Of a stretch of DNA of 64,000 nucleotides, positions 1 to 64,000 are shown one piece after another. A program made the position numbers and the translations under genes. Source of the stretch: Rhodococcus opacus B4 (lineage in GTDB: Bacteria > Actinomycetota > Actinomycetes > Mycobacteriales > Mycobacteriaceae); contig NC_012522.1 in NCBI RefSeq assembly GCF_000010805.1, positions 4,526,001 through 4,590,000 on the forward strand. Reading direction: 5' to 3'. The stretch's first letter is position 1. Each line of letters starts with the position of its first letter. A model generated the notes under the pieces. The model was not told where the DNA came from. It did not search any database and was given only the letters and a program-made list of their open reading frames with translations.

Positions 1-1
1 T

Positions 2-136
2 GTCACCGTGCTCTTCGCGGAACTGCCCCGCGCCAATCGCGACACGGTGCTCCGCACGGATCCGGGCCGCGAGTTCGACAGCAAGGGCCGGTTTTATCCC
101 ACCGTCGACGACGCCGTAGGCGCTGTGCGCCCGTGA
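2..136 (+). CDS. C-terminal end of a SulP-type anion transporter (partial)
   Basis: The frame is open from the window edge and ends in TGA at 134-136, giving 44 residues. The stretch containing VLFAELP, then a charged segment, then FYPTVDDAV near the end resembles the last part of the STAS domain that closes SulP-family sulfate/anion permeases. This is a family-level guess from a short tail; the membrane part lies outside the window. The stop codon is inside the palindrome at 130-175, which also separates this gene from the convergent sulfatase. Confidence 0.5.
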   Translation, partial: VTVLFAELPRANRDTVLRTDPGREFDSKGRFYPTVDDAVGAVRP

Positions 137-175
137 GTGGTTGACGAGTCCCTGCACTCGTCAACCACTCACGGG
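130..175. repeat. GTGAGT palindrome E1 (subtype B)
   Basis: A perfect 20-bp stem (130-149 with 156-175) with a six-base loop CCCTGC. The core arm is GTGAGTGGTTGACGAGT. It lies between two convergent genes and could end transcription from both sides, although no T-tract follows. The upstream gene's TGA is in the left arm. The core matches that of the element at 41288-41327, while six other elements in the window share the outer ends. Confidence 0.85.
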
Positions 176-187
176 TGGCGGAGCCGC

Positions 188-2539
188 CTACTGGTGGCGC
201 AAGGCCGCGGCGAGCGCGTCCTCGGGGTCGATCAGGTGGTTGTGGTCGTCGTCGCCCAGTTCGATGTCGGCCCAGTCGATCGTGCCGGTGAACCGTCCGC
301 GGGCGGTCTTGTAACCCTCGAACACCGGCATGCCGGTGTCGACCCCGACGTCGAGCCCTTCGTCGAACGAGAAGTACAGCGGGTGGGTCCGTTCGACATG
401 ATCCTTGCCCGCCTCGTCGCCGTCGATGTACAGGGTGGCGTCGCCGCCCTTGCCGATGCCGCCGCCGTCGTAGGCGAACTCGACGCGCACCTGGTGCTCG
501 CCCGGGGACAGCGTGGTCGACGACGTGACGGTGGTACGCCGGAGGCCGCAGTAGTTGTAGTGGTACGCCAGCTTGCCACCGACGGTGAGCAATCCCCATC
601 CGCCGGTGCGACCTCCCTGGACGACGATCGCCCCCTCGGCCCCCGAATCCGGGACCTGGATCTGCGCCGTCACCGAGTAGCTGCGGTTCTTGATGTTGAT
701 CGCGACGTTCTCCCCGAGCCTGGTCATGCCGGGGAAGAGCCGGAGCTTGTCGCCCCGGACGAGAGTCGGACGCCCGGCGATCACGGGATTCATGCGTTCG
801 GCGGCGCGGTCGTCGAGCGGGAGGACGTTGTGCCGCACAGCCTCGATCAGGAAGAGCTGCTGCAACTCGGCCAGCTTCTCGGGATTGTCGGCCGCGATGT
901 CGTGGGCCTGCGTCCAGTCCGTGGTGGTGTCGTACAACTCCCACACGTCCAGTGAGAAGTCGGGGGCCTGGGCGACCACGTCCCAGGGAGTGCGGTGCTT
1001 GGTGACGGCGGTCCAGCCGTCGTGGTAGACGCCACGATTGCCCATCAGCTCGAAATACTGCGTGCGGTGCCGCTCGTCGGCGTTCTCGTCGTCGAACGTG
1101 TACGCGAACGACGTACCGTGCATCGGCACCTGGGTGACCCCGTTGACGGTGTGCGGCTGCGCAAGTCCCGCCAGTTCGAGAATGGTCGGGGCGACATCGA
1201 TGACGTGATGCCACTGGTGCCGGATCTCGCCTCGGGCCTCGATTCCGCCGGGCCAGTGCATGATCGTGCCGTTGCGGGTGCCCCCGTAGTGCGAGGCGAC
1301 CTGCTTCGTCCACTGATACGGCGTGCACATGGCGTGCGCCCAGCCGACGGCGTAGTGGTTGTAGGCCTCGGGGCCGCCGATCTTGTCGAGGTGCTCGTTC
1401 CAGAACTCGACGGTCTCGTATTCGCCGCCACCGTTGGACGCGGTGGTGATCATGTACGTGCCCTCGAGGCCGCCTTCCGCGGAGGCGCCGTTGTCGCCGA
1501 TGATGTAGAGGATCAGCGTGTTGTCCAGTTCGCCGATCTCCTCGACGGCGTCGACGACGCGCCCGACGTGGAAGTCCGCGTACTCCAGGAAGGCCGCGTA
1601 CACCTCCATCTGGTGCCGGAGAATCGGTTTCCGCTCCTCCGGGATGTCGTCCCACGCCATGATGCCGTCGGGGCGTGCGGTGAGATCGGAGTCGGGTCCG
1701 ATGACGCCGAGTTGCAGTTGCTTCCGGAACGTTTCGTCGCGGACGGCGTCCCAGCCCCGGTCGAACTTGCCCTGGTACTTGGCGATCCATTCCTTCGGCA
1801 CGTGGTGCGGGGTGTGCGTGGCACCCGGCGCGAAGTAGGTGAAGAACGGCTTGTCGGGGGTCAGCGCCTTCTGCTGCTTGATGTAGTCGATGGCCTTGTC
1901 GGCCAAGTCGGGCATGAGGTGGTAGTCGGGGTTGTCGGGCGGGAGGACGGTGGTCACCCCGTCGACGAGCGCAGGCTGCCACTGGTTGGTCTCGCCGCCG
2001 ATGAATCCGTAGAAGCGTTCGAACCCGCTGAACGCCGGCCAGTGGTCGAATGGTCCCGTCGGCCCCGACTCCCACACCGGGACCTCGTGGCATTTCCCGA
2101 ACTGTGCTGTGTTGTAACCACTCTGGCGGAGAATCTCGGCCAGCGGTGTGCACGAGTTCGGCCGCGTCGACCGGTATCCGGGGGCCGGCGTGGCGGTCTC
2201 GGTGATGTGCCCCATCCCGACCGCGTGATGGTTCCGGCCGGTCAGCATCGCCGCCCGGGTCGGCGAGCACAGCGAGGTGGTGTGGAAGCGGGTGTATTTC
2301 AGTCCGCCGCCCGCGAGTCGTTCGGCGGTGGGGGTGTTCACGGGACCGCCGAAGGCGCTCGAGGCCCCGAACCCGACGTCGTCGAGAAGGATCAGCAGCA
2401 CGTTCGGGGCACCGGCCGGGGGACGTTTCGCGGTGATCGCCGGGAGTTTCTCGGTGGCGTGTCTGGCGTCGAAGTAGATCGGCCCCTGGTACTGCTGATC
2501 GGGGACGGGGAGGATCGACCCGGGAAGCTCCTCAGGCAT
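188..2539 (-). CDS. Arylsulfatase, type I (formylglycine-dependent)
   Basis: This 783-residue protein hydrolyses sulfate esters. The signature CSPTRAAMLTG is present, with the cysteine (about residue 91) that is converted to formylglycine, and the DD pair at 53-54 in LILLDDVGFG is a metal ligand. GDNGA lies further on. The C-terminal third, rich in beta strands, is typical of the large bacterial sulfatases. I chose ATG at 2539 because GAAAGGA sits seven bases upstream; a TTG at 2563 would extend it by eight residues and place this Shine-Dalgarno inside the gene. No signal peptide is visible, so it is probably cytoplasmic. The maturation enzyme FGE is encoded at 10692-11630. Substrate unknown. 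Confidence 0.93.
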   Translation of the reverse strand: MPEELPGSILPVPDQQYQGPIYFDARHATEKLPAITAKRPPAGAPNVLLILLDDVGFGASSAFGGPVNTPTAERLAGGGLKYTRFHTTSLCSPTRAAMLTGRNHHAVGMGHITETATPAPGYRSTRPNSCTPLAEILRQSGYNTAQFGKCHEVPVWESGPTGPFDHWPAFSGFERFYGFIGGETNQWQPALVDGVTTVLPPDNPDYHLMPDLADKAIDYIKQQKALTPDKPFFTYFAPGATHTPHHVPKEWIAKYQGKFDRGWDAVRDETFRKQLQLGVIGPDSDLTARPDGIMAWDDIPEERKPILRHQMEVYAAFLEYADFHVGRVVDAVEEIGELDNTLILYIIGDNGASAEGGLEGTYMITTASNGGGEYETVEFWNEHLDKIGGPEAYNHYAVGWAHAMCTPYQWTKQVASHYGGTRNGTIMHWPGGIEARGEIRHQWHHVIDVAPTILELAGLAQPHTVNGVTQVPMHGTSFAYTFDDENADERHRTQYFELMGNRGVYHDGWTAVTKHRTPWDVVAQAPDFSLDVWELYDTTTDWTQAHDIAADNPEKLAELQQLFLIEAVRHNVLPLDDRAAERMNPVIAGRPTLVRGDKLRLFPGMTRLGENVAINIKNRSYSVTAQIQVPDSGAEGAIVVQGGRTGGWGLLTVGGKLAYHYNYCGLRRTTVTSSTTLSPGEHQVRVEFAYDGGGIGKGGDATLYIDGDEAGKDHVERTHPLYFSFDEGLDVGVDTGMPVFEGYKTARGRFTGTIDWADIELGDDDHNHLIDPEDALAAALRHQ

Positions 2540-2632
2540 GTCGTACGTCCTTTCGCTGGACAAAACAGTCCCCGCTGACGCTAGGACGGTGAGAAGAATT
2601 TCGGCTCACACGCTTCGGGTGAAGCCCCGGCC

Positions 2633-2661
2633 GGTCTCGGCGTGGTCGCATGGACCGAGAC
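2633..2661. promoter_or_regulatory. Inverted repeat in the divergent sulfatase/DUF1254 intergenic region
   Basis: GGTCTCGG (2633-2640) is repeated inverted as CCGAGACC (2654-2661). It ends about 19 bases before the GTG start of the DUF1254 gene. It could be an operator or an mRNA hairpin. No clear promoter hexamers were recognised nearby. Confidence 0.3.
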
Positions 2662-2680
2662 CGCGGGACAGGAGAGAGTC

Positions 2681-4018
2681 GTGGGCATACAACTGCAGGA
2701 ACTCGCCGCCAAGGCGTGGGTGTACGGTTTTCCGCTGGTCTTCGACCTCGACCAGGTGAACCGCTTCGTGGCGGAGGGGATGGGGAGCCTGGAGGCTGCA
2801 CCGTTCAACTGTTTCAGTCACGCCCGTTCCCTGGCCGGGCCGCGCGACACCTTCGTCTCGGTCAACAACGACACGATCTATTCGATCGCCCAGATCGACC
2901 TCGGTCACGGACCGCAGTTGCTGAGTGTGCCCGACGCCGAGGGGGCGTACTACGTCCTGCAATTCGTCGACGCATGGACCGACAATTTCGCGTATGTCGG
3001 CAAACGCGCGACGGGAACGGCCGCCGGTCGTTTTCTGCTGACCGGCCCGGGGTGGTCCGGTGAGGTCCCCGACGGGGCGACGCAGATCGCATTCCCGACC
3101 GCGGTCGGCACCATCGTCGGCCGTTGGGCGTGCGACGGCGAGGACGACCTGGAACGGGTGAAAGGCTTGCAATCGGCTCTGACGCTGGAGCCTTTCGGCG
3201 ACCAGGAACCGGCGGAGGGGCTGCCTGTACCCGACCCGAACGTCCCCGAGGAGCTGCGGTTCTGGGAGAAGCTGCGGGTGTACTCGCAGGCGTACCCGCC
3301 CGCCGCGCAGGACCTCGTCGCGCAACAGGCGTTCGCCCCACTGGGATTGCTCGAGACGGGGCCGTCACCGTACCTCGAGGCGCCGCCGGACCTTGCGTCC
3401 GTGCTCACGGCCGGGGCCGAGTCGGGGCGTCAATCGCTCACCGCCGCACTGAAATCGGGTGCCGGCGCCGCTGTCGTCAACGGCTGGCAGCTGATGTACC
3501 ATGCCTTCGACTACAACGACGACTTCTTCGAGGTCGGCACCGTGAACTCACCCGAGTGGCGGATCGACGACCGTTCGAAGGCGCTGGGCCTGCGGGCCGC
3601 CGCCGCGATGGCGGGGCTGTGGGGGAACCACGGCTACGAGGCGGCGTACGCGCCGATCTACCACGACAGCGACGGCAACGAACTCTCCGGCGAACACACC
3701 TATACCCTCACGTTCGCGCCGACCCCGCCGGTGGACGCGTTCTGGTCGATCACCATGTACGACCTCCCCGAGTTCTTCCTCGCCGGCAATCCCCTCGATC
3801 GCTACTCGATCGGTGACCGCACCCCGGGACTGGTGTTCGACGGCGACGGTTCCCTGACCATCACGCTCGGCGCCACCGCCCCGGCCGATCCGGTCGCGCG
3901 CGCCAACTGGCTGCCGACGCCGCAAGCCGGATTCCGGCCGATGCTCCGGATGTACAGCCCGAAACCGGAGGTGTTCGACGGGACGTTCGCGCTACCGCCG
4001 ATCGTCAAGGTCGGCTGA
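2681..4018 (+). CDS. DUF1254/DUF1214 domain protein
   Basis: A 445-residue protein with the N-terminal DUF1254 pattern (VYGFPLV, then VSVNNDTIYS and AYYVLQFVDAW) and the C-terminal DUF1214 pattern (FWSITMYD, RYSIGDRTPGL, NWLPTP, FRPMLRMYSP). Members are widespread in actinobacteria and proteobacteria; their activity is not established. GTG at 2681 is preceded by GGAGAG; an in-frame GTG at 2642 would add 13 residues. No secretion signal is seen. It is divergent from the sulfatase and might share its regulation. Confidence 0.85.
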   Translation: MGIQLQELAAKAWVYGFPLVFDLDQVNRFVAEGMGSLEAAPFNCFSHARSLAGPRDTFVSVNNDTIYSIAQIDLGHGPQLLSVPDAEGAYYVLQFVDAWTDNFAYVGKRATGTAAGRFLLTGPGWSGEVPDGATQIAFPTAVGTIVGRWACDGEDDLERVKGLQSALTLEPFGDQEPAEGLPVPDPNVPEELRFWEKLRVYSQAYPPAAQDLVAQQAFAPLGLLETGPSPYLEAPPDLASVLTAGAESGRQSLTAALKSGAGAAVVNGWQLMYHAFDYNDDFFEVGTVNSPEWRIDDRSKALGLRAAAAMAGLWGNHGYEAAYAPIYHDSDGNELSGEHTYTLTFAPTPPVDAFWSITMYDLPEFFLAGNPLDRYSIGDRTPGLVFDGDGSLTITLGATAPADPVARANWLPTPQAGFRPMLRMYSPKPEVFDGTFALPPIVKVG

Positions 4019-4068
4019 CCGGGGTGAACCGATGGGCGATCTGATCTGACTTCTCGTCCCGGAGATGA

Positions 4069-4389
4069 TCGGACTGGGTCGGGTTGATCGCCGGTGTGCT
4101 GTTCCTCGTCGTGTCCTTGATCATGCTTACGAGGAAACCGGCACCGGCGGGTGTGATGCCGAAACGGCTGACGACACCCGAGACAGCTACACCGCGGATC
4201 GCGTTCGCGGCAGCGTTGGCCCCCGGCGTGATCAATCCCAGCATCTTCATCGTGCTGTCCGGGATGGCCATAATCTCGAGCTCGAACGACCACGCCTGGG
4301 TGGCGCGGCACAACCGGGCGCTCGGGGTCGCGGTGTTCTTCGGTTTCGGCACACTCTTCGCGCTACGGGGACTGCTCGCGCTCGTGTGA
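4069..4389 (+). pseudogene. Remnant of a GAP-family (Sap/LysE-like) membrane protein
   Basis: The frame opens after TGA at 4066-4068 and reads DWVGLIAGVLFLVVSLIML, then a polar stretch, then FAAALAPGVINPS, then WVARHNRALG and a final hydrophobic segment. These blocks line up in order with the intact GAP-family protein at 9092-9757 (SWVKVVLGVLLLVLAG, FALAAINPKN, WLQANNAAVM), but the first two helices and about 60 residues between the NP block and the last helix are missing. No good start or Shine-Dalgarno is present; TTG at 4084 is the only candidate. I read it as a decayed gene, but a short expressed membrane protein is possible. Confidence 0.5.
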
Positions 4390-4428
4390 ATCAGCGGTAG
4401 TGTTCGGGCCGATTCGAGGGGGGATCGG

Positions 4429-5400
4429 GTGAAGAAGGTAGCCGCGGCGCTGCTGTGCGCCGTCATCACGTCCGGGTGTGCGCACAGCGTGTCTGGGACC
4501 GCGGGTGCGTCCCCGCTGCAGGAACTGAGTCCGGAGCAGCAACGGCACGTCCACGTCGAGGCCGCGCTGCGCGCCGCCGATCCGTGCGGCCTGCTCGACG
4601 AGTCGGTGGTGCGCGCCGCCGGGACGGTTCAGCAGTACGGGTCGGCCGTCCAGTTGCCGGTGTGCTCGGCGCTGGTGGCCCGGCCCGACGGCGCCACCAC
4701 CTACGTGGAGCTGTCCGTGCTGCCGTCGCTGCTGTCCGACACGGCGCTGACCGGGCCCGAGACGGTCGACGGGGTGACCGTCTACCGCGGCCCGGGTGCC
4801 GACCTCGCCCGCGGGACGTGCGAACGCGTCTTCCGGCTGAACCTCGGAACACTCCAGGACCACGTGGACCCGCGACTCGCGACCGTTCGCGCCGGAACCG
4901 TCGCCGGCGAGGACGCCTGCCCGCTGGCCGACGCGGTGCTGAACTCCGCGATCGACAGCATGCGGTCGGGACTGCCCGCCCGCGACGCCGCGGCCTCGAC
5001 TCAGGTGGCGATCGCGCTCCACGACCCGTGCGAAGTCCTCGACGTACTGGGGACCACCGCCGGCGGACGCGTCGTCGACCCGCAGTCGCCGCCCACCCCG
5101 TTCGACTGCGTCCTGTTTCCGAACCCGAGCCGGGTGCCGGGGAGTGAGGTGACCGTGTCGTTCACGATGTCGCCCGTCAAGGAAAACAGACCACCCGTTC
5201 CCGCCGAGCCGGAGACGGTCGGCGACCGATGCCGGTGGACGAGCCCGATGGGCGAACCGATCGACATCACACGGCCTCGGGCGGGCGTCGACGAGTTCAC
5301 CCGCAGGCTCGGTCACGCGGGCGCAGTCGTCACTGTTCACGGCCCGAACTGCGCCGCAGTGGCGAGGGTCGCGGACGCCGCGAACACGGCGTTCGGATAG
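4429..5400 (+). CDS. Secreted lipoprotein, DUF3558-like
   Basis: A 323-residue protein beginning with a lipoprotein signal peptide (KKVAAALLCAVITSGC; lipid-modified Cys17). The mature part contains paired cysteines in two similar halves, each starting with DPC (ADPCGLLDE and HDPCEVLDV). This two-block layout resembles the DUF3558 lipoproteins of Mycobacteriales. The function is unknown. Translation starts at GTG 4429 behind a GGGGGGA-type ribosome site. It stands alone, with about 95 bases before lysC. Confidence 0.75.
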   Translation: MKKVAAALLCAVITSGCAHSVSGTAGASPLQELSPEQQRHVHVEAALRAADPCGLLDESVVRAAGTVQQYGSAVQLPVCSALVARPDGATTYVELSVLPSLLSDTALTGPETVDGVTVYRGPGADLARGTCERVFRLNLGTLQDHVDPRLATVRAGTVAGEDACPLADAVLNSAIDSMRSGLPARDAAASTQVAIALHDPCEVLDVLGTTAGGRVVDPQSPPTPFDCVLFPNPSRVPGSEVTVSFTMSPVKENRPPVPAEPETVGDRCRWTSPMGEPIDITRPRAGVDEFTRRLGHAGAVVTVHGPNCAAVARVADAANTAFG

Positions 5401-5495
5401 GCCGCCGAACGGACTCACCCGGGATCAGATTGGACTCCGCCGGTAAGCTCGACAGCTGGACCAGTACAGATTCATCGACCTGGAGGTAGAAACGC

Positions 5496-7795
<2,300 letters not shown>

Positions 7796-7804
7796 CCTCC
7801 TCCC

Positions 7805-7850
7805 CACGTGAGTGGCAAAGTGTGCTCGCGCACGCTTTGCCACTCACGTG
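7805..7850. repeat. GTGAGT palindrome E2 (subtype A)
   Basis: Twenty-base arms (7805-7824 and 7831-7850) differ at one position, a G-U pair in RNA. The loop is CTCGCG and the core is GTGAGTGGCAAAG. It follows asd and precedes the lipase gene in the same direction. The core closely matches those at 8994-9033 and 23716-23763. A terminator role is likely from position, but there is no T-tract. Confidence 0.85.
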
Positions 7851-7875
7851 TCGGTTGCGGGTGGATACTGGGCCG

Positions 7876-8997
7876 ATGAGAGTGGTCGGGGTCGCGGTGA
7901 CGGCGGTCCTGCTGCTGCTCGCGGGCGCGAGCGAAGTCTCCGCGCAGCCGCCCGGAATCCTGCTGTCGCAGGACGATCTGCCCGTCGCCACGGTTCCCGC
8001 CCAGGCGGGCGACAGCGTCCGGGTGCGGTACTCCACCCTGCGCACCGCGACCGCGACCGGTGAGTCCACGGGATCGATCTTCCTTCCCCGCGGCGACCCG
8101 CCCGCCGGCGGCTGGCCGGTGGTGTCCTACGCCCACGGCACGGTCGGGGTCGCCGACCAGTGCGCACCGTCCGTCGCCGGGTTCAACTACGTCGAACTGC
8201 CCGCGATCGAGCAGTGGCTTGCGGCCGGGTATGCCGTCGCCGCAACGGATTACGCGGGCATCGGCACAGCTGGCGTCAACGCGTACCTGGACGGTCCCGC
8301 GGCCGCCGCGAACGCCGTCGACGTCGTCCTGGCCGCGCACGAGGTGTACGGCGACGTGCTCGCCGACCGGTGGATCGTCGCCGGACTGTCGCAGGGCGGG
8401 CAGGCGACCTACTTCGCCGCCCGCGAGGCCACCGCGCGGGCACCCGCGCTCGACTTTCGCGGCGCCGTGGCCGTGGCCGCGCCGACGCACCTCGAGCGGC
8501 TCTTCCCGGCCGCGGGTCCGGCCATACCGGCTCTGCCGACCAGCGGAATCGTGAACTATGCGTTGCTGACTCTCGCCGGTATCGACGACCAGCGTCCCGA
8601 GGTCGGCATTCGGCGGTACCTGTCGCCGAAGGGGATCGAATTGATGGAACTGGCGAAGGTGACGTGCAGCCGGGAAATCGGCCGGTACCTGCTCGCCCAT
8701 CCCACTTCGGTCGGGGACCTGTTCGTCGCGCCTCTGTGGAACGACCAGTTCCGGGAGCTGTTCCGGGAGATGCAGCAGGTGCCCGTCGACGGATTCGACC
8801 GTCCCCTGCGGGTGGTGCACAGTCTGTCCGACGCGTCGGTGCCGATTCCGCTGACGTGGGCCCAGCTCGCCGAGATGCGGCAGCACGGGGTGAACGTCGA
8901 ATTCCAGCAACTCGTCGGCGAGGACCATCGCGGGTCGCTGATGGCCTCGATGCCGGAGTCCCTCGCCTTCGCGGCGCGCGTGCTGTCCCCCAGGTGA
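7876..8997 (+). CDS. Secreted lipase/esterase, LIP family
   Basis: A 373-residue alpha/beta hydrolase. Residues 1-23 form a Sec signal peptide (MRVVG, a hydrophobic run, ending VSA-Q). The nucleophile is Ser172 in GLSQGG; SYAHGT near residue 86 resembles the oxyanion-hole region; SDASVP and EDHRG probably carry the acid and histidine. The pattern fits the secretory lipase (LIP) family of actinobacteria and fungi. ATG at 7876 was chosen because it begins the signal peptide; an upstream ATG at 7822 lies inside palindrome E2. The final TGA is within palindrome E3. Confidence 0.87.
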   Translation: MRVVGVAVTAVLLLLAGASEVSAQPPGILLSQDDLPVATVPAQAGDSVRVRYSTLRTATATGESTGSIFLPRGDPPAGGWPVVSYAHGTVGVADQCAPSVAGFNYVELPAIEQWLAAGYAVAATDYAGIGTAGVNAYLDGPAAAANAVDVVLAAHEVYGDVLADRWIVAGLSQGGQATYFAAREATARAPALDFRGAVAVAAPTHLERLFPAAGPAIPALPTSGIVNYALLTLAGIDDQRPEVGIRRYLSPKGIELMELAKVTCSREIGRYLLAHPTSVGDLFVAPLWNDQFRELFREMQQVPVDGFDRPLRVVHSLSDASVPIPLTWAQLAEMRQHGVNVEFQQLVGEDHRGSLMASMPESLAFAARVLSPR

Positions 8998-9033
8998 GCG
9001 GCAAAGCGTCCCCGGGCACGCTTTGCCGCTCAC
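8994..9033. repeat. GTGAGT palindrome E3 (subtype A)
   Basis: A perfect 16-bp stem (8994-9009 with 9018-9033), arm GTGAGCGGCAAAGCGT, with an eight-base loop. The lipase stop TGA (8995-8997) is in the left arm. It is closely related to E2 and E6 in the GGCAAAGCG part of the core. Confidence 0.85.
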
Positions 9034-9091
9034 GTGCGGTTCACCCGGCACGTGCGAGGCGGACACGGGCACCCGACCCTACGGTTCGAAC

Positions 9092-9757
9092 ATGGGCTCA
9101 GTCATCGGAGAACTGTTACCGCTCGCCGTGGGTGTCGCGATCTCGCCGATACCGATCATCGCCGTCATCCTGATGTTGCTGTCGAAGCGTGCGGGCGGGG
9201 CGAGCGCGGGCTTCGGTGTCGGCTGGATCCTGGGCATCGTCGTCGCGACCGGCATCTTCGTGCTCCTCGCCGGCAGCGTCGACACCTCCGGCTCCGACGG
9301 TCCGTCCGCGACGGTCTCGTGGGTGAAAGTCGTTCTCGGTGTGCTGCTGCTCGTGCTTGCGGGGCGGCAGTGGCGCAGCCGCAATGCCGACGCGGAACCC
9401 CCGAAGTGGATGCAGGCGATCGACGACCTCAACTTCGTGAAGTCCACGGGACTCGGATTCGCGCTGGCGGCGATCAACCCCAAGAACCTGCTGCTCTGCG
9501 TGTCCGCGGGCGTCGGGATCGGCACCGCCGGGGTGAGCGCCGGCGAGCAGGTGGTGGCCCTGGTCGTGTATGTCGTGCTGGCCGGATCGACCGTCCTCGT
9601 TCCGGTGGTCGCGTACGCCGTCGCCGCCGACAGAATGCGCGGGACCCTCGACAGCCTCAAGGTCTGGCTGCAGGCCAACAACGCCGCGGTGATGAGCGTG
9701 CTGCTACTCGTGATGGGCGCCGTCGTTCTCGGGAAGGGTTTCGGCGGCGTTTTCTGA
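9092..9757 (+). CDS. GAP-family membrane protein (Sap/LysE-like)
   Basis: A 221-residue protein with six predicted membrane segments. The N-terminal LLPLAVGVAISPIPIIAVI, central FALAAINPKNLLL and C-terminal WLQANNAAVMSVLLLVMG blocks are characteristic of the actinobacterial GAP family, related to the sulfolipid-addressing protein Sap of mycobacteria and distantly to LysE exporters. The cargo is unknown. ATG at 9092 starts at the first helix. Its last 54 bases overlap the end of the convergent gene at 9704-10630. A decayed relative lies at 4069-4389. Confidence 0.8.
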   Translation: MGSVIGELLPLAVGVAISPIPIIAVILMLLSKRAGGASAGFGVGWILGIVVATGIFVLLAGSVDTSGSDGPSATVSWVKVVLGVLLLVLAGRQWRSRNADAEPPKWMQAIDDLNFVKSTGLGFALAAINPKNLLLCVSAGVGIGTAGVSAGEQVVALVVYVVLAGSTVLVPVVAYAVAADRMRGTLDSLKVWLQANNAAVMSVLLLVMGAVVLGKGFGGVF

Positions 9758-10630
9758 CGCGACCGCGTCCGGTCCGCGGAGGTAGCGTCCGACATAGCCT
9801 TCGTCGAGCGCGACGGCCTTGACGATCACCGCGGATCCCACGATCACGACGGACAGGACGAACAGCCAGCTGATCGCGGTGAACACCAGGCCGAGCGACC
9901 CGAACTGGTGTTGTGCGGCAGCGGTGATCCGGGGCAGAACGAGCCGTCCACCGGTGTGCAGGATGGTCAGGGCGGCGGCGGTCAGCGCCCCGGTAGCCCA
10001 GAGCACGCGGCCCCTGAGGGTGCCCATCGTCAACAGGTACGGGCTGAGTGTCCACACGGCCATCCACACCGCGAACTCCCCTGCGAGTGCGAGGGGCGGT
10101 CCGATGAACCGGACGTTCGTGAGCTCGCCGGTCAAGCCGATCGCGGTGCCGGACATCGCAACGGCGAACAGGACCACCAGCCACCGCCAGGCGTCCCGGA
10201 TGTTGATCGACGGGATGTTCCAGATCTTTCCGTAGATGCGGGCGAGGGCCCGGGCGAACGACGTGCCGCTGATCGCGATCATCAGCAGACCCACCACACC
10301 GAACGCCGCGAAGGAGGGGTCGGTGGTGTCGACGGTGCCGGACGTGGACGACAACTCCGTGGGGTCGAACCCGAACTGGGTCTTGATGGTGCTGGCGGTC
10401 ACGTTCCAACTGCTCAGCGTCGAGGCAGCGATCATGACGGGCAGGACGGACGTGAAGATCCTCGCGGCGAGCGTCATCGACCGGTCGACGAGCTCGATGT
10501 CGATCAGCCCGTCGATGACGCGCCGGACCGTGCGGCCGGGAGGTGTGCCCTGCAACCAGCCGTTGGCCGTTTCGGTCCGCGCGATCAGCGCTTCCCGGGC
10601 CAGCGCCACAGACAATTTGGTGGACCGCAC
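9704..10630 (-). CDS. YihY/BrkB-type integral membrane protein
   Basis: A 308-residue protein with about six membrane helices spread from residue 60 to 275 and a short acidic cytoplasmic tail. General architecture (long N-terminal amphipathic region, helices such as WRWLVVLFAVAMSG and LGLVFTAISWLFVLSVVIVG) resembles the YihY/virulence factor BrkB family, whose function is not established. Start is GTG at 10630. Its 3' end overlaps the convergent GAP-family gene by 54 bases, leaving no room for a terminator between them. The family call is moderate. Confidence 0.65.
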   Translation of the reverse strand: MRSTKLSVALAREALIARTETANGWLQGTPPGRTVRRVIDGLIDIELVDRSMTLAARIFTSVLPVMIAASTLSSWNVTASTIKTQFGFDPTELSSTSGTVDTTDPSFAAFGVVGLLMIAISGTSFARALARIYGKIWNIPSINIRDAWRWLVVLFAVAMSGTAIGLTGELTNVRFIGPPLALAGEFAVWMAVWTLSPYLLTMGTLRGRVLWATGALTAAALTILHTGGRLVLPRITAAAQHQFGSLGLVFTAISWLFVLSVVIVGSAVIVKAVALDEGYVGRYLRGPDAVASENAAETLPENDGAHHE

Positions 10631-10691
10631 ACCACCGACTCAACCCCAGCCGGCGCGGCGCGTCTTCATCCCCGTGAGGTGAGAAAGACCG

Positions 10692-11630
10692 TCACGGGCG
10701 GACGATGCACCGGAACCCGATGTGACAGGTCGACGTCTCCTCGGTGTCACCCTGCCGGGCCGCGGGCCGGTAGCGGAGGCAGTAGTTGGGCGCGCAGAGA
10801 TGCGAGCCGCCCTTGATCACGCGGCGCGCATAGGGTTCGTGCGGGTCCGGGGCGGCCGCGGTGTCGATGCGGGGGTTCGCCGGAATGCAGCACGAACTCG
10901 CCGGCGCCACGTTCTTGCCGCCCGCGGAGTGGTCGGCGGTGAAGTAGTCAGTGGTCCATTCCCACACGTTGCCGGCCATGTCGCCGAGTCCGTAACCGTT
11001 GGACCGGAAATGGCCGACGGGCGACGTCCCGGCGAAGCCGTCCTCGAGCAGGTTCTCCCACGGGAACTGCCCCTGCCACACGTTTCCGCCGGGCCTGCCA
11101 CCCGGTTCGTGTTCGTCGCCCCACACGAACGGCTTCCGGTCCAGGCCGCCGCGGGCCGCGAACTCCCATTCGGCCTCGGTCGGCAGGTCCTTGCCCGCCC
11201 ACTCCGCGTAGGCGCGGGCGTCGAACCACGACACGTGCGTGACGGGATGACGTTCGCGTCCGCCGACGTTGCTGCCCGGACCCTCCGGGTGCCGCCAGTC
11301 CGCGCCCGGCGTGAACGACCACCAGCGGGTGAAGTCGTCGAGCGGCACGGGGCCGGGGGTCGGGGTGAACACCAGCGAACCGGGCACGAGCAGAGCCGGA
11401 TCCGCACCCGGGTACTGGGCGGGGTCGGGGGCGATCTCGGCGGTCGTGACGTGCCCGGTGTCCTTCACGAACCGCCGGAACTCGGCGACGGTGACCTGGT
11501 GTGAGTCCATCCAGAACCCGTCGACCGTCACCTGGTGGACGGGGCGTTCCTCGGGGTAGAAGTCCTCCGAACCCATCCAGAAGGTGCCCCCGGGAATCCA
11601 TGCCATGTTCTTCGGAACTGCACGCGTCAT
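10692..11630 (-). CDS. Formylglycine-generating enzyme (sulfatase maturase)
   Basis: This 312-residue copper-dependent oxidase converts the active-site cysteine of type I sulfatases to formylglycine. It opens with MAWIPGGTFWMGS and contains PTEAEWEFAARGG, GDMAGNVWEWT and GGSHLCAPNYCLRYRPAARQ, all hallmarks of the FGE-sulfatase domain. The two redox/copper cysteines are Cys279 and Cys284, with the C-x4-C spacing of human and streptomycete FGE. ATG at 11630 directly precedes the conserved domain. Its probable client sulfatase is at 188-2539, about 8 kb away. Confidence 0.93.
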   Translation of the reverse strand: MTRAVPKNMAWIPGGTFWMGSEDFYPEERPVHQVTVDGFWMDSHQVTVAEFRRFVKDTGHVTTAEIAPDPAQYPGADPALLVPGSLVFTPTPGPVPLDDFTRWWSFTPGADWRHPEGPGSNVGGRERHPVTHVSWFDARAYAEWAGKDLPTEAEWEFAARGGLDRKPFVWGDEHEPGGRPGGNVWQGQFPWENLLEDGFAGTSPVGHFRSNGYGLGDMAGNVWEWTTDYFTADHSAGGKNVAPASSCCIPANPRIDTAAAPDPHEPYARRVIKGGSHLCAPNYCLRYRPAARQGDTEETSTCHIGFRCIVRP

Positions 11631-11746
11631 GGGGTCAGACTGGCACGACGGCGACCGCGGTGCGACGGTGCGCCCCCGTAAACCGGGTGCGGACGGCGAC
11701 GGTAGGGGTACCTCGGCTACTCGCATCGTGCAGGGGGCTCCACCGT

Positions 11747-12496
11747 ATGGATGGACGAATTCCGCGTAGGTCGTTCGTGCGTGGTCTGGCGTTGACGGCC
11801 GGGCTGGGCGCCGTCGGAGCGGGATCGGCGAGCGCCTACCCGTTCGGGATCGATCCGCTGCGGCCGGTCGTCTTCTCCTCACCGCCGCTGCAGCCGTTCC
11901 GGGAACAATTGCCGCCGCTGCCGGTGCTGGGCGGGACCGCCGTCGAGGTGCACGCGAGCAGCACGATGCACGTGTTCCATCCCGACCTCCCCGCCTCGCC
12001 GGCCCTCGGCTCCGGCGGCATGGACTACCTGGGTCCGACCATCGAAGCGCACGTCGGACAGCGGACGACGCTCACCTATCGCAACGACATCACGAGCAAC
12101 CCCCTGGCCGCCGACGTCGACACGCGGATCCACGGCGTGAGCGAGCAGGACCGCACCCAGGTCCCGACGTCGCTGCACCTGCACGGCGGCCGGACGCCAC
12201 CCGAGTTCGACGGACACCCCGAGGACATCATGCGGCCGGGGCAGGGGATGGTGCACGAGTTCCCCAACCGGCAGGACGCCTGCGCGCTCTGGTACCACGA
12301 CCACGCCATGGGCGTCACCCGGCTCAACATCGACGCCGGGCTGGCCGGGATGTACCTGCTGCGCGACGAGTGCGACACCGGTCAGGCCGGCAACCCGCTC
12401 GGGCTGCCCTCGGGCGAGTTCGAGCTGCCGCTGGTATTGCGTGCGCATCCCCTGCAGGGCACGTGTGGCACTGCCACACGTGCCGTAGGCCCGTGA
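11747..12496 (+). pseudogene. Truncated multicopper oxidase (first domain only)
   Basis: The product would be 249 residues with a twin-arginine signal peptide (RIPRRSFVRGLALTAG). Copper motifs of the first cupredoxin domain are present: HLHGG and WYHDHAMG. Full-length enzymes of this bilirubin-oxidase/CotA type run 500-650 residues and carry two more cupredoxin domains with the type 1 copper ligands. Here homology stops after ELPLV, and a hairpin (12458-12484) plus palindrome E4, which supplies the TGA, follow at once. Without domain 3 it cannot be a normal oxidase, so I treat it as a pseudogene. It is divergent from FGE. Confidence 0.75.
12458..12484. repeat. Hairpin at the breakpoint of the truncated oxidase
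   Basis: Thirteen-base arms GGCACGTGTGGCA and TGCCACACGTGCC match perfectly around a single C. It lies inside the final codons of the truncated oxidase, just after recognisable homology ends, and nine bases before palindrome E4. Confidence 0.7.
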
Positions 12497-12532
12497 GTGC
12501 TTATTAACCCCCCGACGTTGATAAGTACTCAC
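12493..12532. repeat. GTGAGT palindrome E4 (subtype C)
   Basis: Arms GTGAGTGCTTATTAAC (12493-12508) and GTTGATAAGTACTCAC (12517-12532) pair at 14 of 16 positions, the others being G-T pairs. The loop is eight bases. The truncated oxidase ends at TGA 12494-12496 in the left arm. The AT-rich core matches that of E5 at 19993-20032. Confidence 0.8.
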
Positions 12533-12586
12533 AGCAACTTAAAAGCAGTCTGGACTGTTTTCTTTTTTCCGCATACAGTGCTGGGT

Positions 12587-13171
12587 GTGACACCTGACAC
12601 AGCAGTAGTCAAACCGACCCGCACGCAGGCCGAGCGGACCGCGGCGATGCGCACGAAGCTGCTCGACGCGGCCGTCGACTCCCTGGTCGAGCTCGGATAC
12701 GCCCGCACCACGACGCAGGGCATCGCGCGGCGGGCCGGGGTGTCGCGCGGAGCGCAGCTGCACCATTTCCCGACGAAGGAGTCGCTGGTGGTGGCCGCGG
12801 TGGAACATCTCGTGGACAAGCGGATGGAGGAGATCCTCGCCGCCGAAGTGGATGCCGGCCGCGGCGTCGAGGTGCTCGCCGACGCGTTCTCCGGCCCGCT
12901 GTTCTACGCCGCCCTCGAACTGTGGGTGGCTGCCCGCACCGACCCGGTCCTGTTCGAGGCGACGGTCCCGCTGGAGCGGAAGGTCACCGACGCGCTGCGT
13001 CGCGGGTCGGCGGAGGTGTTCGGCGATCGGTTCGACTCCGACGCCATCGAGCTCAGTATCGAATTGGTTCGCGGTCTGGCGGTGTCGGCGCTGTTCCGCA
13101 CCCCCGAGGCCGAACAGTCACTACGCGCGCGGCTGTTGCCCGTGTGGGAATCGAAGGTGGAGAAGTCGTGA
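12587..13171 (+). CDS. TetR-family regulator, first gene of an oxidoreductase operon
   Basis: A 194-residue regulator. The helix-turn-helix is in the N-terminal quarter (TTTQGIARRAGVSRGAQLHHF, a standard TetR recognition region), followed by a helical ligand domain. GTG at 12587 is the likely start; the open frame runs on upstream to palindrome E4. Two short inverted repeats near the start, CAGTCTGGACTG (12546-12557) and GGTGTGACACC (around 12584-12594), are candidate operators. Its TGA overlaps the GTG of the monooxygenase by four bases, so it probably controls its own operon. Confidence 0.88.
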   Translation: MTPDTAVVKPTRTQAERTAAMRTKLLDAAVDSLVELGYARTTTQGIARRAGVSRGAQLHHFPTKESLVVAAVEHLVDKRMEEILAAEVDAGRGVEVLADAFSGPLFYAALELWVAARTDPVLFEATVPLERKVTDALRRGSAEVFGDRFDSDAIELSIELVRGLAVSALFRTPEAEQSLRARLLPVWESKVEKS

Positions 13172-14658
13172 ATCTTCCGCAGCACGTACACACCCTCATC
13201 GTGGGGGCGGGTTTCGCCGGAATGGGACTGGCGGCGCGCATCCTGCAGACGCAGCCGCAGGCCGACGTCCTGATCATCGAGCGCGGCGACGACGTCGGCG
13301 GCACGTGGCGCGACAACACGTACCCGGGGTGCGCGTGCGACGTCCCGACGTCGCTGTACTCGTACTCGTTCGCGCCCAGCGCCGATTGGAGTCACACGTT
13401 CGCCCGCCAGCCCGAGATCCATCGCTATCTGAAGAAGGTCGCGGCCGACACCGGTGTCCGGTCCCGCGTGGTCACCGATTGCGAACTGCAGGAAGCGCAC
13501 TGGGACGACGGCGAAGCCGTGTGGACCGTCCGGACGAGCCGCGGGACGCTGACGGCCGACGTCGTGGTGGCCGCGACCGGTGCGCTGTCGACGCCCAGCG
13601 TCCCGGACATGCCCGGGCTCGAGACCTTCGGCGGCACCACGTTCCATTCGGCGACGTGGAACCACGACCACGACCTCGCCGGGAAGCGCGTGGCCGTCAT
13701 CGGCACCGGCGCGTCGGCGGTGCAGTTCGTGCCGGAGATCGCACCGGCCGCCGGGCACCTCACCGTGTTCCAGCGCACCCCCGCGTGGGTGATCCCGCGG
13801 CTCGACCGCGAGTTGCCGGACTCGGAAAAGGCTCTCTACCGGCGATTTCCGCTGGTGCAGAAGGCTGTCCGCGGGTCGGTGTACAGCTTCCGGGAAGCAC
13901 TGGGCGGGGTGCTCGCGCACGCCACCGGGCTGCTGCCGGTATTCGAGATGGTGGCCAGGGCGCACCTGCGCAGGCAGGTGCGGGATCCCGATTTGCGCCG
14001 GAGGCTCACGCCGAATTTCACGATCGGCTGCAAGCGGATGCTGCTGTCGAACGACTGGCTCCGGACCCTCGACCGTCCCGACGTCACGCTCGTCGACGCC
14101 GGACTCGCCGGGGTCACACCGGACGGCGTCGTCGATGCGGTGGGCAACGAGCACAAGGTCGACACCATCATCTTCGCGACCGGCTTCACACCGACGGAAC
14201 CGCCTGTGGCGCATGCGTTGCGCGGTGCAAACGGCCGCACCCTCGCCGAGCACTGGAGCGGAAGCCCGAGTGCGTACAAGGGGACCACCGTCGCCGGATT
14301 CCCCAATCTGTTCCTGATGTACGGGCCCAACACCAATCTCGGCCACAGTTCCATCGTCTACATGCTCGAATCGCAGTCGGCGTACATCGCCGACGCGTTG
14401 ACAGCGATGCGCCACAGCGGAATCGCCACGTTCGAGGTCACCGAGGAGGCGCAGCGCCGATACAACACCCGGATCCAGTCCGAACTGCGGACCACCGTCT
14501 GGAACAAGGGCGGCTGCTCGAGCTGGTACTACGACTCCGAGGGACGGAACTCCGTCCAGTGGCCGACGTTCACCTGGAGGTTCCGCTCGCAGTTGCAGCG
14601 CTTCGACCGGGAGAACTACGTATCCCGGCGCAAGGCGGCGCGGGAGAGCGTCGCATGA
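13168..14658 (+). CDS. FAD-dependent Baeyer-Villiger type monooxygenase
   Basis: A 496-residue flavoprotein. It has an FAD-binding GAGFAG at 13-18, the Baeyer-Villiger fingerprint F-x-G-x3-H-x3-W at 154-164 (followed by N instead of the usual P or D), and an NADPH-binding GTGASA at about 179-184. Such enzymes insert oxygen next to a ketone, or hydroxylate. Start GTG overlaps the TetR stop (GTGA) and its own stop overlaps the next ATG (ATGA). Placement beside a ChoD-like enzyme suggests a steroid or other cyclic ketone substrate, which is inference. Confidence 0.9.
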   Translation: MNLPQHVHTLIVGAGFAGMGLAARILQTQPQADVLIIERGDDVGGTWRDNTYPGCACDVPTSLYSYSFAPSADWSHTFARQPEIHRYLKKVAADTGVRSRVVTDCELQEAHWDDGEAVWTVRTSRGTLTADVVVAATGALSTPSVPDMPGLETFGGTTFHSATWNHDHDLAGKRVAVIGTGASAVQFVPEIAPAAGHLTVFQRTPAWVIPRLDRELPDSEKALYRRFPLVQKAVRGSVYSFREALGGVLAHATGLLPVFEMVARAHLRRQVRDPDLRRRLTPNFTIGCKRMLLSNDWLRTLDRPDVTLVDAGLAGVTPDGVVDAVGNEHKVDTIIFATGFTPTEPPVAHALRGANGRTLAEHWSGSPSAYKGTTVAGFPNLFLMYGPNTNLGHSSIVYMLESQSAYIADALTAMRHSGIATFEVTEEAQRRYNTRIQSELRTTVWNKGGCSSWYYDSEGRNSVQWPTFTWRFRSQLQRFDRENYVSRRKAARESVA

Positions 14659-16367
14659 CGCACTACGACGTGGTCGTCGTCGGCTCCGGTTTCGGCGGCA
14701 GCGTCGCGGCACTCCGGCTCACCGAGAAGGGCTACCGGGTCGGCGTTCTCGAGGCAGGCAGGCGCTTCGCCGACGACGAACTGCCCGAAACGAGCTGGAG
14801 GTTGCGGCGCTACCTGTGGGCGCCGTGGCTGGGCTGTTACGGCGTGCAGCGAATCCACCTCCTCCCCGACGTCCTGGTCATGGCCGGGGCCGGGGTCGGC
14901 GGCGGTTCGCTCAACTACGCGAACACGCTGTACCAGCCGCCGCGCCGATTCTTCGAGGACCGGCAGTGGGCGCACATCACCGACTGGCAGGCGGAGCTGG
15001 CCCCGTACTACGAGCAGGCGAAGCGGATGCTGGGGGTGACGACCAATCCGTCGTTCACCCCCGCCGACGCCGTCATGCGCGAGGTCGCCGAGGAGATGGG
15101 CGCCGGTGCGACGTTCACGTCCACACCGGTGGGTGTCTTCTTCGGCGAACCGGGGGCGCGGGTGGCCGACCCGTTCTTCGGCGGGCAGGGTCCCGACCGG
15201 ACGGGGTGCACCGAGTGCGGCAGTTGTATGACGGGTTGCCGTGTGGGAGCGAAGAACACGCTCGTCAAGAATTACCTCCATCTCGCGGAGAAGGCGGGCG
15301 CCCGGGTCCATCCGCTGACGACGGTGAAGGAATTGCGACCCCGGCCTGGCGGCGGCTACGAGTTGTGGACCCGCCGCACCGACGGAATCCGCAAGCGGGA
15401 GCACACGTTCACCGCCGACCAGGTGGTGGTCGCTGCCGGCACGTACGGTACCGCCCGGCTGCTGCTGGCGATGAAGGAATCCGGTGCGCTGCCACGGTTG
15501 TCGCCGCGGCTGGGGTCGGTGGTGCGCACCAACTCGGAGGCGGTGCTCGCGGCCACGGCCAGGAACCGCGACACCGACTTCACAAAGGGCGTGGCCATCA
15601 CGTCCTCGTTCCACCCGGATGATCACACCCACATCGAGCCGGTGCGGTACGGCAAGGGCAGCAACGCGATCGGACTGTTGCAGACCGTCCTCAGCGACGG
15701 CGGCGGCCGGACGCCGCGGTTGCTGAAAACGGTCGGCGTCGCGCTGCGCCGCCCCGGGGCGTTCGCCCGCAGCCTGTCGGTGCGGCACTGGTCGGAGCGC
15801 ACCGTTATCGCGCTCGTGATGCAGACGGACGACAATTCGCTCGAACTCGCCAAGGGGAAGGGTCGGTTCGGGCGCGCGGTCACCAGCCGTCCGGGGCCCG
15901 GGGATCCGCCGCCCGAATGGATCCCGCAGGGTCACACGGCGATCAGGAAGGTGGCCGATCGGATCGGGGGAGACCCGGGCGGTTCGTTCGCCGACGTCGT
16001 CAACATTCCGATGACCGCGCATTTCCTCGGGGGATGCGCCATCGGGGACTCGCCGGACACCGGTGTCGTCGACCCCTACCTGCGTGCATACGGGCACGAT
16101 GGGCTGCACGTGGCCGACGGGTCGGTGGTGAGCGCGAACCTCGGCGTCAACCCGTCGCTCACCATCACCGCTCAGGCCGAGCGCGCATTCGCGCTGTGGC
16201 CCAACAAGGGCGAGAAGGACACTCGGCCCGAGCCCGGCAAGCCATACGTACGTATCGCACCGTCGCCGCCCCGGAGTCCGGTGGTGCCCGCCGGCGCGCC
16301 CGGCGCGCTGCGGCTTCCACTGACGGTCGTGAACCGAAGGGAGACAACCGATGTGGAGCGTGCCTGA
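14655..16367 (+). CDS. choD: GMC-type oxidoreductase, ChoD (putative cholesterol oxidase)-like
   Basis: A 570-residue FAD enzyme starting HYDVVVVGSGFGGS (FAD motif at 10-15). The middle carries AGAGVGGGSLNYAN, typical of GMC oxidoreductases, and the C-terminus has TAHFLGGCAIG and VVSANLGVNPSLTITA. Overall it resembles M. tuberculosis ChoD (Rv3409c), annotated as a cholesterol oxidase but of uncertain substrate. Four cysteines at 185, 188, 191 and 195 have the C-x2-C-x2-C-x3-C spacing of a [4Fe-4S] ferredoxin site. The gene is coupled to its neighbours by ATGA upstream and a 17-base overlap downstream. Confidence 0.85.
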   Translation: MTHYDVVVVGSGFGGSVAALRLTEKGYRVGVLEAGRRFADDELPETSWRLRRYLWAPWLGCYGVQRIHLLPDVLVMAGAGVGGGSLNYANTLYQPPRRFFEDRQWAHITDWQAELAPYYEQAKRMLGVTTNPSFTPADAVMREVAEEMGAGATFTSTPVGVFFGEPGARVADPFFGGQGPDRTGCTECGSCMTGCRVGAKNTLVKNYLHLAEKAGARVHPLTTVKELRPRPGGGYELWTRRTDGIRKREHTFTADQVVVAAGTYGTARLLLAMKESGALPRLSPRLGSVVRTNSEAVLAATARNRDTDFTKGVAITSSFHPDDHTHIEPVRYGKGSNAIGLLQTVLSDGGGRTPRLLKTVGVALRRPGAFARSLSVRHWSERTVIALVMQTDDNSLELAKGKGRFGRAVTSRPGPGDPPPEWIPQGHTAIRKVADRIGGDPGGSFADVVNIPMTAHFLGGCAIGDSPDTGVVDPYLRAYGHDGLHVADGSVVSANLGVNPSLTITAQAERAFALWPNKGEKDTRPEPGKPYVRIAPSPPRSPVVPAGAPGALRLPLTVVNRRETTDVERA

Positions 16368-17001
16368 ATCGGCCACCGAACGCGCCGACTGGCCCGAGAG
16401 CTCGCCGCCCCCGTGGCCGGCGACCGTCCGCGCGACACTGTGGTGGCACCGCAGCACCGCGGCCGCCCGCGCCCTCGGACCGGACGGCGCCGCCGTGCCG
16501 ATGACCCTCGCGATGATGGTCGACTATCTCGACTCGCCCGTCGGCCCCTACCGCGAAATCCTCGCCAGCCCGGTGCTCCGCGCGCCCGGTCGTCGCATCG
16601 GCGTCCTGCCGCGCATGGCGGTCCCGTTCATCGCCGTGGATTCGGAACCGTCCGTGCACGGTGGACGCGCGCACTGGAGCCTGCCCAAGGTGCCGGCCGA
16701 GTTCGACGGCGACGTGCACCGCGACTTCGGGGTGTCGTCCGGGACATGGCGCGTCACCACGAGCACACGCCCGCGCGGACCGCGGCTACCGATCGCCGGA
16801 GCGCTCGGGTTCGCGCAACCGGCCGAGAACGGACGGGGTCTCGTGACGGCGTCCGCGCGGCTCCGGGGCCACTTCCGGTACGCCCGCGTGGAGGTGGTGG
16901 CCGAGGGGCCGACCCTCGCCGACTGGCTGACCCCGGGAACCCATCACGGCCTCGTGATCACGGACGGCCGGATGACCACCGGACCCGCGCGACAGCGCTG
17001 A
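16351..17001 (+). CDS. Acetoacetate-decarboxylase-fold protein
   Basis: A 216-residue protein. DYLDSPVGPYREIL, PFIAVDSEPSVHGGR and HWSLPKVPAEF correspond to the acetoacetate decarboxylase-like beta-barrel family. In the true enzyme the Schiff-base lysine is near such a WxLPK motif, so the lysine of LPKV is a candidate, but many relatives are not decarboxylases. Translation starts inside the choD-like gene (17-base overlap). It is the last gene of the TetR operon; activity on a product of the flavoenzymes is speculative. Confidence 0.75.
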   Translation: MWSVPESATERADWPESSPPPWPATVRATLWWHRSTAAARALGPDGAAVPMTLAMMVDYLDSPVGPYREILASPVLRAPGRRIGVLPRMAVPFIAVDSEPSVHGGRAHWSLPKVPAEFDGDVHRDFGVSSGTWRVTTSTRPRGPRLPIAGALGFAQPAENGRGLVTASARLRGHFRYARVEVVAEGPTLADWLTPGTHHGLVITDGRMTTGPARQR

Positions 17002-17013
17002 CGGCCCGGCGGG

Positions 17014-17424
17014 CTACGCGATCTCCGCGGCGACGCCGGCGAGGCGCGGCAGCACGGTGTCGCGCCAGCCCGGGCCCATCCGCTCGAACGCGTCGCGGCT
17101 GCGCTTGTCGTCGAGGTCGAAGCCCGAGTGGTCGAGAAACAGGCGTGTGCCCGCACCCTCGGGAACGAGGCGCCACACCAGCGTCCAGTTCTCGGTGAAC
17201 GTGTAGACGAAGCGCCGCTCGGGCTCGACCTCGATAACTTCGCACGGCACGGATCCCCAGCCGGGCATGTCGAGGTGGAACCGGTGCCCGACCGTGGCGG
17301 CGATGTCGCCGGCGGCCCACCAGCGGGCCAGCAGGTCCGGCTCCGTGAGGGCGCGCCACACCTTGGCGGGCGGCGCGGCGACGAACTGGTCGACGGAGAT
17401 CTGGGTGGTGGTGCGGTCGGTCAC
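17014..17424 (-). CDS. SRPBCC (AHSA1-type) domain protein
   Basis: A 136-residue START-like ligand-binding fold. ISVDQFVAAPPAKVWRALTEPDLLARWW is the usual N-terminal pattern of AHSA1/SRPBCC proteins, and GWRDTVLPRL near the end forms the C-terminal helix. GTG at 17424 overlaps the stop of the upstream ArsR gene by four bases. ArsR-SRPBCC pairs are common in actinobacteria; the ligand is unknown. Confidence 0.85.
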   Translation of the reverse strand: MTDRTTTQISVDQFVAAPPAKVWRALTEPDLLARWWAAGDIAATVGHRFHLDMPGWGSVPCEVIEVEPERRFVYTFTENWTLVWRLVPEGAGTRLFLDHSGFDLDDKRSRDAFERMGPGWRDTVLPRLAGVAAEIA

Positions 17425-17732
17425 GAGTCCTCCTCGAGGAAGTCGGCGAGTGTGCGCAAGCGGTGTCGCCAGAACCGCTCGAACGGGTGCAGCCAGTCGC
17501 CGACGTCGGCGAGCGGCTCGGCGGTCAGGTGGTAGTGCCGTTGCCGTCCGGACGGTTCGTCGCGGACGAGTCCTGCCCTGCGCAGGACCTGTAGGTGTTC
17601 GGCGACGGCGGGGCGGCTGAGGTCGAACCGGCCCGCGAGGTCCCCGGCTGTGAGCGGTCCGTCGGCCAGGATTTCCAGTAGACGCCGGCGCACGGGGTTC
17701 GCGAGGGCGAGGAAGACGTCGTCGTCGGACAC
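17421..17732 (-). CDS. ArsR-family transcriptional regulator
   Basis: A 103-residue winged-helix protein. FLALANPVRRRLLEIL and LSRPAVAEHLQVLRRAGLV are the classic ArsR helices. No metal-binding ELCVC motif is present, so it probably senses something other than metal. GTG at 17732 is preferred to an in-frame ATG at 17768, because the longer form would run through the palindrome at 17736-17750, which looks like its operator. It is translationally coupled to the SRPBCC gene. Confidence 0.88.
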   Translation of the reverse strand: MSDDDVFLALANPVRRRLLEILADGPLTAGDLAGRFDLSRPAVAEHLQVLRRAGLVRDEPSGRQRHYHLTAEPLADVGDWLHPFERFWRHRLRTLADFLEEDS

Positions 17733-17735
17733 GAC

Positions 17736-17750
17736 CCGACAATATGTCGG
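17736..17750. promoter_or_regulatory. Candidate ArsR operator
   Basis: CCGACAATATGTCGG is a perfect 6-bp inverted repeat around ATA, three bases upstream of the ArsR start. A further TCCGACA follows at 17756-17762. The position fits autoregulation; no consensus for this ArsR subgroup is known to me. Confidence 0.45.
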
Positions 17751-17782
17751 AGGATTCCGACACGTCAAGATCCTCGCTTTTC

Positions 17783-17810
17783 TTGACTAATTCCAAATAA
17801 GCGCGATACT
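17783..17810 (+). promoter_or_regulatory. furA promoter, near-leaderless, with AT-rich operator
   Basis: TTGACT (17783-17788) and GATACT (17805-17810) are separated by 16 bases, so transcription would start at or next to the furA ATG at 17818. The AT-rich stretch between them (ACTAATTCCAAATAAG) sits where FurA binds in mycobacterial furA promoters, implying autoregulation. Confidence 0.6.
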
Positions 17811-17817
17811 TGAAGGC

Positions 17818-18321
17818 ATGCGACACGACACGGATCCCAAAGCGCAGCTGCGCGGCGTGGGCCTACGTGTCACTGCACCACGCGTTGCAGTGTTGAATGC
17901 GGTTGCCGCACGGCCGCATTCAGACGTCGACGACATTGCAGCCGTGGTACGCGGCGAGCTCGGATCGGTCTCCACCCAGGCGGTGTACGACGTCCTCAAG
18001 GCGTGCACCGCCGCCGGTCTGCTCAGACGCATCGAACCCGCGGGATCGCCCGCACGGTTCGAGACCCGTACCGGAGACAACCACCACCACCTCGTGTGCC
18101 GCAGCTGCGGGACCGTCGTGGACGTGGACTGCGCCGTCGGTGAGGCACCCTGCCTCGACCCCTCGCAGGCCCACGGTTTCGAGATCGACGAGGCCGAGGT
18201 CGTCTTCTGGGGCCTCTGCGCGCAGTGTCAGACGGGCTCGCAGAGCTCGCAGGGCCAGACGAGCTCGCAGGGCCAGACCGACGCGCACAGCGGAACCGGG
18301 TCGGCAGCAGCCCTGTCCTGA
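17818..18321 (+). CDS. furA: Fur-family peroxide/iron regulator FurA
   Basis: A 167-residue repressor. The winged helix occupies about residues 10-85, followed by HHHLVC, typical of metal-sensing Fur proteins. CRSCG and CAQC provide the four structural zinc cysteines. It precedes the catalase by about 50 bases, mirroring furA-katG of mycobacteria, but here the partner is a monofunctional catalase. The last ~30 residues are an unusual Ser/Gln/Gly tail made by an exact 18-base tandem repeat (SSQGQT twice), beyond the end of normal FurA. Confidence 0.92.
18243..18278. repeat. 18-base tandem repeat in the furA 3' end
   Basis: Two exact copies of GAGCTCGCAGGGCCAGAC (18243-18260 and 18261-18278) lie next to a partial third-like unit upstream. 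The length is a multiple of three, so copy changes would lengthen or shorten the FurA tail in frame. Confidence 0.85.
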
Positions 18322-18374
18322 CCCGTCCGTCCGCGCCTATTCACCTCACCCGATTGCAACCTGGAGGGTTTGCC

Positions 18375-19844
18375 ATGCCTGAAACACAGCGCGCGACCAC
18401 CACGAACGCCGGAATTCCCGTCGCCAGCGACAACGAGTCGCTCACCGCCGGGCCTCAGGGTCCCATCCTGCTGCACGACCACTACCTCGTCGAGAAGCTC
18501 GCGCAGTTCAACCGCGAGCGGGTCCCGGAGCGTGTCGTGCACGCCAAGGGCGCCGGCGCATTCGGCGAACTGGTCGTCACCCACGACGTGAGCCGGTACA
18601 CGAAGGCCAAGCTGTTCCAGCCCGGCGCGAAGACCGAATCGCTGGTGCGCTTCTCCACCGTCGCCGGCGAGCAGGGCAGCCCCGACACCTGGCGCGACCC
18701 GCGCGGATTCGCGGTGAAGTTTTACACCGAGGACGGCAACTACGACCTCGTCGGCAACAACACGCCCGTCTTCTTCATCAAGGACCCGATCAAGTTCCCC
18801 GACTTCATCCACTCGCAGAAGCGGCTGCCCGGCTCCGGTCTGCGCGACCACAACATGCAGTGGGACTTCTGGACGCTGCGGCCCGAGTCCGCGCACCAGG
18901 TGACCTGGCTGATGGGTGACCGCGGCATCCCGAAGACGTGGCGGCACATGGACGGTTTCGGCTCGCACACGTACCAGTGGGTCAACGCCGAAGGCGAGCG
19001 GTTCTGGGTGAAGTACCACTTCAAGACCGACCAGGGCATCGAGTTCCTCACCCAGGACGAGGCCGACACCCTCGCGGGCACCGACCCCGACCATCACCGC
19101 GCCGACCTGTACGACACGATCGCCCGCGGTGAGTTCCCGAGCTGGACGCTGAAGGTCCAGGTCATGCCCGTCGACGAGGCCGAGGGCTACCGGTTCAACC
19201 CGTTCGACCTCACCAAGGTGTGGTCGCAGAAGGACTACCCGCTGATCGAGGTCGGCAAGTGGACCCTCAACCGGAACCCCGAGAACTTCTTCGCCCAGAT
19301 CGAGCAGGCGTCGTTCGAACCGTCGAATGTCGTTCCCGGAATCGGCTTCTCGCCCGACAAGATGCTGCTGGGGCGGGTCTTCTCCTACGCGGACGCGCAC
19401 CGGTACCGCATCGGCGCCAACTACGCGCAACTGCCGGTCAACGCCCCGAAGAACCAGGTGAACTCGTACTCGCAGGACGGCGCGATGCGGTACGCCACCA
19501 ATTCACCCGAGACCCCGGTGTACGCGCCGAACTCGTATGGCGGACCGCACGCCGACGCGTCGCTCGCGGGCGACGAAGGTCTCTGGGCGTTCGACGGTGA
19601 GTCCGTGCGCGCCGGCTACGTCGAGCACGCCGAGGACGGCGACTTCACCCAGGCGGGCACCCTCGTCCGCGAGGTCCTGAGCGACGACGAACGCGACCGT
19701 CTGGTGGACAACATCGTCGGTCACGCACTCGGCGGAGTCAGCGAACCGGTTCTGCTGCGGGTGTTCGACTACTGGAAGAGCGTCGACCCCGACCTGGGCA
19801 AGCGAGTGGAAATCGGTGTCCGGGAAGGGCAGGGCCGGAACTGA
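18375..19844 (+). CDS. katA: Monofunctional heme catalase
   Basis: A 489-residue clade 3 size catalase that splits hydrogen peroxide. The distal histidine lies in VVTHDVS, the asparagine in [11 protein letters not shown], and the proximal heme tyrosine in the motif [34 protein letters not shown] is also diagnostic. GGAGG precedes the ATG at 18375. Its position directly after furA indicates peroxide- or iron-responsive co-transcription. A hairpin follows eight bases after the stop. Confidence 0.97.
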
Positions 19845-19851
19845 TGTCAGT

Positions 19852-19880
19852 GGTGGGGCAGGCTCAGAGCAGGCCCCACC
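19852..19880. terminator. Hairpin after katA
   Basis: GGTGGGGC (19852-19859) and GCCCCACC (19873-19880) form an 8-bp GC stem with a 13-base loop. There is no T-tract on the plus strand. The right arm also encodes the WWG residues of the small ORF on the other strand. Confidence 0.5.
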
Positions 19881-19923
19881 AATAGATCAGCACGGCGAGA
19901 ACGAACACGATCACAGTTTCCAT
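19864..19923 (-). CDS. Possible 19-residue single-span membrane peptide
   Basis: A short ORF encodes METVIVFVLAVLIYWWGLL, almost one complete transmembrane helix with two tryptophans near the C-terminal end. GGGAGGG, a strong Shine-Dalgarno, lies six bases before the ATG, which is why I report it. It is opposite in direction to katA and ends inside the katA hairpin. In size and character it recalls tiny membrane subunits such as KdpF, but no kdp genes are near and no homology is claimed. Confidence 0.45.
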   Translation of the reverse strand: METVIVFVLAVLIYWWGLL

Positions 19924-19942
19924 ATTCGACCCTCCCTTCGCC

Positions 19943-19958
19943 CGATCGCATGCGATCG
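19943..19958. promoter_or_regulatory. 16-bp perfect palindrome upstream of the small membrane ORF
   Basis: CGATCGCATGCGATCG is fully self-complementary and begins 20 bases upstream of the small ORF's ATG. It could be an operator or an mRNA hairpin near its 5' end. Nothing else in the window resembles it. Confidence 0.4.
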
Positions 19959-19992
19959 CACAGTTCCATCATCCACCATGCGCTCCGCACCC

Positions 19993-20032
19993 GTGAGTAC
20001 TTCTTAACCGCCGGCGGTTAACAAGTACTCAC
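19993..20032. repeat. GTGAGT palindrome E5 (subtype C)
   Basis: Twenty-base arms (19993-20012 and 20013-20032) abut with no loop and differ at a single position. The core GTGAGTACTTCTTAACCG matches the subtype of E4. It is the only copy not immediately after a long gene's stop, being about 150 bases beyond katA. Confidence 0.85.
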
Positions 20033-20136
20033 AGGTGTGTGACGGGTGTGTCGGATGTTGTTGCTAGGTTGGGCGGTGTCAGGACACCGGCTCGGATGAC
20101 CGTGTCCCGAGTCGGGGTCGAAAGGTGCTGTCTTCC

Positions 20137-20940
20137 ATGGTGATGGGTCCCACCCATGCAATGTCCGGTGCGGCCGTCGGTCTGGCGGTCGCAGATCTGC
20201 TGCCGCTCGACTGGGGCGGGCCCACGTCCACCGCCGAGACCTTCACGTTCGCGGCGGTGTGCGCCGGGGCGGCGCTGCTCCCGGACCTCGACACGAGCCA
20301 GTCCACGGTGTCGCGTTCGTTCGGTCCGGTCAGCAGTGTCGTCGCGAAGGGCGTCGACGCGGTGTCGCTGGGCTTCTACACGATCACCAAGGGCAAACGC
20401 GACGGCAAGCGGCGCGGCGGGCACCGCACGCTCACCCACACCGCCCTGTTCGCGGCGGGTATCGGGGCCGGGGTGTCCGCGCTGGTCGTCCAGTTCGGCA
20501 AGCCCGCCATCATCGCGACGTTGTTCGTCTGCCTCGGTCTGGCCCTGCGCGGGCTGGCCGGTGAGCTGGCCAAAGAAAAAGGCTGGCTGGCGGTTTCGGC
20601 GGTCGCCGCGGTGCTGTCCGCGCTCACCTGGCAGTCGTATCCCACCGAGGCCGGTTCGACCGGGCTCGGCGTCGCCGTGGCCCTCGGCTGCGCCACCCAC
20701 TGCCTCGGGGACGCCATCACCAAGGAAGGCGTCCCCTTCCTCGCGCCGTTCCTCACGCTCGGCAAGGAACGGTGGTGGGAGTTCCGGCTCCCGGCATTCA
20801 TGTCCATCCGGGCGGGCGGGCCCTTCGAGAAGGTCGTGCTCGGGCCCGCCCTGACGGTGGCCGTCGGGCTCATGGTCATCTGGGCCATCGACGGTGCGCC
20901 GCAGGCAATCTACGACGCGTTCACGCCCGTGCCGAAGTGA
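20137..20940 (+). CDS. YdjM-like membrane-bound metal-dependent hydrolase
   Basis: A 267-residue integral membrane protein. It starts MVMGPTHAMSGAAVGL, contains LLPDLDTSQSTVSR and GGHRTLTHTALFA, then HCLGDAITKEGVPFLAPF; the histidines and aspartates of GPTH, LPDLD, HRxxTH and HxxxD are the conserved metal-site pattern of the YdjM family. Four to five hydrophobic segments follow. The substrate is unknown. ATG at 20137 begins at the conserved region, with AAAGG about ten bases upstream. It converges on the binding-protein gene with one base between stops. Confidence 0.85.
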   Translation: MVMGPTHAMSGAAVGLAVADLLPLDWGGPTSTAETFTFAAVCAGAALLPDLDTSQSTVSRSFGPVSSVVAKGVDAVSLGFYTITKGKRDGKRRGGHRTLTHTALFAAGIGAGVSALVVQFGKPAIIATLFVCLGLALRGLAGELAKEKGWLAVSAVAAVLSALTWQSYPTEAGSTGLGVAVALGCATHCLGDAITKEGVPFLAPFLTLGKERWWEFRLPAFMSIRAGGPFEKVVLGPALTVAVGLMVIWAIDGAPQAIYDAFTPVPK

Positions 20941-20941
20941 C

Positions 20942-21949
20942 TCAGGCGGCGAGCATCTTCTCGAGGTCGTCGAGGACGAGCATCGCCCCGGTCGGTCCGA
21001 GCGCGAGGAACCAGGTCTCGTCGCTGACGTGCACGGACTTGCCGTCCTTCACCGCCTGCATCTGATTCCACAGCGGGCCGCCGACCACGGTCGACTCGTC
21101 CGTGGTCTCGGGCGCGCCGTAGCTGGAGTAGAAGATCCGGTCGGCATCCGCCTCGCCGATCGTCTCCTGGCTCACCTCGACGGCGAGTTCGTCGACGTTC
21201 TGCACCGCCGGGCGCGGGAGCCCGACGTCCTGCAGGATGACGCCGATGAACGACAGGTTGCCGTACAGGCGGATCTTGCCGGACATGAACCGGACCAGCG
21301 AGATCGTCGGCTCGCCGGTGATGGACTCCCGGACCTCGCCCGCGCGGGTCTGGTAGGCGTTGAGCACGTCCTCCGCCTTGGTCTCCTCGCCGAGGGCGTC
21401 CGCGACGAGCAGGAAGTTCTCCTTCCACGGGAAACCGGGGCGGATGCCGAACACGGTCGGTGCGATCGACGACAGCTGCGGGTACAGCTTGTCGGCGCGC
21501 AGCTTGCTGCCCAGGATCAGGTCGGGCTGCAGCGCGGAGATCGCCTCGAGGTTCAGGTTGTTGGTGGTCCCGACGTCCGGCACTCCGGTGAGCTTGTCGG
21601 CCAGGTAGGACGGCTGACCGGCGGCGCTCTCCGGGCTGGCCAGTCCGACGGGCGTGATTCCGAGGGACAGCACGTCGTCGAGTTCACCGCCGTCGAGGAC
21701 GATCACGCGTTCGGGCTTCTTCTCGATGACCGTCTCCCCGAGCGCGTGGGTGATGGTCCGGGGGAAGACGCCCGGTTCGGCGTCGGTGCCGAGCTTGGCG
21801 GTCTCGGCGTCCGCCGTGGCGAACAGGCGGCCGCCGGTGGCGACGTCGGTGTTGCCGGCGGTCGAACCGGTGTCGGTGGTGCCGCAGGCGGCGAGAAAAA
21901 CGCTGGCCAGGGCGACCAGCCCGGCGCGTACGTAGAGCCTCGATGACAT
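20942..21949 (-). CDS. Siderophore/iron ABC transporter substrate-binding lipoprotein
   Basis: A 335-residue FepB/FecB-type periplasmic binding protein anchored by lipid at Cys22 (ASVFLAAC). PERVIVLDGGELDDVLSLG and LEAISALQPDLILGS are the standard pattern of this class. No permease or ATPase genes are nearby, so it must work with components encoded elsewhere. An IdeR-type iron box overlaps its start codon, indicating repression when iron is sufficient. Confidence 0.92.
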   Translation of the reverse strand: MSSRLYVRAGLVALASVFLAACGTTDTGSTAGNTDVATGGRLFATADAETAKLGTDAEPGVFPRTITHALGETVIEKKPERVIVLDGGELDDVLSLGITPVGLASPESAAGQPSYLADKLTGVPDVGTTNNLNLEAISALQPDLILGSKLRADKLYPQLSSIAPTVFGIRPGFPWKENFLLVADALGEETKAEDVLNAYQTRAGEVRESITGEPTISLVRFMSGKIRLYGNLSFIGVILQDVGLPRPAVQNVDELAVEVSQETIGEADADRIFYSSYGAPETTDESTVVGGPLWNQMQAVKDGKSVHVSDETWFLALGPTGAMLVLDDLEKMLAA

Positions 21950-21967
21950 GAGGTGAGGCTAGCCTGA
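21949..21967 (-). promoter_or_regulatory. IdeR/DtxR-type iron box
   Basis: TGAGGTGAGGCTAGCCTGA matches the 19-base consensus TTAGGTTAGGCTAACCTAA at 15 positions. It touches the first base of the start codon of the binding-protein gene, so repressor binding would block transcription start and the ribosome site region. The transcript must be leaderless or start close by. Confidence 0.8.
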
Positions 21968-22020
21968 GGTCGCGCATCCGTGGTCGCGGGGTCCGGCTCC
22001 GGACACGCCCCCACCACGCA

Positions 22021-22058
22021 GAAGAGGCCTCGACCGGCGAACCGGTCGAGGCCTCTTC
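22021..22058 (-). terminator. Terminator of tRNA-Pro
   Basis: A perfect 17-bp stem (22021-22037 with 22042-22058) with a tetraloop, UUCG on the minus-strand transcript. It begins 16 bases after the 3' end of the tRNA. No long T-tract follows, as is usual in these GC-rich genomes. Confidence 0.8.
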
Positions 22059-22074
22059 TCGGTGTCTCACACTG

Positions 22075-22148
<74 letters not shown>

Positions 22149-22202
22149 TGTTGAACCTCGGCTAGCTTACATTACCCAGCCAGTCACCATTAAATCCCCT
22201 GG

Positions 22203-23174
22203 TCAGTTACGTAAAACGGTGCTCTCCGACGACTCGGCGCGCGCCCGCGCGGTGTCGGCGTCCGCGTCGCCACGCTGAGCCGGGACCAACGTCAGGAGTG
22301 TCGCCTCGGGTCGGCAGCAGAAGCGGGCCGGTGCCCACGGCGACGTCCCGATCCCCGCCGACACGTGCAGTTGGGTGTGCGCCCCCCACTTGGACGGCCC
22401 CTTAACCCGCGAGCGGTCGATGTCGCAGTTGGTGACGAGCGCGCCGTAGAACGGCAGGCACAGCTGACCGCCGTGCGTGTGGCCGGCCAGCACGAGGTCG
22501 TACCCGTCGTCCGCGAACCGATCGAGAACCCGCGGCTCGGGCGAGTGGGTGATGCCCAGTCGCAGATCGGCCAGCGGGTTGGGCGGACCGGCGATGGTGT
22601 CGTACCGGTCGCGCTGGAGGTGGGGGTCGTCGACGCCGGCCGACGCGATCCGGACCCCCGACACCTCGAGGTCGCGGCGCACGTGCGTGACGTCGAACCA
22701 GCCGCGTTCGGTGAACGCGGCCCGCAGGTCGCCCCACGGCAGCGGCTCGCCGAGGATGCGCTTGCGATCCTTTTTGAAGTACTCGAACGGGTTCTTCGGC
22801 TTCGGCGCGAAGTAGTCGTTGCTGCCGAACACGAACAGTCCGGGGCGGGCGAGCAGATTCCCCAGCGCCTGGACCACGGCGGGCACCGCCCGCTGGTGCG
22901 ACAGGTTGTCGCCGGTGTTCACGACGAGGTCGGGGTCGAGGTTGTCGAGTTCCCGCAGCCAGTTCTGTTTCAGCCGCTGTCCGGGCATCATGTGCAGGTC
23001 GCTGATGTGCAGCACGCGGAGCGTCGACGACCCGGGTTCGAGCACCGGCATCGTGACCTCACGAAGCGCGAACGCATTGCGCTCGATGAGCGAGGCGTAG
23101 CCGATGCCCAGGGCGGCGGCACCCGCCGTACCCAGGGCGGCGCGGGTCAGGTTGGTGCGGAACTCGTCAGACAC
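22203..23174 (-). CDS. Membrane-anchored metallophosphoesterase
   Basis: A 323-residue calcineurin-like phosphoesterase. One hydrophobic segment ([15 protein letters not shown]) near the N-terminus acts as anchor. Metal motifs follow in order: HISDLHMM (D-x-H), VVNTGDNL (GD), FGSNDYF (the GNxD/H position) and LAGHTHGGQ (GHxH). M. tuberculosis Rv3683 occupies the same place next to ponA2. GTG at 23174 was chosen over longer forms because the region upstream lies over the promoter of the divergent YqeY gene. The substrate is not known. Confidence 0.88.
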
Positions 23175-23241
23175 TCTTCCAGGATACTGATGAGCGCAAT
23201 CGAGATGCAGTGCACGAATCGGGGCGCGTAGCGTTTCGCCC

Positions 23242-23709
23242 ATGCCAGATTCACTGAAAGCAAGACTGCGCTCCGACATGACGGCCGCCATGAAGGCCAA
23301 GGATTCGCTGCGCACCGCCACGATCCGCATGCTGATGGCCGCCGTGCAGACCGAAGAGGTCTCCGGCAAGGAAGCCCGCGAACTCACCGACGACGAGGTG
23401 CTGAAGGTCCTCGCGAAGGAGTCGAAGAAGCGCGGCGAATCGGCCGAGATCTACACCGAGAACGGTCGCGGCGAGCTGGCAGCGCAGGAGCGGGCCGAGG
23501 CGCAGATCATCGACGAGTACCTCCCGACGCCGCTGACCGACGCCGAACTCGTCGACGTGGTGGACACCGCCATCGCCCAGGTGGCGGAGGAGATCGGTGA
23601 GCGTCCCGGCATGCGTCAGATGGGTCAGGTCATGAAGGCCGCCGGCGCACTCGCCGGCGGCAAGGCGGACGGTTCGCGGCTCTCGCACGCCGTGAAGTCC
23701 CGCCTCTGA
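23242..23709 (+). CDS. GatB/YqeY domain protein
   Basis: A 155-residue protein. LKARLRSDMTAAMKAKDSLR at the start and GMRQMGQVMKAAGALAGGKADGSRLSHAVK at the end are characteristic of the YqeY family, whose C-terminal domain is shared with the GatB subunit of the amidotransferase that corrects Glu-tRNA(Gln). Free-standing YqeY proteins have no proven function. It is divergent from the phosphoesterase gene. Confidence 0.9.
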   Translation: MPDSLKARLRSDMTAAMKAKDSLRTATIRMLMAAVQTEEVSGKEARELTDDEVLKVLAKESKKRGESAEIYTENGRGELAAQERAEAQIIDEYLPTPLTDAELVDVVDTAIAQVAEEIGERPGMRQMGQVMKAAGALAGGKADGSRLSHAVKSRL

Positions 23710-23715
23710 CCCCCA

Positions 23716-23763
23716 GCAGGTGAGTGGGAAAGCGTGCGCCCGCACACTTTCCCACTCACCTGC
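23716..23763. repeat. GTGAGT palindrome E6 (subtype A)
   Basis: Twenty-three-base arms (23716-23738 and 23741-23763) differ at one position and are separated by CC. The core GTGAGTGGGAAAGCGTG is related to E2 and E3. It lies between the convergent yqeY and ponA2 genes, starting seven bases after the yqeY stop and ending four bases before that of ponA2. Confidence 0.85.
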
Positions 23764-23766
23764 GGG

Positions 23767-26130
23767 TTACCGGGGTATGGGCGGCAGCTGGATCGGCGGC
23801 AGGCCGGGCAGCTGGATGGGCGGAACGGGGATCCCCTGAGCCGGGGCCTGCGGGGGAGCGGCCTTCACCGATCCGTCGCTGACGTAGATCGTGATCGTCG
23901 ACCCCGGAATCGCCGAACCGGACGGCGCCGAGCTCGTGACCGTCCCCTTGGCGGCCTGCGACGCGGTGGTGATCGCGTTCACGGTGAATCCGGCGCCCTG
24001 CAGACGCGACGTCGCGGCCGATTGGCTCAGTCCGGTGACGTCCGGGACCTGACCGTTCTGCGAACCCCGCGCGTACTTCTGGTCGATCGGCGGCAGTGTC
24101 GTCGGCCCGAAGTTGCCGGCGACGGGGTTCATCGCGGCGAACCACGTCTGGGCGGGCTCGTTACCGCCGTAGAGATTTCCGTCACCACAGGGCCGCAGCG
24201 GGCCCGAGCAGATCTCACCGGGTGTCGGCGAGTCGCCGAACACGTAGACGGCGGCGGCGAAGTTGTTGGTGAACCCGAGGAAGCCCGAGGACATGTGGGA
24301 CTCGGTGGTTCCGGTCTTGCCTGCCATGGGGAGCGTCCAGCCGACGCTGCCCGCGGCCCCGGCGGACGTGCCGCCGGGCTTGTCGTCCTTGCTCATGGCA
24401 TTGGTGAGCGTGTCCGCGAGCCCGGGTTCGACCACCTGCTCGCAGGCCTGCTGCGTGACCGAGACGGGCTTGCCCTCACGGTCGAAGACCGAATCGATGG
24501 GGGTGGGCGGGCACCACTTGCCGTGTGACGCGAGCGTTGCCGCGACATTCGACAGTTCCAGCGGGTTGACCCAGGTCGGCCCGAGGGTGAACGACCCGAG
24601 GTTCTGATCCTTCTGGAAGTCCGCCATGCTGCGGTCGTCGAATCCGGACGTGCCGGGGTCGGCGTACGAGCGCAGCCCCAGCCGAACCGCCATGTCGACG
24701 GTGGGGGCGACGCCGGTGGCCTGGATGAGCTTGACGAACGCCGTGTTCGGCGACTGTGCGAGCGCGTCCGTCACCGACAGCGACGCCGGGTACTTGCCCG
24801 CGTTCTCGACGCAGTACGTCGATGCCGGGCATCCGCGGGCACCACCGCTACCCATGCCCTTCGCCTCGAACCGTCCGGGGACGTCCAGGACGGCGTTGGT
24901 GCCGAGGCCCTTCTCCATGGCGGCGGCCGTCGTGAAGATCTTGAAGATCGACCCGGCCCCGTGACCGGCCAGCGAGTACGGCTGCGCCTGCACGGTTTCG
25001 TTGGCGTTCGCGTCGAGTCCGTAGGTGCGGCTACTGCCCATCGCGAGGATGCGGTGTGAATCCTGTCCGGGCTGGACCACGTTCATGACGTTCGCGATGC
25101 CGTCGAGTCCGGGGCTGGCCTTCGCACTGAGCGCCGCCTTGGTGGACGCCTGCACCGCGGGGTCGAGCGTCGTCTTGATCAGGTAACCGCCCTTGTCGAT
25201 CTGCTCCCGGCTGATGCCGGCGTTCGCCAGGTACTGCAGGGCGTAGTCGCAGAAGAAGCCGCGGTCGCCGGCGGCGATGCACCCGCGCGGGAGCCGGTTG
25301 GGCTCGGGCAGCACGCCGAGGGGTGTCTCCTTGAGCTCCCGCAGTTCGGCCGCGCGCTCGGGGATGTTCGAGATCATCGTGTCGAGAACCACGTTGCGGC
25401 GTTCGAGGACGCCCTCGGGGTTCGTGTACGGGTTCAGTGCGGAACTGGACTGCACCATGCCCGCGAGCATCGCGGACTGCTGGGTGTTCAGTTCGGACGC
25501 GTCGATGCCGAAGTACGTCTGCGCGGCGTCCTGGATGCCGAACGAGGCGTTGCCGAACGGAACCAGGTTGAGGTAGCGGGTGAGGATCTCGTCCTTGGTG
25601 AGTTCCTTGTCGAGCGTCAACGCCATCCGGATCTCACGGATCTTGCGGGCGGGCGTCGTCTCGATCGCGGCCCGGCGTTCGGCGTCGGTCTTGGCGACGA
25701 CGAGCAGCTGGTAGTTCTTCACGTACTGCTGGTCGAGTGTCGACGCGCCCTGCTGCACCTCACCGCTCGTGGTGTTGGTCAGGAAGGCGCGCATGGTGCC
25801 CTGCCAGTCGACGCCCTTGTGCTCCGGGAATCGTCGGTCCTCGACGGAGACGATGGCGAGTTTCATCTCGTTGGAGATCTTGTCGCTGGGGACTTCGAAG
25901 CGGCGCTGGTCGTACAGCCACGCGATGGGATTGCCCGCGGAGTCGACCATCGTCGAGACCGCGGGAACCGTTCCTTCGACGAGTTCGGCGGAGACGTTGT
26001 CGACGGTGTCAGCCGCCCGGTTGGAGGCGTAACCGAACCCTCCGGCGAGCGGAAACATCACGCCGGCGAGGAGCACTCCTGCCAAGGCGGAGGATCCTGC
26101 GAGCTTCCCCACTGTTTTTGCAATCGACAC
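23767..26130 (-). CDS. ponA2: Bifunctional class A penicillin-binding protein (PonA2-like)
   Basis: A 787-residue peptidoglycan synthase. A membrane anchor occupies residues 10-35. The glycosyltransferase domain follows (AIVSVEDRRFPEHKGVD, QGASTLDQQYVKN, DEILTRYLNLVPFG), then the transpeptidase with SIFK, SPN and KTGTTES motifs, then a PASTA domain (VPDVTGLSQSAATSRLQGAGF) and a proline-rich end. Synteny with whiB4 matches M. tuberculosis ponA2 (Rv3682). Start is GTG at 26130. It acts at the outer face of the membrane in cell-wall growth. Confidence 0.95.
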   Translation of the reverse strand: MSIAKTVGKLAGSSALAGVLLAGVMFPLAGGFGYASNRAADTVDNVSAELVEGTVPAVSTMVDSAGNPIAWLYDQRRFEVPSDKISNEMKLAIVSVEDRRFPEHKGVDWQGTMRAFLTNTTSGEVQQGASTLDQQYVKNYQLLVVAKTDAERRAAIETTPARKIREIRMALTLDKELTKDEILTRYLNLVPFGNASFGIQDAAQTYFGIDASELNTQQSAMLAGMVQSSSALNPYTNPEGVLERRNVVLDTMISNIPERAAELRELKETPLGVLPEPNRLPRGCIAAGDRGFFCDYALQYLANAGISREQIDKGGYLIKTTLDPAVQASTKAALSAKASPGLDGIANVMNVVQPGQDSHRILAMGSSRTYGLDANANETVQAQPYSLAGHGAGSIFKIFTTAAAMEKGLGTNAVLDVPGRFEAKGMGSGGARGCPASTYCVENAGKYPASLSVTDALAQSPNTAFVKLIQATGVAPTVDMAVRLGLRSYADPGTSGFDDRSMADFQKDQNLGSFTLGPTWVNPLELSNVAATLASHGKWCPPTPIDSVFDREGKPVSVTQQACEQVVEPGLADTLTNAMSKDDKPGGTSAGAAGSVGWTLPMAGKTGTTESHMSSGFLGFTNNFAAAVYVFGDSPTPGEICSGPLRPCGDGNLYGGNEPAQTWFAAMNPVAGNFGPTTLPPIDQKYARGSQNGQVPDVTGLSQSAATSRLQGAGFTVNAITTASQAAKGTVTSSAPSGSAIPGSTITIYVSDGSVKAAPPQAPAQGIPVPPIQLPGLPPIQLPPIPR

Positions 26131-26371
26131 GATCTACAGACTACGTGGGGTCTGAGGGTGCGCTGGTTGGGCGCAGATTTCGGCCGGGAAAAAGCCCTGA
26201 GCACGGGGTATGGACGGGCGTACCAAAAAAGCGTGTTCTTCGTCTTGCGCGTGGCGGTTTCTTTACCTAAATTGTTGGAACAGTGTGATGGAGATAACAC
26301 CCCATCGCTTATGTGGTGCAGCCTCGGCGTGCTACGCGCTGGGTTTGCGCAGACTCGAAGAGGGGAAACGA

Positions 26372-26695
26372 ATGCACATGACCACCCCAACCAGCCGTCT
26401 GGACGTCGAGCAAGCAGAAGCGCGAATCGCCTGGGTCACCCAGGCCCGTTGCCGGGAAGTCGATCCCGATCAACTCTTTGTACGCGGCGCAGCACAGCGC
26501 AAGGCCGCAACCATTTGCCGGCATTGCCCGGTATTGATGCAGTGCGGGGCCGATGCACTCGACAATCGTGTCGAGTTCGGCGTGTGGGGTGGCATGACGG
26601 AACGTCAGCGCCGGGCGTTGCTCAAGCAGCACCCCGAGGTGGAATCATGGTCCGATTTCTTCGAAGCTCAGCGGCAGCACCAGTCCGCTGTCTGA
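26372..26695 (+). CDS. whiB4: WhiB-family iron-sulfur regulator (WhiB4-like)
   Basis: A 107-residue protein with four cluster cysteines: one in QARCRE, the pair in CRHC, and one in MQCGAD. The GVWGG turn and the basic end (MTERQRRALL) follow. Such proteins hold a [4Fe-4S] cluster sensitive to oxygen and nitric oxide. The location beside ponA2 and the two ArsA-like ATPases matches whiB4 (Rv3681c). ATG at 26372 is preceded by GAGGGGA; a second ATG lies two codons later. Confidence 0.93.
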   Translation: MHMTTPTSRLDVEQAEARIAWVTQARCREVDPDQLFVRGAAQRKAATICRHCPVLMQCGADALDNRVEFGVWGGMTERQRRALLKQHPEVESWSDFFEAQRQHQSAV

Positions 26696-26762
26696 GAATC
26701 GGGATCGGATTCGCAGTCAGGCAGGACACAGGCGGGTGACCGGTTCTCCGGTAGCGAGCTGA

Positions 26763-27902
26763 TCAGCTCGTCCGGGTGAGCTGGTCGCCTACCGCTCTCA
26801 AGGCCTCGAGGTCCGACACCTCGAACGGCAGCGAGGGCACGCCGACGATCGGCACCCGAGGGTGGGCGGCCGTGAACCGGCTCAGCAGTTGGACCTCACG
26901 CTTGGCGATCACCGCGCGATGGGCGTGGATTCGCAGCACGGCGGCGGTGAGGGGGTCTTGGTCCCCGAGTTGGTCGGCGGCAGTGGCCGCGTGATCGGCC
27001 GGCAGGGAACTGAGAGTGGGGTGCGTCCGATTCAGGACGAGGCCCGCGAGCGGCATCTCGTCGCCTGCGAGCCGGTCGACGAAGAATGCCGCCTCGCGCA
27101 GCGCATCCGGTTCCGCCGCGGCGATCACCAGAAACTTCGTGCCCGGCTGCCGGAGTAGTTCGTAAGTGCGCGTTGCCCTTTCCCGGAAGCCGCCGAACAT
27201 CGAGTCCAGCGACTGCACGAAACTCGAGGCGTCCGACAGCATCTGGCTGCCGACGATGGTGGACACGCCGCGCAGCGCCAGGCCCATCGCGCCGGTGACG
27301 AGCCGGGTGAGGCCGCGGCCGGGCGCGGTGAGCAACCGGATCATGCGGCCGTCGAGGAAGGCGCCCAGACGCTGGGGTGCGTCGAGGAAGTCCAGGGCGT
27401 TGCGCGACGGTGGCGTGTCGACGACCACCAGATCCCATTCGTCGCTGGAGGCGAGTTGCCCCAGCTTCTCCATCGCCATGTACTCCTGCGTGCCGGAGAA
27501 CGAGCTCGCGACGGTCTGATAGAAGGGGTTCGCGAGAATCTGCTCCGCCTTCTCCGGCGTGGAGTGCTCGATCACCATCTCGTCGAACGTGCGGCGCATG
27601 TTGAGCATCATGGCGTGCAGTTCGCCCGTCGCATCCGGTCCGAGCTGCACGGGCTGCGGCGTGTTGTCGAGTTCCGCCACCCCGAGAGCCTGCGCGAGCC
27701 GGCGTGCCGGGTCGATGGTCAGCACGACCACCTTGCGTCCCTGCTCCGCCGCGCGCAGTGCCAGCGACGCCGCCGTGGTGGTCTTGCCGACGCCACCGGC
27801 GCCGCAGCAGACGACGATCCGCGTGGCCCTGTTCTCCAGAATCCCCGCGACGTCGAGTGCGGAGGCGGTGCGGCGACGCTCGTGTTCAGCTGTCTGGGTC
27901 AT
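26763..27902 (-). CDS. ArsA/Get3-type ATPase, second of a pair (Rv3680-like)
   Basis: A 379-residue P-loop ATPase. The Walker A is GAGGVGKTT (Lys40) but the signature lysine of the deviant KGGxGK motif is replaced by alanine. [17 protein letters not shown] is the switch region and [16 protein letters not shown] the A-motif. M. tuberculosis Rv3680 is the positional match; the pair has been linked to tolerance of toxic metabolites, but the transported or bound cargo is unclear. It overlaps the upstream ATPase gene by four bases (ATGA). Confidence 0.9.
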
Positions 27903-28915
27903 CGGACACCCTGTTCCGTCAGATATTCCGCGAGCTCGTACAGCCCGCCCAGGTCCACACCGTCGGCGAGGGACGGCAGATGCAGCCGCGCCCCGTCCAC
28001 TTCGCTGAGTTGTCCGGCGCTCTCTTCCTGCGCTTCGAGGACGGACGCGTGTTCGATCGTCTCGGTGAGCAACCCGGCGAAATCCGCTTCGTCCAGGGTG
28101 ATCCCGGTCTTGTGCAGTCCGGCCCGGACGGCCTCGGCGTCGATGCGGCCCTTCGCGACGTCGGCGAGGGTCTCGGCGGGCAGGAACTGCGGGCTGGTGC
28201 GGTTGACGACGACGGTGCCCAGCCGCAGGTCGGCGCGGGCCAGTTCCTCTGCGGCGTCCGTGGTCTCCTGCACCGGCAGCGCCTCGAGCAGCGTCACGAG
28301 GTGGACGACGGTCTCGTCGGAATGCAGCAGGCGCACCACGCCCTCGCTCTGCGAGCGCACCGGCCCACCCTTCGCGAGGTCGGCCATCGCCTTCGTCACG
28401 TCGAGGAAGTTGCCGATCCGCCCGGTCGGCGGGGCGTCCACGACGACGGCGTCGTACACCCGCTTACCCGACTTGTCGGAGCGCACCACACATTCCTTGA
28501 TCTTGCCGGTCAGCAGCACGTCCCGGAGGCCCGGTGCGATGGTGGTCGCGAACTCGATGGCGCCGAACTTGCGCATCGCGCGGCCCGCGAAACCGAGGTT
28601 GTAGAACATCTCGAGGTATTCGAGGAACGCGGTCTCGATGTCGATGGCCAGCGCCATGACCTCCCCGCCGCCCTCGGCGGCCGCGACCTTCGTCTCCTGC
28701 GGCGGCAGCGGGGGCACGTCGAAGAGCTGAGCGATCCCCTGCCTGCCCTCGACTTCCACCAATAGCACGCGGCGCCCACCCTCGGCCAGGGCAAGCGCCA
28801 ACGCGGCGGCCACCGTGGACTTTCCGGTGCCGCCCTTTCCGGAGACGAAGTGCAGCCGGGCCCGCGCGGCCTTTTCGGGCCACGTCGGGGTGAGCTGGTC
28901 TGGGGATGCAACCAC
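27899..28915 (-). CDS. ArsA/Get3-type ATPase, first of a pair (Rv3679-like)
   Basis: A 338-residue ATPase with an intact deviant Walker [11 protein letters not shown] (Lys27 and Lys32). [16 protein letters not shown] is the switch region. GTG at 28915 places the P-loop at the usual distance from the N-terminus; the open frame runs much further upstream across the divergent genes and is not used. With the next gene it probably forms a heterodimer. The operon is divergent from the DUF4177 gene. Confidence 0.9.
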
Positions 28916-28970
28916 GGGGTCGAGCCTATAAGTCTGGGAGCCGGGATGTGCGGGGGATAGGCTCACCGGC

Positions 28971-29135
28971 ATGAGTGAATTGACTACGTGGGAGTACGCC
29001 ACCGTTCCGCTGCTCACACATGCGACCAAGCAGATCCTCGACCAGTGGGGCACCGACGGCTGGGAACTGGTGACGGTTCTGCCCGGACCCACCGGTGAGC
29101 AGCACGTCGCGTACCTGAAGCGTCCGAAGGGCTGA
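28971..29135 (+). CDS. Small DUF4177-type protein (Rv3678A-like)
   Basis: A 54-residue ORF encoding TWEYATVPLLTHATKQILDQWG and a C-terminal TDGWELVTVLPGP region, the usual DUF4177 pattern (YEYxxVP...L...GxxGWELV). It is in the position of M. tuberculosis Rv3678A, five bases before the RidA gene. It ends HVAYLKRPKG. No function is established. Confidence 0.85.
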   Translation: MSELTTWEYATVPLLTHATKQILDQWGTDGWELVTVLPGPTGEQHVAYLKRPKG

Positions 29136-29140
29136 GGGCA

Positions 29141-29617
29141 GTGGCGCAGACACAGAACTGGACCACCCGCCTGACCGAACTCGGCATCACGCTGCCGTCC
29201 GTCGTTCCCCCGGTGGCCGCCTACGTGCCCGCCGTGCGCACCGGTAACTACGTCTACACGTCCGGGCAGCTGCCGATCGTCGAGGGCAAGCTGACACACG
29301 CCGGCAAGCTCGGCGCCGGGGTATCGGACGAAGACGCCAAGGCCGCGGCCCGCACCTGCGCGCTCAACGCCCTGGCCGCGGTCGACGCGCTCGTCGGCAT
29401 CGACTCGGTGGTGCGGATCGTCAAGGTCGTCGGATTCGTCGCCTCCGCCGAGGGATTCACCGGGCAGCCCGGTGTCGTGAACGGTGCGTCCGAGTTCCTC
29501 GGCGAGGTGTTCGGGGACGCCGGCGCCCACGCCCGGTCGGCGGTCGGTGTCGCGGAGCTGCCGCTCGGCGCCCCCGTCGAGGTGGAACTCATCGCCGAAG
29601 TGCAACCGGAGTCGTAG
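29141..29617 (+). CDS. RidA/YjgF-family protein (Rv3678c-like)
   Basis: A 158-residue protein of the Rid family, many members of which hydrolyse reactive enamine or imine intermediates. VRTGNYVYTSGQLPIVEG and VNGASEFLGEVFGDAGAHARSAVGVAELPLGAPVEVE match; the arginine in HARSAVG is at the position of the conserved RidA arginine. It starts with GTG at 29141, in an apparent operon with the DUF4177 and MBL genes. Confidence 0.88.
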   Translation: MAQTQNWTTRLTELGITLPSVVPPVAAYVPAVRTGNYVYTSGQLPIVEGKLTHAGKLGAGVSDEDAKAAARTCALNALAAVDALVGIDSVVRIVKVVGFVASAEGFTGQPGVVNGASEFLGEVFGDAGAHARSAVGVAELPLGAPVEVELIAEVQPES

Positions 29618-29621
29618 TGCC

Positions 29622-30413
29622 ATGACGCTTGCCCATCCGACCTACGCCCAGGTGCGGGAGGTCACCCCGATCGTCTCGGTGATGCTCGAGGACAATCCCG
29701 GCATGATGACGCTCGACGGCACCAACACGTGGATTCTGCGTGCGCCGGGCCGGGGCGAGTGTGTGGTGGTCGACCCGGGTGACGCCGACGAGGAGCATCT
29801 CGCCCGCGTCGCGGCACTCGGACCGGTCGCCCTGACGCTGATCACACACCGTCACTTCGACCACACCGGGGGAGTGCAGCGGTTCTTCGAACTGACCGGC
29901 GCACCCGTGCGTTCGGTGGACCCCGAGTTCCTCCGCGGCGGCGGCGAACCCCTCGTGGACGGCGAGACCATCGACGTCGCGGGGCTCACCCTCACGGTGA
30001 TCGCCACGCCCGGGCACACGAAGGACTCGGTGTCCTTCACCGTGGACGGTGAGGGCGCCGTCCTCACCGGCGACACGATCCTCGGACGCGGCACCACGGT
30101 GCTCGACGACTCGGACGGCGACCTCGGCGACTACCTGTCGTCGCTGCGCCGGCTGCTCGACCTCGGGACCGGCCACCGGGTGATGCCCGGCCACGGACCC
30201 GAACTGCCCGAGCTGAACGTCGTCGCGCAGCAGTACCTCGATCACCGCGAGGAGCGTCTCGACCAGGTGCGGGCCGCGCTCGGTGCGCTCGGGGGCACCC
30301 CGACGGTCCGCGAGGTGGTCGAGCACGTCTACTCCGACGTCGACCCGAAGTTGTGGCCGGTGGCGGAGAAGTCCGTCAACGTGCAGCTCGCGTACCTGCG
30401 CAGCCGCGCCTAG
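29622..30413 (+). CDS. Metallo-beta-lactamase-fold hydrolase (Rv3677c-like)
   Basis: A 263-residue MBL-fold enzyme. THRHFDHTGG is the HxHxDH metal motif, ATPGHTKDSV and GDTILGRG supply further ligands, and GHGPE is near the end. The C-terminal helical region (PKLWPVAEKSVNVQLAYLRS) resembles the LACTB2-like subgroup. ATG at 29622 follows the RidA stop by four bases. The substrate is unknown. Confidence 0.9.
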   Translation: MTLAHPTYAQVREVTPIVSVMLEDNPGMMTLDGTNTWILRAPGRGECVVVDPGDADEEHLARVAALGPVALTLITHRHFDHTGGVQRFFELTGAPVRSVDPEFLRGGGEPLVDGETIDVAGLTLTVIATPGHTKDSVSFTVDGEGAVLTGDTILGRGTTVLDDSDGDLGDYLSSLRRLLDLGTGHRVMPGHGPELPELNVVAQQYLDHREERLDQVRAALGALGGTPTVREVVEHVYSDVDPKLWPVAEKSVNVQLAYLRSRA

Positions 30414-30420
30414 CAACCGA

Positions 30421-30465
30421 ACGAATTCGGCCACCCCCTCGCCGTGAGGGGGTGGCCGAATTCGT
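30421..30465. terminator. Bidirectional hairpin between MBL and crp genes
   Basis: A perfect 20-bp stem (30421-30440 with 30446-30465) and five-base loop lie between two convergent stop codons. This is the strongest ordinary terminator-like structure in this part of the window. It is not related to the GTGAGT family. Confidence 0.85.
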
Positions 30466-30477
30466 AGATGCGGGGAA

Positions 30478-31152
30478 CTACCGTGCGCGACGTGCCAGGC
30501 GCTCGGAGTCGGAGATCAGCACGCTCTTGCCTTCGAGGCGCAGCCATCCGCGGTGCGCGAAGTCGGCGAGCGCCTTGTTGACGGTCTCGCGGGACGCGCC
30601 GACGAGCTGGGCGATCTCTTCCTGCGTGAGGTCGTGGGTGACGCGCAGTGAGCCCGCCTCCTGGGTGCCGAACCGCTGTGCGAGCTGCAGCAGCGCCTTC
30701 GCGACACGACCGGGGACGTCCGTGAAGATGAGGTCGGCCAGGTTGTTGTTGGTACGACGCAGACGGCGCGCGAGAACCCGCAGCAGCTGTTCGGCGATCT
30801 CGGGGCGGTGGTCGATCCACGCCTTGAGCGCTTCGCGGTCCATGCTCACGGCGCGGACCTCGGTGACCGTGGTCGCGGTGGACGTACGCGGACCCGGGTC
30901 GAAGATGGACAGCTCACCGAACATGTCGGACGGGCCCATGATCGTCAGCAGGTTCTCACGGCCGTCCGGCGAGCGGCGGCCGATCTTCACCTTGCCGGAA
31001 ACGATGATGTACAGGCGGTCACCGGGCTCACCTTCGTTGAAGATGACATGTCCGCGGGGGAAGTCGACAGGCTGCAGCTGCTTGGTCAGCGCCGCTACCG
31101 CTGAGGGCTCGACTCCTTGGAAGATGCCGGCTCTTGCCAGGACGTCGTCCAC
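30478..31152 (-). CDS. crp: cAMP receptor protein (CRP/GlxR)
   Basis: A 224-residue global regulator, the same length as M. tuberculosis CRP (Rv3676) and nearly identical in sequence from [14 protein letters not shown] onward. The cyclic nucleotide pocket is in [16 protein letters not shown], and the helix-turn-helix in [22 protein letters not shown] at 31152 has AAGGAG upstream; in-frame upstream codons are not needed. Targets in this window probably include acs, which has a perfect CRP box, and perhaps the Ms1-like RNA. Confidence 0.96.
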
Positions 31153-31371
31153 GTGCGCTCCTTGGGAATATTGTTCGTCTGTATGCATATTGTGCGCGAT
31201 TTGCTGCATGTCGACGATGCCCCGGTGATCCGCGGCGTGTCGCTGTGCAACAGGTACGGCTCTGAAGTCTACGTTGAGACGGCTCGGTCTGAGTGACCGA
31301 TACCACGGAAGTCGCAAAAGTTAACCGGATGATGCGTCCGGTGGTGCGTCTTTCCGGGGGTTTCCCGCGGG

Positions 31372-31644
31372 TCAGCTGGCGCGGCGTGAGCCCACTTCGG
31401 TGATGTCGGCGTCGTCGGATTCGAAGCCCGACCGCCCCTTGCGACGTCGATGGAAGCGTGCCAATGCGTGGGGGAAACCTTCGTGGGCCAGGGTGGCCAC
31501 TTCGTCGTGACTTGCCTGGTCGAGGAACTCTTCCACCTCTTGCTGACGAACCGTGAGCCGGCGGAGTCTGAACTCCACCCGCTCCATTGCCAGCGCAAAC
31601 AGCATCAGCAGCACTGGGAAGAGGACCACAGCGAGACCTTGCAT
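31372..31644 (-). CDS. Small membrane protein, Rv3675-like
   Basis: A 90-residue protein: one hydrophobic N-terminal helix (GLAVVLFPVLLMLFALAM) followed by a charged cytoplasmic region (VRQQEVEEFLDQASHDEVATLAHEGFPHALARF). It lies between crp and nth, the place of Rv3675 in M. tuberculosis. ATG at 31644 has a weak ribosome site, and the frame stays open upstream, so the true start may be earlier. The function is unknown. Confidence 0.7.
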   Translation of the reverse strand: MQGLAVVLFPVLLMLFALAMERVEFRLRRLTVRQQEVEEFLDQASHDEVATLAHEGFPHALARFHRRRKGRSGFESDDADITEVGSRRAS

Positions 31645-31725
31645 ACCGGGAAGTAAACACTGCAAATGTCTCAGAAGCGACACAGCAGCAATTCGGATCG
31701 GTCGGGTATCCGTAGAGTTGATCCC

Positions 31726-32511
31726 GTGCATGCGACCCCCAGCGACGGCTCCAAAGTGCGTGGACGCACCCGTTCGCGGGCCGCGAAGCAGGAAGAGACC
31801 CGGCTCGGACTCGTCCGGCGCGCCCGGCGGATGAACCGCAGGCTCGCCGAGGCCTTCCCTCACGTCTATTGCGAACTCGACTTCACCACCCCCCTGGACC
31901 TCGCCGTCGCGACGATCCTGTCCGCGCAGTGCACTGACGTGCGGGTCAACATGGTGACGCCGGCACTGTTCGCCCGCTACCCCGACGCGAAGGCGTATGC
32001 GGAGGCGGAGCGCACCGAACTCGAGGAGTACATCCGGTCCACGGGTTTCTACCGCAACAAGACGAACTCTCTGATCGGGCTCGGGCAGGCTCTGCTCGAG
32101 CGATTCGACGGCGAGGTCCCCGGCAATCTGAAGGATCTCGTGACGCTGCCCGGGATCGGCCGGAAGACGGCCAACGTGATTCTCGGCAACGCGTTCGATG
32201 TGCCCGGAATCACGGTCGACACCCACTTCGGGCGGCTCGTCCGGCGGTGGAAATGGACCGAGGAGGAAGACCCGGTCAAGGTCGAGCACGCCATCGGCGC
32301 CCTGATCGAGCGCAAGGAGTGGACGCTGCTCTCGCACCGGGTGATCTTCCACGGCAGACGCGTCTGCCATGCACGCAAGCCCGCCTGCGGGGTGTGTGTG
32401 CTCGCAGGCGACTGTCCGTCGTACGGGCTCGGCCCGATCGACCCCGATGTCGCCGCCGGACTGGTTCGTGGACCGGAGACGGAGCATCTGCTGCGTCTGG
32501 CCGGCAGGTGA
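31726..32511 (+). CDS. nth: Endonuclease III (DNA glycosylase/AP lyase)
   Basis: A 261-residue base-excision repair enzyme for oxidised pyrimidines. The helix-hairpin-helix [13 protein letters not shown] contains the catalytic lysine, [11 protein letters not shown] the catalytic aspartate, and the C-terminal C-x6-C-x2-C-x5-C ([17 protein letters not shown]) binds the [4Fe-4S] cluster. GTG at 31726 gives a short basic N-terminal extension typical of actinobacterial Nth. It is divergent from the Rv3675-like gene. Confidence 0.96.
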
Positions 32512-32523
32512 GGGTAGATACGA

Positions 32524-33180
32524 GTGTCTAGCGCAGCGCGGTGGAGTCTGGCCGCCCTCGTGGTCGTGGTGGCTCTCGTGGTCGCGATCTGGCCGCGGGG
32601 CGACGACGTGGAGGCGCCGTCGTACGAGGACCGGTTCGGTGCGGGCGGCGCCGCCCCCACGTCGGTGGCCGCCGATCCGGACGCGCTCGCGGCGCTGAGG
32701 ACGCAGGCCCGCCTGGCTCCGTGTCCTCCGCCGGCGGCCGCGCCTCCGGCGGATCCGGTGCTGGCCGGCATCACACTGGAATGTGTGGGCGACGGCAGTC
32801 AGGTGGATCTGGCGGCCGCGCTCGGTGGTAAACCGGCGATGCTGAACCTGTGGGCGTACTGGTGTGGCCCCTGCGCCGAGGAGCTGCCCTATATGCAGCA
32901 GTTTTCGGATCGTGCGGGTGACGCGGTTACCGTGCTTACGGTGCACACCGATCCCAACGAGTCCAGCGCGCTGTCGCGGCTCATCGATTACTCCGTCACC
33001 CTGCCCGGTGTGCAGGACGGCGACGGTCGTGTCCGCGCCGCGGTCGGAGCCCCGCCTGTCCTGCCCGTCTCGGTGCTGATCCGGCCCGACGGCACAGTGG
33101 CGAAGGTTCTGCCGCAGCCGTTCCGCAGCGTCGACGAGATCGCGGACGCCGTCGAACAGAACCTGGGGGTGGCGGCATGA
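32524..33180 (+). CDS. Membrane-anchored thioredoxin-like protein (TlpA/ResA type)
   Basis: A 218-residue protein with an N-terminal membrane anchor (WSLAALVVVVALVVAIW) and an extracytoplasmic thioredoxin fold. The redox motif is WCGPC, in NLWAYWCGPCAEELP. The second domain half has a cis-proline-like VLPVSVLI. It corresponds to Rv3673c. Two nearby cysteines (APCPPP and LECVGD) may form an extra disulfide. It is 12 bases after nth and overlaps the Nudix gene. Confidence 0.9.
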   Translation: MSSAARWSLAALVVVVALVVAIWPRGDDVEAPSYEDRFGAGGAAPTSVAADPDALAALRTQARLAPCPPPAAAPPADPVLAGITLECVGDGSQVDLAAALGGKPAMLNLWAYWCGPCAEELPYMQQFSDRAGDAVTVLTVHTDPNESSALSRLIDYSVTLPGVQDGDGRVRAAVGAPPVLPVSVLIRPDGTVAKVLPQPFRSVDEIADAVEQNLGVAA

Positions 33181-33938
33181 CGTCTTCCGTGGACGGCGTC
33201 GCCGTTCCGCCCTGGCTGCGCCGGGTCGCGCACCGGACCCCGGCCGACCCGCACAGGATCAATCCCGTCCTCGATCGGCGCGCGCCCCGCGGCGCGACTA
33301 CCCGTGAGGCGGCGGTGCTCGTGTTGTTCGGCGGCCCCGCCGCGGCGGACCCGCTGATGTCGGGGGGCCTGCCCGCCGACGCCGACATCCTGCTCACCCA
33401 GCGTGCGTCCACGATGCGGCAGCACAGTGGCCAGGTGGCGTTCCCCGGTGGCGCCAGCGATCCCGGCGACGAGGGACCCATCGCCACCGCGCTGCGGGAG
33501 GCCCAGGAGGAGACGGGACTCGACCCGTCCGGTGTCCGCCCGCTCGCCGTGCTCGAGGAGATCTTCATCCCGCCGTCCGGATTCGACGTCACCCCGGTCC
33601 TCGCGTACTGGGAGAAGCCCAGCGCGGTCGGCGTGGTCGATCCCGCGGAGGCCGAACGCGTCGCCCGGGTACCCGTCCACACCCTGATCGATCCGCGGAA
33701 CCGGTTCCAGGTGCGCCACCCGGCCGGGTACCAGGGCCCCGCATTCGCCGCCGACGGCATGCTCGTGTGGGGTTTCACCGCCGGCATCCTCGCCGCACTG
33801 TTCGCCGTCTCCGGCTGGGAACAGGAGTGGGACCGCCGCGACATCCGGGACCTCGACACGGTCCTCGCCGAACTCGACAACGACCTCGACGACGACCACC
33901 TGACCCACGGTCACGGCCGCCCGGCGGCCGAGCGATGA
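33177..33938 (+). CDS. Nudix hydrolase, CoA pyrophosphatase type
   Basis: A 253-residue enzyme. The Nudix box is in the region GGASDPGDEGPIATALREAQ followed by EETGLD, matching G-x5-E-x7-REUxEExGU. QRASTMRQHSGQVAFPGG just before it matches the extra motif of the CoA-pyrophosphatase subfamily (YeaB-like). It corresponds to Rv3672c. It overlaps the TlpA gene by four bases (ATGA) and the marP gene by four bases. Confidence 0.93.
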   Translation: MTSSVDGVAVPPWLRRVAHRTPADPHRINPVLDRRAPRGATTREAAVLVLFGGPAAADPLMSGGLPADADILLTQRASTMRQHSGQVAFPGGASDPGDEGPIATALREAQEETGLDPSGVRPLAVLEEIFIPPSGFDVTPVLAYWEKPSAVGVVDPAEAERVARVPVHTLIDPRNRFQVRHPAGYQGPAFAADGMLVWGFTAGILAALFAVSGWEQEWDRRDIRDLDTVLAELDNDLDDDHLTHGHGRPAAER

Positions 33939-35125
33939 CCGGGTCGCACTGGATCGATCTCGCCATCGTCCTGATCGCCTTCGTCGCCGCGACGTCGGGC
34001 TGGCGTCAGGGTGCCGTGGCGTCGGTGCTCGCCTTCATCGGCGTGGTGCTGGGTGCGGTCGCGGGCATCCTGATCGCCCCGCACGTGCTGGTGCACGTGG
34101 ACGAGGGTCGCGGTCGCGTGCTGGTCGGCATCGCCCTGATCGTGGTGCTGGTGATCGTCGGCGAGGTCGCGGGCATGGTCCTCGGCCGGGCCGCGCGGGG
34201 AAGCATGCACAGCCCGGTAGCGCGGTCCGTCGACAGCGTGATCGGCGCCTGCGTGCAGGCTGTCGCGGTGTTCATCGCGGCGTGGCTGCTGGCGATTCCG
34301 CTCACGTCCTCGTCCCAGCCCCAGCTCGCGGCGGCGGTGCGCGGGTCGAGCGTCCTCGAGACGGTCGACAACATCGCGCCCGCCTGGATGCGGCAACTGC
34401 CCACCGAGTTCACCGCCCTGCTCGACACGTCCGGGCTTCCCGACGTCATCGGGCCGTTCGGGCGCACCCCCATCACGACCGTCGACCCGCCGGACGCCAG
34501 TGTCCTGGAGAGCCCCGTCGCGTCCTCGCTGCAGTCGAGCGTGCTGAGGATCCGGGGCGTGGCCCCGAGTTGCCAGCGGGCGCTGGAGGGGTCCGGGTTC
34601 GTGGTGGCATCCGACCGGGTGATGACCAACGCGCACGTGGTCGCGGGAACGGCGGGCATCGTCGTCGACACCGCGAACGGGCCGATGGACGCCGAGGTCG
34701 TGCTGTTCGACCCGTCCGCCGACGTCGCGGTCCTCGAGGTGCCCGGGCTGGACGCCCCCGTCCTGAACTTCGCGCCCGAGCCTGCGCAGACCGGCGACAA
34801 CGCGCTGGTGCTCGGCTACCCGGGCGGCGGGCCGTACACGGCCAGCGCCGCGCGGGTCCGGGAGATCCTGGACCTCAGCGGCCCCGACATCTACCGGGCG
34901 GGAACCGTGCAGCGTGAGGTGTACACGGTCCGCGGTTCCATCCGGCAGGGCAACTCGGGCGGGCCGCTCGTCGACAGCGACGGCCGAGTGCTCGGGGTGG
35001 TGTTCGGCGCAGCCGTCGACAACAGTGACACCGGGTTCGTCCTCACCGCCGCCGAGGTGTCGCGTCAGTTGCAGGCGGCGTCCGGGGCGTCGGTCGCCGT
35101 GGACACCGGCGCGTGCATTCTCTGA
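33935..35125 (+). CDS. marP: Acid-resistance membrane serine protease MarP
   Basis: A 396-residue protein with four N-terminal membrane helices (colicin V production-like region, residues 5-125) and a periplasmic chymotrypsin-fold protease. The triad is His234 (TNAHVVAG), Asp263 (SADVAVLE) and Ser341 (GNSGGPLV), in line with M. tuberculosis MarP (Rv3671c). Cys213 and Cys394 match the pair that forms its activating disulfide. It is the last gene of the nth operon and converges on ephE with three bases between stops. Confidence 0.95.
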   Translation: MTGSHWIDLAIVLIAFVAATSGWRQGAVASVLAFIGVVLGAVAGILIAPHVLVHVDEGRGRVLVGIALIVVLVIVGEVAGMVLGRAARGSMHSPVARSVDSVIGACVQAVAVFIAAWLLAIPLTSSSQPQLAAAVRGSSVLETVDNIAPAWMRQLPTEFTALLDTSGLPDVIGPFGRTPITTVDPPDASVLESPVASSLQSSVLRIRGVAPSCQRALEGSGFVVASDRVMTNAHVVAGTAGIVVDTANGPMDAEVVLFDPSADVAVLEVPGLDAPVLNFAPEPAQTGDNALVLGYPGGGPYTASAARVREILDLSGPDIYRAGTVQREVYTVRGSIRQGNSGGPLVDSDGRVLGVVFGAAVDNSDTGFVLTAAEVSRQLQAASGASVAVDTGACIL

Positions 35126-35128
35126 CGG

Positions 35129-36067
35129 TCAGGCCGTGCGGGGCGCGACGAGGTCGAGCAGGGCGGCGTTGACGCGTTCCGGGGCTTCCCAGTGCGCGTA
35201 GTGACCGACACCGGTGACGGTGTGCATCTGCTGGGTGGGTGCGAAGCGGTGGCTGCGGCGCACGGTGTCCGCGAGCACGTACGGGTCGAGGTCGCCGTGC
35301 AGATGCAGGACGGGGATCCGCAGCGTCTGATCCATCGACGCCATGAACCGGCTGCCGTCCGGCCGGAACTGACTGCGGAACGCCCACCGCTGGTACTCCA
35401 GGGTGCAGTGCGCGGTGCCGGGGATCTGAATCGCCGACCGCATCCGTGACACCACGTCGTCGAATTCGGGATTCTCCGTCCAGCCGGGTCCGGAGCGCTC
35501 GCGGATCAACCGCTCGACCTCCGACCCGTCGTCCCGGGTGAGGCGACGTTCGGGGCGCCACGGCACCTGGCAGGAGACGAACGAGGGCAGCAGGGCCTTG
35601 CGCTGGTAGCGGTCGTGGAGGACCGCCTGCTTGAGGGCGAGGGGATGCGGTGAGCTGACCAGTGCGATCGACCGGACGAGCCGAGCGTGGAGGACCGCGG
35701 TGGCCCAGCAGACGAGGCCGCCGTCGGCGTGCCCGACCAGCGTGGCCTCGCCGTAGCCCATCGCCCGGATCAGGCCGGCGATGTCGCCGGCCAGCGTCCA
35801 CCCGTCGTAGCCGCGCGGCGGTTTGTCGGAATCGCCGTAGCCGCGGAGGTCGACGGCGACGGCCCGGTACCCCTGCGCGGACAGCGCGGTCAGCTGGTGG
35901 CGCCACGACCACCAGAAGTCCGCGAACCCGTGCAGCAGGACGACGAGCGGCGCATCCGGTGTGGATGCGCCGACCTCGACGGTGTGGAATCGGATTCCGT
36001 TGGCATGGATGTCGCGATGAATCCAGGGGCCGTCGAAACGGACGGTGGACGGATCGGGTGGTGCCAC
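35129..36067 (-). CDS. ephE: Epoxide hydrolase-type alpha/beta hydrolase (EphE-like)
   Basis: A 312-residue enzyme. LLHGFADFWWSW carries the oxyanion HG motif. The nucleophile is aspartate in GHADGG, as in epoxide hydrolases and dehalogenases rather than Ser lipases; HLHGDLDPYV and VGHYAHWEAP supply the acid and histidine. M. tuberculosis ephE (Rv3670) is in the same place. It is the third gene of the nhaA operon, with nine bases after the holin-like gene. Confidence 0.9.
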   Translation of the reverse strand: MAPPDPSTVRFDGPWIHRDIHANGIRFHTVEVGASTPDAPLVVLLHGFADFWWSWRHQLTALSAQGYRAVAVDLRGYGDSDKPPRGYDGWTLAGDIAGLIRAMGYGEATLVGHADGGLVCWATAVLHARLVRSIALVSSPHPLALKQAVLHDRYQRKALLPSFVSCQVPWRPERRLTRDDGSEVERLIRERSGPGWTENPEFDDVVSRMRSAIQIPGTAHCTLEYQRWAFRSQFRPDGSRFMASMDQTLRIPVLHLHGDLDPYVLADTVRRSHRFAPTQQMHTVTGVGHYAHWEAPERVNAALLDLVAPRTA

Positions 36068-36076
36068 AGGAGCGAG

Positions 36077-36604
36077 TTACCGCGCGTGACGTCCGGTGGA
36101 GGACGATGCGAGATGGGCTTCCGCATCCGAGTACGACGTGGGCAGGACCGTCTTGGCCTGCTTCAGGGAGTCGATGGTCTTCTCGGGGGCACGGAGTTTG
36201 CGAACCCGCAGATAGCCGAGCAGGGCGAGGATCGCCGTCACCACGACCATGATCAGGAAGACGATCAGGAATGCCAGCCAGCGGGCGATCCACACGTCGA
36301 GGAGTTCGGCGAGGAAGAAGAAGAAGAAGAACGAACTGAACAGCAGCACGGTGAACGCGAGGATGAAGAACAGGCTGCCCTGCAGGCCCTTCTTGACCTC
36401 ACCGGTGACCTCGGCCTTCGCGAGCTCGACCTCGGCGCGGACCAGGGTGGACACCTGCGCGGTCGCGTGCTTGACCAGCGTGCCGAGGCTCGCCTCGCCG
36501 GGTGTCTGAGCGTCCACGTCCGTGAGCGGGATCGACGACACCGTGTTCGGCACCCCGTCTCCCGTGTAACGCGGGCTGTCTCCCTTGCCGTGAGTGATGC
36601 TCAC
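36077..36604 (-). CDS. Phage-holin-like (Phage_holin_3_6) membrane protein, Rv3669-like
   Basis: A 175-residue protein. A soluble N-terminus with LVKHATAQVSTLVRAEVELAKAEV is followed by two long membrane segments rich in phenylalanine (LFFILAFTVLLFSSFFFFFF and LAFLIVFLIMVVVTAIL) and a basic tail. This is the actinobacterial 'phage holin family' pattern; the proteins are chromosomal and their function is unknown. It overlaps nhaA by four bases. Confidence 0.85.
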   Translation of the reverse strand: MSITHGKGDSPRYTGDGVPNTVSSIPLTDVDAQTPGEASLGTLVKHATAQVSTLVRAEVELAKAEVTGEVKKGLQGSLFFILAFTVLLFSSFFFFFFLAELLDVWIARWLAFLIVFLIMVVVTAILALLGYLRVRKLRAPEKTIDSLKQAKTVLPTSYSDAEAHLASSSTGRHAR

Positions 36605-37953
36605 TTGTCGACCCCTCCAGGTAGCTCTTGCACGTCCGAGTCATCCTGCCGGGCCGCATGGGCCCGACCGCGTCGCCACAGTAACGCTGATCCGATCAGC
36701 GACGCTGTCAACGATGTCACGAGCACCGCGACCTTAGCTATTTCGGCCGCGCTGCCGTCACCGATTCCCGCAAGCGCGAGATCCGCTACGAGAAGGCTAA
36801 CGGTGAACCCGATCGCACCGAGCACTGAGAGGGCAAACATGTCCCGGAACCCCAGTGCACGCGGTTTCTTCGCGATACCCAGGCGGATCGCGAGCCAGGA
36901 GACACCGAAGATGCCGACGGTCTTGCCGACGAGGAGCCCGGCGATCACGGACTGCGAGACGGGGTTGGTGAACAGCTGCCCGAGGAGCTCGCTGCTGAGG
37001 GCGACCCCGGACGCGAACAGGGCGAACAGCGGGACGCAGACACCCGCCGACAGCGGCTGGATGCGGTGCTCGAGGCGGGAGGCCGGGGATTCGCGTTCGC
37101 CGGGGTCGCGCCGCACCCGGGTGAGGAGGCCGAGGGCGACGCCGGCCAGCGTGGCGTGGATTCCGGCGTCGTGCATGCAGTACCAGGTGAGCAGGGCGAG
37201 CGGAACGTAGAGCAGTGGGGTGGTGATGCGCCGGTGCTGGGCGACGGCGTAGACGACGAGACACCCGGCGGCGCCCAGCAGCCACAGCAGGGCGATCGAG
37301 CTGGTGAACAAGACGGCGATGAGCACGATCGCGAGGAGGTCGTCGACGACGGCCAGGCTGAGCAGGAACACGCGGGCGCTCGCCGGGATGCGGGACCCGG
37401 TCAGCGCCAGCACACCCAGTGCGAACGCGATGTCGGTGGCGACGGGGATGGCCCAGCCGCGGTCCATGCCGGGTGTGCCGGCGCCGATCGTCGCGGCGAT
37501 GATCGCGGGCACCACCACGCCGCCGCAGGCCGCGATGATCGGGAGCAGCGCACGTTTGCGGTCGGCGAGTTCGCCCACCACCAGTTCCCGTTTCAGTTCC
37601 AGGCCGGCGACGAAGAAGAAGACCGCCAGCAGCCCGTCCTGCGCCCACGTGCCGAGCGTCAGGTTCAGGTGGAGCGCCTCCGGGCCGAACTGGTAGTCGC
37701 GCAACGCGAAGTAGGACTCCGCGACGGGGGAGTTCGCCCAGACGAGGGCGATCGCGGCGGCGGCGAGCAGGATCGAACCGCCGACCGTCTCGGTGCGGAG
37801 GTAGCGGGAGAGTTCGGAGCGGAGAGGCTGGGTCACCGGGGGGTGCTCGCTTTCGATGTGGTCCGGGTACGGCAAATGCTCTGCCGACCAGACTTCCCGG
37901 CGCACCGAGGAGAGCTTATCCAATTTGCCAAGCGAAAGACACGAGGTGTTCAA
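36601..37953 (-). CDS. nhaA: Na+/H+ antiporter NhaA
   Basis: A 450-residue antiporter with about 12 membrane segments. PVATDIAFALGVLAL and LAVVDDLLAIVLIA contain the aspartates that bind sodium in E. coli NhaA (Asp133, Asp163 and Asp164). LRTETVGGSILLAAAAIALVWAN is the usual first helix. The start is uncertain: TTG at 37953 gives 450 residues, but GTG at 37836 would begin directly before the conserved part. It is not in this place in M. tuberculosis. The holin-like and ephE genes follow in the same direction. Confidence 0.9.
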   Translation of the reverse strand: MNTSCLSLGKLDKLSSVRREVWSAEHLPYPDHIESEHPPVTQPLRSELSRYLRTETVGGSILLAAAAIALVWANSPVAESYFALRDYQFGPEALHLNLTLGTWAQDGLLAVFFFVAGLELKRELVVGELADRKRALLPIIAACGGVVVPAIIAATIGAGTPGMDRGWAIPVATDIAFALGVLALTGSRIPASARVFLLSLAVVDDLLAIVLIAVLFTSSIALLWLLGAAGCLVVYAVAQHRRITTPLLYVPLALLTWYCMHDAGIHATLAGVALGLLTRVRRDPGERESPASRLEHRIQPLSAGVCVPLFALFASGVALSSELLGQLFTNPVSQSVIAGLLVGKTVGIFGVSWLAIRLGIAKKPRALGFRDMFALSVLGAIGFTVSLLVADLALAGIGDGSAAEIAKVAVLVTSLTASLIGSALLWRRGRAHAARQDDSDVQELPGGVDK

Positions 37954-37965
37954 TTCCTAAGGAAT
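37953..37965. promoter_or_regulatory. Perfect palindrome in the nhaA/MHS intergenic region
   Basis: ATTCCTAAGGAAT is a 6-1-6 palindrome lying between the divergent nhaA and MHS transporter genes, touching the upstream-most possible nhaA start. It is a candidate operator; no matching regulator is identified. Confidence 0.35.
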
Positions 37966-38013
37966 GGACTCTCGTCCCAATAGTTGAAATAGCATCGTGC
38001 AGGAGTAAGTCGA

Positions 38014-39399
38014 GTGAGCAGTGCCGTCGATACGTCGAAACCAGATCCGGACGGCGGGGCCACCGTCGCCGGCGTACCCAGAAGCCGGATCGTCGTCGCG
38101 AGCATGGTGGGAACGTCCATCGAGTTCTACGACTTCTACATCTATGCGACCGCCGCGGTGTCGGTGTTCCCGCATCTGTTCTTCCCCAAGGGAAATGGCA
38201 CCACCGCCCTGCTGGCGTCCCTCGCCACATTCGGTCTCGCGTTCGTCGCCCGGCCGCTCGGGTCGATCCTGTTCGGCCACTTCGGCGACCGCATCGGACG
38301 CAAGACGACGCTCGTGGGCTCCCTCCTCACCATGGGCATCGCCACATTCGTGATCGGTCTGCTGCCGACCTACCACCAGATCGGCATCGTCGCGCCCGCG
38401 CTGCTGGCGCTGATGCGCTTCTGCCAGGGCCTCGGTCTGGGTGGGGAGTGGAGCGGCGCGGCATTGCTCGCGACCGAGACCGCCCAGAAGGGCAAGCGGG
38501 CGTGGGCTGCCATGTGGCCGCAGCTGGGCGCGCCGATCGGCTTCTTCCTCGCGAACGGTCTGTTCCTGATCATCACCCTGTTCCTGGACCACGACAACGG
38601 CAGCCCCGACCTGGACGGTGCGTTCCTCACCTGGGGCTGGCGGATCCCGTTCCTGCTCAGCGCGATCATGGTGATGATCGGTCTGTACGTGCGGCTCAAG
38701 CTCGAGGAGACACCCGTGTTCGCCCGCGCCGTGGAGCGGGGCGAGAAGGTGAAGACCCCGCTGGCCGAGGTGTTCAAGACCAGCTGGCGTCAGCTGATCA
38801 TCGGCACGTTCGTCATGCTCGCCACGTACACGCTGTTCTACATCATGACCACCTGGGTGCTCAGCTACGGCACCGGCAAGACCCCGGCCCAGGGCGGCAC
38901 CGGAGCCGGCTTCCAGTACGCCGACTTCCTGGTCCTCCAGCTGATCGCGGTCCTGTTCTTCGCCGGCGCCGTTCCCGTCTCGGGGTGGCTGGCCGACCGC
39001 TACGGTCGCCGCATCACGCTGCTCACGATCACCGGGTTCATCATGCTGTTCGGCCTCACGTTCGGCGTCATGCTGAACCAGGACGGCATGGGCAACGCCC
39101 GGATGCTCGTCTTCCTGGCCGTCGGAATGTTGTTGATGGGCATGACCTTCGGGCCGATGAGCGCCGTTCTGCCCGAGCTGTTCCCGACCAACGTGCGCTA
39201 CACGGGGTCGGGGATCGCCTACAACACCGCCAGCATCCTCGGCGCCGCCGTCGCCCCGTTCATCGCGACCTGGCTCGCCACCACGTACGGCGTCGGCTGG
39301 GTGGGCATCTACCTGCTGATCGCCGCCGCGCTCACGTTCGTCGCCCTGCTCGTCATGCGCGAGACGCGCGACCAGTCCCTCGACGACGTAGGCGCGTAG
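38014..39399 (+). CDS. MFS transporter, metabolite:H+ symporter (MHS) family
   Basis: A 461-residue transporter with 12 membrane segments. GTSIEFYDFYIYATAA in the first helix, GHFGDRIGRKTTL in loop 2-3 and LQLIAVLFFAGAVPVSGWLADRYGRR in the second half are classic MHS motifs (as in ShiA, KgtP and ProP). Substrates of the family are organic acids and osmolytes; this one is unknown. GTG at 38014 follows CAGGAG. It is inserted, with nhaA and the cyclase, between genes that are adjacent in M. tuberculosis. Confidence 0.92.
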   Translation: MSSAVDTSKPDPDGGATVAGVPRSRIVVASMVGTSIEFYDFYIYATAAVSVFPHLFFPKGNGTTALLASLATFGLAFVARPLGSILFGHFGDRIGRKTTLVGSLLTMGIATFVIGLLPTYHQIGIVAPALLALMRFCQGLGLGGEWSGAALLATETAQKGKRAWAAMWPQLGAPIGFFLANGLFLIITLFLDHDNGSPDLDGAFLTWGWRIPFLLSAIMVMIGLYVRLKLEETPVFARAVERGEKVKTPLAEVFKTSWRQLIIGTFVMLATYTLFYIMTTWVLSYGTGKTPAQGGTGAGFQYADFLVLQLIAVLFFAGAVPVSGWLADRYGRRITLLTITGFIMLFGLTFGVMLNQDGMGNARMLVFLAVGMLLMGMTFGPMSAVLPELFPTNVRYTGSGIAYNTASILGAAVAPFIATWLATTYGVGWVGIYLLIAAALTFVALLVMRETRDQSLDDVGA

Positions 39400-39403
39400 C
39401 GCC

Positions 39404-39445
39404 CGTGCGCCTTTCTGGTTGTTCCAACTGCCAGAAAGGCGCACG
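39404..39445. repeat. Palindrome E7 (GTGCGCC variant)
   Basis: Fifteen-base perfect arms (39404-39418 and 39431-39445), core GTGCGCCTTTCTGG, with a 12-base loop. It begins five bases after the transporter's stop. The ends differ from GTGAGT, but the flanks are like those of other copies: CGTAGGCGC upstream and GCGCAGCGGCCTA downstream (compare 115-132 and 175-191). Confidence 0.65.
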
Positions 39446-39473
39446 AGCCGCGCAGCGGCCTATAGTTCTTTGC

Positions 39474-41291
39474 ATGGCGAAAGCCGTGCTGTTGTCCAGG
39501 ACGGCCCGGATCCGGCTGCCGGCGCAGGATCTGTGGTCGTTCCTCGCCGATACCGATCGGCTCAATCGCAATATCGACCTGTCGCCGGTGCGTTTCGCCC
39601 CGACGCTGGATCGTCGCCGCAAGGGACACTATTCGGCGGAGACACGTTCGTACGGGCGGCGGGTGCGGTACGAGGAGTTCCCGTTCGAATGGGTCGAGGG
39701 CCGTTTCTATCAGGTTCTTCGCCGCTTCTCCCGCGGCCCGCTCGAGGAGGTCTCCACGGGTGTCCGGCTCCGCCCGGCCGCCGACGGGACCGAGGTCGAG
39801 GTGTTCGCCCGGATCGTCCCCCGCACCTGGTTCGGCGCCATCGCGGCGCGAACGCTGCTGGCGCGCACGGGCATACGGAAGACGGTGGCGCTCGCGCACG
39901 CGCTGGAGCGACATGTCCGCGACCCTCGGGCGCACGCAGTCCCCGCCCCGCCGTCGCCGGAACAACTCGACGCCGACCGGCTGGAATTCCGGACGGCGCA
40001 GCTGTCTCGATCGCACGACGCTCCGAACCTCATCGGGCGCTTGGAGTCCCACTTGCGGACCGGGTCCGATCTGGAGGTGACGGGCATGCGCCCGTTCGAG
40101 TTGGCGGACCGCTGGGGTGCCGACCGGATGCAGCTGCTGTACGTCTTCCTCCACGCCGCGGACTGCGGACTGCTGGACCTGAGCTGGAGCGTGCTGTGCC
40201 CGGTCTGCCGGACCGCCCGCGAGGACGCCGGCCGGATTCGGCAGTTGCCGAGCCGCGTCCACTGCGACACCTGCGACATCGCGTTCGACACGGACCTCGC
40301 GCGGTCGGTGGAGATCCGCTTCGACGTCAACCCGGCCGTCCGCCGGGCGGAGCGGGCCCGGTACTGCATCGGTGGTCCGGCGAATTCACCGTCGGCGGTG
40401 GCGCAGTTGCGGCTCGAGCCGGGGGAGTGGCGCTGCGAGCGGCTCGAACTCGACCCGGGATGGCTGCGGCTCCGGTGCTATCAGGTGGGTACCCCGGTGG
40501 CCTGCGAGGTCGGTCCTGCGGGCGGAACGCTGCGGGTCGACTGCGGGCCCGGTGATCTCCGGGTGCGTGATGCGCCCGGCACCGACGGTGCTTGCCTGCT
40601 GGAGGTCGCGAACCGACTTCCCGGCGAGGCGCTGGTGGTGGTGGAGCGGGAGCGGTGGAAGGACGCCGCGGCGACCGGCGCGCTCGTGACGTCGCTCGAC
40701 GGTTTCCGGGACCTGTTCCCGGACCAGGGGGTGGCGCCGGGCGACGAGATCGGGATCGCGAACCTGGCGGTGCTGTTCACGGATCTGAGCGGCTCGACCG
40801 CCCTGTACGAGCGTATCGGCGACGTCCGGGCGTTCGCGTTCGTGCAGAGCCATTTCCGTTACCTGCGTGACGCGGTGATCCGCGATAACGGCGGAATCGT
40901 CAAGCAGATGGGCGACGCGGTCATGGCGACGTTCGCCGACGCGAGGGAGGCCTGGTCGGCGGCGGCGTCGATGCAGTCCGGCTGGGACGACTTCCGTCGC
41001 GAGTATCTCGGTGCGGACGACTCGGTGTCGCTGAAAGTCGGGCTGCACCAGGGGCCTGCGGTGATGATCGACAACGACGGCCGGGTCGACTATTTCGGGG
41101 CGACGGTCAACCTGGCGGCGCGGGTGCAGGGCTGTGCCGGGGGCGGCGACATCGTCCTGTCCCGGGCCGTGCACGACGATCCGGGGGTGGCGCGGCTGCT
41201 CGCGACATCCGGCTACCGGTGCGAAATGTTCACCACCGAGCTGAAGGGAATCGGCGAGGAGCAGACGCTGTGGCGGCTTCACCGCCCGTGA
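39474..41291 (+). CDS. Class III adenylate/guanylate cyclase with SRPBCC and zinc-ribbon-like domains
   Basis: A 605-residue cytosolic protein. Residues 1-150 look like an SRPBCC ligand-binding domain; a middle region has two cysteine pairs, 242/245 (CPVC) and 264/267 (CDTC), typical of DUF5939-type cyclase regulatory regions. The catalytic domain (about 430-600) has metal aspartates Asp437 (VLFTDLSGST) and Asp481 (KQMGDAVM), with substrate lysine Lys477 and the transition-state residues Asn546 and Arg550 in NLAAR. It probably makes cAMP for CRP. Palindrome E8 supplies its TGA. Confidence 0.88.
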   Translation: MAKAVLLSRTARIRLPAQDLWSFLADTDRLNRNIDLSPVRFAPTLDRRRKGHYSAETRSYGRRVRYEEFPFEWVEGRFYQVLRRFSRGPLEEVSTGVRLRPAADGTEVEVFARIVPRTWFGAIAARTLLARTGIRKTVALAHALERHVRDPRAHAVPAPPSPEQLDADRLEFRTAQLSRSHDAPNLIGRLESHLRTGSDLEVTGMRPFELADRWGADRMQLLYVFLHAADCGLLDLSWSVLCPVCRTAREDAGRIRQLPSRVHCDTCDIAFDTDLARSVEIRFDVNPAVRRAERARYCIGGPANSPSAVAQLRLEPGEWRCERLELDPGWLRLRCYQVGTPVACEVGPAGGTLRVDCGPGDLRVRDAPGTDGACLLEVANRLPGEALVVVERERWKDAAATGALVTSLDGFRDLFPDQGVAPGDEIGIANLAVLFTDLSGSTALYERIGDVRAFAFVQSHFRYLRDAVIRDNGGIVKQMGDAVMATFADAREAWSAAASMQSGWDDFRREYLGADDSVSLKVGLHQGPAVMIDNDGRVDYFGATVNLAARVQGCAGGGDIVLSRAVHDDPGVARLLATSGYRCEMFTTELKGIGEEQTLWRLHRP

Positions 41292-41327
41292 GTGGGTGAG
41301 GAGTCCAGAGACTCGTCACCCACTCAC
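41288..41327. repeat. GTGAGT palindrome E8 (subtype B)
   Basis: Eighteen-base arms (41288-41305 and 41310-41327) with one mismatch and the loop CAGA; core GTGAGTGGGTGAGGAGT. The cyclase stop (41289-41291) is in the left arm, and the convergent acs gene ends 15 bases beyond the right arm. The core matches E1. Confidence 0.85.
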
Positions 41328-41342
41328 AATGCGCGGAGCGGC

Positions 41343-43307
<1,965 letters not shown>

Positions 43308-43354
43308 TGTGGGCCGGCCTTCTTTCCAGTCTCGAGTTCGGCACTTCTAGCACG

Positions 43355-43370
43355 TGTGAGGGTAGTCACA
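43355..43370. promoter_or_regulatory. CRP/GlxR binding site upstream of acs
   Basis: TGTGAGGGTAGTCACA is an exact TGTGA-N6-TCACA site, centred about 56 bases upstream of the acs ATG in the 316-base acs/dppA intergenic region. It lies some 250 bases from dppA. The remaining part of this intergenic region holds no other recognised element apart from the dppA ribosome site (GGGAGGA at 43614-43620). Confidence 0.8.
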
Positions 43371-43623
43371 AGGGCTCCCGAGCGCACCGTTGCACAGGGT
43401 TGCATGCCCATATTCTGCGACGATCGGTCGAATGGGCGCGACGGACGGCAAGCGCGGACGACGAGTGGCGACCCCCGCGCAGACGATGTTTCGATCGGAT
43501 GCCGATTCCGCGAGTTTCACCCGTCGTGGCCACACAGATTGAAACGTTGACTTATCGTCATCCCATCGTTCGGGCTGCGCCCGGCACGGCTGCCCGGAAC
43601 CATGCAGATCTGGGAGGATCGTC

Positions 43624-45240
43624 TTGCGCATCACACGTGTGGCAACCGCCGTTCTGGCGGTCGGCCTGGCAGCGGGGCTGCTGTCCGCCTGCTCGTCCGG
43701 CGACTCGACGAGCGGCGGTGGCAGCGGAATCGTCAACGCCTGGGCGGGTGAACCGCAGAATCCGTTGATTCCCACCAATACCAGCGAGAATCAGGGTGGC
43801 CGCGTCGTCGATTCGCTGTTCGCGGGTCTCGTCTCCTACGACTCCGACGGTGGCGTCCAGAACGAGGTCGCCGAGTCGATCGAGACGACCGACGGCAAGA
43901 ACTTCACCGTGAAACTGAAGGACGGCTGGACGTTCACGGACGGCACGCCCGTCACCGCGGCCTCGTTCGTCGACGCCTGGAACTACGGCGCCCTGTCGAC
44001 GAACGCGCAGCTCCAGGCATCCTTCTTCGACCCGATCCAGGGCTACGACGAGGTGGCCGCCGAGAACCCCACGGCGCAGACCATGTCGGGACTGAAGGTG
44101 GTCGACGATTCGACGTTCACGATCGAACTGAAGCAACCCGAATCGGCCTTCCCGGACCGGCTCGGCTTCGCCGCGTACTACCCGCTGCCCGCGGTGGCGT
44201 ACCAGGACATGGCCGCGTTCGGTGAGAATCCCGTCGGCAACGGTCCCTACATGATGTCGGGACCCGGGGCGTGGCAGCACAACGTGCGAATCGACACCGT
44301 CGTCAACCCCGACTACAACGGCAACCGTAAGCCGAAGAACGCCGGCGTCGACTTCGTCATGTACAACAGCCTCGACACGGCGTACACGGATCTGCTCGCG
44401 GGCAACGTCGACGTCCTCGATCAGGTGCCGCCGAGTGCGGTCACCACGTTCGAGACCGACCTGCCGGGCCGCACCGTGAACCAGCCGTCCGCGACCATCG
44501 AGACGTTCACGATCCCGGGCCGGTTGCCGCACTTCAGCGGCGAGGAGGGCACGCTACGCCGGCAGGCCATCTCGATGGCGATCAACCGCGACCAGATCAC
44601 CCAGCAGATCTACAACAACACCCGCACCCCTGCGCTCGACTTCACCAGTCCCGCCATCGAGGGCTGGTCGGATTCGCTCGTGGGCAACGGGAACCTGAAG
44701 TACGACCCGGAGGCGGCGAAGAGGCTGTGGGCCCAGGCCGACGCCATCGCCCCGTGGTCGGGCAGTTTCGAGATCGCCTACAACGGCGACGGCGGCCACA
44801 AGGAGTGGGTCGACGCCACCGCCAACAACATCCGCAACACCCTCGGCATCGACGCCAAGGGTAAGGAGTATCCGACGTTCGCGCAGATCCGCACGGAGGC
44901 CACCAACCGGACCATCCCCAGCGCATTCCGTTCGGGGTGGCAGGGCGACTACCCGCAGCAGTACGGCTTCCTCGCGCAGAACTACCAGACCGGCGGCAGT
45001 TCCAACGACGGCGACTACTCGAACCCCGAGTTCGACCGGCTGCTGCGCGCCTCGGCGGGTGAAGTCGATCCCGGCAAGGCCCAGGACCTGCTGAACCAGG
45101 CGCAGGAGGTTCTCCTGCGCGACCTGCCCGCGGTCCCGACGTGGTACCGCAACGCCGCGAGCGGCTGGTCCGAGAACGTGTCGAACGTGGTCATCGACTG
45201 GAAGGGCATCCCGATGTATTCGGACATCGAGAAGAACTGA
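43624..45240 (+). CDS. dppA: Peptide ABC transporter substrate-binding lipoprotein
   Basis: A 538-residue SBP family 5 protein. The signal peptide ends in a lipobox (GLLSAC; Cys23). NPLIPTNTSENQGGRVVDSLFAGLVSYD and PADLP-type C-terminal LLRDLPAVPTWYRN are normal for oligopeptide/dipeptide binding proteins. TTG at 43624 is chosen because GGGAGGA lies six bases upstream and the signal peptide starts there. It heads the dpp operon (Rv3666c-Rv3663c equivalents). Confidence 0.93.
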   Translation: MRITRVATAVLAVGLAAGLLSACSSGDSTSGGGSGIVNAWAGEPQNPLIPTNTSENQGGRVVDSLFAGLVSYDSDGGVQNEVAESIETTDGKNFTVKLKDGWTFTDGTPVTAASFVDAWNYGALSTNAQLQASFFDPIQGYDEVAAENPTAQTMSGLKVVDDSTFTIELKQPESAFPDRLGFAAYYPLPAVAYQDMAAFGENPVGNGPYMMSGPGAWQHNVRIDTVVNPDYNGNRKPKNAGVDFVMYNSLDTAYTDLLAGNVDVLDQVPPSAVTTFETDLPGRTVNQPSATIETFTIPGRLPHFSGEEGTLRRQAISMAINRDQITQQIYNNTRTPALDFTSPAIEGWSDSLVGNGNLKYDPEAAKRLWAQADAIAPWSGSFEIAYNGDGGHKEWVDATANNIRNTLGIDAKGKEYPTFAQIRTEATNRTIPSAFRSGWQGDYPQQYGFLAQNYQTGGSSNDGDYSNPEFDRLLRASAGEVDPGKAQDLLNQAQEVLLRDLPAVPTWYRNAASGWSENVSNVVIDWKGIPMYSDIEKN

Positions 45241-45265
45241 CGCACGGGAGTTTTCTCCGACGGGT

Positions 45266-45294
45266 GGGGCCGCGAGCTGTCAGTTCGCGGCCCC
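45266..45294 (+). terminator. Intra-operon hairpin between dppA and dppB
   Basis: GGGGCCGCGA (45266-45275) pairs perfectly with TCGCGGCCCC (45285-45294). There is no T-tract. Hairpins at this point usually protect the mRNA of the binding protein or cause partial termination so that it is made in excess over the permeases. Confidence 0.6.
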
Positions 45295-45363
45295 GTTCGG
45301 GAATTCGAGCCGAGGCTCGCAGGTTCCCGACGTCACGGCCCCCGACGAATAGGAGGTGATCCG

Positions 45364-46290
45364 ATGCTGTGGTACGTCGGTCGCCGTTTGCTTCAGATGA
45401 TTCCCGTGTTCCTCGGGGCCACGTTCCTGATCTACGCGATGGTGTTCCTGTTGCCCGGAGACCCGATCGCCGCGTTGGCGGGCGACAAGGCCCTCAGCCC
45501 GGCGGTGGCGGCGCAGCTCCGCGCCCGGTACCACCTCGACCAGCCGTTCCTGATGCAGTACTTCCTGTACCTGAAGGGCATCTTCACGCTCGACTTCGGT
45601 ACGTCCTTCTCCGGTCGCCCCGTCAGCGAGGTTCTGGCGCAAGCATTTCCGATAACCATCAAGCTGTCCCTGATGGCGCTCGCGATCGAGGGGATCTTCG
45701 GGATCGGCTTCGGCCTGTTCGCCGGACTCCGTAAGGGCGGCATCTTCGACAGTTCCGTCCTCCTCGTGAGCCTGGTGATCATCGCGATCCCGATCTTCGT
45801 CATCGGTTTCCTCGCCCAGTTCTTCATCGGCGTGAAGTGGGGTCTGGTGCCGCCGACGGTCGGGGGTAACACCAGCTTCAAGAATCTGCTGCTGCCCGCC
45901 TTCGTCCTCGGGTCGGTGTCGTTCGCGTACGTGCTCCGGCTGACGCGAACGTCGGTCGCCGAGAACCTCACCGCCGACTACGTGAGAACCGCGACGGCCA
46001 AGGGTCTTTCACGGCGCCGGGTGGTGCAGGTGCACGTGCTGCGGAACTCGCTGATCCCGGTGGTCACCTTCCTCGGCGCCGATCTGGCCACCCTGATGGG
46101 CGGCGCGATCGTCACCGAGGGCATCTTCAACATCAACGGTGTCGGCGGCACGATCTATCAGGCGGTCACCCGCGGCGAGGCGCCCACGGTGGTGTCCTTC
46201 GTGACGGTGCTGATCGTCATCTATCTGCTCGCCAACCTGATCGTCGACCTCCTGTACGCCGCGCTCGACCCGAGGATTCGCTATGTCTGA
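45364..46290 (+). CDS. dppB: Peptide ABC transporter permease
   Basis: A 308-residue inner-membrane permease with six helices. RLTRTSVAENLTADYVRTATAKGLS contains the EAA loop that contacts the ATPase. AGGAGGTGAT, a full-strength ribosome site, lies upstream of the ATG. It overlaps dppC by eight bases. Confidence 0.95.
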   Translation: MLWYVGRRLLQMIPVFLGATFLIYAMVFLLPGDPIAALAGDKALSPAVAAQLRARYHLDQPFLMQYFLYLKGIFTLDFGTSFSGRPVSEVLAQAFPITIKLSLMALAIEGIFGIGFGLFAGLRKGGIFDSSVLLVSLVIIAIPIFVIGFLAQFFIGVKWGLVPPTVGGNTSFKNLLLPAFVLGSVSFAYVLRLTRTSVAENLTADYVRTATAKGLSRRRVVQVHVLRNSLIPVVTFLGADLATLMGGAIVTEGIFNINGVGGTIYQAVTRGEAPTVVSFVTVLIVIYLLANLIVDLLYAALDPRIRYV

Positions 46291-47257
46291 GAAAGTGGAG
46301 AACGAGTCCGCCGGAACGGGTGACCGGAAGACCCGGCAGGCGCATTTCGTGGCACCCGAGGAAGTGGCGGCGCCCGGGGAGACCGATGCCGTCCACATCG
46401 ATCAGCCGCCGACGAGCATGTGGTCGGATGCGTGGCGCGATCTGCGCAAGCGTCCGTTGTTCCTGGTCGCGTCGGTGATCATCGTCGTGGTTGTCGCGGT
46501 GGCGGCGTTTCCCGACCTGTTCACCAGCACCGACCCCCGGTTCTGCGATCTCGCGTTCAGCATGCAGGGACCGTCGGCGGGGCACTGGTTCGGATTCGAC
46601 AAGCAGGGCTGCGACATCTACTCCCGCACTATCCACGGGGCGCGGGCGTCGGTGCTGGTGGGTGTCGGCGTCACGTCGATCGTGCTGGTGGTGGGCGTGG
46701 TGTTCGGTTCGGTCGCAGGGTTCTACGGCGGCGCGGTGGATTCGCTGCTGTCCCGGGTCGCCGACATCTTCTTCGGCATCCCGCTCATCCTCGCCGCGAT
46801 CGTCCTGATGCAGCTGTTCACCAACCGCACCATCTGGACGCTGATCGTCGTCCTCGCCCTGTTCGGGTGGCCGCAGATGGCGAGAATCGCTCGTGGCGCG
46901 GTGATCTCGGCGAAGAGCAACGACTACGTGATGGCGTCGCGGGCGCTCGGCGTCTCGAACGTGCGCACCCTCGTCCGGCACGTGCTGCCGAACTCGCTGG
47001 CCCCGATCATCGTGATCGCGACCATCTCCCTGGGCATCTACATCGTGGCCGAGGCGACGCTGTCGTTCCTCGGCATCGGGCTGCCGTCCACCGAGATCTC
47101 GTGGGGTGGGGACATCAGCACCGCCCAGGTGACCCTGCGTCAGGGGTCGCCGATCCTGTTCTACCCGGCGACCGCGCTGGCGATCACGGTCCTCGGTTTC
47201 ATCATGATGGGCGACGCTCTCCGGGACGCGCTCGACCCCAGGGCCCGGACGAGGTGA
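46283..47257 (+). CDS. dppC: Peptide ABC transporter permease
   Basis: A 324-residue permease. A charged N-terminal extension of about 45 residues precedes the first helix. SKSNDYVMASRALGVSNVRTLVRHVLPN is the EAA region. It forms the membrane channel with DppB. Confidence 0.95.
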   Translation: MSEKVENESAGTGDRKTRQAHFVAPEEVAAPGETDAVHIDQPPTSMWSDAWRDLRKRPLFLVASVIIVVVVAVAAFPDLFTSTDPRFCDLAFSMQGPSAGHWFGFDKQGCDIYSRTIHGARASVLVGVGVTSIVLVVGVVFGSVAGFYGGAVDSLLSRVADIFFGIPLILAAIVLMQLFTNRTIWTLIVVLALFGWPQMARIARGAVISAKSNDYVMASRALGVSNVRTLVRHVLPNSLAPIIVIATISLGIYIVAEATLSFLGIGLPSTEISWGGDISTAQVTLRQGSPILFYPATALAITVLGFIMMGDALRDALDPRARTR

Positions 47258-47262
47258 ACGCG

Positions 47263-48999
47263 ATGACCGCGAACGATCCGGCCGGGCCACAGAATTCGGC
47301 CGACGAGGTGCCGCTGCTCGAGATCCGGGACCTGGAGGTGTCTTTCCAGTCCCATTCCGGGCTCGTGCCCGCGGTGCGTGGGGTCAGCCTCACGGTGTAT
47401 CCGGGGCAGACGGTGGCGATCGTCGGTGAGTCCGGTTCGGGCAAGTCCACCACCGCCCACGCGATCATCAACCTGCTACCCGGCACCGGAAAGGTGACGG
47501 GTGGCCAGATCCTGTTCGAGGGGCAGGACCTGGCGGAAGCGTCCGAGCGGGAGTTCGTCGCACTGCGCGGTAAGAAGATCGGCCTCGTCCCGCAGGACCC
47601 GATGTCCAATCTCAACCCGGTGTGGAAGGTCGGGTTCCAGATCGAGGAGGCGTTGGAGGCCAACGGGATCGCGAAGGGCAAGGCCGCGAAGACGCGTGCC
47701 GCCGAACTCCTCGAGGAGGCCGGGCTCGCCGACGCCGAGAATCGGCTGGGCCAGTATCCGCACGAGTTCTCCGGGGGCATGCGCCAGCGCGCGCTGATCG
47801 CCATCGGGCTGTCGGCCCGCCCGCAACTGCTGATCGCGGACGAGCCCACGTCCGCCCTCGACGTCACGGTCCAACGTCAGATCCTCGATCACCTCGACGG
47901 GCTCACCGACGAACTCGGCACTGCGGTCCTGCTCATCACCCACGACCTCGGTCTGGCCGCCGAGCGGGCCGAGCATCTGGTCGTCATGAGCAAGGGACGG
48001 GTGGTCGAGGCGGGGCCCGCGCTGGAGATCCTCCAGCGGCCGCGTCACCCGTACACCCGGAAACTGGTGGCGGCGGCGCCGTCGCTGGCGTCGCAACGCC
48101 GGAGTTCTTCGCTGGCCCGGGCGGACATCCGGGAGCACGCGCTCGAGGTGGTGGGCGAGGCCGAGCAGCACGGGCAGATCGGCGTCGAGTTCGGCAAGGC
48201 CACCGACGACGTGGTCGTGGCCACCGGGCTGACCAAAGTCTTCAAGATCCGCCACGGGCTGCGGAAGTCCACCGACTTCACCGCCGTCGACGACGCCTCG
48301 TTCGCGGTCCGACGCGGGACGACCACGGCCATCGTCGGCGAGTCCGGGTCGGGAAAGTCGACGGTCGCGCAGATGGTGCTCGGACTTCTCGCTCCGACGG
48401 CGGGGAAGGTCGTGTTCGACGGCAAGGACGTCGCGACGCTGGACCGTCGGGAGACGCTCGCGTTCCGTCGGCGCGTGCAGCCGATCTTCCAGAACCCGTA
48501 CGGCACGCTCGACCCGATGTACTCGATTTTCCGCACCGTCGAGGAGCCCCTGCGTACCCACAAGGTGGGGACGAAGGCGGAGCGGGAAGCGCGGGTTCGC
48601 GACCTGCTGGACAAGGTGGCGTTGCCTGCGTCGGTGATGCGGAGGTTCCCGAACGAGCTGTCCGGTGGCCAGCGGCAGCGGGTGGCGATCGCCCGGGCGC
48701 TGGCGCTGCAGCCCGAGATGGTGGTGTGCGACGAGGCGGTGTCTGCGCTGGACGTGCTGGTCCAGGATCAGATCCTCACGCTGCTGAACGACCTGCAGGC
48801 GGAGCTGGGGCTGACGTACCTGTTCATCACGCACGACCTGGCGGTGGTGCGGCAGATCGCGGACGACGTGCTCGTCATGTCCGCGGGCGCGATCGTGGAG
48901 AAAGCCACCACCGACGAGGTCTTCACGTCGCCGAAGGAGGAGTACACGCGCAAGCTGCTGGACGCGATTCCCGGCGGATCGATCCGGCTCGGCGCCTGA
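47263..48999 (+). CDS. dppD: Peptide ABC transporter ATPase, two fused ATP-binding domains
   Basis: A 578-residue protein in which the DppD and DppF domains are fused. Each half has GESGSGKST, an LSGG-type signature (FSGGMRQRA and LSGGQRQRV) and a Walker B (LLIADEPTSALD and MVVCDEAVSALD; the second has A instead of P). ATG at 47263 has GAGG eight bases upstream; GTG at 47254 is possible. It energises DppBC. A hairpin at 49821-49862, beyond the next gene, probably ends the operon. Confidence 0.95.
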   Translation: MTANDPAGPQNSADEVPLLEIRDLEVSFQSHSGLVPAVRGVSLTVYPGQTVAIVGESGSGKSTTAHAIINLLPGTGKVTGGQILFEGQDLAEASEREFVALRGKKIGLVPQDPMSNLNPVWKVGFQIEEALEANGIAKGKAAKTRAAELLEEAGLADAENRLGQYPHEFSGGMRQRALIAIGLSARPQLLIADEPTSALDVTVQRQILDHLDGLTDELGTAVLLITHDLGLAAERAEHLVVMSKGRVVEAGPALEILQRPRHPYTRKLVAAAPSLASQRRSSSLARADIREHALEVVGEAEQHGQIGVEFGKATDDVVVATGLTKVFKIRHGLRKSTDFTAVDDASFAVRRGTTTAIVGESGSGKSTVAQMVLGLLAPTAGKVVFDGKDVATLDRRETLAFRRRVQPIFQNPYGTLDPMYSIFRTVEEPLRTHKVGTKAEREARVRDLLDKVALPASVMRRFPNELSGGQRQRVAIARALALQPEMVVCDEAVSALDVLVQDQILTLLNDLQAELGLTYLFITHDLAVVRQIADDVLVMSAGAIVEKATTDEVFTSPKEEYTRKLLDAIPGGSIRLGA

Positions 49000-49030
49000 C
49001 CCGCGGCGGCGCCGGGTAGCGTTCCGATAC

Positions 49031-49780
49031 GTGAGCGACCCGTTGCAGCCCCTCGTCGACCTTCCCGGTGTCCGCGAAGCCGCGGACCGTGCGCGCGACG
49101 CGCTCGGCGCGGTTCACCGCCACAAGACCAACCGGCGCGGCTGGCCGACCACGGCGGCCGAGGCGGCGGTCCGGGCGGCCCGCGCCTCCGCGTCGCTGGA
49201 CGGGGGCAGCACCGAACTGCCCGCCCCCGGCGAGGCCGGCGACCCCATTCTGTCGGGTGCCCTGCGCGTCGGGCAGGCTCTCGACGGTGACGCTCTCACG
49301 CTTCTGCAGTCCACCTGGCAGCGTGCGCCACTCCAGGCCCTCGCCCGGCTGCATCTGCTGGCGGCGGCCGACCTCGTGGAGGATCAGGAATTGCTCGGCA
49401 GGCCGCGAGCAGGGTCCGGCGTCGCGGAGCGCCTGGACGGTCTGGCTCAGCTGGTGACCGGAGGGACGGCCGCGCCCGCGCCGGTGCTTGCGGCCGTGGT
49501 GCACGGGGAATTGTTGACGCTGAGGCCGTTCGGGGTGGGCGACGGTATCGTCGCACGCGCCGCGTCCCGTCTGGTCTCGGTGTCGAGCGGGCTCGATCCC
49601 CACAATCTCGGAGTTCCGGAGGTCAGCTGGCTACGCCGGCAGCAGGCGTACCGCAACGGGGCCGCCGCCTTCGCCTCGGGCGAGCCGGAGGGGGTCGGGA
49701 GCTGGGTCGTCCTCTGCTGCGGTGCCCTGGAGGCGGGCGCCCGCGAGGCAACGTCGATCGCGGAAGCCGCGGCGAGTTAA
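49031..49780 (+). CDS. Degenerate Fic-fold protein (Rv3662c-like)
   Basis: A 249-residue protein in the position of M. tuberculosis Rv3662c. Residues 165-176 (RPFGVGDGIVAR) align without gaps to the Fic motif HPFxxGNGRxxR, but the catalytic His is Arg165, Asn is Asp171, and the first Arg is Ile173. Upstream, ARASASLDGG at 50-59 resembles the segment 'ASSxIEG' found near the N-terminus of many Fic proteins. AMPylation by the normal mechanism seems impossible, so it may bind a nucleotide or act as a scaffold. It follows the dpp operon by 31 bases. Confidence 0.7.
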   Translation: MSDPLQPLVDLPGVREAADRARDALGAVHRHKTNRRGWPTTAAEAAVRAARASASLDGGSTELPAPGEAGDPILSGALRVGQALDGDALTLLQSTWQRAPLQALARLHLLAAADLVEDQELLGRPRAGSGVAERLDGLAQLVTGGTAAPAPVLAAVVHGELLTLRPFGVGDGIVARAASRLVSVSSGLDPHNLGVPEVSWLRRQQAYRNGAAAFASGEPEGVGSWVVLCCGALEAGAREATSIAEAAAS

Positions 49781-49814
49781 CTCGAAGCCGTTGCGCTGCA
49801 ACACGTTCCCGAAC

Positions 49815-50118
49815 ATGTGAAACGGGCGGCGCTGCCGACTGGTGTCGACTTCGCCGCCCGTTAGCACGGACAACCGGTTACCAAGCGTGCAATGGTGGGT
49901 TGTGTGGGTGGCCTCGGCGAGAGTCCGAATATCATCGGGTCGTCCTTGCAACCGGTGCAGGGTCCTTGCCGGTGAAGACTCGAGTCTCGCAGGCCCACAA
50001 CGCTTTTGCCCTTATAGTGGCTTATGCTTCGCGTGGGTACCTAGTGCCCGTGCTGGGAATCCTGGTCGGGAGATCGATCCTTCTCTTCTGGGTCGACCTT
50101 GGCCTTCCGTTCTTCCGT
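49815..50118 (-). ncRNA. Ms1/MTS2823-like small RNA (candidate)
   Basis: The 414 bases between the Fic-like and HAD genes hold no plausible gene. On the minus strand they contain a promoter (TTGCTG-N17-TACAAA), then about 300 bases ending in an 11-bp hairpin (49821-49831 with 49852-49862) followed by TTTCA. M. tuberculosis MTS2823 (Ms1 in M. smegmatis, which binds core RNA polymerase) is about 300 nt and, to my knowledge, lies next to Rv3661 on the same strand. GCAAGGAC occurs twice (49942-49949, 49962-49969 on the plus strand as GTCCTTGC). Ends are approximate. Confidence 0.6.
49821..49862. terminator. Hairpin ending the Ms1-like RNA and probably the dpp operon
   Basis: AACGGGCGGCG (49821-49831) and CGCCGCCCGTT (49852-49862) form an 11-bp stem with a 20-base loop, 41 bases past the Fic-like stop. 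It can serve transcripts from both directions. Confidence 0.6.
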
Positions 50119-50124
50119 AACTCC

Positions 50125-50153
50125 TTTGTACCCCGTGACCCCCCTCACAGCAA
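50125..50153 (-). promoter_or_regulatory. Putative promoter of the Ms1-like RNA with an embedded CRP half-perfect site
   Basis: On the minus strand TTGCTG (50148-50153) and TACAAA (50125-50130) are spaced by exactly 17 bases. The spacer contains GTGA-N6-TCAC (50135-50148), one base short of the full CRP consensus, so CRP could repress by occupying the promoter. Confidence 0.5.
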
Positions 50154-50194
50154 GTATCAAATTAGGTTTGTGACCGTGTCGCGGGTTGCGGCGG

Positions 50195-51031
50195 TCAGCG
50201 CTTGCGGCGCAACACTCCATAGGTGAATGCGCCCGCCACGAGGGCCCCGATACTCACTGCGGCGGTGGTCGCGACGGTCGTGGCGGACGGCGCCTGGAGG
50301 CGCGCCCGGAGGGAGACTGGATTCGAGAAAGTCAATATGGGCCAACCATTTCCGGCCGCGGCCTTCCGGAGCGCCCGGTCCGGGTTGACGGCCGTCGGAT
50401 GGCCGACCGCGGTCAGCATCGGCAGATCGGTCACGGAGTCGGAGTAGGCGTAACATGCCGACAGGTCGTAGTGGAATTTTTCGGCCAGTTGCCGCATCGC
50501 CTCGACCTTGCCCTCGCCGTAGCAGTAGAACTCCACCTCGCCCGTGTAGAGCCCGTCCGCGACCGCCATGCGGGTGGCCATGCTGCGTGTCGCCCCGAGT
50601 GCTTCGGCGATCGGCGTCACCACCTCCTCGCCCGACGCCGAGACCACGATGACGTCGTGACCCCGTAGCTTGTGATCCGCGATGAGGTCGGCGGCCTCCG
50701 CGAACACCAGGGGGTCAACGATGTCGTGAAGGGTCTCGGCGACGACGGACCGCACCTGCTCCACGTTCCAGCCCGCACACATGCTCGTGAGGTAGGCGCG
50801 CATCCGCTCCATCTGATCGTGGTCCGCGCCCGACAGTAGGAACAGGAACTGCGCGTAACTGCTCTTGAGGACGGACCGTCGATTGATCAGGCCCTGGTCG
50901 AAGAACGGTCTGCTGAACGCGAGGGTGCTCGATTTCGCGATGATCGTCTTGTCGAGGTCGAAGAATGCGGCAACCCGACCCGTCTCGGTGTGTCGACCTG
51001 TCTTGGCACTTCTCTGTGGCTTCGCGGTCAC
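50195..51031 (-). CDS. HAD-superfamily hydrolase, SerB-like (Rv3661-like)
   Basis: A 278-residue phosphatase-type enzyme. AAFFDLDKTII is HAD motif I with both aspartates, VVSASGEEVV motif II, and YAYSDSVTDLPMLTAVG motifs III-IV. A helical cap lies between. The C-terminus has a hydrophobic segment (VATTAAVSIGALVAGAFTYGVL) and a basic RRKR end, suggesting membrane attachment. GTG at 51031 is preferred, because the longer open frame passes through the 6C RNA locus. The substrate is not known. Confidence 0.88.
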   Translation of the reverse strand: MTAKPQRSAKTGRHTETGRVAAFFDLDKTIIAKSSTLAFSRPFFDQGLINRRSVLKSSYAQFLFLLSGADHDQMERMRAYLTSMCAGWNVEQVRSVVAETLHDIVDPLVFAEAADLIADHKLRGHDVIVVSASGEEVVTPIAEALGATRSMATRMAVADGLYTGEVEFYCYGEGKVEAMRQLAEKFHYDLSACYAYSDSVTDLPMLTAVGHPTAVNPDRALRKAAAGNGWPILTFSNPVSLRARLQAPSATTVATTAAVSIGALVAGAFTYGVLRRKR

Positions 51032-51175
51032 AATGCCCAAGGATATGCGGACTTCGCCCCGGGGTGCGCGTTCCGTGCAACCGCCCGGAACAGGGGCGTC
51101 CGGTATCTCCGACACCGTAAAACATTTGAACAGTTGAACTTGCAAATACTGATCTGGGGAGGTGTAGTATTGCTG

Positions 51176-51270
51176 ATGTCCGGATTTGATCCGGACGATG
51201 TTCAGCCCGACCCCCCGGGGCTGAACACTGACGACCCTCGCCTCCTCCCCCCCTGGCGAGGGTCGTCCTC
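51176..51270 (+). ncRNA. 6C RNA (B11-like)
   Basis: Three consecutive perfect hairpins: 51178-51185 with 51189-51196; 51200-51208 with 51218-51226, loop GACCCCCCG; and 51231-51242 with 51255-51266, whose loop contains seven Cs. Two hairpins with six or more loop cytosines define the actinobacterial 6C RNA. In M. tuberculosis its 6C RNA, B11, lies between Rv3660c and Rv3661, the same gene pair as here. TAGTAT at 51165-51170 is a likely -10. About 95 nt, like B11; the ends are estimated. Confidence 0.8.
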
Positions 51271-51310
51271 TGTGTGTCGCCGGTCGGCTGTCCTCCGCTT
51301 TCTGCATCCG

Positions 51311-51338
51311 AAAAATTGGTGCGGTAGTACCAATTTTT
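51311..51338. terminator. AT-stem hairpin between the 6C RNA and ssd
   Basis: AAAAATTGGT (51311-51320) and ACCAATTTTT (51329-51338) form a 10-bp stem with an A-tract and T-tract at its base, so it can act as an intrinsic terminator on both strands. It may end read-through from the 6C RNA. An operator role is the alternative. Confidence 0.55.
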
Positions 51339-51363
51339 ATCCCCAGCCCCGAAGTTGTCCACA
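51337..51363. promoter_or_regulatory. DnaA-box-like pair upstream of ssd
   Basis: TTGTCCACA at 51355-51363 is an exact DnaA box; TTATCCCCA at 51337-51345 differs by one base from TTATCCACA. They are in the same orientation, nine bases apart, 52 bases before the ssd ATG. A role for DnaA in controlling ssd and the tad genes is a guess. Confidence 0.4.
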
Positions 51364-51414
51364 GTTCGAGAAAGGCCCCTTTCGGCGGTCTCCGGCGGCG
51401 GGCACGCTCTCTGC

Positions 51415-52500
51415 ATGGACGCACGAGACGGCGGCGAGGTGCTGGTTCTGGTCGACGACGCGGCGCTGTTGCACAGCATCAGGCGTGTGGCGGCAGCGGC
51501 CGACCGGACGTTGAACGAGACGGAGGTAGCCGACGCCAGGCACTCCTGGGGCAGCGCGCCGATCGTCGTGCTCGACGCGCGCGCCGCTGCCGCGTGCCGC
51601 AACCGGCTTCCGCGCCGGCGCCGGGTCGTGCTGCTGTGCGACGGGCCGCCGGGCATCGACGAGTGGCGGATCGCGACCGCGGTCGGTGCCGAACACGTGC
51701 TGGCCGTGCCCGACGACGAGTCGGCCCTGGTCGCCGTTCTCGGCGAGCAACCCCAGCGCCCCGAAGCGGACGGAACCGTCGTCGCCGTGGTCGGCGGATG
51801 CGGCGGGGCGGGCGCCTCCACCCTGGCGGCGGCGACCGCCCTCACCGCGGCGACGCGGCCGCAGCCCACGCTGCTGCTCGACACCGACTCGTGGGGATCC
51901 GGGCTCGACCTGCTGCTGGGCATCGAGGACGTGCCCGGACTGCGGTGGTCGGGTCTGTCGATCGAAGGCGGCCGGATCTCTTCGGCCGCGCTCCGGGACG
52001 CGCTGCCCGCCCGCGGCGAGCACCTGCGGGTTCTCGCCTGCAGCAGGACCGGGCACGGTGCGGGACCGACGGCGGCCGCGGTCCGCGCCGTCACCGACGC
52101 CGGGCGTCATGCCGGCGACCTGGTCGTCTGCGACGTGTCGCGGTTCCCCGGCCCGGTCGCGGAGGCCGTCGTCGAACTCGCCGACCTCGTGGTTCTCGTC
52201 GTGCCCGCGACCGTCCGGGCCTGCATCGCCGCGGGAAAGGTGTCGCACTGGATCACCGAACGGAACCCCAATCAGGGTCTCGTGGTCCGCGGCCCGGCAC
52301 CCGGCGGGCTTCGCGGCGCCGACGTGGCAGAGGTCCTCGACCTGCCGCTGATCGCGTCGATGCGCGCCGAGCGGGCGATCACCGGAATGCTCGAACACGG
52401 CGGTCTGCGGCCGGGGCGGCGCTCCCCGCTCGGCGCCGCGGCCGAGGCGGTCCTCGACACCGTCGGCAGCAGGCCGCGGACACGGGAGTGGGCGGCATGA
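51415..52500 (+). CDS. ssd: Septum-site/CpaE-like MinD-family protein Ssd
   Basis: A 361-residue protein in the place of M. tuberculosis ssd (Rv3660c), described as a septum-site regulator, and equivalent to CpaE/TadZ of pilus loci. It has a receiver-like N-terminal region and a ParA/MinD-type domain. The P-loop GGCGGAGAST (127-136) lacks both lysines of the deviant Walker A (Cys and Ala instead), so ATP hydrolysis is doubtful. LLLDTDSWGSGLDLLLG corresponds to the Walker A' region. It heads the tad operon, with ATGA overlap to tadA. Confidence 0.88.
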   Translation: MDARDGGEVLVLVDDAALLHSIRRVAAAADRTLNETEVADARHSWGSAPIVVLDARAAAACRNRLPRRRRVVLLCDGPPGIDEWRIATAVGAEHVLAVPDDESALVAVLGEQPQRPEADGTVVAVVGGCGGAGASTLAAATALTAATRPQPTLLLDTDSWGSGLDLLLGIEDVPGLRWSGLSIEGGRISSAALRDALPARGEHLRVLACSRTGHGAGPTAAAVRAVTDAGRHAGDLVVCDVSRFPGPVAEAVVELADLVVLVVPATVRACIAAGKVSHWITERNPNQGLVVRGPAPGGLRGADVAEVLDLPLIASMRAERAITGMLEHGGLRPGRRSPLGAAAEAVLDTVGSRPRTREWAA

Positions 52501-53696
52501 GTTCCCTCGTCACCCCCGACCTTCTCGACCGGGTGCGCGAACGCCTCGCACACACGTCCGGCGAGCCGACACCCGCGACGGTCGCCGCGGCCATCCGGGC
52601 CGAGTCCGGCGGCGTGCTCGGCGACACCGACCTGCTCGGTGCGTTACGGGTGCTCATGACCGAACTCACGGGCGCAGGCCCGCTCGAGTCGCTGCTGACC
52701 GAGCCCGGTGTCGCGGACGTCCTCGTCACGGCCCCGGACCGGGTGTGGGTGGACCGTGGCCGCGGACTCGAACGCGCCGCGGTCCGGTTCACGGACGAGG
52801 CGGCGGTGCGCCGACTCGCCCAGCGACTCGCGTTGTCTGCCGGCCGCCGCCTCGACGACGCTCAGCCGTGGGTCGACGGACGGCTGCGCGACGTCGGGAA
52901 CGGCTCTTTCGGCGTACGGCTGCATGCCGTCCTCGCTCCGGTGGCGCAAGGCGGCACCTGCCTGTCGCTGCGGGTGCTGCGCCCGGCCACCCAGGGGCTC
53001 GGCGCGCTCGTCGCCGGCGGGGCCGTGACCGGGTCGGCCCACGATCTGCTGGTGAAGATCGTGCACGCCCGCCTCGCCTTCCTGGTCACCGGCGGCACCG
53101 GGGCGGGAAAGACCACGCTGCTGGCCGCGTTGCTGGGTGCAGTGGATCCGGCCGAACGGATCGTGTGTGTGGAGGACGCCGCGGAGTTGGCGCCGACGCA
53201 CCCGCACGTGGTCCGGCTGGTGGCGCGGGCGCCCAACGTCGAGGGCGTGGGCGAGGTGACCGTCCGGGATCTCGTCCGTCAGTCCCTCCGCATGCGACCC
53301 GACCGGATCGTCGTGGGCGAGGTGCGCGGCGCAGAGGTGGTCGACTTGCTGACGGCGCTCAACACGGGTCACGACGGCGGCGCCGGCACGGTGCATGCCA
53401 ACTCGCCCGAGGAGGTGCCTGCCCGGCTCGAAGCGCTTGCGGCACTGGGCGGAATGGACCGCGCGGCGCTGCACAGTCAGCTGGCCGCGGCCGTCCAGGT
53501 GATCCTGCACGTCCACCGGTCGTCGAGCGGGGTCAGGCGGCTGACGCAGATCGGTGCCGTCACTCGCGACGACCGCGGACACGTCACGATCGTTCCGGCC
53601 TGGAGTCACGACACGGGGGAGGGGCCGGCGGTGGACCGGCTCCGCCACTGGTGTTCTCGGCGGGAACCGGCGGCTCCGGCCGGGGAGGAATCGTGA
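52497..53696 (+). CDS. tadA: TadA/CpaF-type secretion ATPase
   Basis: A 399-residue type IV/type II secretion ATPase. Walker A GGTGAGKTT is at 199-207; the Asp box (RIVCVEDAAELAP), Walker B (RPDRIVVGEVRGAE) and His box (GHDGGAGTVHANS) follow. It powers pilus assembly from the cytoplasm. It corresponds to Rv3659c. Confidence 0.95.
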   Translation: MSSLVTPDLLDRVRERLAHTSGEPTPATVAAAIRAESGGVLGDTDLLGALRVLMTELTGAGPLESLLTEPGVADVLVTAPDRVWVDRGRGLERAAVRFTDEAAVRRLAQRLALSAGRRLDDAQPWVDGRLRDVGNGSFGVRLHAVLAPVAQGGTCLSLRVLRPATQGLGALVAGGAVTGSAHDLLVKIVHARLAFLVTGGTGAGKTTLLAALLGAVDPAERIVCVEDAAELAPTHPHVVRLVARAPNVEGVGEVTVRDLVRQSLRMRPDRIVVGEVRGAEVVDLLTALNTGHDGGAGTVHANSPEEVPARLEALAALGGMDRAALHSQLAAAVQVILHVHRSSSGVRRLTQIGAVTRDDRGHVTIVPAWSHDTGEGPAVDRLRHWCSRREPAAPAGEES

Positions 53697-54484
53697 TCGC
53701 AGGTCTGGTGGTGCTTGCCTGCGCGGTACTGGCGGTGCCGTCCGCACGGTCGCGTCCCCGCTTGCTCGCAGTGATCGGTCGGGGAGGATCCCGGCGGCGG
53801 ATGCGTCTGCCCTGGACGGTTCCGGCGGCGCTCGCCTGCGCTCCGGTCGTGTACGAACTGGGCGGGGCCTGTGCGGTGCTGGCGGCGGTGATCGTTTGTA
53901 CGACAGCACGGTTCAGGTTGCTGCGGCGTCGGTCGGCGAAAGCGAAGGACGCCGATCTGCGCGTCGTGCTGGCGGGCCTCGAGGTGGTGACGGCGGAACT
54001 TCGGGTCGGCGCGCATCCCGCCGCGGCATGTCAGACGGCGGCCGACGAATCGGTAGGCAGCGTGTCGGCGGCCTTCCGCGCCGCGTCGGCGCGCTCGCGG
54101 CTCGGGGGATCCGCCGCCGACGGGTTCCGGATCACAGGCTCCGGTGTCGGCACCGAGTTGGGGCGGATCGCCGACATCTGGGCGGTGGCCGACGCGCACG
54201 GTCTCGCGCTGGCGGAACTGCTCGAGGCCGCGCGAGCGGACCTGTTGGGACGCAGTCGCTTCCGGCAGCGAACCGAGGCGTCTCTCGCCGGAGCGAGAGC
54301 GACGGCGACCGTACTGGCCGGGCTGCCGCTCCTGGGTGTCGGTCTCGGTCAGATGATGGGGGCGTCCCCGCTGGCGGTGCTGTTCGGCGGCGGGGTGGGC
54401 GGGATCCTGCTGCTGCTCGGGGCGGGGCTGGTGTGCGCGGGACTGCTGTGGACCGACCGGATCACCGGACGGGTGACGGGATGA
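53693..54484 (+). CDS. tadB: TadB-like pilus assembly membrane protein
   Basis: A 263-residue protein with membrane segments at both ends and a cytoplasmic helical region between (LAGLEVVTAELRVGAHPAAACQTAADE), the T2SSF/TadB platform domain. GTG at 53693 overlaps the tadA stop. It corresponds to Rv3658c. Confidence 0.88.
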   Translation: MIAGLVVLACAVLAVPSARSRPRLLAVIGRGGSRRRMRLPWTVPAALACAPVVYELGGACAVLAAVIVCTTARFRLLRRRSAKAKDADLRVVLAGLEVVTAELRVGAHPAAACQTAADESVGSVSAAFRAASARSRLGGSAADGFRITGSGVGTELGRIADIWAVADAHGLALAELLEAARADLLGRSRFRQRTEASLAGARATATVLAGLPLLGVGLGQMMGASPLAVLFGGGVGGILLLLGAGLVCAGLLWTDRITGRVTG

Positions 54485-55068
54485 TGTGGGGCGCGGTACT
54501 TCTCCTCGCCTGCGCCGTGCTGGTTTTCCCCGCACCCAGATCGCCGGTGCAGCGACTGCGCGGCGACACCGGCGCACCGGGCGATGCGGCGGACACGACG
54601 GGCGGTCCCACGCGCCGCGAGGACCCGCTCGCGACCGCCGCTGCGTTCGACCTGCTCGCCGCGTGCCTGCGCGCTGGGTTGCCGGTCGCGACCGCGGCGC
54701 AGGCCGTGGCGCGGTCGGCGCCGGCGCCGCTGTCGGAATCGCTCCGCCGCGCCGCGGACCTGCTCGCCCTGGGCGCGGACGCGGCGACTGCGTGGGAGGC
54801 GGCCGCGTCGGACCCGGCCACCGAATCGCTCGCCCGGATGGCCCGGCGGTCGGCGGCATCGGGTTCGTCCCTTGCCGGTTCGATGACGGAACTCGCCGCC
54901 GACGCCCGCACCCAGGTCGAGCACCTGGCTTCGGCATCGGCCGAACGAGCGGGCGTGCTCATCAGCGGTCCGCTCGGGTTGTGCTTCCTGCCGGCATTCA
55001 TCTGTCTCGGGATCATCCCGGTCGTCGTCGGGCTGGCCTCGCGCGTGCTGGACGGCGGGTTGCTTTGA
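54481..55068 (+). CDS. tadC: TadC-like pilus assembly membrane protein
   Basis: A 195-residue T2SSF-type protein. FDLLAACLRAGLPVATAAQAVA is the platform motif, and a C-terminal membrane helix follows (GVLISGPLGLCFLPAFICLG). It is shorter than proteobacterial TadC, as in M. tuberculosis Rv3657c, and overlaps tadB by four bases. Confidence 0.88.
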   Translation: MMWGAVLLLACAVLVFPAPRSPVQRLRGDTGAPGDAADTTGGPTRREDPLATAAAFDLLAACLRAGLPVATAAQAVARSAPAPLSESLRRAADLLALGADAATAWEAAASDPATESLARMARRSAASGSSLAGSMTELAADARTQVEHLASASAERAGVLISGPLGLCFLPAFICLGIIPVVVGLASRVLDGGLL

Positions 55069-55125
55069 CACGCAGATGCTTCCGGCGCAGAACCGCTGCG
55101 CCGGGCACTTTGAAGGGGGAACATC

Positions 55126-55344
55126 ATGAAGCACGGAATCCGGTCTCTGGCGGCAGTGCGGGCGCTGACGGCACACCTGGCGCTGCTCGCGACGGACGAG
55201 GACGGCATGTCGACCGCCGAGTACGCCATCGGCACCATCGCGGCCGCGGCGTTCGGGGCCGTCCTGTATTCGGTGGTCACCGGCGACAGCATCGTCACGG
55301 CGTTGACGAACATCATCGACAAAGCGCTGAACACCGCGGTGTGA
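55126..55344 (+). CDS. flp: Flp-type prepilin (DUF4244)
   Basis: A 72-residue pilin precursor. The processing region is DGMSTAEYAIG, with cleavage expected after the glycine, and Glu and Tyr at the positions typical of Flp pilins. A hydrophobic helix follows. The 57 bases upstream carry a GGGGGA ribosome site, the only real gap in the operon, allowing separate high-level translation. It corresponds to Rv3656c. No prepilin peptidase gene is in the window. Confidence 0.9.
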   Translation: MKHGIRSLAAVRALTAHLALLATDEDGMSTAEYAIGTIAAAAFGAVLYSVVTGDSIVTALTNIIDKALNTAV

Positions 55345-55718
55345 TGGGGTCCGCCGAGAACCTGCGCCGTTCGGAGGCGGGCGGCGTCACGGTGGAGGCG
55401 GCGATTGCGATCGCGTCGATCGTCGCGGTGGTCGTGCTGTGTGTCGGTGCGATCACCGCGGTGACGCTGCACGTCCGGTGTGTCGATTCGGCACGCGAGG
55501 CCGCCCGGCTCACCGCCCGCGGAGATCACGAGTCGGCGATCTCCGCGGCGGAGAGAGTGGCCCCGGGCGGCGCCGAGGTGTCGGTCCGGACCGAGGGGGA
55601 GTTCGTCGTCGCGACCGTGCGGGCCCACAGCCCCCTGCTTCCGCTCGTGAACATCTCCGCGGAGGCGGTGGCAGTACTCGAACCCACGGTGCCCGGGTGG
55701 AGTGGGGGAAGCCGGTGA
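55344..55718 (+). CDS. TadE-like pseudopilin
   Basis: A 124-residue protein. EAGGVTVEAAIAIASIVAVVVL is a TadE-type signal helix with the conserved glutamate. A short extracytoplasmic domain follows. Start and stop of the two genes share a base (TGATG). It corresponds to Rv3655c. Confidence 0.85.
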   Translation: MGSAENLRRSEAGGVTVEAAIAIASIVAVVVLCVGAITAVTLHVRCVDSAREAARLTARGDHESAISAAERVAPGGAEVSVRTEGEFVVATVRAHSPLLPLVNISAEAVAVLEPTVPGWSGGSR

Positions 55719-56071
55719 GTTCGGGGATCTCCGACGACCGCGGCGCCGCGACGGTGCTGGCGTGTTGTGCGCTCGCGGCCCTGGTGGTGGTCACGGCGAT
55801 GCTGGTGCACGTCGGTTCGGCGGTGGCGGTGCGGCACCGGGCCCAGTCGGCGGCGGATCTGGCTGCCCTCGCCGCGGCCGTCGGTCTGGACCGCGGCACC
55901 GACGCGGCGTGCGCCGCGGCGCGGGAGGTGGCGGGGCGGATGCGCACGGAGGTCGTGTCCTGTGAGGTCGACGACTGGGACGTGGAGGTCGCGGTCACCG
56001 CGCGAGTGCTCCTGTCCGTGCCGGGCGTCCGGGACGCCCGGGCGGTGGCGAGGGCGGGTCCCGCGGAGTGA
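55715..56071 (+). CDS. TadG/Rv3654c-like protein with a single membrane helix
   Basis: A 118-residue protein. DDRGAATVLACCALAALVVV is an N-terminal helix of the 'helicase/secretion neighborhood TadE-like' type, followed by VRHRAQSAADLAALAAA, the pattern of Flp-associated TadG-like proteins. GTG overlaps the preceding stop by four bases. It is the last tad gene; it corresponds to Rv3654c. Confidence 0.82.
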   Translation: MSSGISDDRGAATVLACCALAALVVVTAMLVHVGSAVAVRHRAQSAADLAALAAAVGLDRGTDAACAAAREVAGRMRTEVVSCEVDDWDVEVAVTARVLLSVPGVRDARAVARAGPAE

Positions 56072-56126
56072 CGTCGACGGCGGGACCGTGCCGGTGATGC
56101 CCATCGCTCCAGCGTGCGCGAGGTTT

Positions 56127-56160
56127 CCCGGATTATGACCAGATCCGTAATAATCCCGGG
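56127..56160. promoter_or_regulatory. Inverted repeat upstream of the MHS transporter
   Basis: CCCGGATTAT (from 56127) is mirrored by ATAATCCCGGG (ending 56160), with one extra G. The AT-rich inner arms in a GC-rich setting and the location 100 bases before the transporter suggest a regulator site, perhaps of the nearby LysR. Confidence 0.4.
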
Positions 56161-56259
56161 CTCGAGAAGTATTGGACGGCATCGATCCTGTGATGCGAGT
56201 CTCACTGCAGCGAACTGATTTTCATCCACACCACTCCCCTTGGCGAGAGAGGGCACTAC

Positions 56260-57669
56260 ATGACCACGGCACCACCGAAGCGGACCGAGGCCGAGACGAA
56301 AGCGCGGAGAGCAGGCATCGCCTCGTTCATCGGCACCACGATCGAGTGGTACGACTTCTACATCTACGGCACCGCGTCCGCCCTGGTCTTCGGTCAGGTG
56401 TTCTTCTCCGACACCCTGCCCGCGGGCATGGGCACCCTGCTCGCGTTCGTCACGCTGTGGGCCGGGTTCCTCGCCCGCCCGATCGGCGGCATCGTCTTCG
56501 GGCATCTCGGCGACAAGATCGGCCGGAAGACCACCCTGGTCATCACGCTCGTGATGATGGGGACCGCCACGGTCGGGATCGGCCTCCTGCCCTCCTACGC
56601 GCAGATCGGGGTGTGGGCGCCCGTCGCGCTGGTCTTCCTTCGCGTCGTTCAGGGCGTGGCCGTGGGCGGCGAGTGGGGCGGGGCCGTCCTGATCGCCAGT
56701 GAGAACGCGCCCAAGGGGAAGGGGATTCTGTACTCGGCTTTCGCCCAGCAGGGGTCGCCCGCCGGGAACCTTCTGGCCACGATGGCGTTCTTCCTGCTCT
56801 CCGCGATGCCCACCCCGGAATTCGTGCTGTACGGCTGGCGCATCCCGTTCCTGATCTCCGCGGTCCTGGTGATCGTCGGCATGGTCATACGTCTCAAACT
56901 CGAAGAGTCGGACGCCATGAAGACCGTGCTGAAGCGGAAGAAGACCGTCGCACTGCCGATCGGCGAGGTGCTGCGCAAGCATTGGGTCCTCGTCCTCCTC
57001 GGCGCGGGCGCGCTGCCCCTGGCGCAGGTGACATATTTCAAGAACACCTTTGCGTTGTCCTGGGCCACCAGCGAACTCGGCTACGACCGCGGCACGTTCC
57101 TCGGTGCCATCGCGATCGCCCTCGTGGTGCAGTTCGTCGTGCAGCCGTTCGGCGCCGTCCTGGTGTCCCGGATGGATATGCGGAAAGCCATGTGCATCAT
57201 GGTGATTCCCGAGTTCGTCCTGATGCCGGCGATGTTCTTCGCGATCCGGACCGAGAACTTCGCCATCGCCGTGGTCATGATGTGCCTCGCGACGATTCCG
57301 CACTCGATGTTCTACGGCGCCATCGCCGGTGTGCTTGCGCGTGCCTTCCCGGCCAACATTCGCTACAGCGGCCTGTCGGCGGCCTACCAGCTGTGTTCGC
57401 TGATCGTCGGCGGCGGCACCCCGGTGCTGGCGCAGTGGATGCTCAACTCGTCCGGCAACATCGTCGGTGTCGCCTTCGTGTCTGCCGGCTACGCCGCCGT
57501 ATCGCTGGTCTGCACGCTGCTGTTGCTGAACCGGACCGGATTCGACGCGCGCCGGTTGTCGACGGCGGAGCAGTCCGACGCCGACGAACTGCAACTCGAC
57601 ATCGAGCGGGGCGACGCGGTCGACGACACTCCGAGTGCAGGGCAGGCGCGTGCGACAGCCCATACCTGA
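56260..57669 (+). CDS. MFS transporter, metabolite:H+ symporter (MHS) family
   Basis: A 469-residue transporter with 12 membrane segments: GTTIEWYDFYIYGTASA in helix 1, GHLGDKIGRKTTLV in loop 2-3. It differs clearly from the MHS protein at 38014-39399, with insertions in loop 6-7. ATG at 56260 follows GAGAGAGGG. With the LysR and CoA-transferase genes it forms a catabolic module lying between tad and mrfA. A carboxylic acid substrate is likely from the neighbours. Confidence 0.92.
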   Translation: MTTAPPKRTEAETKARRAGIASFIGTTIEWYDFYIYGTASALVFGQVFFSDTLPAGMGTLLAFVTLWAGFLARPIGGIVFGHLGDKIGRKTTLVITLVMMGTATVGIGLLPSYAQIGVWAPVALVFLRVVQGVAVGGEWGGAVLIASENAPKGKGILYSAFAQQGSPAGNLLATMAFFLLSAMPTPEFVLYGWRIPFLISAVLVIVGMVIRLKLEESDAMKTVLKRKKTVALPIGEVLRKHWVLVLLGAGALPLAQVTYFKNTFALSWATSELGYDRGTFLGAIAIALVVQFVVQPFGAVLVSRMDMRKAMCIMVIPEFVLMPAMFFAIRTENFAIAVVMMCLATIPHSMFYGAIAGVLARAFPANIRYSGLSAAYQLCSLIVGGGTPVLAQWMLNSSGNIVGVAFVSAGYAAVSLVCTLLLLNRTGFDARRLSTAEQSDADELQLDIERGDAVDDTPSAGQARATAHT

Positions 57670-57679
57670 CCGGAACCGT

Positions 57680-58576
57680 TCACTTCGGGGTGGGCAACGC
57701 CTCCTCGGACAGCCTGAGAACTTCCCGCAACGCGGCGCTGTCGTCGTCCGCTCGCCACGCCATCCGCAACTGCAGGGGGCTGGGACCTCCGACCAGCGGG
57801 AGGAACGCGACATCCGGGTTGTTGACGTTCTCGGAGACGGAAGAGACGGTCAGCGCGCAGCCGACCTCCGCGGACACCAGCGCCATCAACGCCATCGAGT
57901 CCGGAGCGCTCTGCACGATCCGGGGCGTGAAACCGGCATCGTGGGCTGCCCTCTGCAGGGAGTCCCGCAGCGCCGATCCGGGATCGGCGGGCAGTGCCAC
58001 CCAGGGCTCGGTCGCCAGCTCCGCGATCCGGACGCCGTCGCTGACCGCGAGCGGGTGGTCGGCGGGCACGGCCACCACGAAGTCCTCGTTGAGGATGACG
58101 CGGGACGCGATGCCCGGCGGGGTGAAGATCCACCGGGCCAGGCCGATGTCGAGGGTTCCGTCGAGGAGCTTGTTCAGTGCTTCGCTCGCGAAAGCGGAAC
58201 TGTGCAAGACGAATTCGATTCCCGGGTGAGTGTGGCGGACGAGTTTCGCCCACCGTCCGATGAGCAGATGGGACGAGACTCCGGAGAATCCGATACGCAC
58301 CCGGCCGACCTGGCCGCGCCCGGCGGCGGCGACGGCGATCTCCGCCAGCCGGCAGGCGTCCAGGATCTCGCGCGCCGGGCCGAGCAGTGCCTCGCCGGCA
58401 GAGGTGAGGCGGACGTTCCGGGTGTTCCGATCGAACAGGGTTGCCCCGAGCTGCTTCTCCAGTTGCCGAATGGTTCTGCTCAGCGGGGGCTGAGCCGAGT
58501 GCAGGCGCTGTGCGGCCCGGCCGAAGTGCAACTCCTCGGCGACCGCGAGAAATGCAGTGATCTGAGAAATTTCCAC
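57680..58576 (-). CDS. LysR-family regulator
   Basis: A 298-residue regulator. The helix-turn-helix is at residues 18-38 (GRAAQRLHSAQPPLSRTIRQL), then a linker helix and a periplasmic-binding-like effector domain. It is similar in type to the CatR/BenM branch that senses aromatic or dicarboxylic acids. It is divergent from the CoA-transferase genes and convergent with the MHS transporter. Confidence 0.92.
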   Translation of the reverse strand: MEISQITAFLAVAEELHFGRAAQRLHSAQPPLSRTIRQLEKQLGATLFDRNTRNVRLTSAGEALLGPAREILDACRLAEIAVAAAGRGQVGRVRIGFSGVSSHLLIGRWAKLVRHTHPGIEFVLHSSAFASEALNKLLDGTLDIGLARWIFTPPGIASRVILNEDFVVAVPADHPLAVSDGVRIAELATEPWVALPADPGSALRDSLQRAAHDAGFTPRIVQSAPDSMALMALVSAEVGCALTVSSVSENVNNPDVAFLPLVGGPSPLQLRMAWRADDDSAALREVLRLSEEALPTPK

Positions 58577-58586
58577 GACAGAACTA

Positions 58587-58601
58587 TTGCAGCTCGAGCA
58601 A
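58587..58601. promoter_or_regulatory. LysR-type binding box
   Basis: TTGCAGCTCGAGCAA has the T-N11-A palindromic form of LysR sites (TTGC-N7-GCAA). It starts 10 bases upstream of the lysR-type gene and about 90 bases before the CoA-transferase operon. Confidence 0.6.
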
Positions 58602-58692
58602 AAGATCTGTCAACACTATTGAGCGCGACGGCGGTAATCCGGTGGGAAGGGTCCCGAAGCGACGTCCGGCCGGTCCGGAGAAGGGCATTGCA

Positions 58693-59607
58693 ATGAGCAA
58701 AGTGGTCAGCATGGCGGAAGCCATCGAGACGTACGTCGAAGACGGCATGACCGTCTGTCTCGAAGGGTTTTCGCATCTCATCTCGTTCGCGGCTGCGCAC
58801 GAGATCATCCGGCAGCAGCGCCGGAACCTCACGCTGTGCCGGATGACGCCGGACATCGTGTCGGATCAACTCGTGGCCGCGGGGTGCGTCTCCAAGCTCG
58901 TGGCTTCGTTCTTCGCGAGCGGCTCGGCCGGGTCCCTGCACGAGTTGCGGCGCCGCATCGAGCGTCACGATCCGGTGCCGCTCGAGGTCGAGGAGTACAG
59001 CCACTACGGAATGGTCTGCCGCTATCAGGCGGGCGCCGCCGGTCTGCCGTTCTTTCCGCTGCGGTCCTACGCAGGAAGCGACCTTCCGCGGCTCAATCCC
59101 CGAATTCGGCTGGTCGAGGACCCCTACGGGGAGGGCACCGTCTACGTCGTTCCGCCGCTGAACCCGGACGTCACCATCGTCCACGCCCAGCGTGCCGACC
59201 GCCACGGCAATGTACAGATCTGGGGTATCTCCGGGGTCCAGCAGGAGGCGGTCTACGCCGCGGGGAAGGCGATCGTGGTCGTCGAGGAGATCGTCGACGA
59301 CGAGATCGTCCGGTCCGACCCCAACCGCACGCTGATTCCCTCGCACGCCGTCGACGCCGTCGTCGTCTGTCCGCGCGGGGCGCACCCCTCCTACGTGCAG
59401 GGCTACTACGACCGGGACTGCGCGTTCTATCGGCGCTGGACCGCGATCAGCAAGGACTCGGGACTCCTGCAGGCGTGGCTGAAGGAATGGGTCCACGGCA
59501 CCGCGAATCACGAGGAGTACCTGGACAAACTCGGCGGCGACTACTGGGACGACCTCGCCGTCGCACCTCGATTTTCCGAACCGGTCGACTACGGGAGCAG
59601 AAAATGA
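58693..59607 (+). CDS. CoA-transferase family I, subunit A (IpdA/GctA-like)
   Basis: A 304-residue subunit. VEDGMTVCLEGFSHLISFAAAHEIIRQ is the N-terminal Rossmann-like region, and DVTIVHAQRADRHGNVQIWG is the characteristic family I motif. Related proteins are glutaconate CoA-transferase and the steroid ring-opening hydrolase IpdA; this copy is not embedded in a steroid cluster. ATG at 58693 follows GGAGAAGGG. Confidence 0.88.
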   Translation: MSKVVSMAEAIETYVEDGMTVCLEGFSHLISFAAAHEIIRQQRRNLTLCRMTPDIVSDQLVAAGCVSKLVASFFASGSAGSLHELRRRIERHDPVPLEVEEYSHYGMVCRYQAGAAGLPFFPLRSYAGSDLPRLNPRIRLVEDPYGEGTVYVVPPLNPDVTIVHAQRADRHGNVQIWGISGVQQEAVYAAGKAIVVVEEIVDDEIVRSDPNRTLIPSHAVDAVVVCPRGAHPSYVQGYYDRDCAFYRRWTAISKDSGLLQAWLKEWVHGTANHEEYLDKLGGDYWDDLAVAPRFSEPVDYGSRK

Positions 59608-60386
59608 CCACAGCACGAGTCGGAGCGATCTCGGCGACCGAGGTCATCGTGTCCGTCGCCGCCCGCGAACTCGCAGGCAAGGGGCGTGTCTTCGCCGGTG
59701 TCGGCCTGCCGACGCTCGCCGTCGACCTGGCCAAGCGGACCAGCAACCCGGATGTGGAGCTGATCTACGAATCGGGTGTGTGCGGCGCACATCCCGGTGC
59801 GATGGCCGAGGGCATCGCCGACTCGGTGGTCGTGTCTGGCGCAGAGTCGGTGGTGTCGATGTCGGCGTTGTTCGGGTACGTGCTGCAGGGCGGCAACGTC
59901 GACGTCGGGTTTCTCGGCGCGGCCCAGATCGACAGGTACGGCAGCCTCAACACCAGCATCATCGGAGACTGGGACAAGCCGACGGTACGGTTGCCCGGTG
60001 CCGGTGGTGCCGTGGAAATCATGCCCAACGCCGGCGAGATCTTCGTGGTCATGCGACGCCACGACCCGAGCGCCTTCCCCGCGGAACTCGACTTCTGCAC
60101 GTCGCCGAGTCCGGTCCGGGCCCGCGCGGCGGGCGACGGGATCATGCCCCGGGGCAGAGGGGTGACGAAGGTATTCACGAACCTCGGCGTGCTGTCGCGG
60201 CAGGGCCCGTTCGACGAACTGGAGCTGGTCAGTGTGCACGAGGGGGTCACCGTCGACGACGTGCGGGCGCAGACCGGCTGGGAATTGAAGGTCGCGGACG
60301 ACCTGACGGTCACCGCGCCGCCGACCGGTGAGGAGATTCACCTGCTCCGCGACGTGATCGACAAGGTTCGGTTTTATCTGCGCTGA
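59604..60386 (+). CDS. CoA-transferase family I, subunit B (IpdB/GctB-like)
   Basis: A 260-residue subunit. LIYESGVCGAHPG contains Glu56, at the place of the catalytic glutamate of glutaconate CoA-transferase (Glu54), which IpdB-type hydrolases are reported to lack; true CoA transfer is therefore likelier. GGAQIDRYG-type motif LGAAQIDRYGSLNTS is present. It overlaps subunit A by four bases. Confidence 0.88.
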   Translation: MTTARVGAISATEVIVSVAARELAGKGRVFAGVGLPTLAVDLAKRTSNPDVELIYESGVCGAHPGAMAEGIADSVVVSGAESVVSMSALFGYVLQGGNVDVGFLGAAQIDRYGSLNTSIIGDWDKPTVRLPGAGGAVEIMPNAGEIFVVMRRHDPSAFPAELDFCTSPSPVRARAAGDGIMPRGRGVTKVFTNLGVLSRQGPFDELELVSVHEGVTVDDVRAQTGWELKVADDLTVTAPPTGEEIHLLRDVIDKVRFYLR

Positions 60387-60403
60387 GCGGCTCGGTCGCC
60401 GGC

Positions 60404-62767
60404 TCAGCCGAGGGTGTCCAGTACCGCCCCGAGGACCCGGATCGCCCCGTCCTTGTCGAGGGGATCGTTGCCGTTTCCGCACTTCGGCGAATACACGCAG
60501 GACGGGCACCCGGACGTGCACTCGCACGATCGGATCGCTTCGCGGGTCGCGCCGAGCCAGCGGGTGAGTTCGGCGTGGCCCCGGTCGGCGAATCCGGCGC
60601 CGCCGGCGTGACCGTCGTAGACGAACACGGTGGGAAGTCCGGTGTCGGCGTGCAACGCCGTCGAGACGCCGCCGATGTCGCCGCGATCGCACACCGCGAC
60701 GAGGGGCAGCAATCCGATCGCCGCATGCTCCGCGGCGTGCAGTGCCCCGGGCACGCGTTCCGCCGGAACACCCGCCTGCAGCAGAAGTTCCGGGGTGACC
60801 GTGTACATCACCGCGCGGGTGGGAAGGGTGTGCTTGGGCATGTCCAGTTCGACGGCATCGAGGATCTCGCCGGACGACAGTCGCCGCAGGTACCCGATCA
60901 CCTGATGGGTCACCTCGACCTCGACGAGCGCGACCTCGACGTCGCCGAACTGCTTCTGCTCGAGCACCGAGGTGACGGTGATCTCGGTGGTCTCGCGGGC
61001 CGACGTCGTCCAGTCGGGATCCTCCGCGTGGACGAGGGCGAGGCCCTGGTCGAGGTCGAGTTCGTCGACGACGTACGACTCACCCTGATGGATGTGCACG
61101 GCGCCGGGGTGGGCGGTGGCCGGAGCGCGGCCGGTGTCGACGGTGCCGAGCATGCGTCCGGATTCGGACACCACAATCGCCACCTGGGTTCCGATTCCAC
61201 CCCGGATATCCACTGCGCCATGAGGATTTGTGCCGGCGGTGACGAACCAGCCGTGTGCACGACGGCGGATCAGGCCCTGCTCCGACAGCTTCGCGAGCAC
61301 GTCGAGCGCCCCGAACGCTTCGGCTTCTGCGTCGGACAGTGGTAGTTCCATTGCTGCGCAGAGCAACTGCGGGCCGAGGACGTACGGATTGCTCGGATCG
61401 GTGACGGTGGCCTCGACGGGCTTGTCGAGTAGCGCGGACGGATGATGGACGAGGTACGTGTCGAGCGGGTCGTCCCGCGCGACCAGCACGACGAGAGAGC
61501 CTTCGCCGCGCCGGCCGGACCGTCCGCCCTGCTGCCAGAACGACGCCACCGTCCCGGGGAACCCGGCGACCACGACGGCGTCGAGGCCGGCGATGTCGAC
61601 GCCCAGTTCCAGCGCATTCGTCGTCGCCGCCCCCAGCAGCGTGCCGTCGGCGAGGGCGGTCTCGAGTTCGCGCCGGTCCTCGGCGAGGTAACCGGCCCGG
61701 TACGACGCGACGCGCGACGCGAGGTCGGGATCGATTTCCCCGAGTAGGCGTTTGGTCGCCATCGCGGTCAGTTCGGCGCCCCGGCGGGAGCGCACGAAGG
61801 TCAGCGTGCGGGCGCCTTCGACCATCAGATCGGCCATGATGCGCGCGGCCTCGGACCCGGCGGGCCGCCGGACGGGGCTTCCGTTCTCCCCGGTGACCTC
61901 CCGCATGAGCGGGGGTTCCCACAGTGCGACGGTCCGGGGACCGTGCGGCGAACCGTCTTCCACGATCTCTGCGCAGGGTGCCCCGATCAGTCTCGACGCC
62001 GCGGCCCCGGGGTCGGCTGTGGTGGCGGACGCGAGGACGAAGACGGGGTCGGCGCCGTAGCGCGCCGCGATGCGCCGGAGCCGCCGCAGCACGAGCGCGA
62101 CATTCGAGCCGAAGACGCCACGGTAGGAGTGGCATTCGTCGATCACCACGTAGGTCAGGTTGCGGAAGAAGTGCGCCCATCGCTGATGAGTGCGGAGGAG
62201 CGAGATGTGCAGCATGTCTGGGTTCGTGAAGAGCCACCGCGAGTTCTCCCGGGCCCAGTGCCGTACCTCGAGCGGGGTGTCGCCGTCGAACACGCACGGG
62301 CACGCACTGCTCAGGTCGTCCCCGGCGTCCAGGATCTCGGAGTCGACGAGTGCCGTCACCGCCCGGAGCTGGTCGGCTCCCAGCGCCTTGGTCGGCGAGA
62401 GGTAGAGCGCGGTCGCTCGCGGATCCGTTGCCAGAGTGGTGAGTACCGGAAGCTGGTACGCGAGGGATTTCCCCGAAGCGGTGCCGGTGGACACCACGAC
62501 GTTCGTGCCGTGATGCGCCAGGTCGGCGGCGGCGGCCTGGTGGGTCCACGGACGGGCGATCCCGTTCTCCTGCATGGCCCGGACGACGCTCGGGTGCGCC
62601 CAGGCGGGCCATTCCGACAGCTGGGAAGTCCGCGCGGGCATTTCTGCCGCGAAAGTGAGCGGGTCTTCGTCCCGGGGAACACCCTCGAGGACTCGGTTCA
62701 GCAGTGTTCGGCCGTATGTTTCGCCCGCATTTCCACTGTCGTCACGTGGTGAAAACGGTGTGCTCAC
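60404..62767 (-). CDS. mrfA: MrfA-type DEAD-box helicase with zinc-binding DUF1998 (Rv3649-like)
   Basis: A 787-residue SF2 helicase. Walker A STGTASGKS, VIDECHSYRG (DECH box), LASATT and GGRSGRRGEG follow in order. The C-terminal DUF1998 part has four cysteines in CECTSGCPSC-x5-C, the zinc site of Bacillus MrfA (YprA), which repairs mitomycin crosslinks. GTG at 62767, with GGAG seven bases upstream, is preferred to GTG at 62818. It is divergent from cspA. It corresponds to Rv3649. Confidence 0.9.
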   Translation of the reverse strand: MSTPFSPRDDSGNAGETYGRTLLNRVLEGVPRDEDPLTFAAEMPARTSQLSEWPAWAHPSVVRAMQENGIARPWTHQAAAADLAHHGTNVVVSTGTASGKSLAYQLPVLTTLATDPRATALYLSPTKALGADQLRAVTALVDSEILDAGDDLSSACPCVFDGDTPLEVRHWARENSRWLFTNPDMLHISLLRTHQRWAHFFRNLTYVVIDECHSYRGVFGSNVALVLRRLRRIAARYGADPVFVLASATTADPGAAASRLIGAPCAEIVEDGSPHGPRTVALWEPPLMREVTGENGSPVRRPAGSEAARIMADLMVEGARTLTFVRSRRGAELTAMATKRLLGEIDPDLASRVASYRAGYLAEDRRELETALADGTLLGAATTNALELGVDIAGLDAVVVAGFPGTVASFWQQGGRSGRRGEGSLVVLVARDDPLDTYLVHHPSALLDKPVEATVTDPSNPYVLGPQLLCAAMELPLSDAEAEAFGALDVLAKLSEQGLIRRRAHGWFVTAGTNPHGAVDIRGGIGTQVAIVVSESGRMLGTVDTGRAPATAHPGAVHIHQGESYVVDELDLDQGLALVHAEDPDWTTSARETTEITVTSVLEQKQFGDVEVALVEVEVTHQVIGYLRRLSSGEILDAVELDMPKHTLPTRAVMYTVTPELLLQAGVPAERVPGALHAAEHAAIGLLPLVAVCDRGDIGGVSTALHADTGLPTVFVYDGHAGGAGFADRGHAELTRWLGATREAIRSCECTSGCPSCVYSPKCGNGNDPLDKDGAIRVLGAVLDTLG

Positions 62768-63163
62768 TGAAGTCTCCGGGCTGTCGTAGGGACGGGCGAG
62801 TAGCTTCCACACCGCCACGACCTGCGCATTTGATGATAACGAGTGCCCCCTCGGGTCGATCGCCCGGGGTGTCGCGGCGCCGTCGCTAATGCGCAGTTCC
62901 GCGGCTGTTCGCTACAAGATCAACTTTTTGTGTGAATTGTTAGGATTTCGACTGTTGCGTTCCCGGAGTTCATGGTTGACTACAACTGGTCGCAGCTTCT
63001 GTGTTCGTAGGCTTGAAAGAGTGAACGTTCGCAGGATCGATGTTGCGAACGCGGTGCTCTGCTTTTCCTGAGGGGGAAATCTAGAAGTACAGCGGTCGGA
63101 ACCGGCCCGGCGGACTGTATGTGCTGTCCGCCGAATCCGGTGGTTAGAAAGAGAAGGAAAAGC
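62768..63163. promoter_or_regulatory. mrfA/cspA intergenic region with long cspA leader
   Basis: 396 bases without a credible gene. The stretch 62910-63060 is markedly AT-richer than the flanks. TTGACT at 62976-62981 is a -35 candidate, with a poor -10 (CTGTGT) 17 bases on; a transcript from there would have a leader of about 150 nt, as is typical for cold-shock genes. GAGAAGGA at 63151-63158 is the cspA ribosome site. Short ORFs here show no family features. Confidence 0.45.
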
Positions 63164-63367
63164 ATGGCACAGGGCACTGTGAAGTGGTTCAACGCGGAAA
63201 AGGGCTTCGGCTTCATCGCACCCGAGGACGGCTCCGCTGACGTCTTCGTTCACTACTCCGAGATCCAGGGCAGCGGCTTCCGCACCCTCGAGGAGAACCA
63301 GCGCGTGGAGTTCGAGGTCGGCCAGGGCACCAAGGGTCCCCAGGCAACCGGCGTTCGCGCAGTCTGA
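63164..63367 (+). CDS. cspA: Cold-shock protein CspA
   Basis: A 67-residue nucleic-acid chaperone. [17 protein letters not shown] (RNP1) and DVFVHYSEI (RNP2) are present. It is essentially the actinobacterial CspA sequence. Third positions are almost all G or C, as in highly expressed genes. It matches Rv3648c in position. A terminator follows. Confidence 0.97.
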
Positions 63368-63431
63368 TTCTGCCGTTCACCTTCGTGAACACGTAAATCA
63401 GATAGACGGGGTCCTCGTGGCCGCGTCTGAT

Positions 63432-63465
63432 TCGTCCCCCATCGCCTGAGGCGGTGGGGGACGAG
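63432..63465 (+). terminator. Terminator of cspA
   Basis: A 15-bp stem (63432-63446 with 63451-63465, one G-T pair) with the loop TGAG, followed by GTCGTTTTC. Located 64 bases after the stop codon. Confidence 0.85.
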
Positions 63466-63508
63466 TCGTTTTCACGGCAACGGTGCCGTGGCAAAAGGGG
63501 GTACTTCA

Positions 63509-64000
63509 GTGAGCCAGCTCTCCTTCTTCTCCGCGGAGGCGATGCCGCCGGCAGTCACCGATCTGTGCGGCCTCCTCGCGGCGACGGGCCAGGTGGTCAC
63601 GTCCGGAGGGCGGGCGCGCATCTCGATCGTGGTCGACGCGCAGTGGCGGGCGGAGGCGATCGCGGAGCTGATCGCGCAGGCCGGACTCGAGGTCGAGATC
63701 ACGCGCAGCGACGAAGGCAGCCCCCTCGTCCGCACTGCGTCAGTCGTCGACCTGCGGCCTCTCGCGGACCAGTGGACGAGGGGAGCGGTCAAGGCGGTGC
63801 CCTCAGGATGGGTGCCGTCGGGGCGTCAGCTGAGGGTGTGGGCGCTGGCGTCGGGCAGGGGCGAAGCGGAGGGCGAACGGTTCGTCCTCGGACTCGATCC
63901 GCACGCCCCGGATACCCACGCGCCGTTGGCGCAGGCGTTGATGCGGGCCGGCATCGCGCCGACGCTGATCGGCACCCGTGGGTCCGGTCCGGGGCTCCGG
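63509..64000 (+). CDS. Conserved hypothetical protein, Rv3647c-like (partial)
   Basis: The frame starts at GTG 63509 behind AAAAGGGGG and is open to the window edge (164 codons). It begins SQLSFFSAEAMPPAVTDLCGLLAATGQ and includes RISIVVDAQWRAEAIAELIAQAGLEVE. M. tuberculosis Rv3647c, of unknown function, follows cspA in the same way and precedes topA. No catalytic motif is visible. The gene is cut by the window end. Confidence 0.82.
   Translation, partial: MSQLSFFSAEAMPPAVTDLCGLLAATGQVVTSGGRARISIVVDAQWRAEAIAELIAQAGLEVEITRSDEGSPLVRTASVVDLRPLADQWTRGAVKAVPSGWVPSGRQLRVWALASGRGEAEGERFVLGLDPHAPDTHAPLAQALMRAGIAPTLIGTRGSGPGLR

Follow-up and report, generated by a model that had tools for sequence, protein, structure and literature searches.

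The region of Rhodococcus opacus B4 considered here raises the question of whether the hairpins that lie between its genes are ordinary transcript ends or members of a dispersed family and, in the second case, how such a family occupies its sites. The window, that is, the whole stretch of 64,000 nucleotides that was analysed, is located on contig C5 of the 8.83-Mb genome (G000); related genomes are referred to by their handles. A preliminary description had listed eight hairpins in the window, with cores of three subtypes (A, B and C) and one variant. All eight inverted repeats were located where they had been placed, and the membership of the three subtypes was as described (Table 1). In addition, the core, measured from the outer GTG to the outer CAC, was exactly 40 bp long in the eight copies, a regularity that had not been remarked before. 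It had also been said that no copy lies to the right of position 41,330, which is true within the window; the next intact copy in a stretch of 800 kb was found about 166 kb further on, and a damaged type C copy at about 158 kb.

Table 1. Members of the palindrome family in the window, with the genes next to them and the state of the orthologous sites.
Type	Start of inverted repeat	Coordinates	Structure	Neighbouring genes and stop codons	Orthologous sites
B composite	130	117..190	hairpin 117-132 (starts TAG), 40-bp core 133-172, hairpin 173-190 (ends CTA)	CTA at the 190 end is the stop codon of sulfatase-like gene 188-2539 (minus strand)	
A core	7805	7808..7847	whole palindrome 7805-7850	follows the stop codon of a semialdehyde-dehydrogenase-like gene by 12 bp	A cores in G222 and G259
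A core	8994	8994..9033	ends GTGAGC/GCTCAC	TGA in the first bases is the stop of gene 7882-8997	IS inside the palindrome in G222
C core	12493	12493..12532	imperfect arms	TGA of the core is the stop of called gene 11777-12496	C in G222 (44-bp version) and G195 (40-bp version)
C core	19993	19993..20032		downstream of catalase gene	deletion remnant in G259
A core	23716	23720..23759	whole palindrome 23716-23763	between convergent genes 23278-23709 (YqeY-like) and 23767-26112	
D composite	39404	39389..39462	hairpin with TAG edge 39389-39404, 40-bp core 39405-39444, hairpin 39445-39462		D in G259, G195, G284; B in G222, G245, G023, G266, G272
B core	41288	41288..41345	core 41288-41327	TGA of the core is the stop of gene 39474-41291; right flank reaches the CTA stop of a minus-strand gene at 41343	B in 8 of 8 genomes scored there

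A hairpin scan of the window placed seven of the eight copies within the nine top-scoring inverted repeats, the copy at 12493 being the weakest listed (score 10); in three order-3 Markov controls, 3, 4 and 3 hairpins reached a score of at least 10, the best of them 13. Two near-perfect hairpins that do not belong to the family are also present, at 30421-30465 and 22020-22059, one of them matching the best family copy in strength, and they are possible ordinary terminators. Rfam 15, searched at gathering score over the window, gave no match over any 40-bp element; its only matches were Ms1 (49814-50118, minus strand), 6C RNA (51196-51271, plus strand) and a tRNA (22075-22148, minus strand).

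Copies in the complete genome were counted with exact patterns, taking the reversed pattern as control. GTGAGT-N{20,40}-ACTCAC occurred 148 times (control, 5) and GTGAGT-N28-ACTCAC 143 times (control, 0). The copy at 39404, previously regarded as a variant, was indeed distinct from A, B and C, but it is not a mere variant: it represents an abundant fourth type, D, whose pattern was found 61 times (control, 0). The family totals about 200 copies in this genome; among the matches listed, the D copies (50 of the 61) and the GTGAGT copies were all on contig C5. Length is nearly invariant, 40 bp being the only one enriched. Spans from GTGAG(T/C) to (A/G)CTCAC of this length numbered 39 in 800 kb of R. 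opacus B4 (any other length, at most two), 29 in G222 (other lengths, at most three) and 12 in G259, with three of 41 bp. Rare cores measure 39, 41 or 44 bp, as in a type C copy of G222 (44 bp) and a type D copy of G023 at site 759041 (39 bp). A genome search of the kind that the preliminary description had named as a possible refutation, here with exact patterns, gave copies far above the control, and gene 3' ends were enriched, so that the claim of a family was not refuted. Its suggestion of a dispersed REP-like element also found good support, in some 200 extragenic copies at 3' ends, identical copies at unlinked loci and insertions of other mobile DNA. The observation is real and larger than first described.

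Beyond this strain, the 40-bp pattern was found in 64 of the 301 genomes of the taxonomic family, 22 of which, spread over four genera, carry at least 16 copies; between genomes the cores differ, and the ends and the length are constant. Among 150 genomes drawn from the order there were 14 with matches; in this sample, six genomes of one genus of another family hold 30 to 192 copies, many with the centres GTTCTAAC or GTTAGAAC. The same ends and length, with other cores, are also present in Pseudonocardiaceae. The matching stretches with a name, at least 120, came mostly from Amycolatopsis, Pseudonocardia, Kibdelosporangium and Rhodococcus, and included two unrelated MAGs whose matches were only 24/40 palindromic. 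When 246 genomes were sampled across the phylum, with few from the order, the GTGAGTG form matched R. opacus B4 alone. Phage and plasmid origins were addressed with the end pattern and with five typed queries, covering some classes only, and both were rejected: 41 stretches of viral contigs fit the end pattern but only 16-30 of their 40 positions were palindromic, near chance, and two typed 40-mers had no match in the phage collection; three typed 40-mers gave a single plasmid match, of 85%, in a record of Rhodococcus opacus PD630. A possible further class is an odd-centred repeated palindrome, GATGTGACATTCGT...ACGAATGTCACATC, several copies of which are flanked by gccc/gggc (offsets 131483 and 669975 in the 800 kb of R. 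opacus B4; 258789 and 638974 in G259).

The comparison of collinear 800-kb stretches of R. opacus B4, G222 and G259, which hold 51, 50 and 35 elements, showed that positions are conserved. Where the flanks of an R. opacus B4 element had orthologues, an element was present at the site in 36 of 43 cases in G222 and in 25 of 39 in G259, and the 40-bp register was preserved. Deletion remnants were often visible at the sites lost in G259, where the A and C sites were intact in 12 of 25 cases versus 11 of 11 for D (P=0.0026). Whenever both genomes held a scored element, A was always opposite A and C opposite C. The D sites behaved differently according to the genome: the 11 filled in G259 were all D, whereas of the 10 filled in G222 eight were B and two D. 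Likewise, nine of the 10 G259 D sites that are filled in G222 carried B.

Eight relatives were then added, giving a matrix of 14 sites, orthologues of R. opacus B4 B and D sites, in 11 genomes; site 389158 was excluded, as the relatives have no orthologous element there. At these sites 118 elements scored above the cut, 88 of type B and 30 of type D, and some cells fell below it (among them G230 at 54233, G023 at 54921, and G259 and G272 at 760855). The difference between types is all-or-none and in register. With the arms scored separately, both belonged to one type in 118 of 118 elements, with no chimeric or intermediate form, membership leaning towards the types because these were defined from the same genomes. 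The lowest own-type score was 29/36 for B and 26 for D, and the highest score against the other type was 22. Flank identities were obtained by gapped alignment because the small hairpins beside the cores differ in length. In the 191 pairs of unlike type the core identity was 0.441 and that of the flanks 0.917 and 0.876; in the 295 pairs of like type the values were 0.906 for the core and 0.908 and 0.897 for the flanks. At one site, 304610, and its orthologues (L222 and relatives), the left flank is common, but downstream of the B/D element there are two unrelated haplotypes, much as at a recombination breakpoint.

Sister genomes differ as well. Those about 4% apart were unlike at 6 of 12 sites (G195/G222), 5 of 11 (G195/G023) and 4 of 12 (G284/G266); other sister pairs differed at 1 of 11 (G023/G222), 1 of 6 (G245/G272) and 0 of 6 (G230/G145). 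A tree with one weakly supported node required at least 22 changes, distributed over 10 of the 14 sites. G230 and G145, which are the most distant, carried B wherever scored, a statement that applies to these sites only, as they were picked among the B and D sites of R. opacus B4. Across the genus, large genomes rich in D tend to be poor in B and the reverse, with D/B counts of 61/8 in R. opacus B4, 60/0 in G259, 49/10 in G195, 42/20 in G284, 20/17 in G266, 18/26 in G245, 16/31 in G230, 13/28 in G023, 11/34 in G222 and 6/23 in G272. The main result is that between species the sites are retained and their B and D cores substitute for one another in register, something that is invisible from one genome.

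What is copied can be seen in an imperfect D 40-mer that is identical, in either orientation, at seven of the 50 loci listed out of 61 in R. opacus B4. Flank identity at these seven loci drops to 0.2-0.5 within a few bases; the flanks agree only in letters common to the variants of the small hairpins and are unrelated beyond. Identical 40-mers amid unrelated flanks indicate that the 40-bp unit itself has been copied. The 16 nt adjoining switched cores also differed more (P=0.010), so that copied tracts may include the small hairpins; the window from 22 to 60 nt differed more as well (P=0.015, a value inflated by length changes).

The explanation that we favour, and hold with moderate confidence, is that a REP-like population of palindromes copies its 40-bp core into existing sites, replacing the occupant. 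The elements would be non-coding palindromes built on a 40-bp unit and resident at old sites just behind stop codons, and over the divergence studied new copies would mostly not found new sites. The core would be copied from site to site, ousting the resident one without displacing the outer flanks or, in many cases, the small hairpins beside it. B and D would be rivals for one set of sites, and A and C would each keep their own. Copies elsewhere in the same genome would be the source of the replacement, and one enzyme may measure the 40 bp and act on the folded hairpin. The sites may persist because a hairpin that looks the same from either side brings a benefit, or does no harm, at a 3' end. 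Against this explanation stand the letters common to cores of one site, the behaviour of site 304610 (both described below), the greater divergence of the nucleotides around switched cores, the rare cores of 39, 41 or 44 bp, and the outcome of the searches for an enzyme, which yielded no candidate.

The main rival is allelic exchange, which we consider improbable although it may account for part of the data: old B and D alleles of each site would have been shuffled among related species by homologous recombination, in tracts worn to under about 100 bp, with balancing selection perhaps keeping the alleles. This explanation would be consistent with the letters that cores of one site have in common. 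Same-site D cores of R. opacus B4, G259 and G195 had common letters beyond chance (P 0.008, 0.009 and 0.001), and so, often, did same-site B cores, so that some of the mosaic may go back to old alleles redistributed by recombination. Orthologous A cores gave a site signal in every comparison, and C cores a less clear one. At site 304610, moreover, the whole right haplotype differs along with the core and is tied to D in four genomes. However, twelve focal D events were examined against B sisters, two of them at this site, and when the other ten were pooled, the informative flank positions beyond 16 bp were mostly sister-like (54 versus 18 donor-like, with few positions at some sites). The D cores newly placed in G284 were no closer to the same-site D cores of R. 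opacus B4 than to others (n=3, P=1), and the seven identical 40-mers at unlinked loci require copying within the genome.

A second alternative, in our opinion quite unlikely, is that the elements are bidirectional transcription terminators or transcript-end hairpins, alike only through selection for one shape. Their surroundings speak in its favour. Convergent gaps, as given by a simple purpose-made gene caller, hold 22 of the 47 scored R. opacus B4 elements versus 13.8% of the intergenic bases (P=5e-8), and divergent gaps 4 of 47 versus 28.7% (P=7e-4); four further elements lay in no scored gap. Pooled over three genomes, which counts orthologous sites more than once both here and for the stop codons, 127 elements (126 in the pooled position test) included 55 in convergent and 14 in divergent gaps. 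Stop codons are close by: gene ends near B and D cores used TAG in 49 of 69 cases (overall, 22.4%), 46 of these 5-16 bp before the core, and for many genes at A cores (11/51) and C cores (19/50) the stop is the TGA inside GTGAG. The predicted folds are also strong. As to the anatomy, small hairpins accompany the cores in 164 of 184 flanks for B, 66 of 82 for D, 27 of 84 for C and none of 82 for A, with 10-18% in shuffled sequences. These small hairpins have mostly TNC loops on one strand (GNA on the other) and usually end 1-2 nt from the core; the D composite is predicted to fold into three hairpins as single-stranded DNA and to prefer one long hairpin as RNA. Nevertheless, at least 5 T among the 12 nt that follow the hairpin, taken as a T-tract, occurred in only 6% of 51 family copies; the value was 26% for the 39 strong intergenic hairpins outside the family and 11% for the intergenic background, and those outside hairpins span 33-64 bp, unlike the fixed 40 bp of the family. 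Selection for shape would leave unexplained, in addition, the identity of imperfect 40-mers at seven loci and the absence of B/D intermediates. For the recruitment as terminators that the preliminary description had suggested, location is the one feature of the sequence that would speak, and termination could still be the function of sites that are filled by copying.

It is very unlikely, in turn, that the elements are binding sites of dimeric DNA-binding proteins, each arm being a half-site and the switch from B to D following a change of the protein. The preliminary description had stated that the arms covary. Each copy is palindromic, and across copies the statement holds weakly for A and B (paired fraction at variable columns, observed/shuffled, 0.72/0.68, z 2.8, and 0.69/0.66, z 2.5), but not for C (0.67/0.63, z 1.5) or D (0.59/0.62, z -1.5). 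Across copies of one type the two arms vary almost independently which, together with the fixed spacing and the class-wise decay of sites in G259, is what half-sites could produce. On the other hand, a single genome contains both B and D, and the switch takes place at individual sites. Scant covariation can also come from the copying of imperfect masters, and the identical asymmetric copies account for arm independence without any protein.

We regard as highly improbable that the sites once carried B and D in tandem, with loss of one type in some species and of the other type in others. A pairs in tandem, with a spacing of about 48 bp, do exist and deletions are common in G259, but the nearest B-D pair in the three 800-kb lists is at least about 690 bp apart and none was found at the scored sites. 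That the family consists of classical REPs or REPINs whose mover is a RAYT (Y1/HUH) transposase is already largely refuted. The copy number, the location, the use of TAG as stop and the GTAG preference of B and D edges (G before TAG in 31 of 46 cases versus 189 of 427 elsewhere, P=0.003) agree with REPs, but PF01797 is absent from most copy-rich genomes tested. This domain, which marks RAYT, was present in 5 of the 16 genomes tested and absent from 9 of the 12 copy-rich ones, such as G259 (60 D copies), G042 (196) and G362 (192); G110 had four PF01797 matches and none of the searched elements. The distribution over the 16 genomes speaks strongly against RAYT as the mover, and the 3.4-kb locus of the best PF01797 match in R. 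opacus B4 held no element of the family.

The elements are themselves targets of other mobile DNA. In the 800 kb of G222, four type C palindromes (offsets 76419, 166522, 350736 and 630928) are interrupted at their precise centre by an IS of about 1.8 kb; the one transposase checked among the four is of the DDE type. An A copy of G222 contains an IS with an rve domain. In R. opacus B4, a 4.2-kb insertion that carries a group II intron reverse transcriptase (L245:11188-12996) splits a type C palindrome. An autonomous element bounded by half-sites was rejected: there were 59 solitary half-site matches in 2.4 Mb, and the strong pairs were C copies split by insertions.

Regarding known systems, REP and REPIN sequences of Proteobacteria and others are described as short extragenic palindromes of many copies, located in convergent or co-directional gaps near stop codons, with several classes per genome and a TAG that is supplied by the element (PMC3733652, PMC3116915, PMC8049555). 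The present family resembles them, as depicted there (PMC3733652), in being a palindrome in the 20-40 bp range, in high copy number, extragenic, at gene 3' ends and with TAG as stop. It differs in that the 40-bp core carries no unpaired GTAG or CGTC tag, its ends being paired GTG/CAC and symmetric; only the small hairpins beside B and D have a weak GTAG edge, and A has no such hairpins. Near-fixed length, RAYT missing from most copy-rich genomes and in-register core replacement are further differences. The nearest phenomenon that we found is the 'orthoswitch' of pseudomonads, in which a different REP class comes to stand beside the RAYT gene and the earlier copies are reported to persist while decaying (PMC3686654). 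As there, one class yields to another within a lineage; unlike what that account relates, here the resident core is exchanged at the same site. Palindromes of actinobacterial (rhodococcal) telomeres are reported to carry a GCTXCGC motif (PMC7276702), and the small hairpins beside B and D often contain GCTTCGC or GCTCCGC, the three-hairpin fold of the D composite being a further likeness; the 40-bp elements, however, are internal and not at replicon ends, and the resemblance is one of motif and predicted fold. The literature search, with subscription journals mostly outside its reach, found no paper on a 40-bp palindrome family, PMC4988695 dealing only with CRISPR. We therefore file the family as REP-like and not as a member of the REPs, with in-register copy-and-replace as the new part.

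A more specific form of the copying explanation can be proposed tentatively, and we think it is rather doubtful: in some Mycobacteriales, 40-bp palindromes would home independently of RAYT, a putative enzyme with a 40-bp ruler swapping cores at docking sites behind genes, so that rival types would invade each other's sites genome-wide and the sites would outlast the divergence of species. Clustering of the neighbour genes over at least 120 named loci, together with the PF01797 search, gave no candidate for this enzyme; in the two largest clusters, 4 of 14 and 5 of 9 proteins lay no more than 200 nt from an element.

The cases of REP-like spread and type change that have been described rely largely on RAYT transposases; in this family, the site is retained and its occupant is exchanged as a unit of near-fixed length. 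Sister genomes about 4% apart are unlike at as many as half of the sites scored, so that one should be able to observe the process in close strains and in laboratory lines. The family also provides a large and countable set of 3'-end elements without T-tracts for the study of termination and transcript stability in high-G+C actinobacteria.
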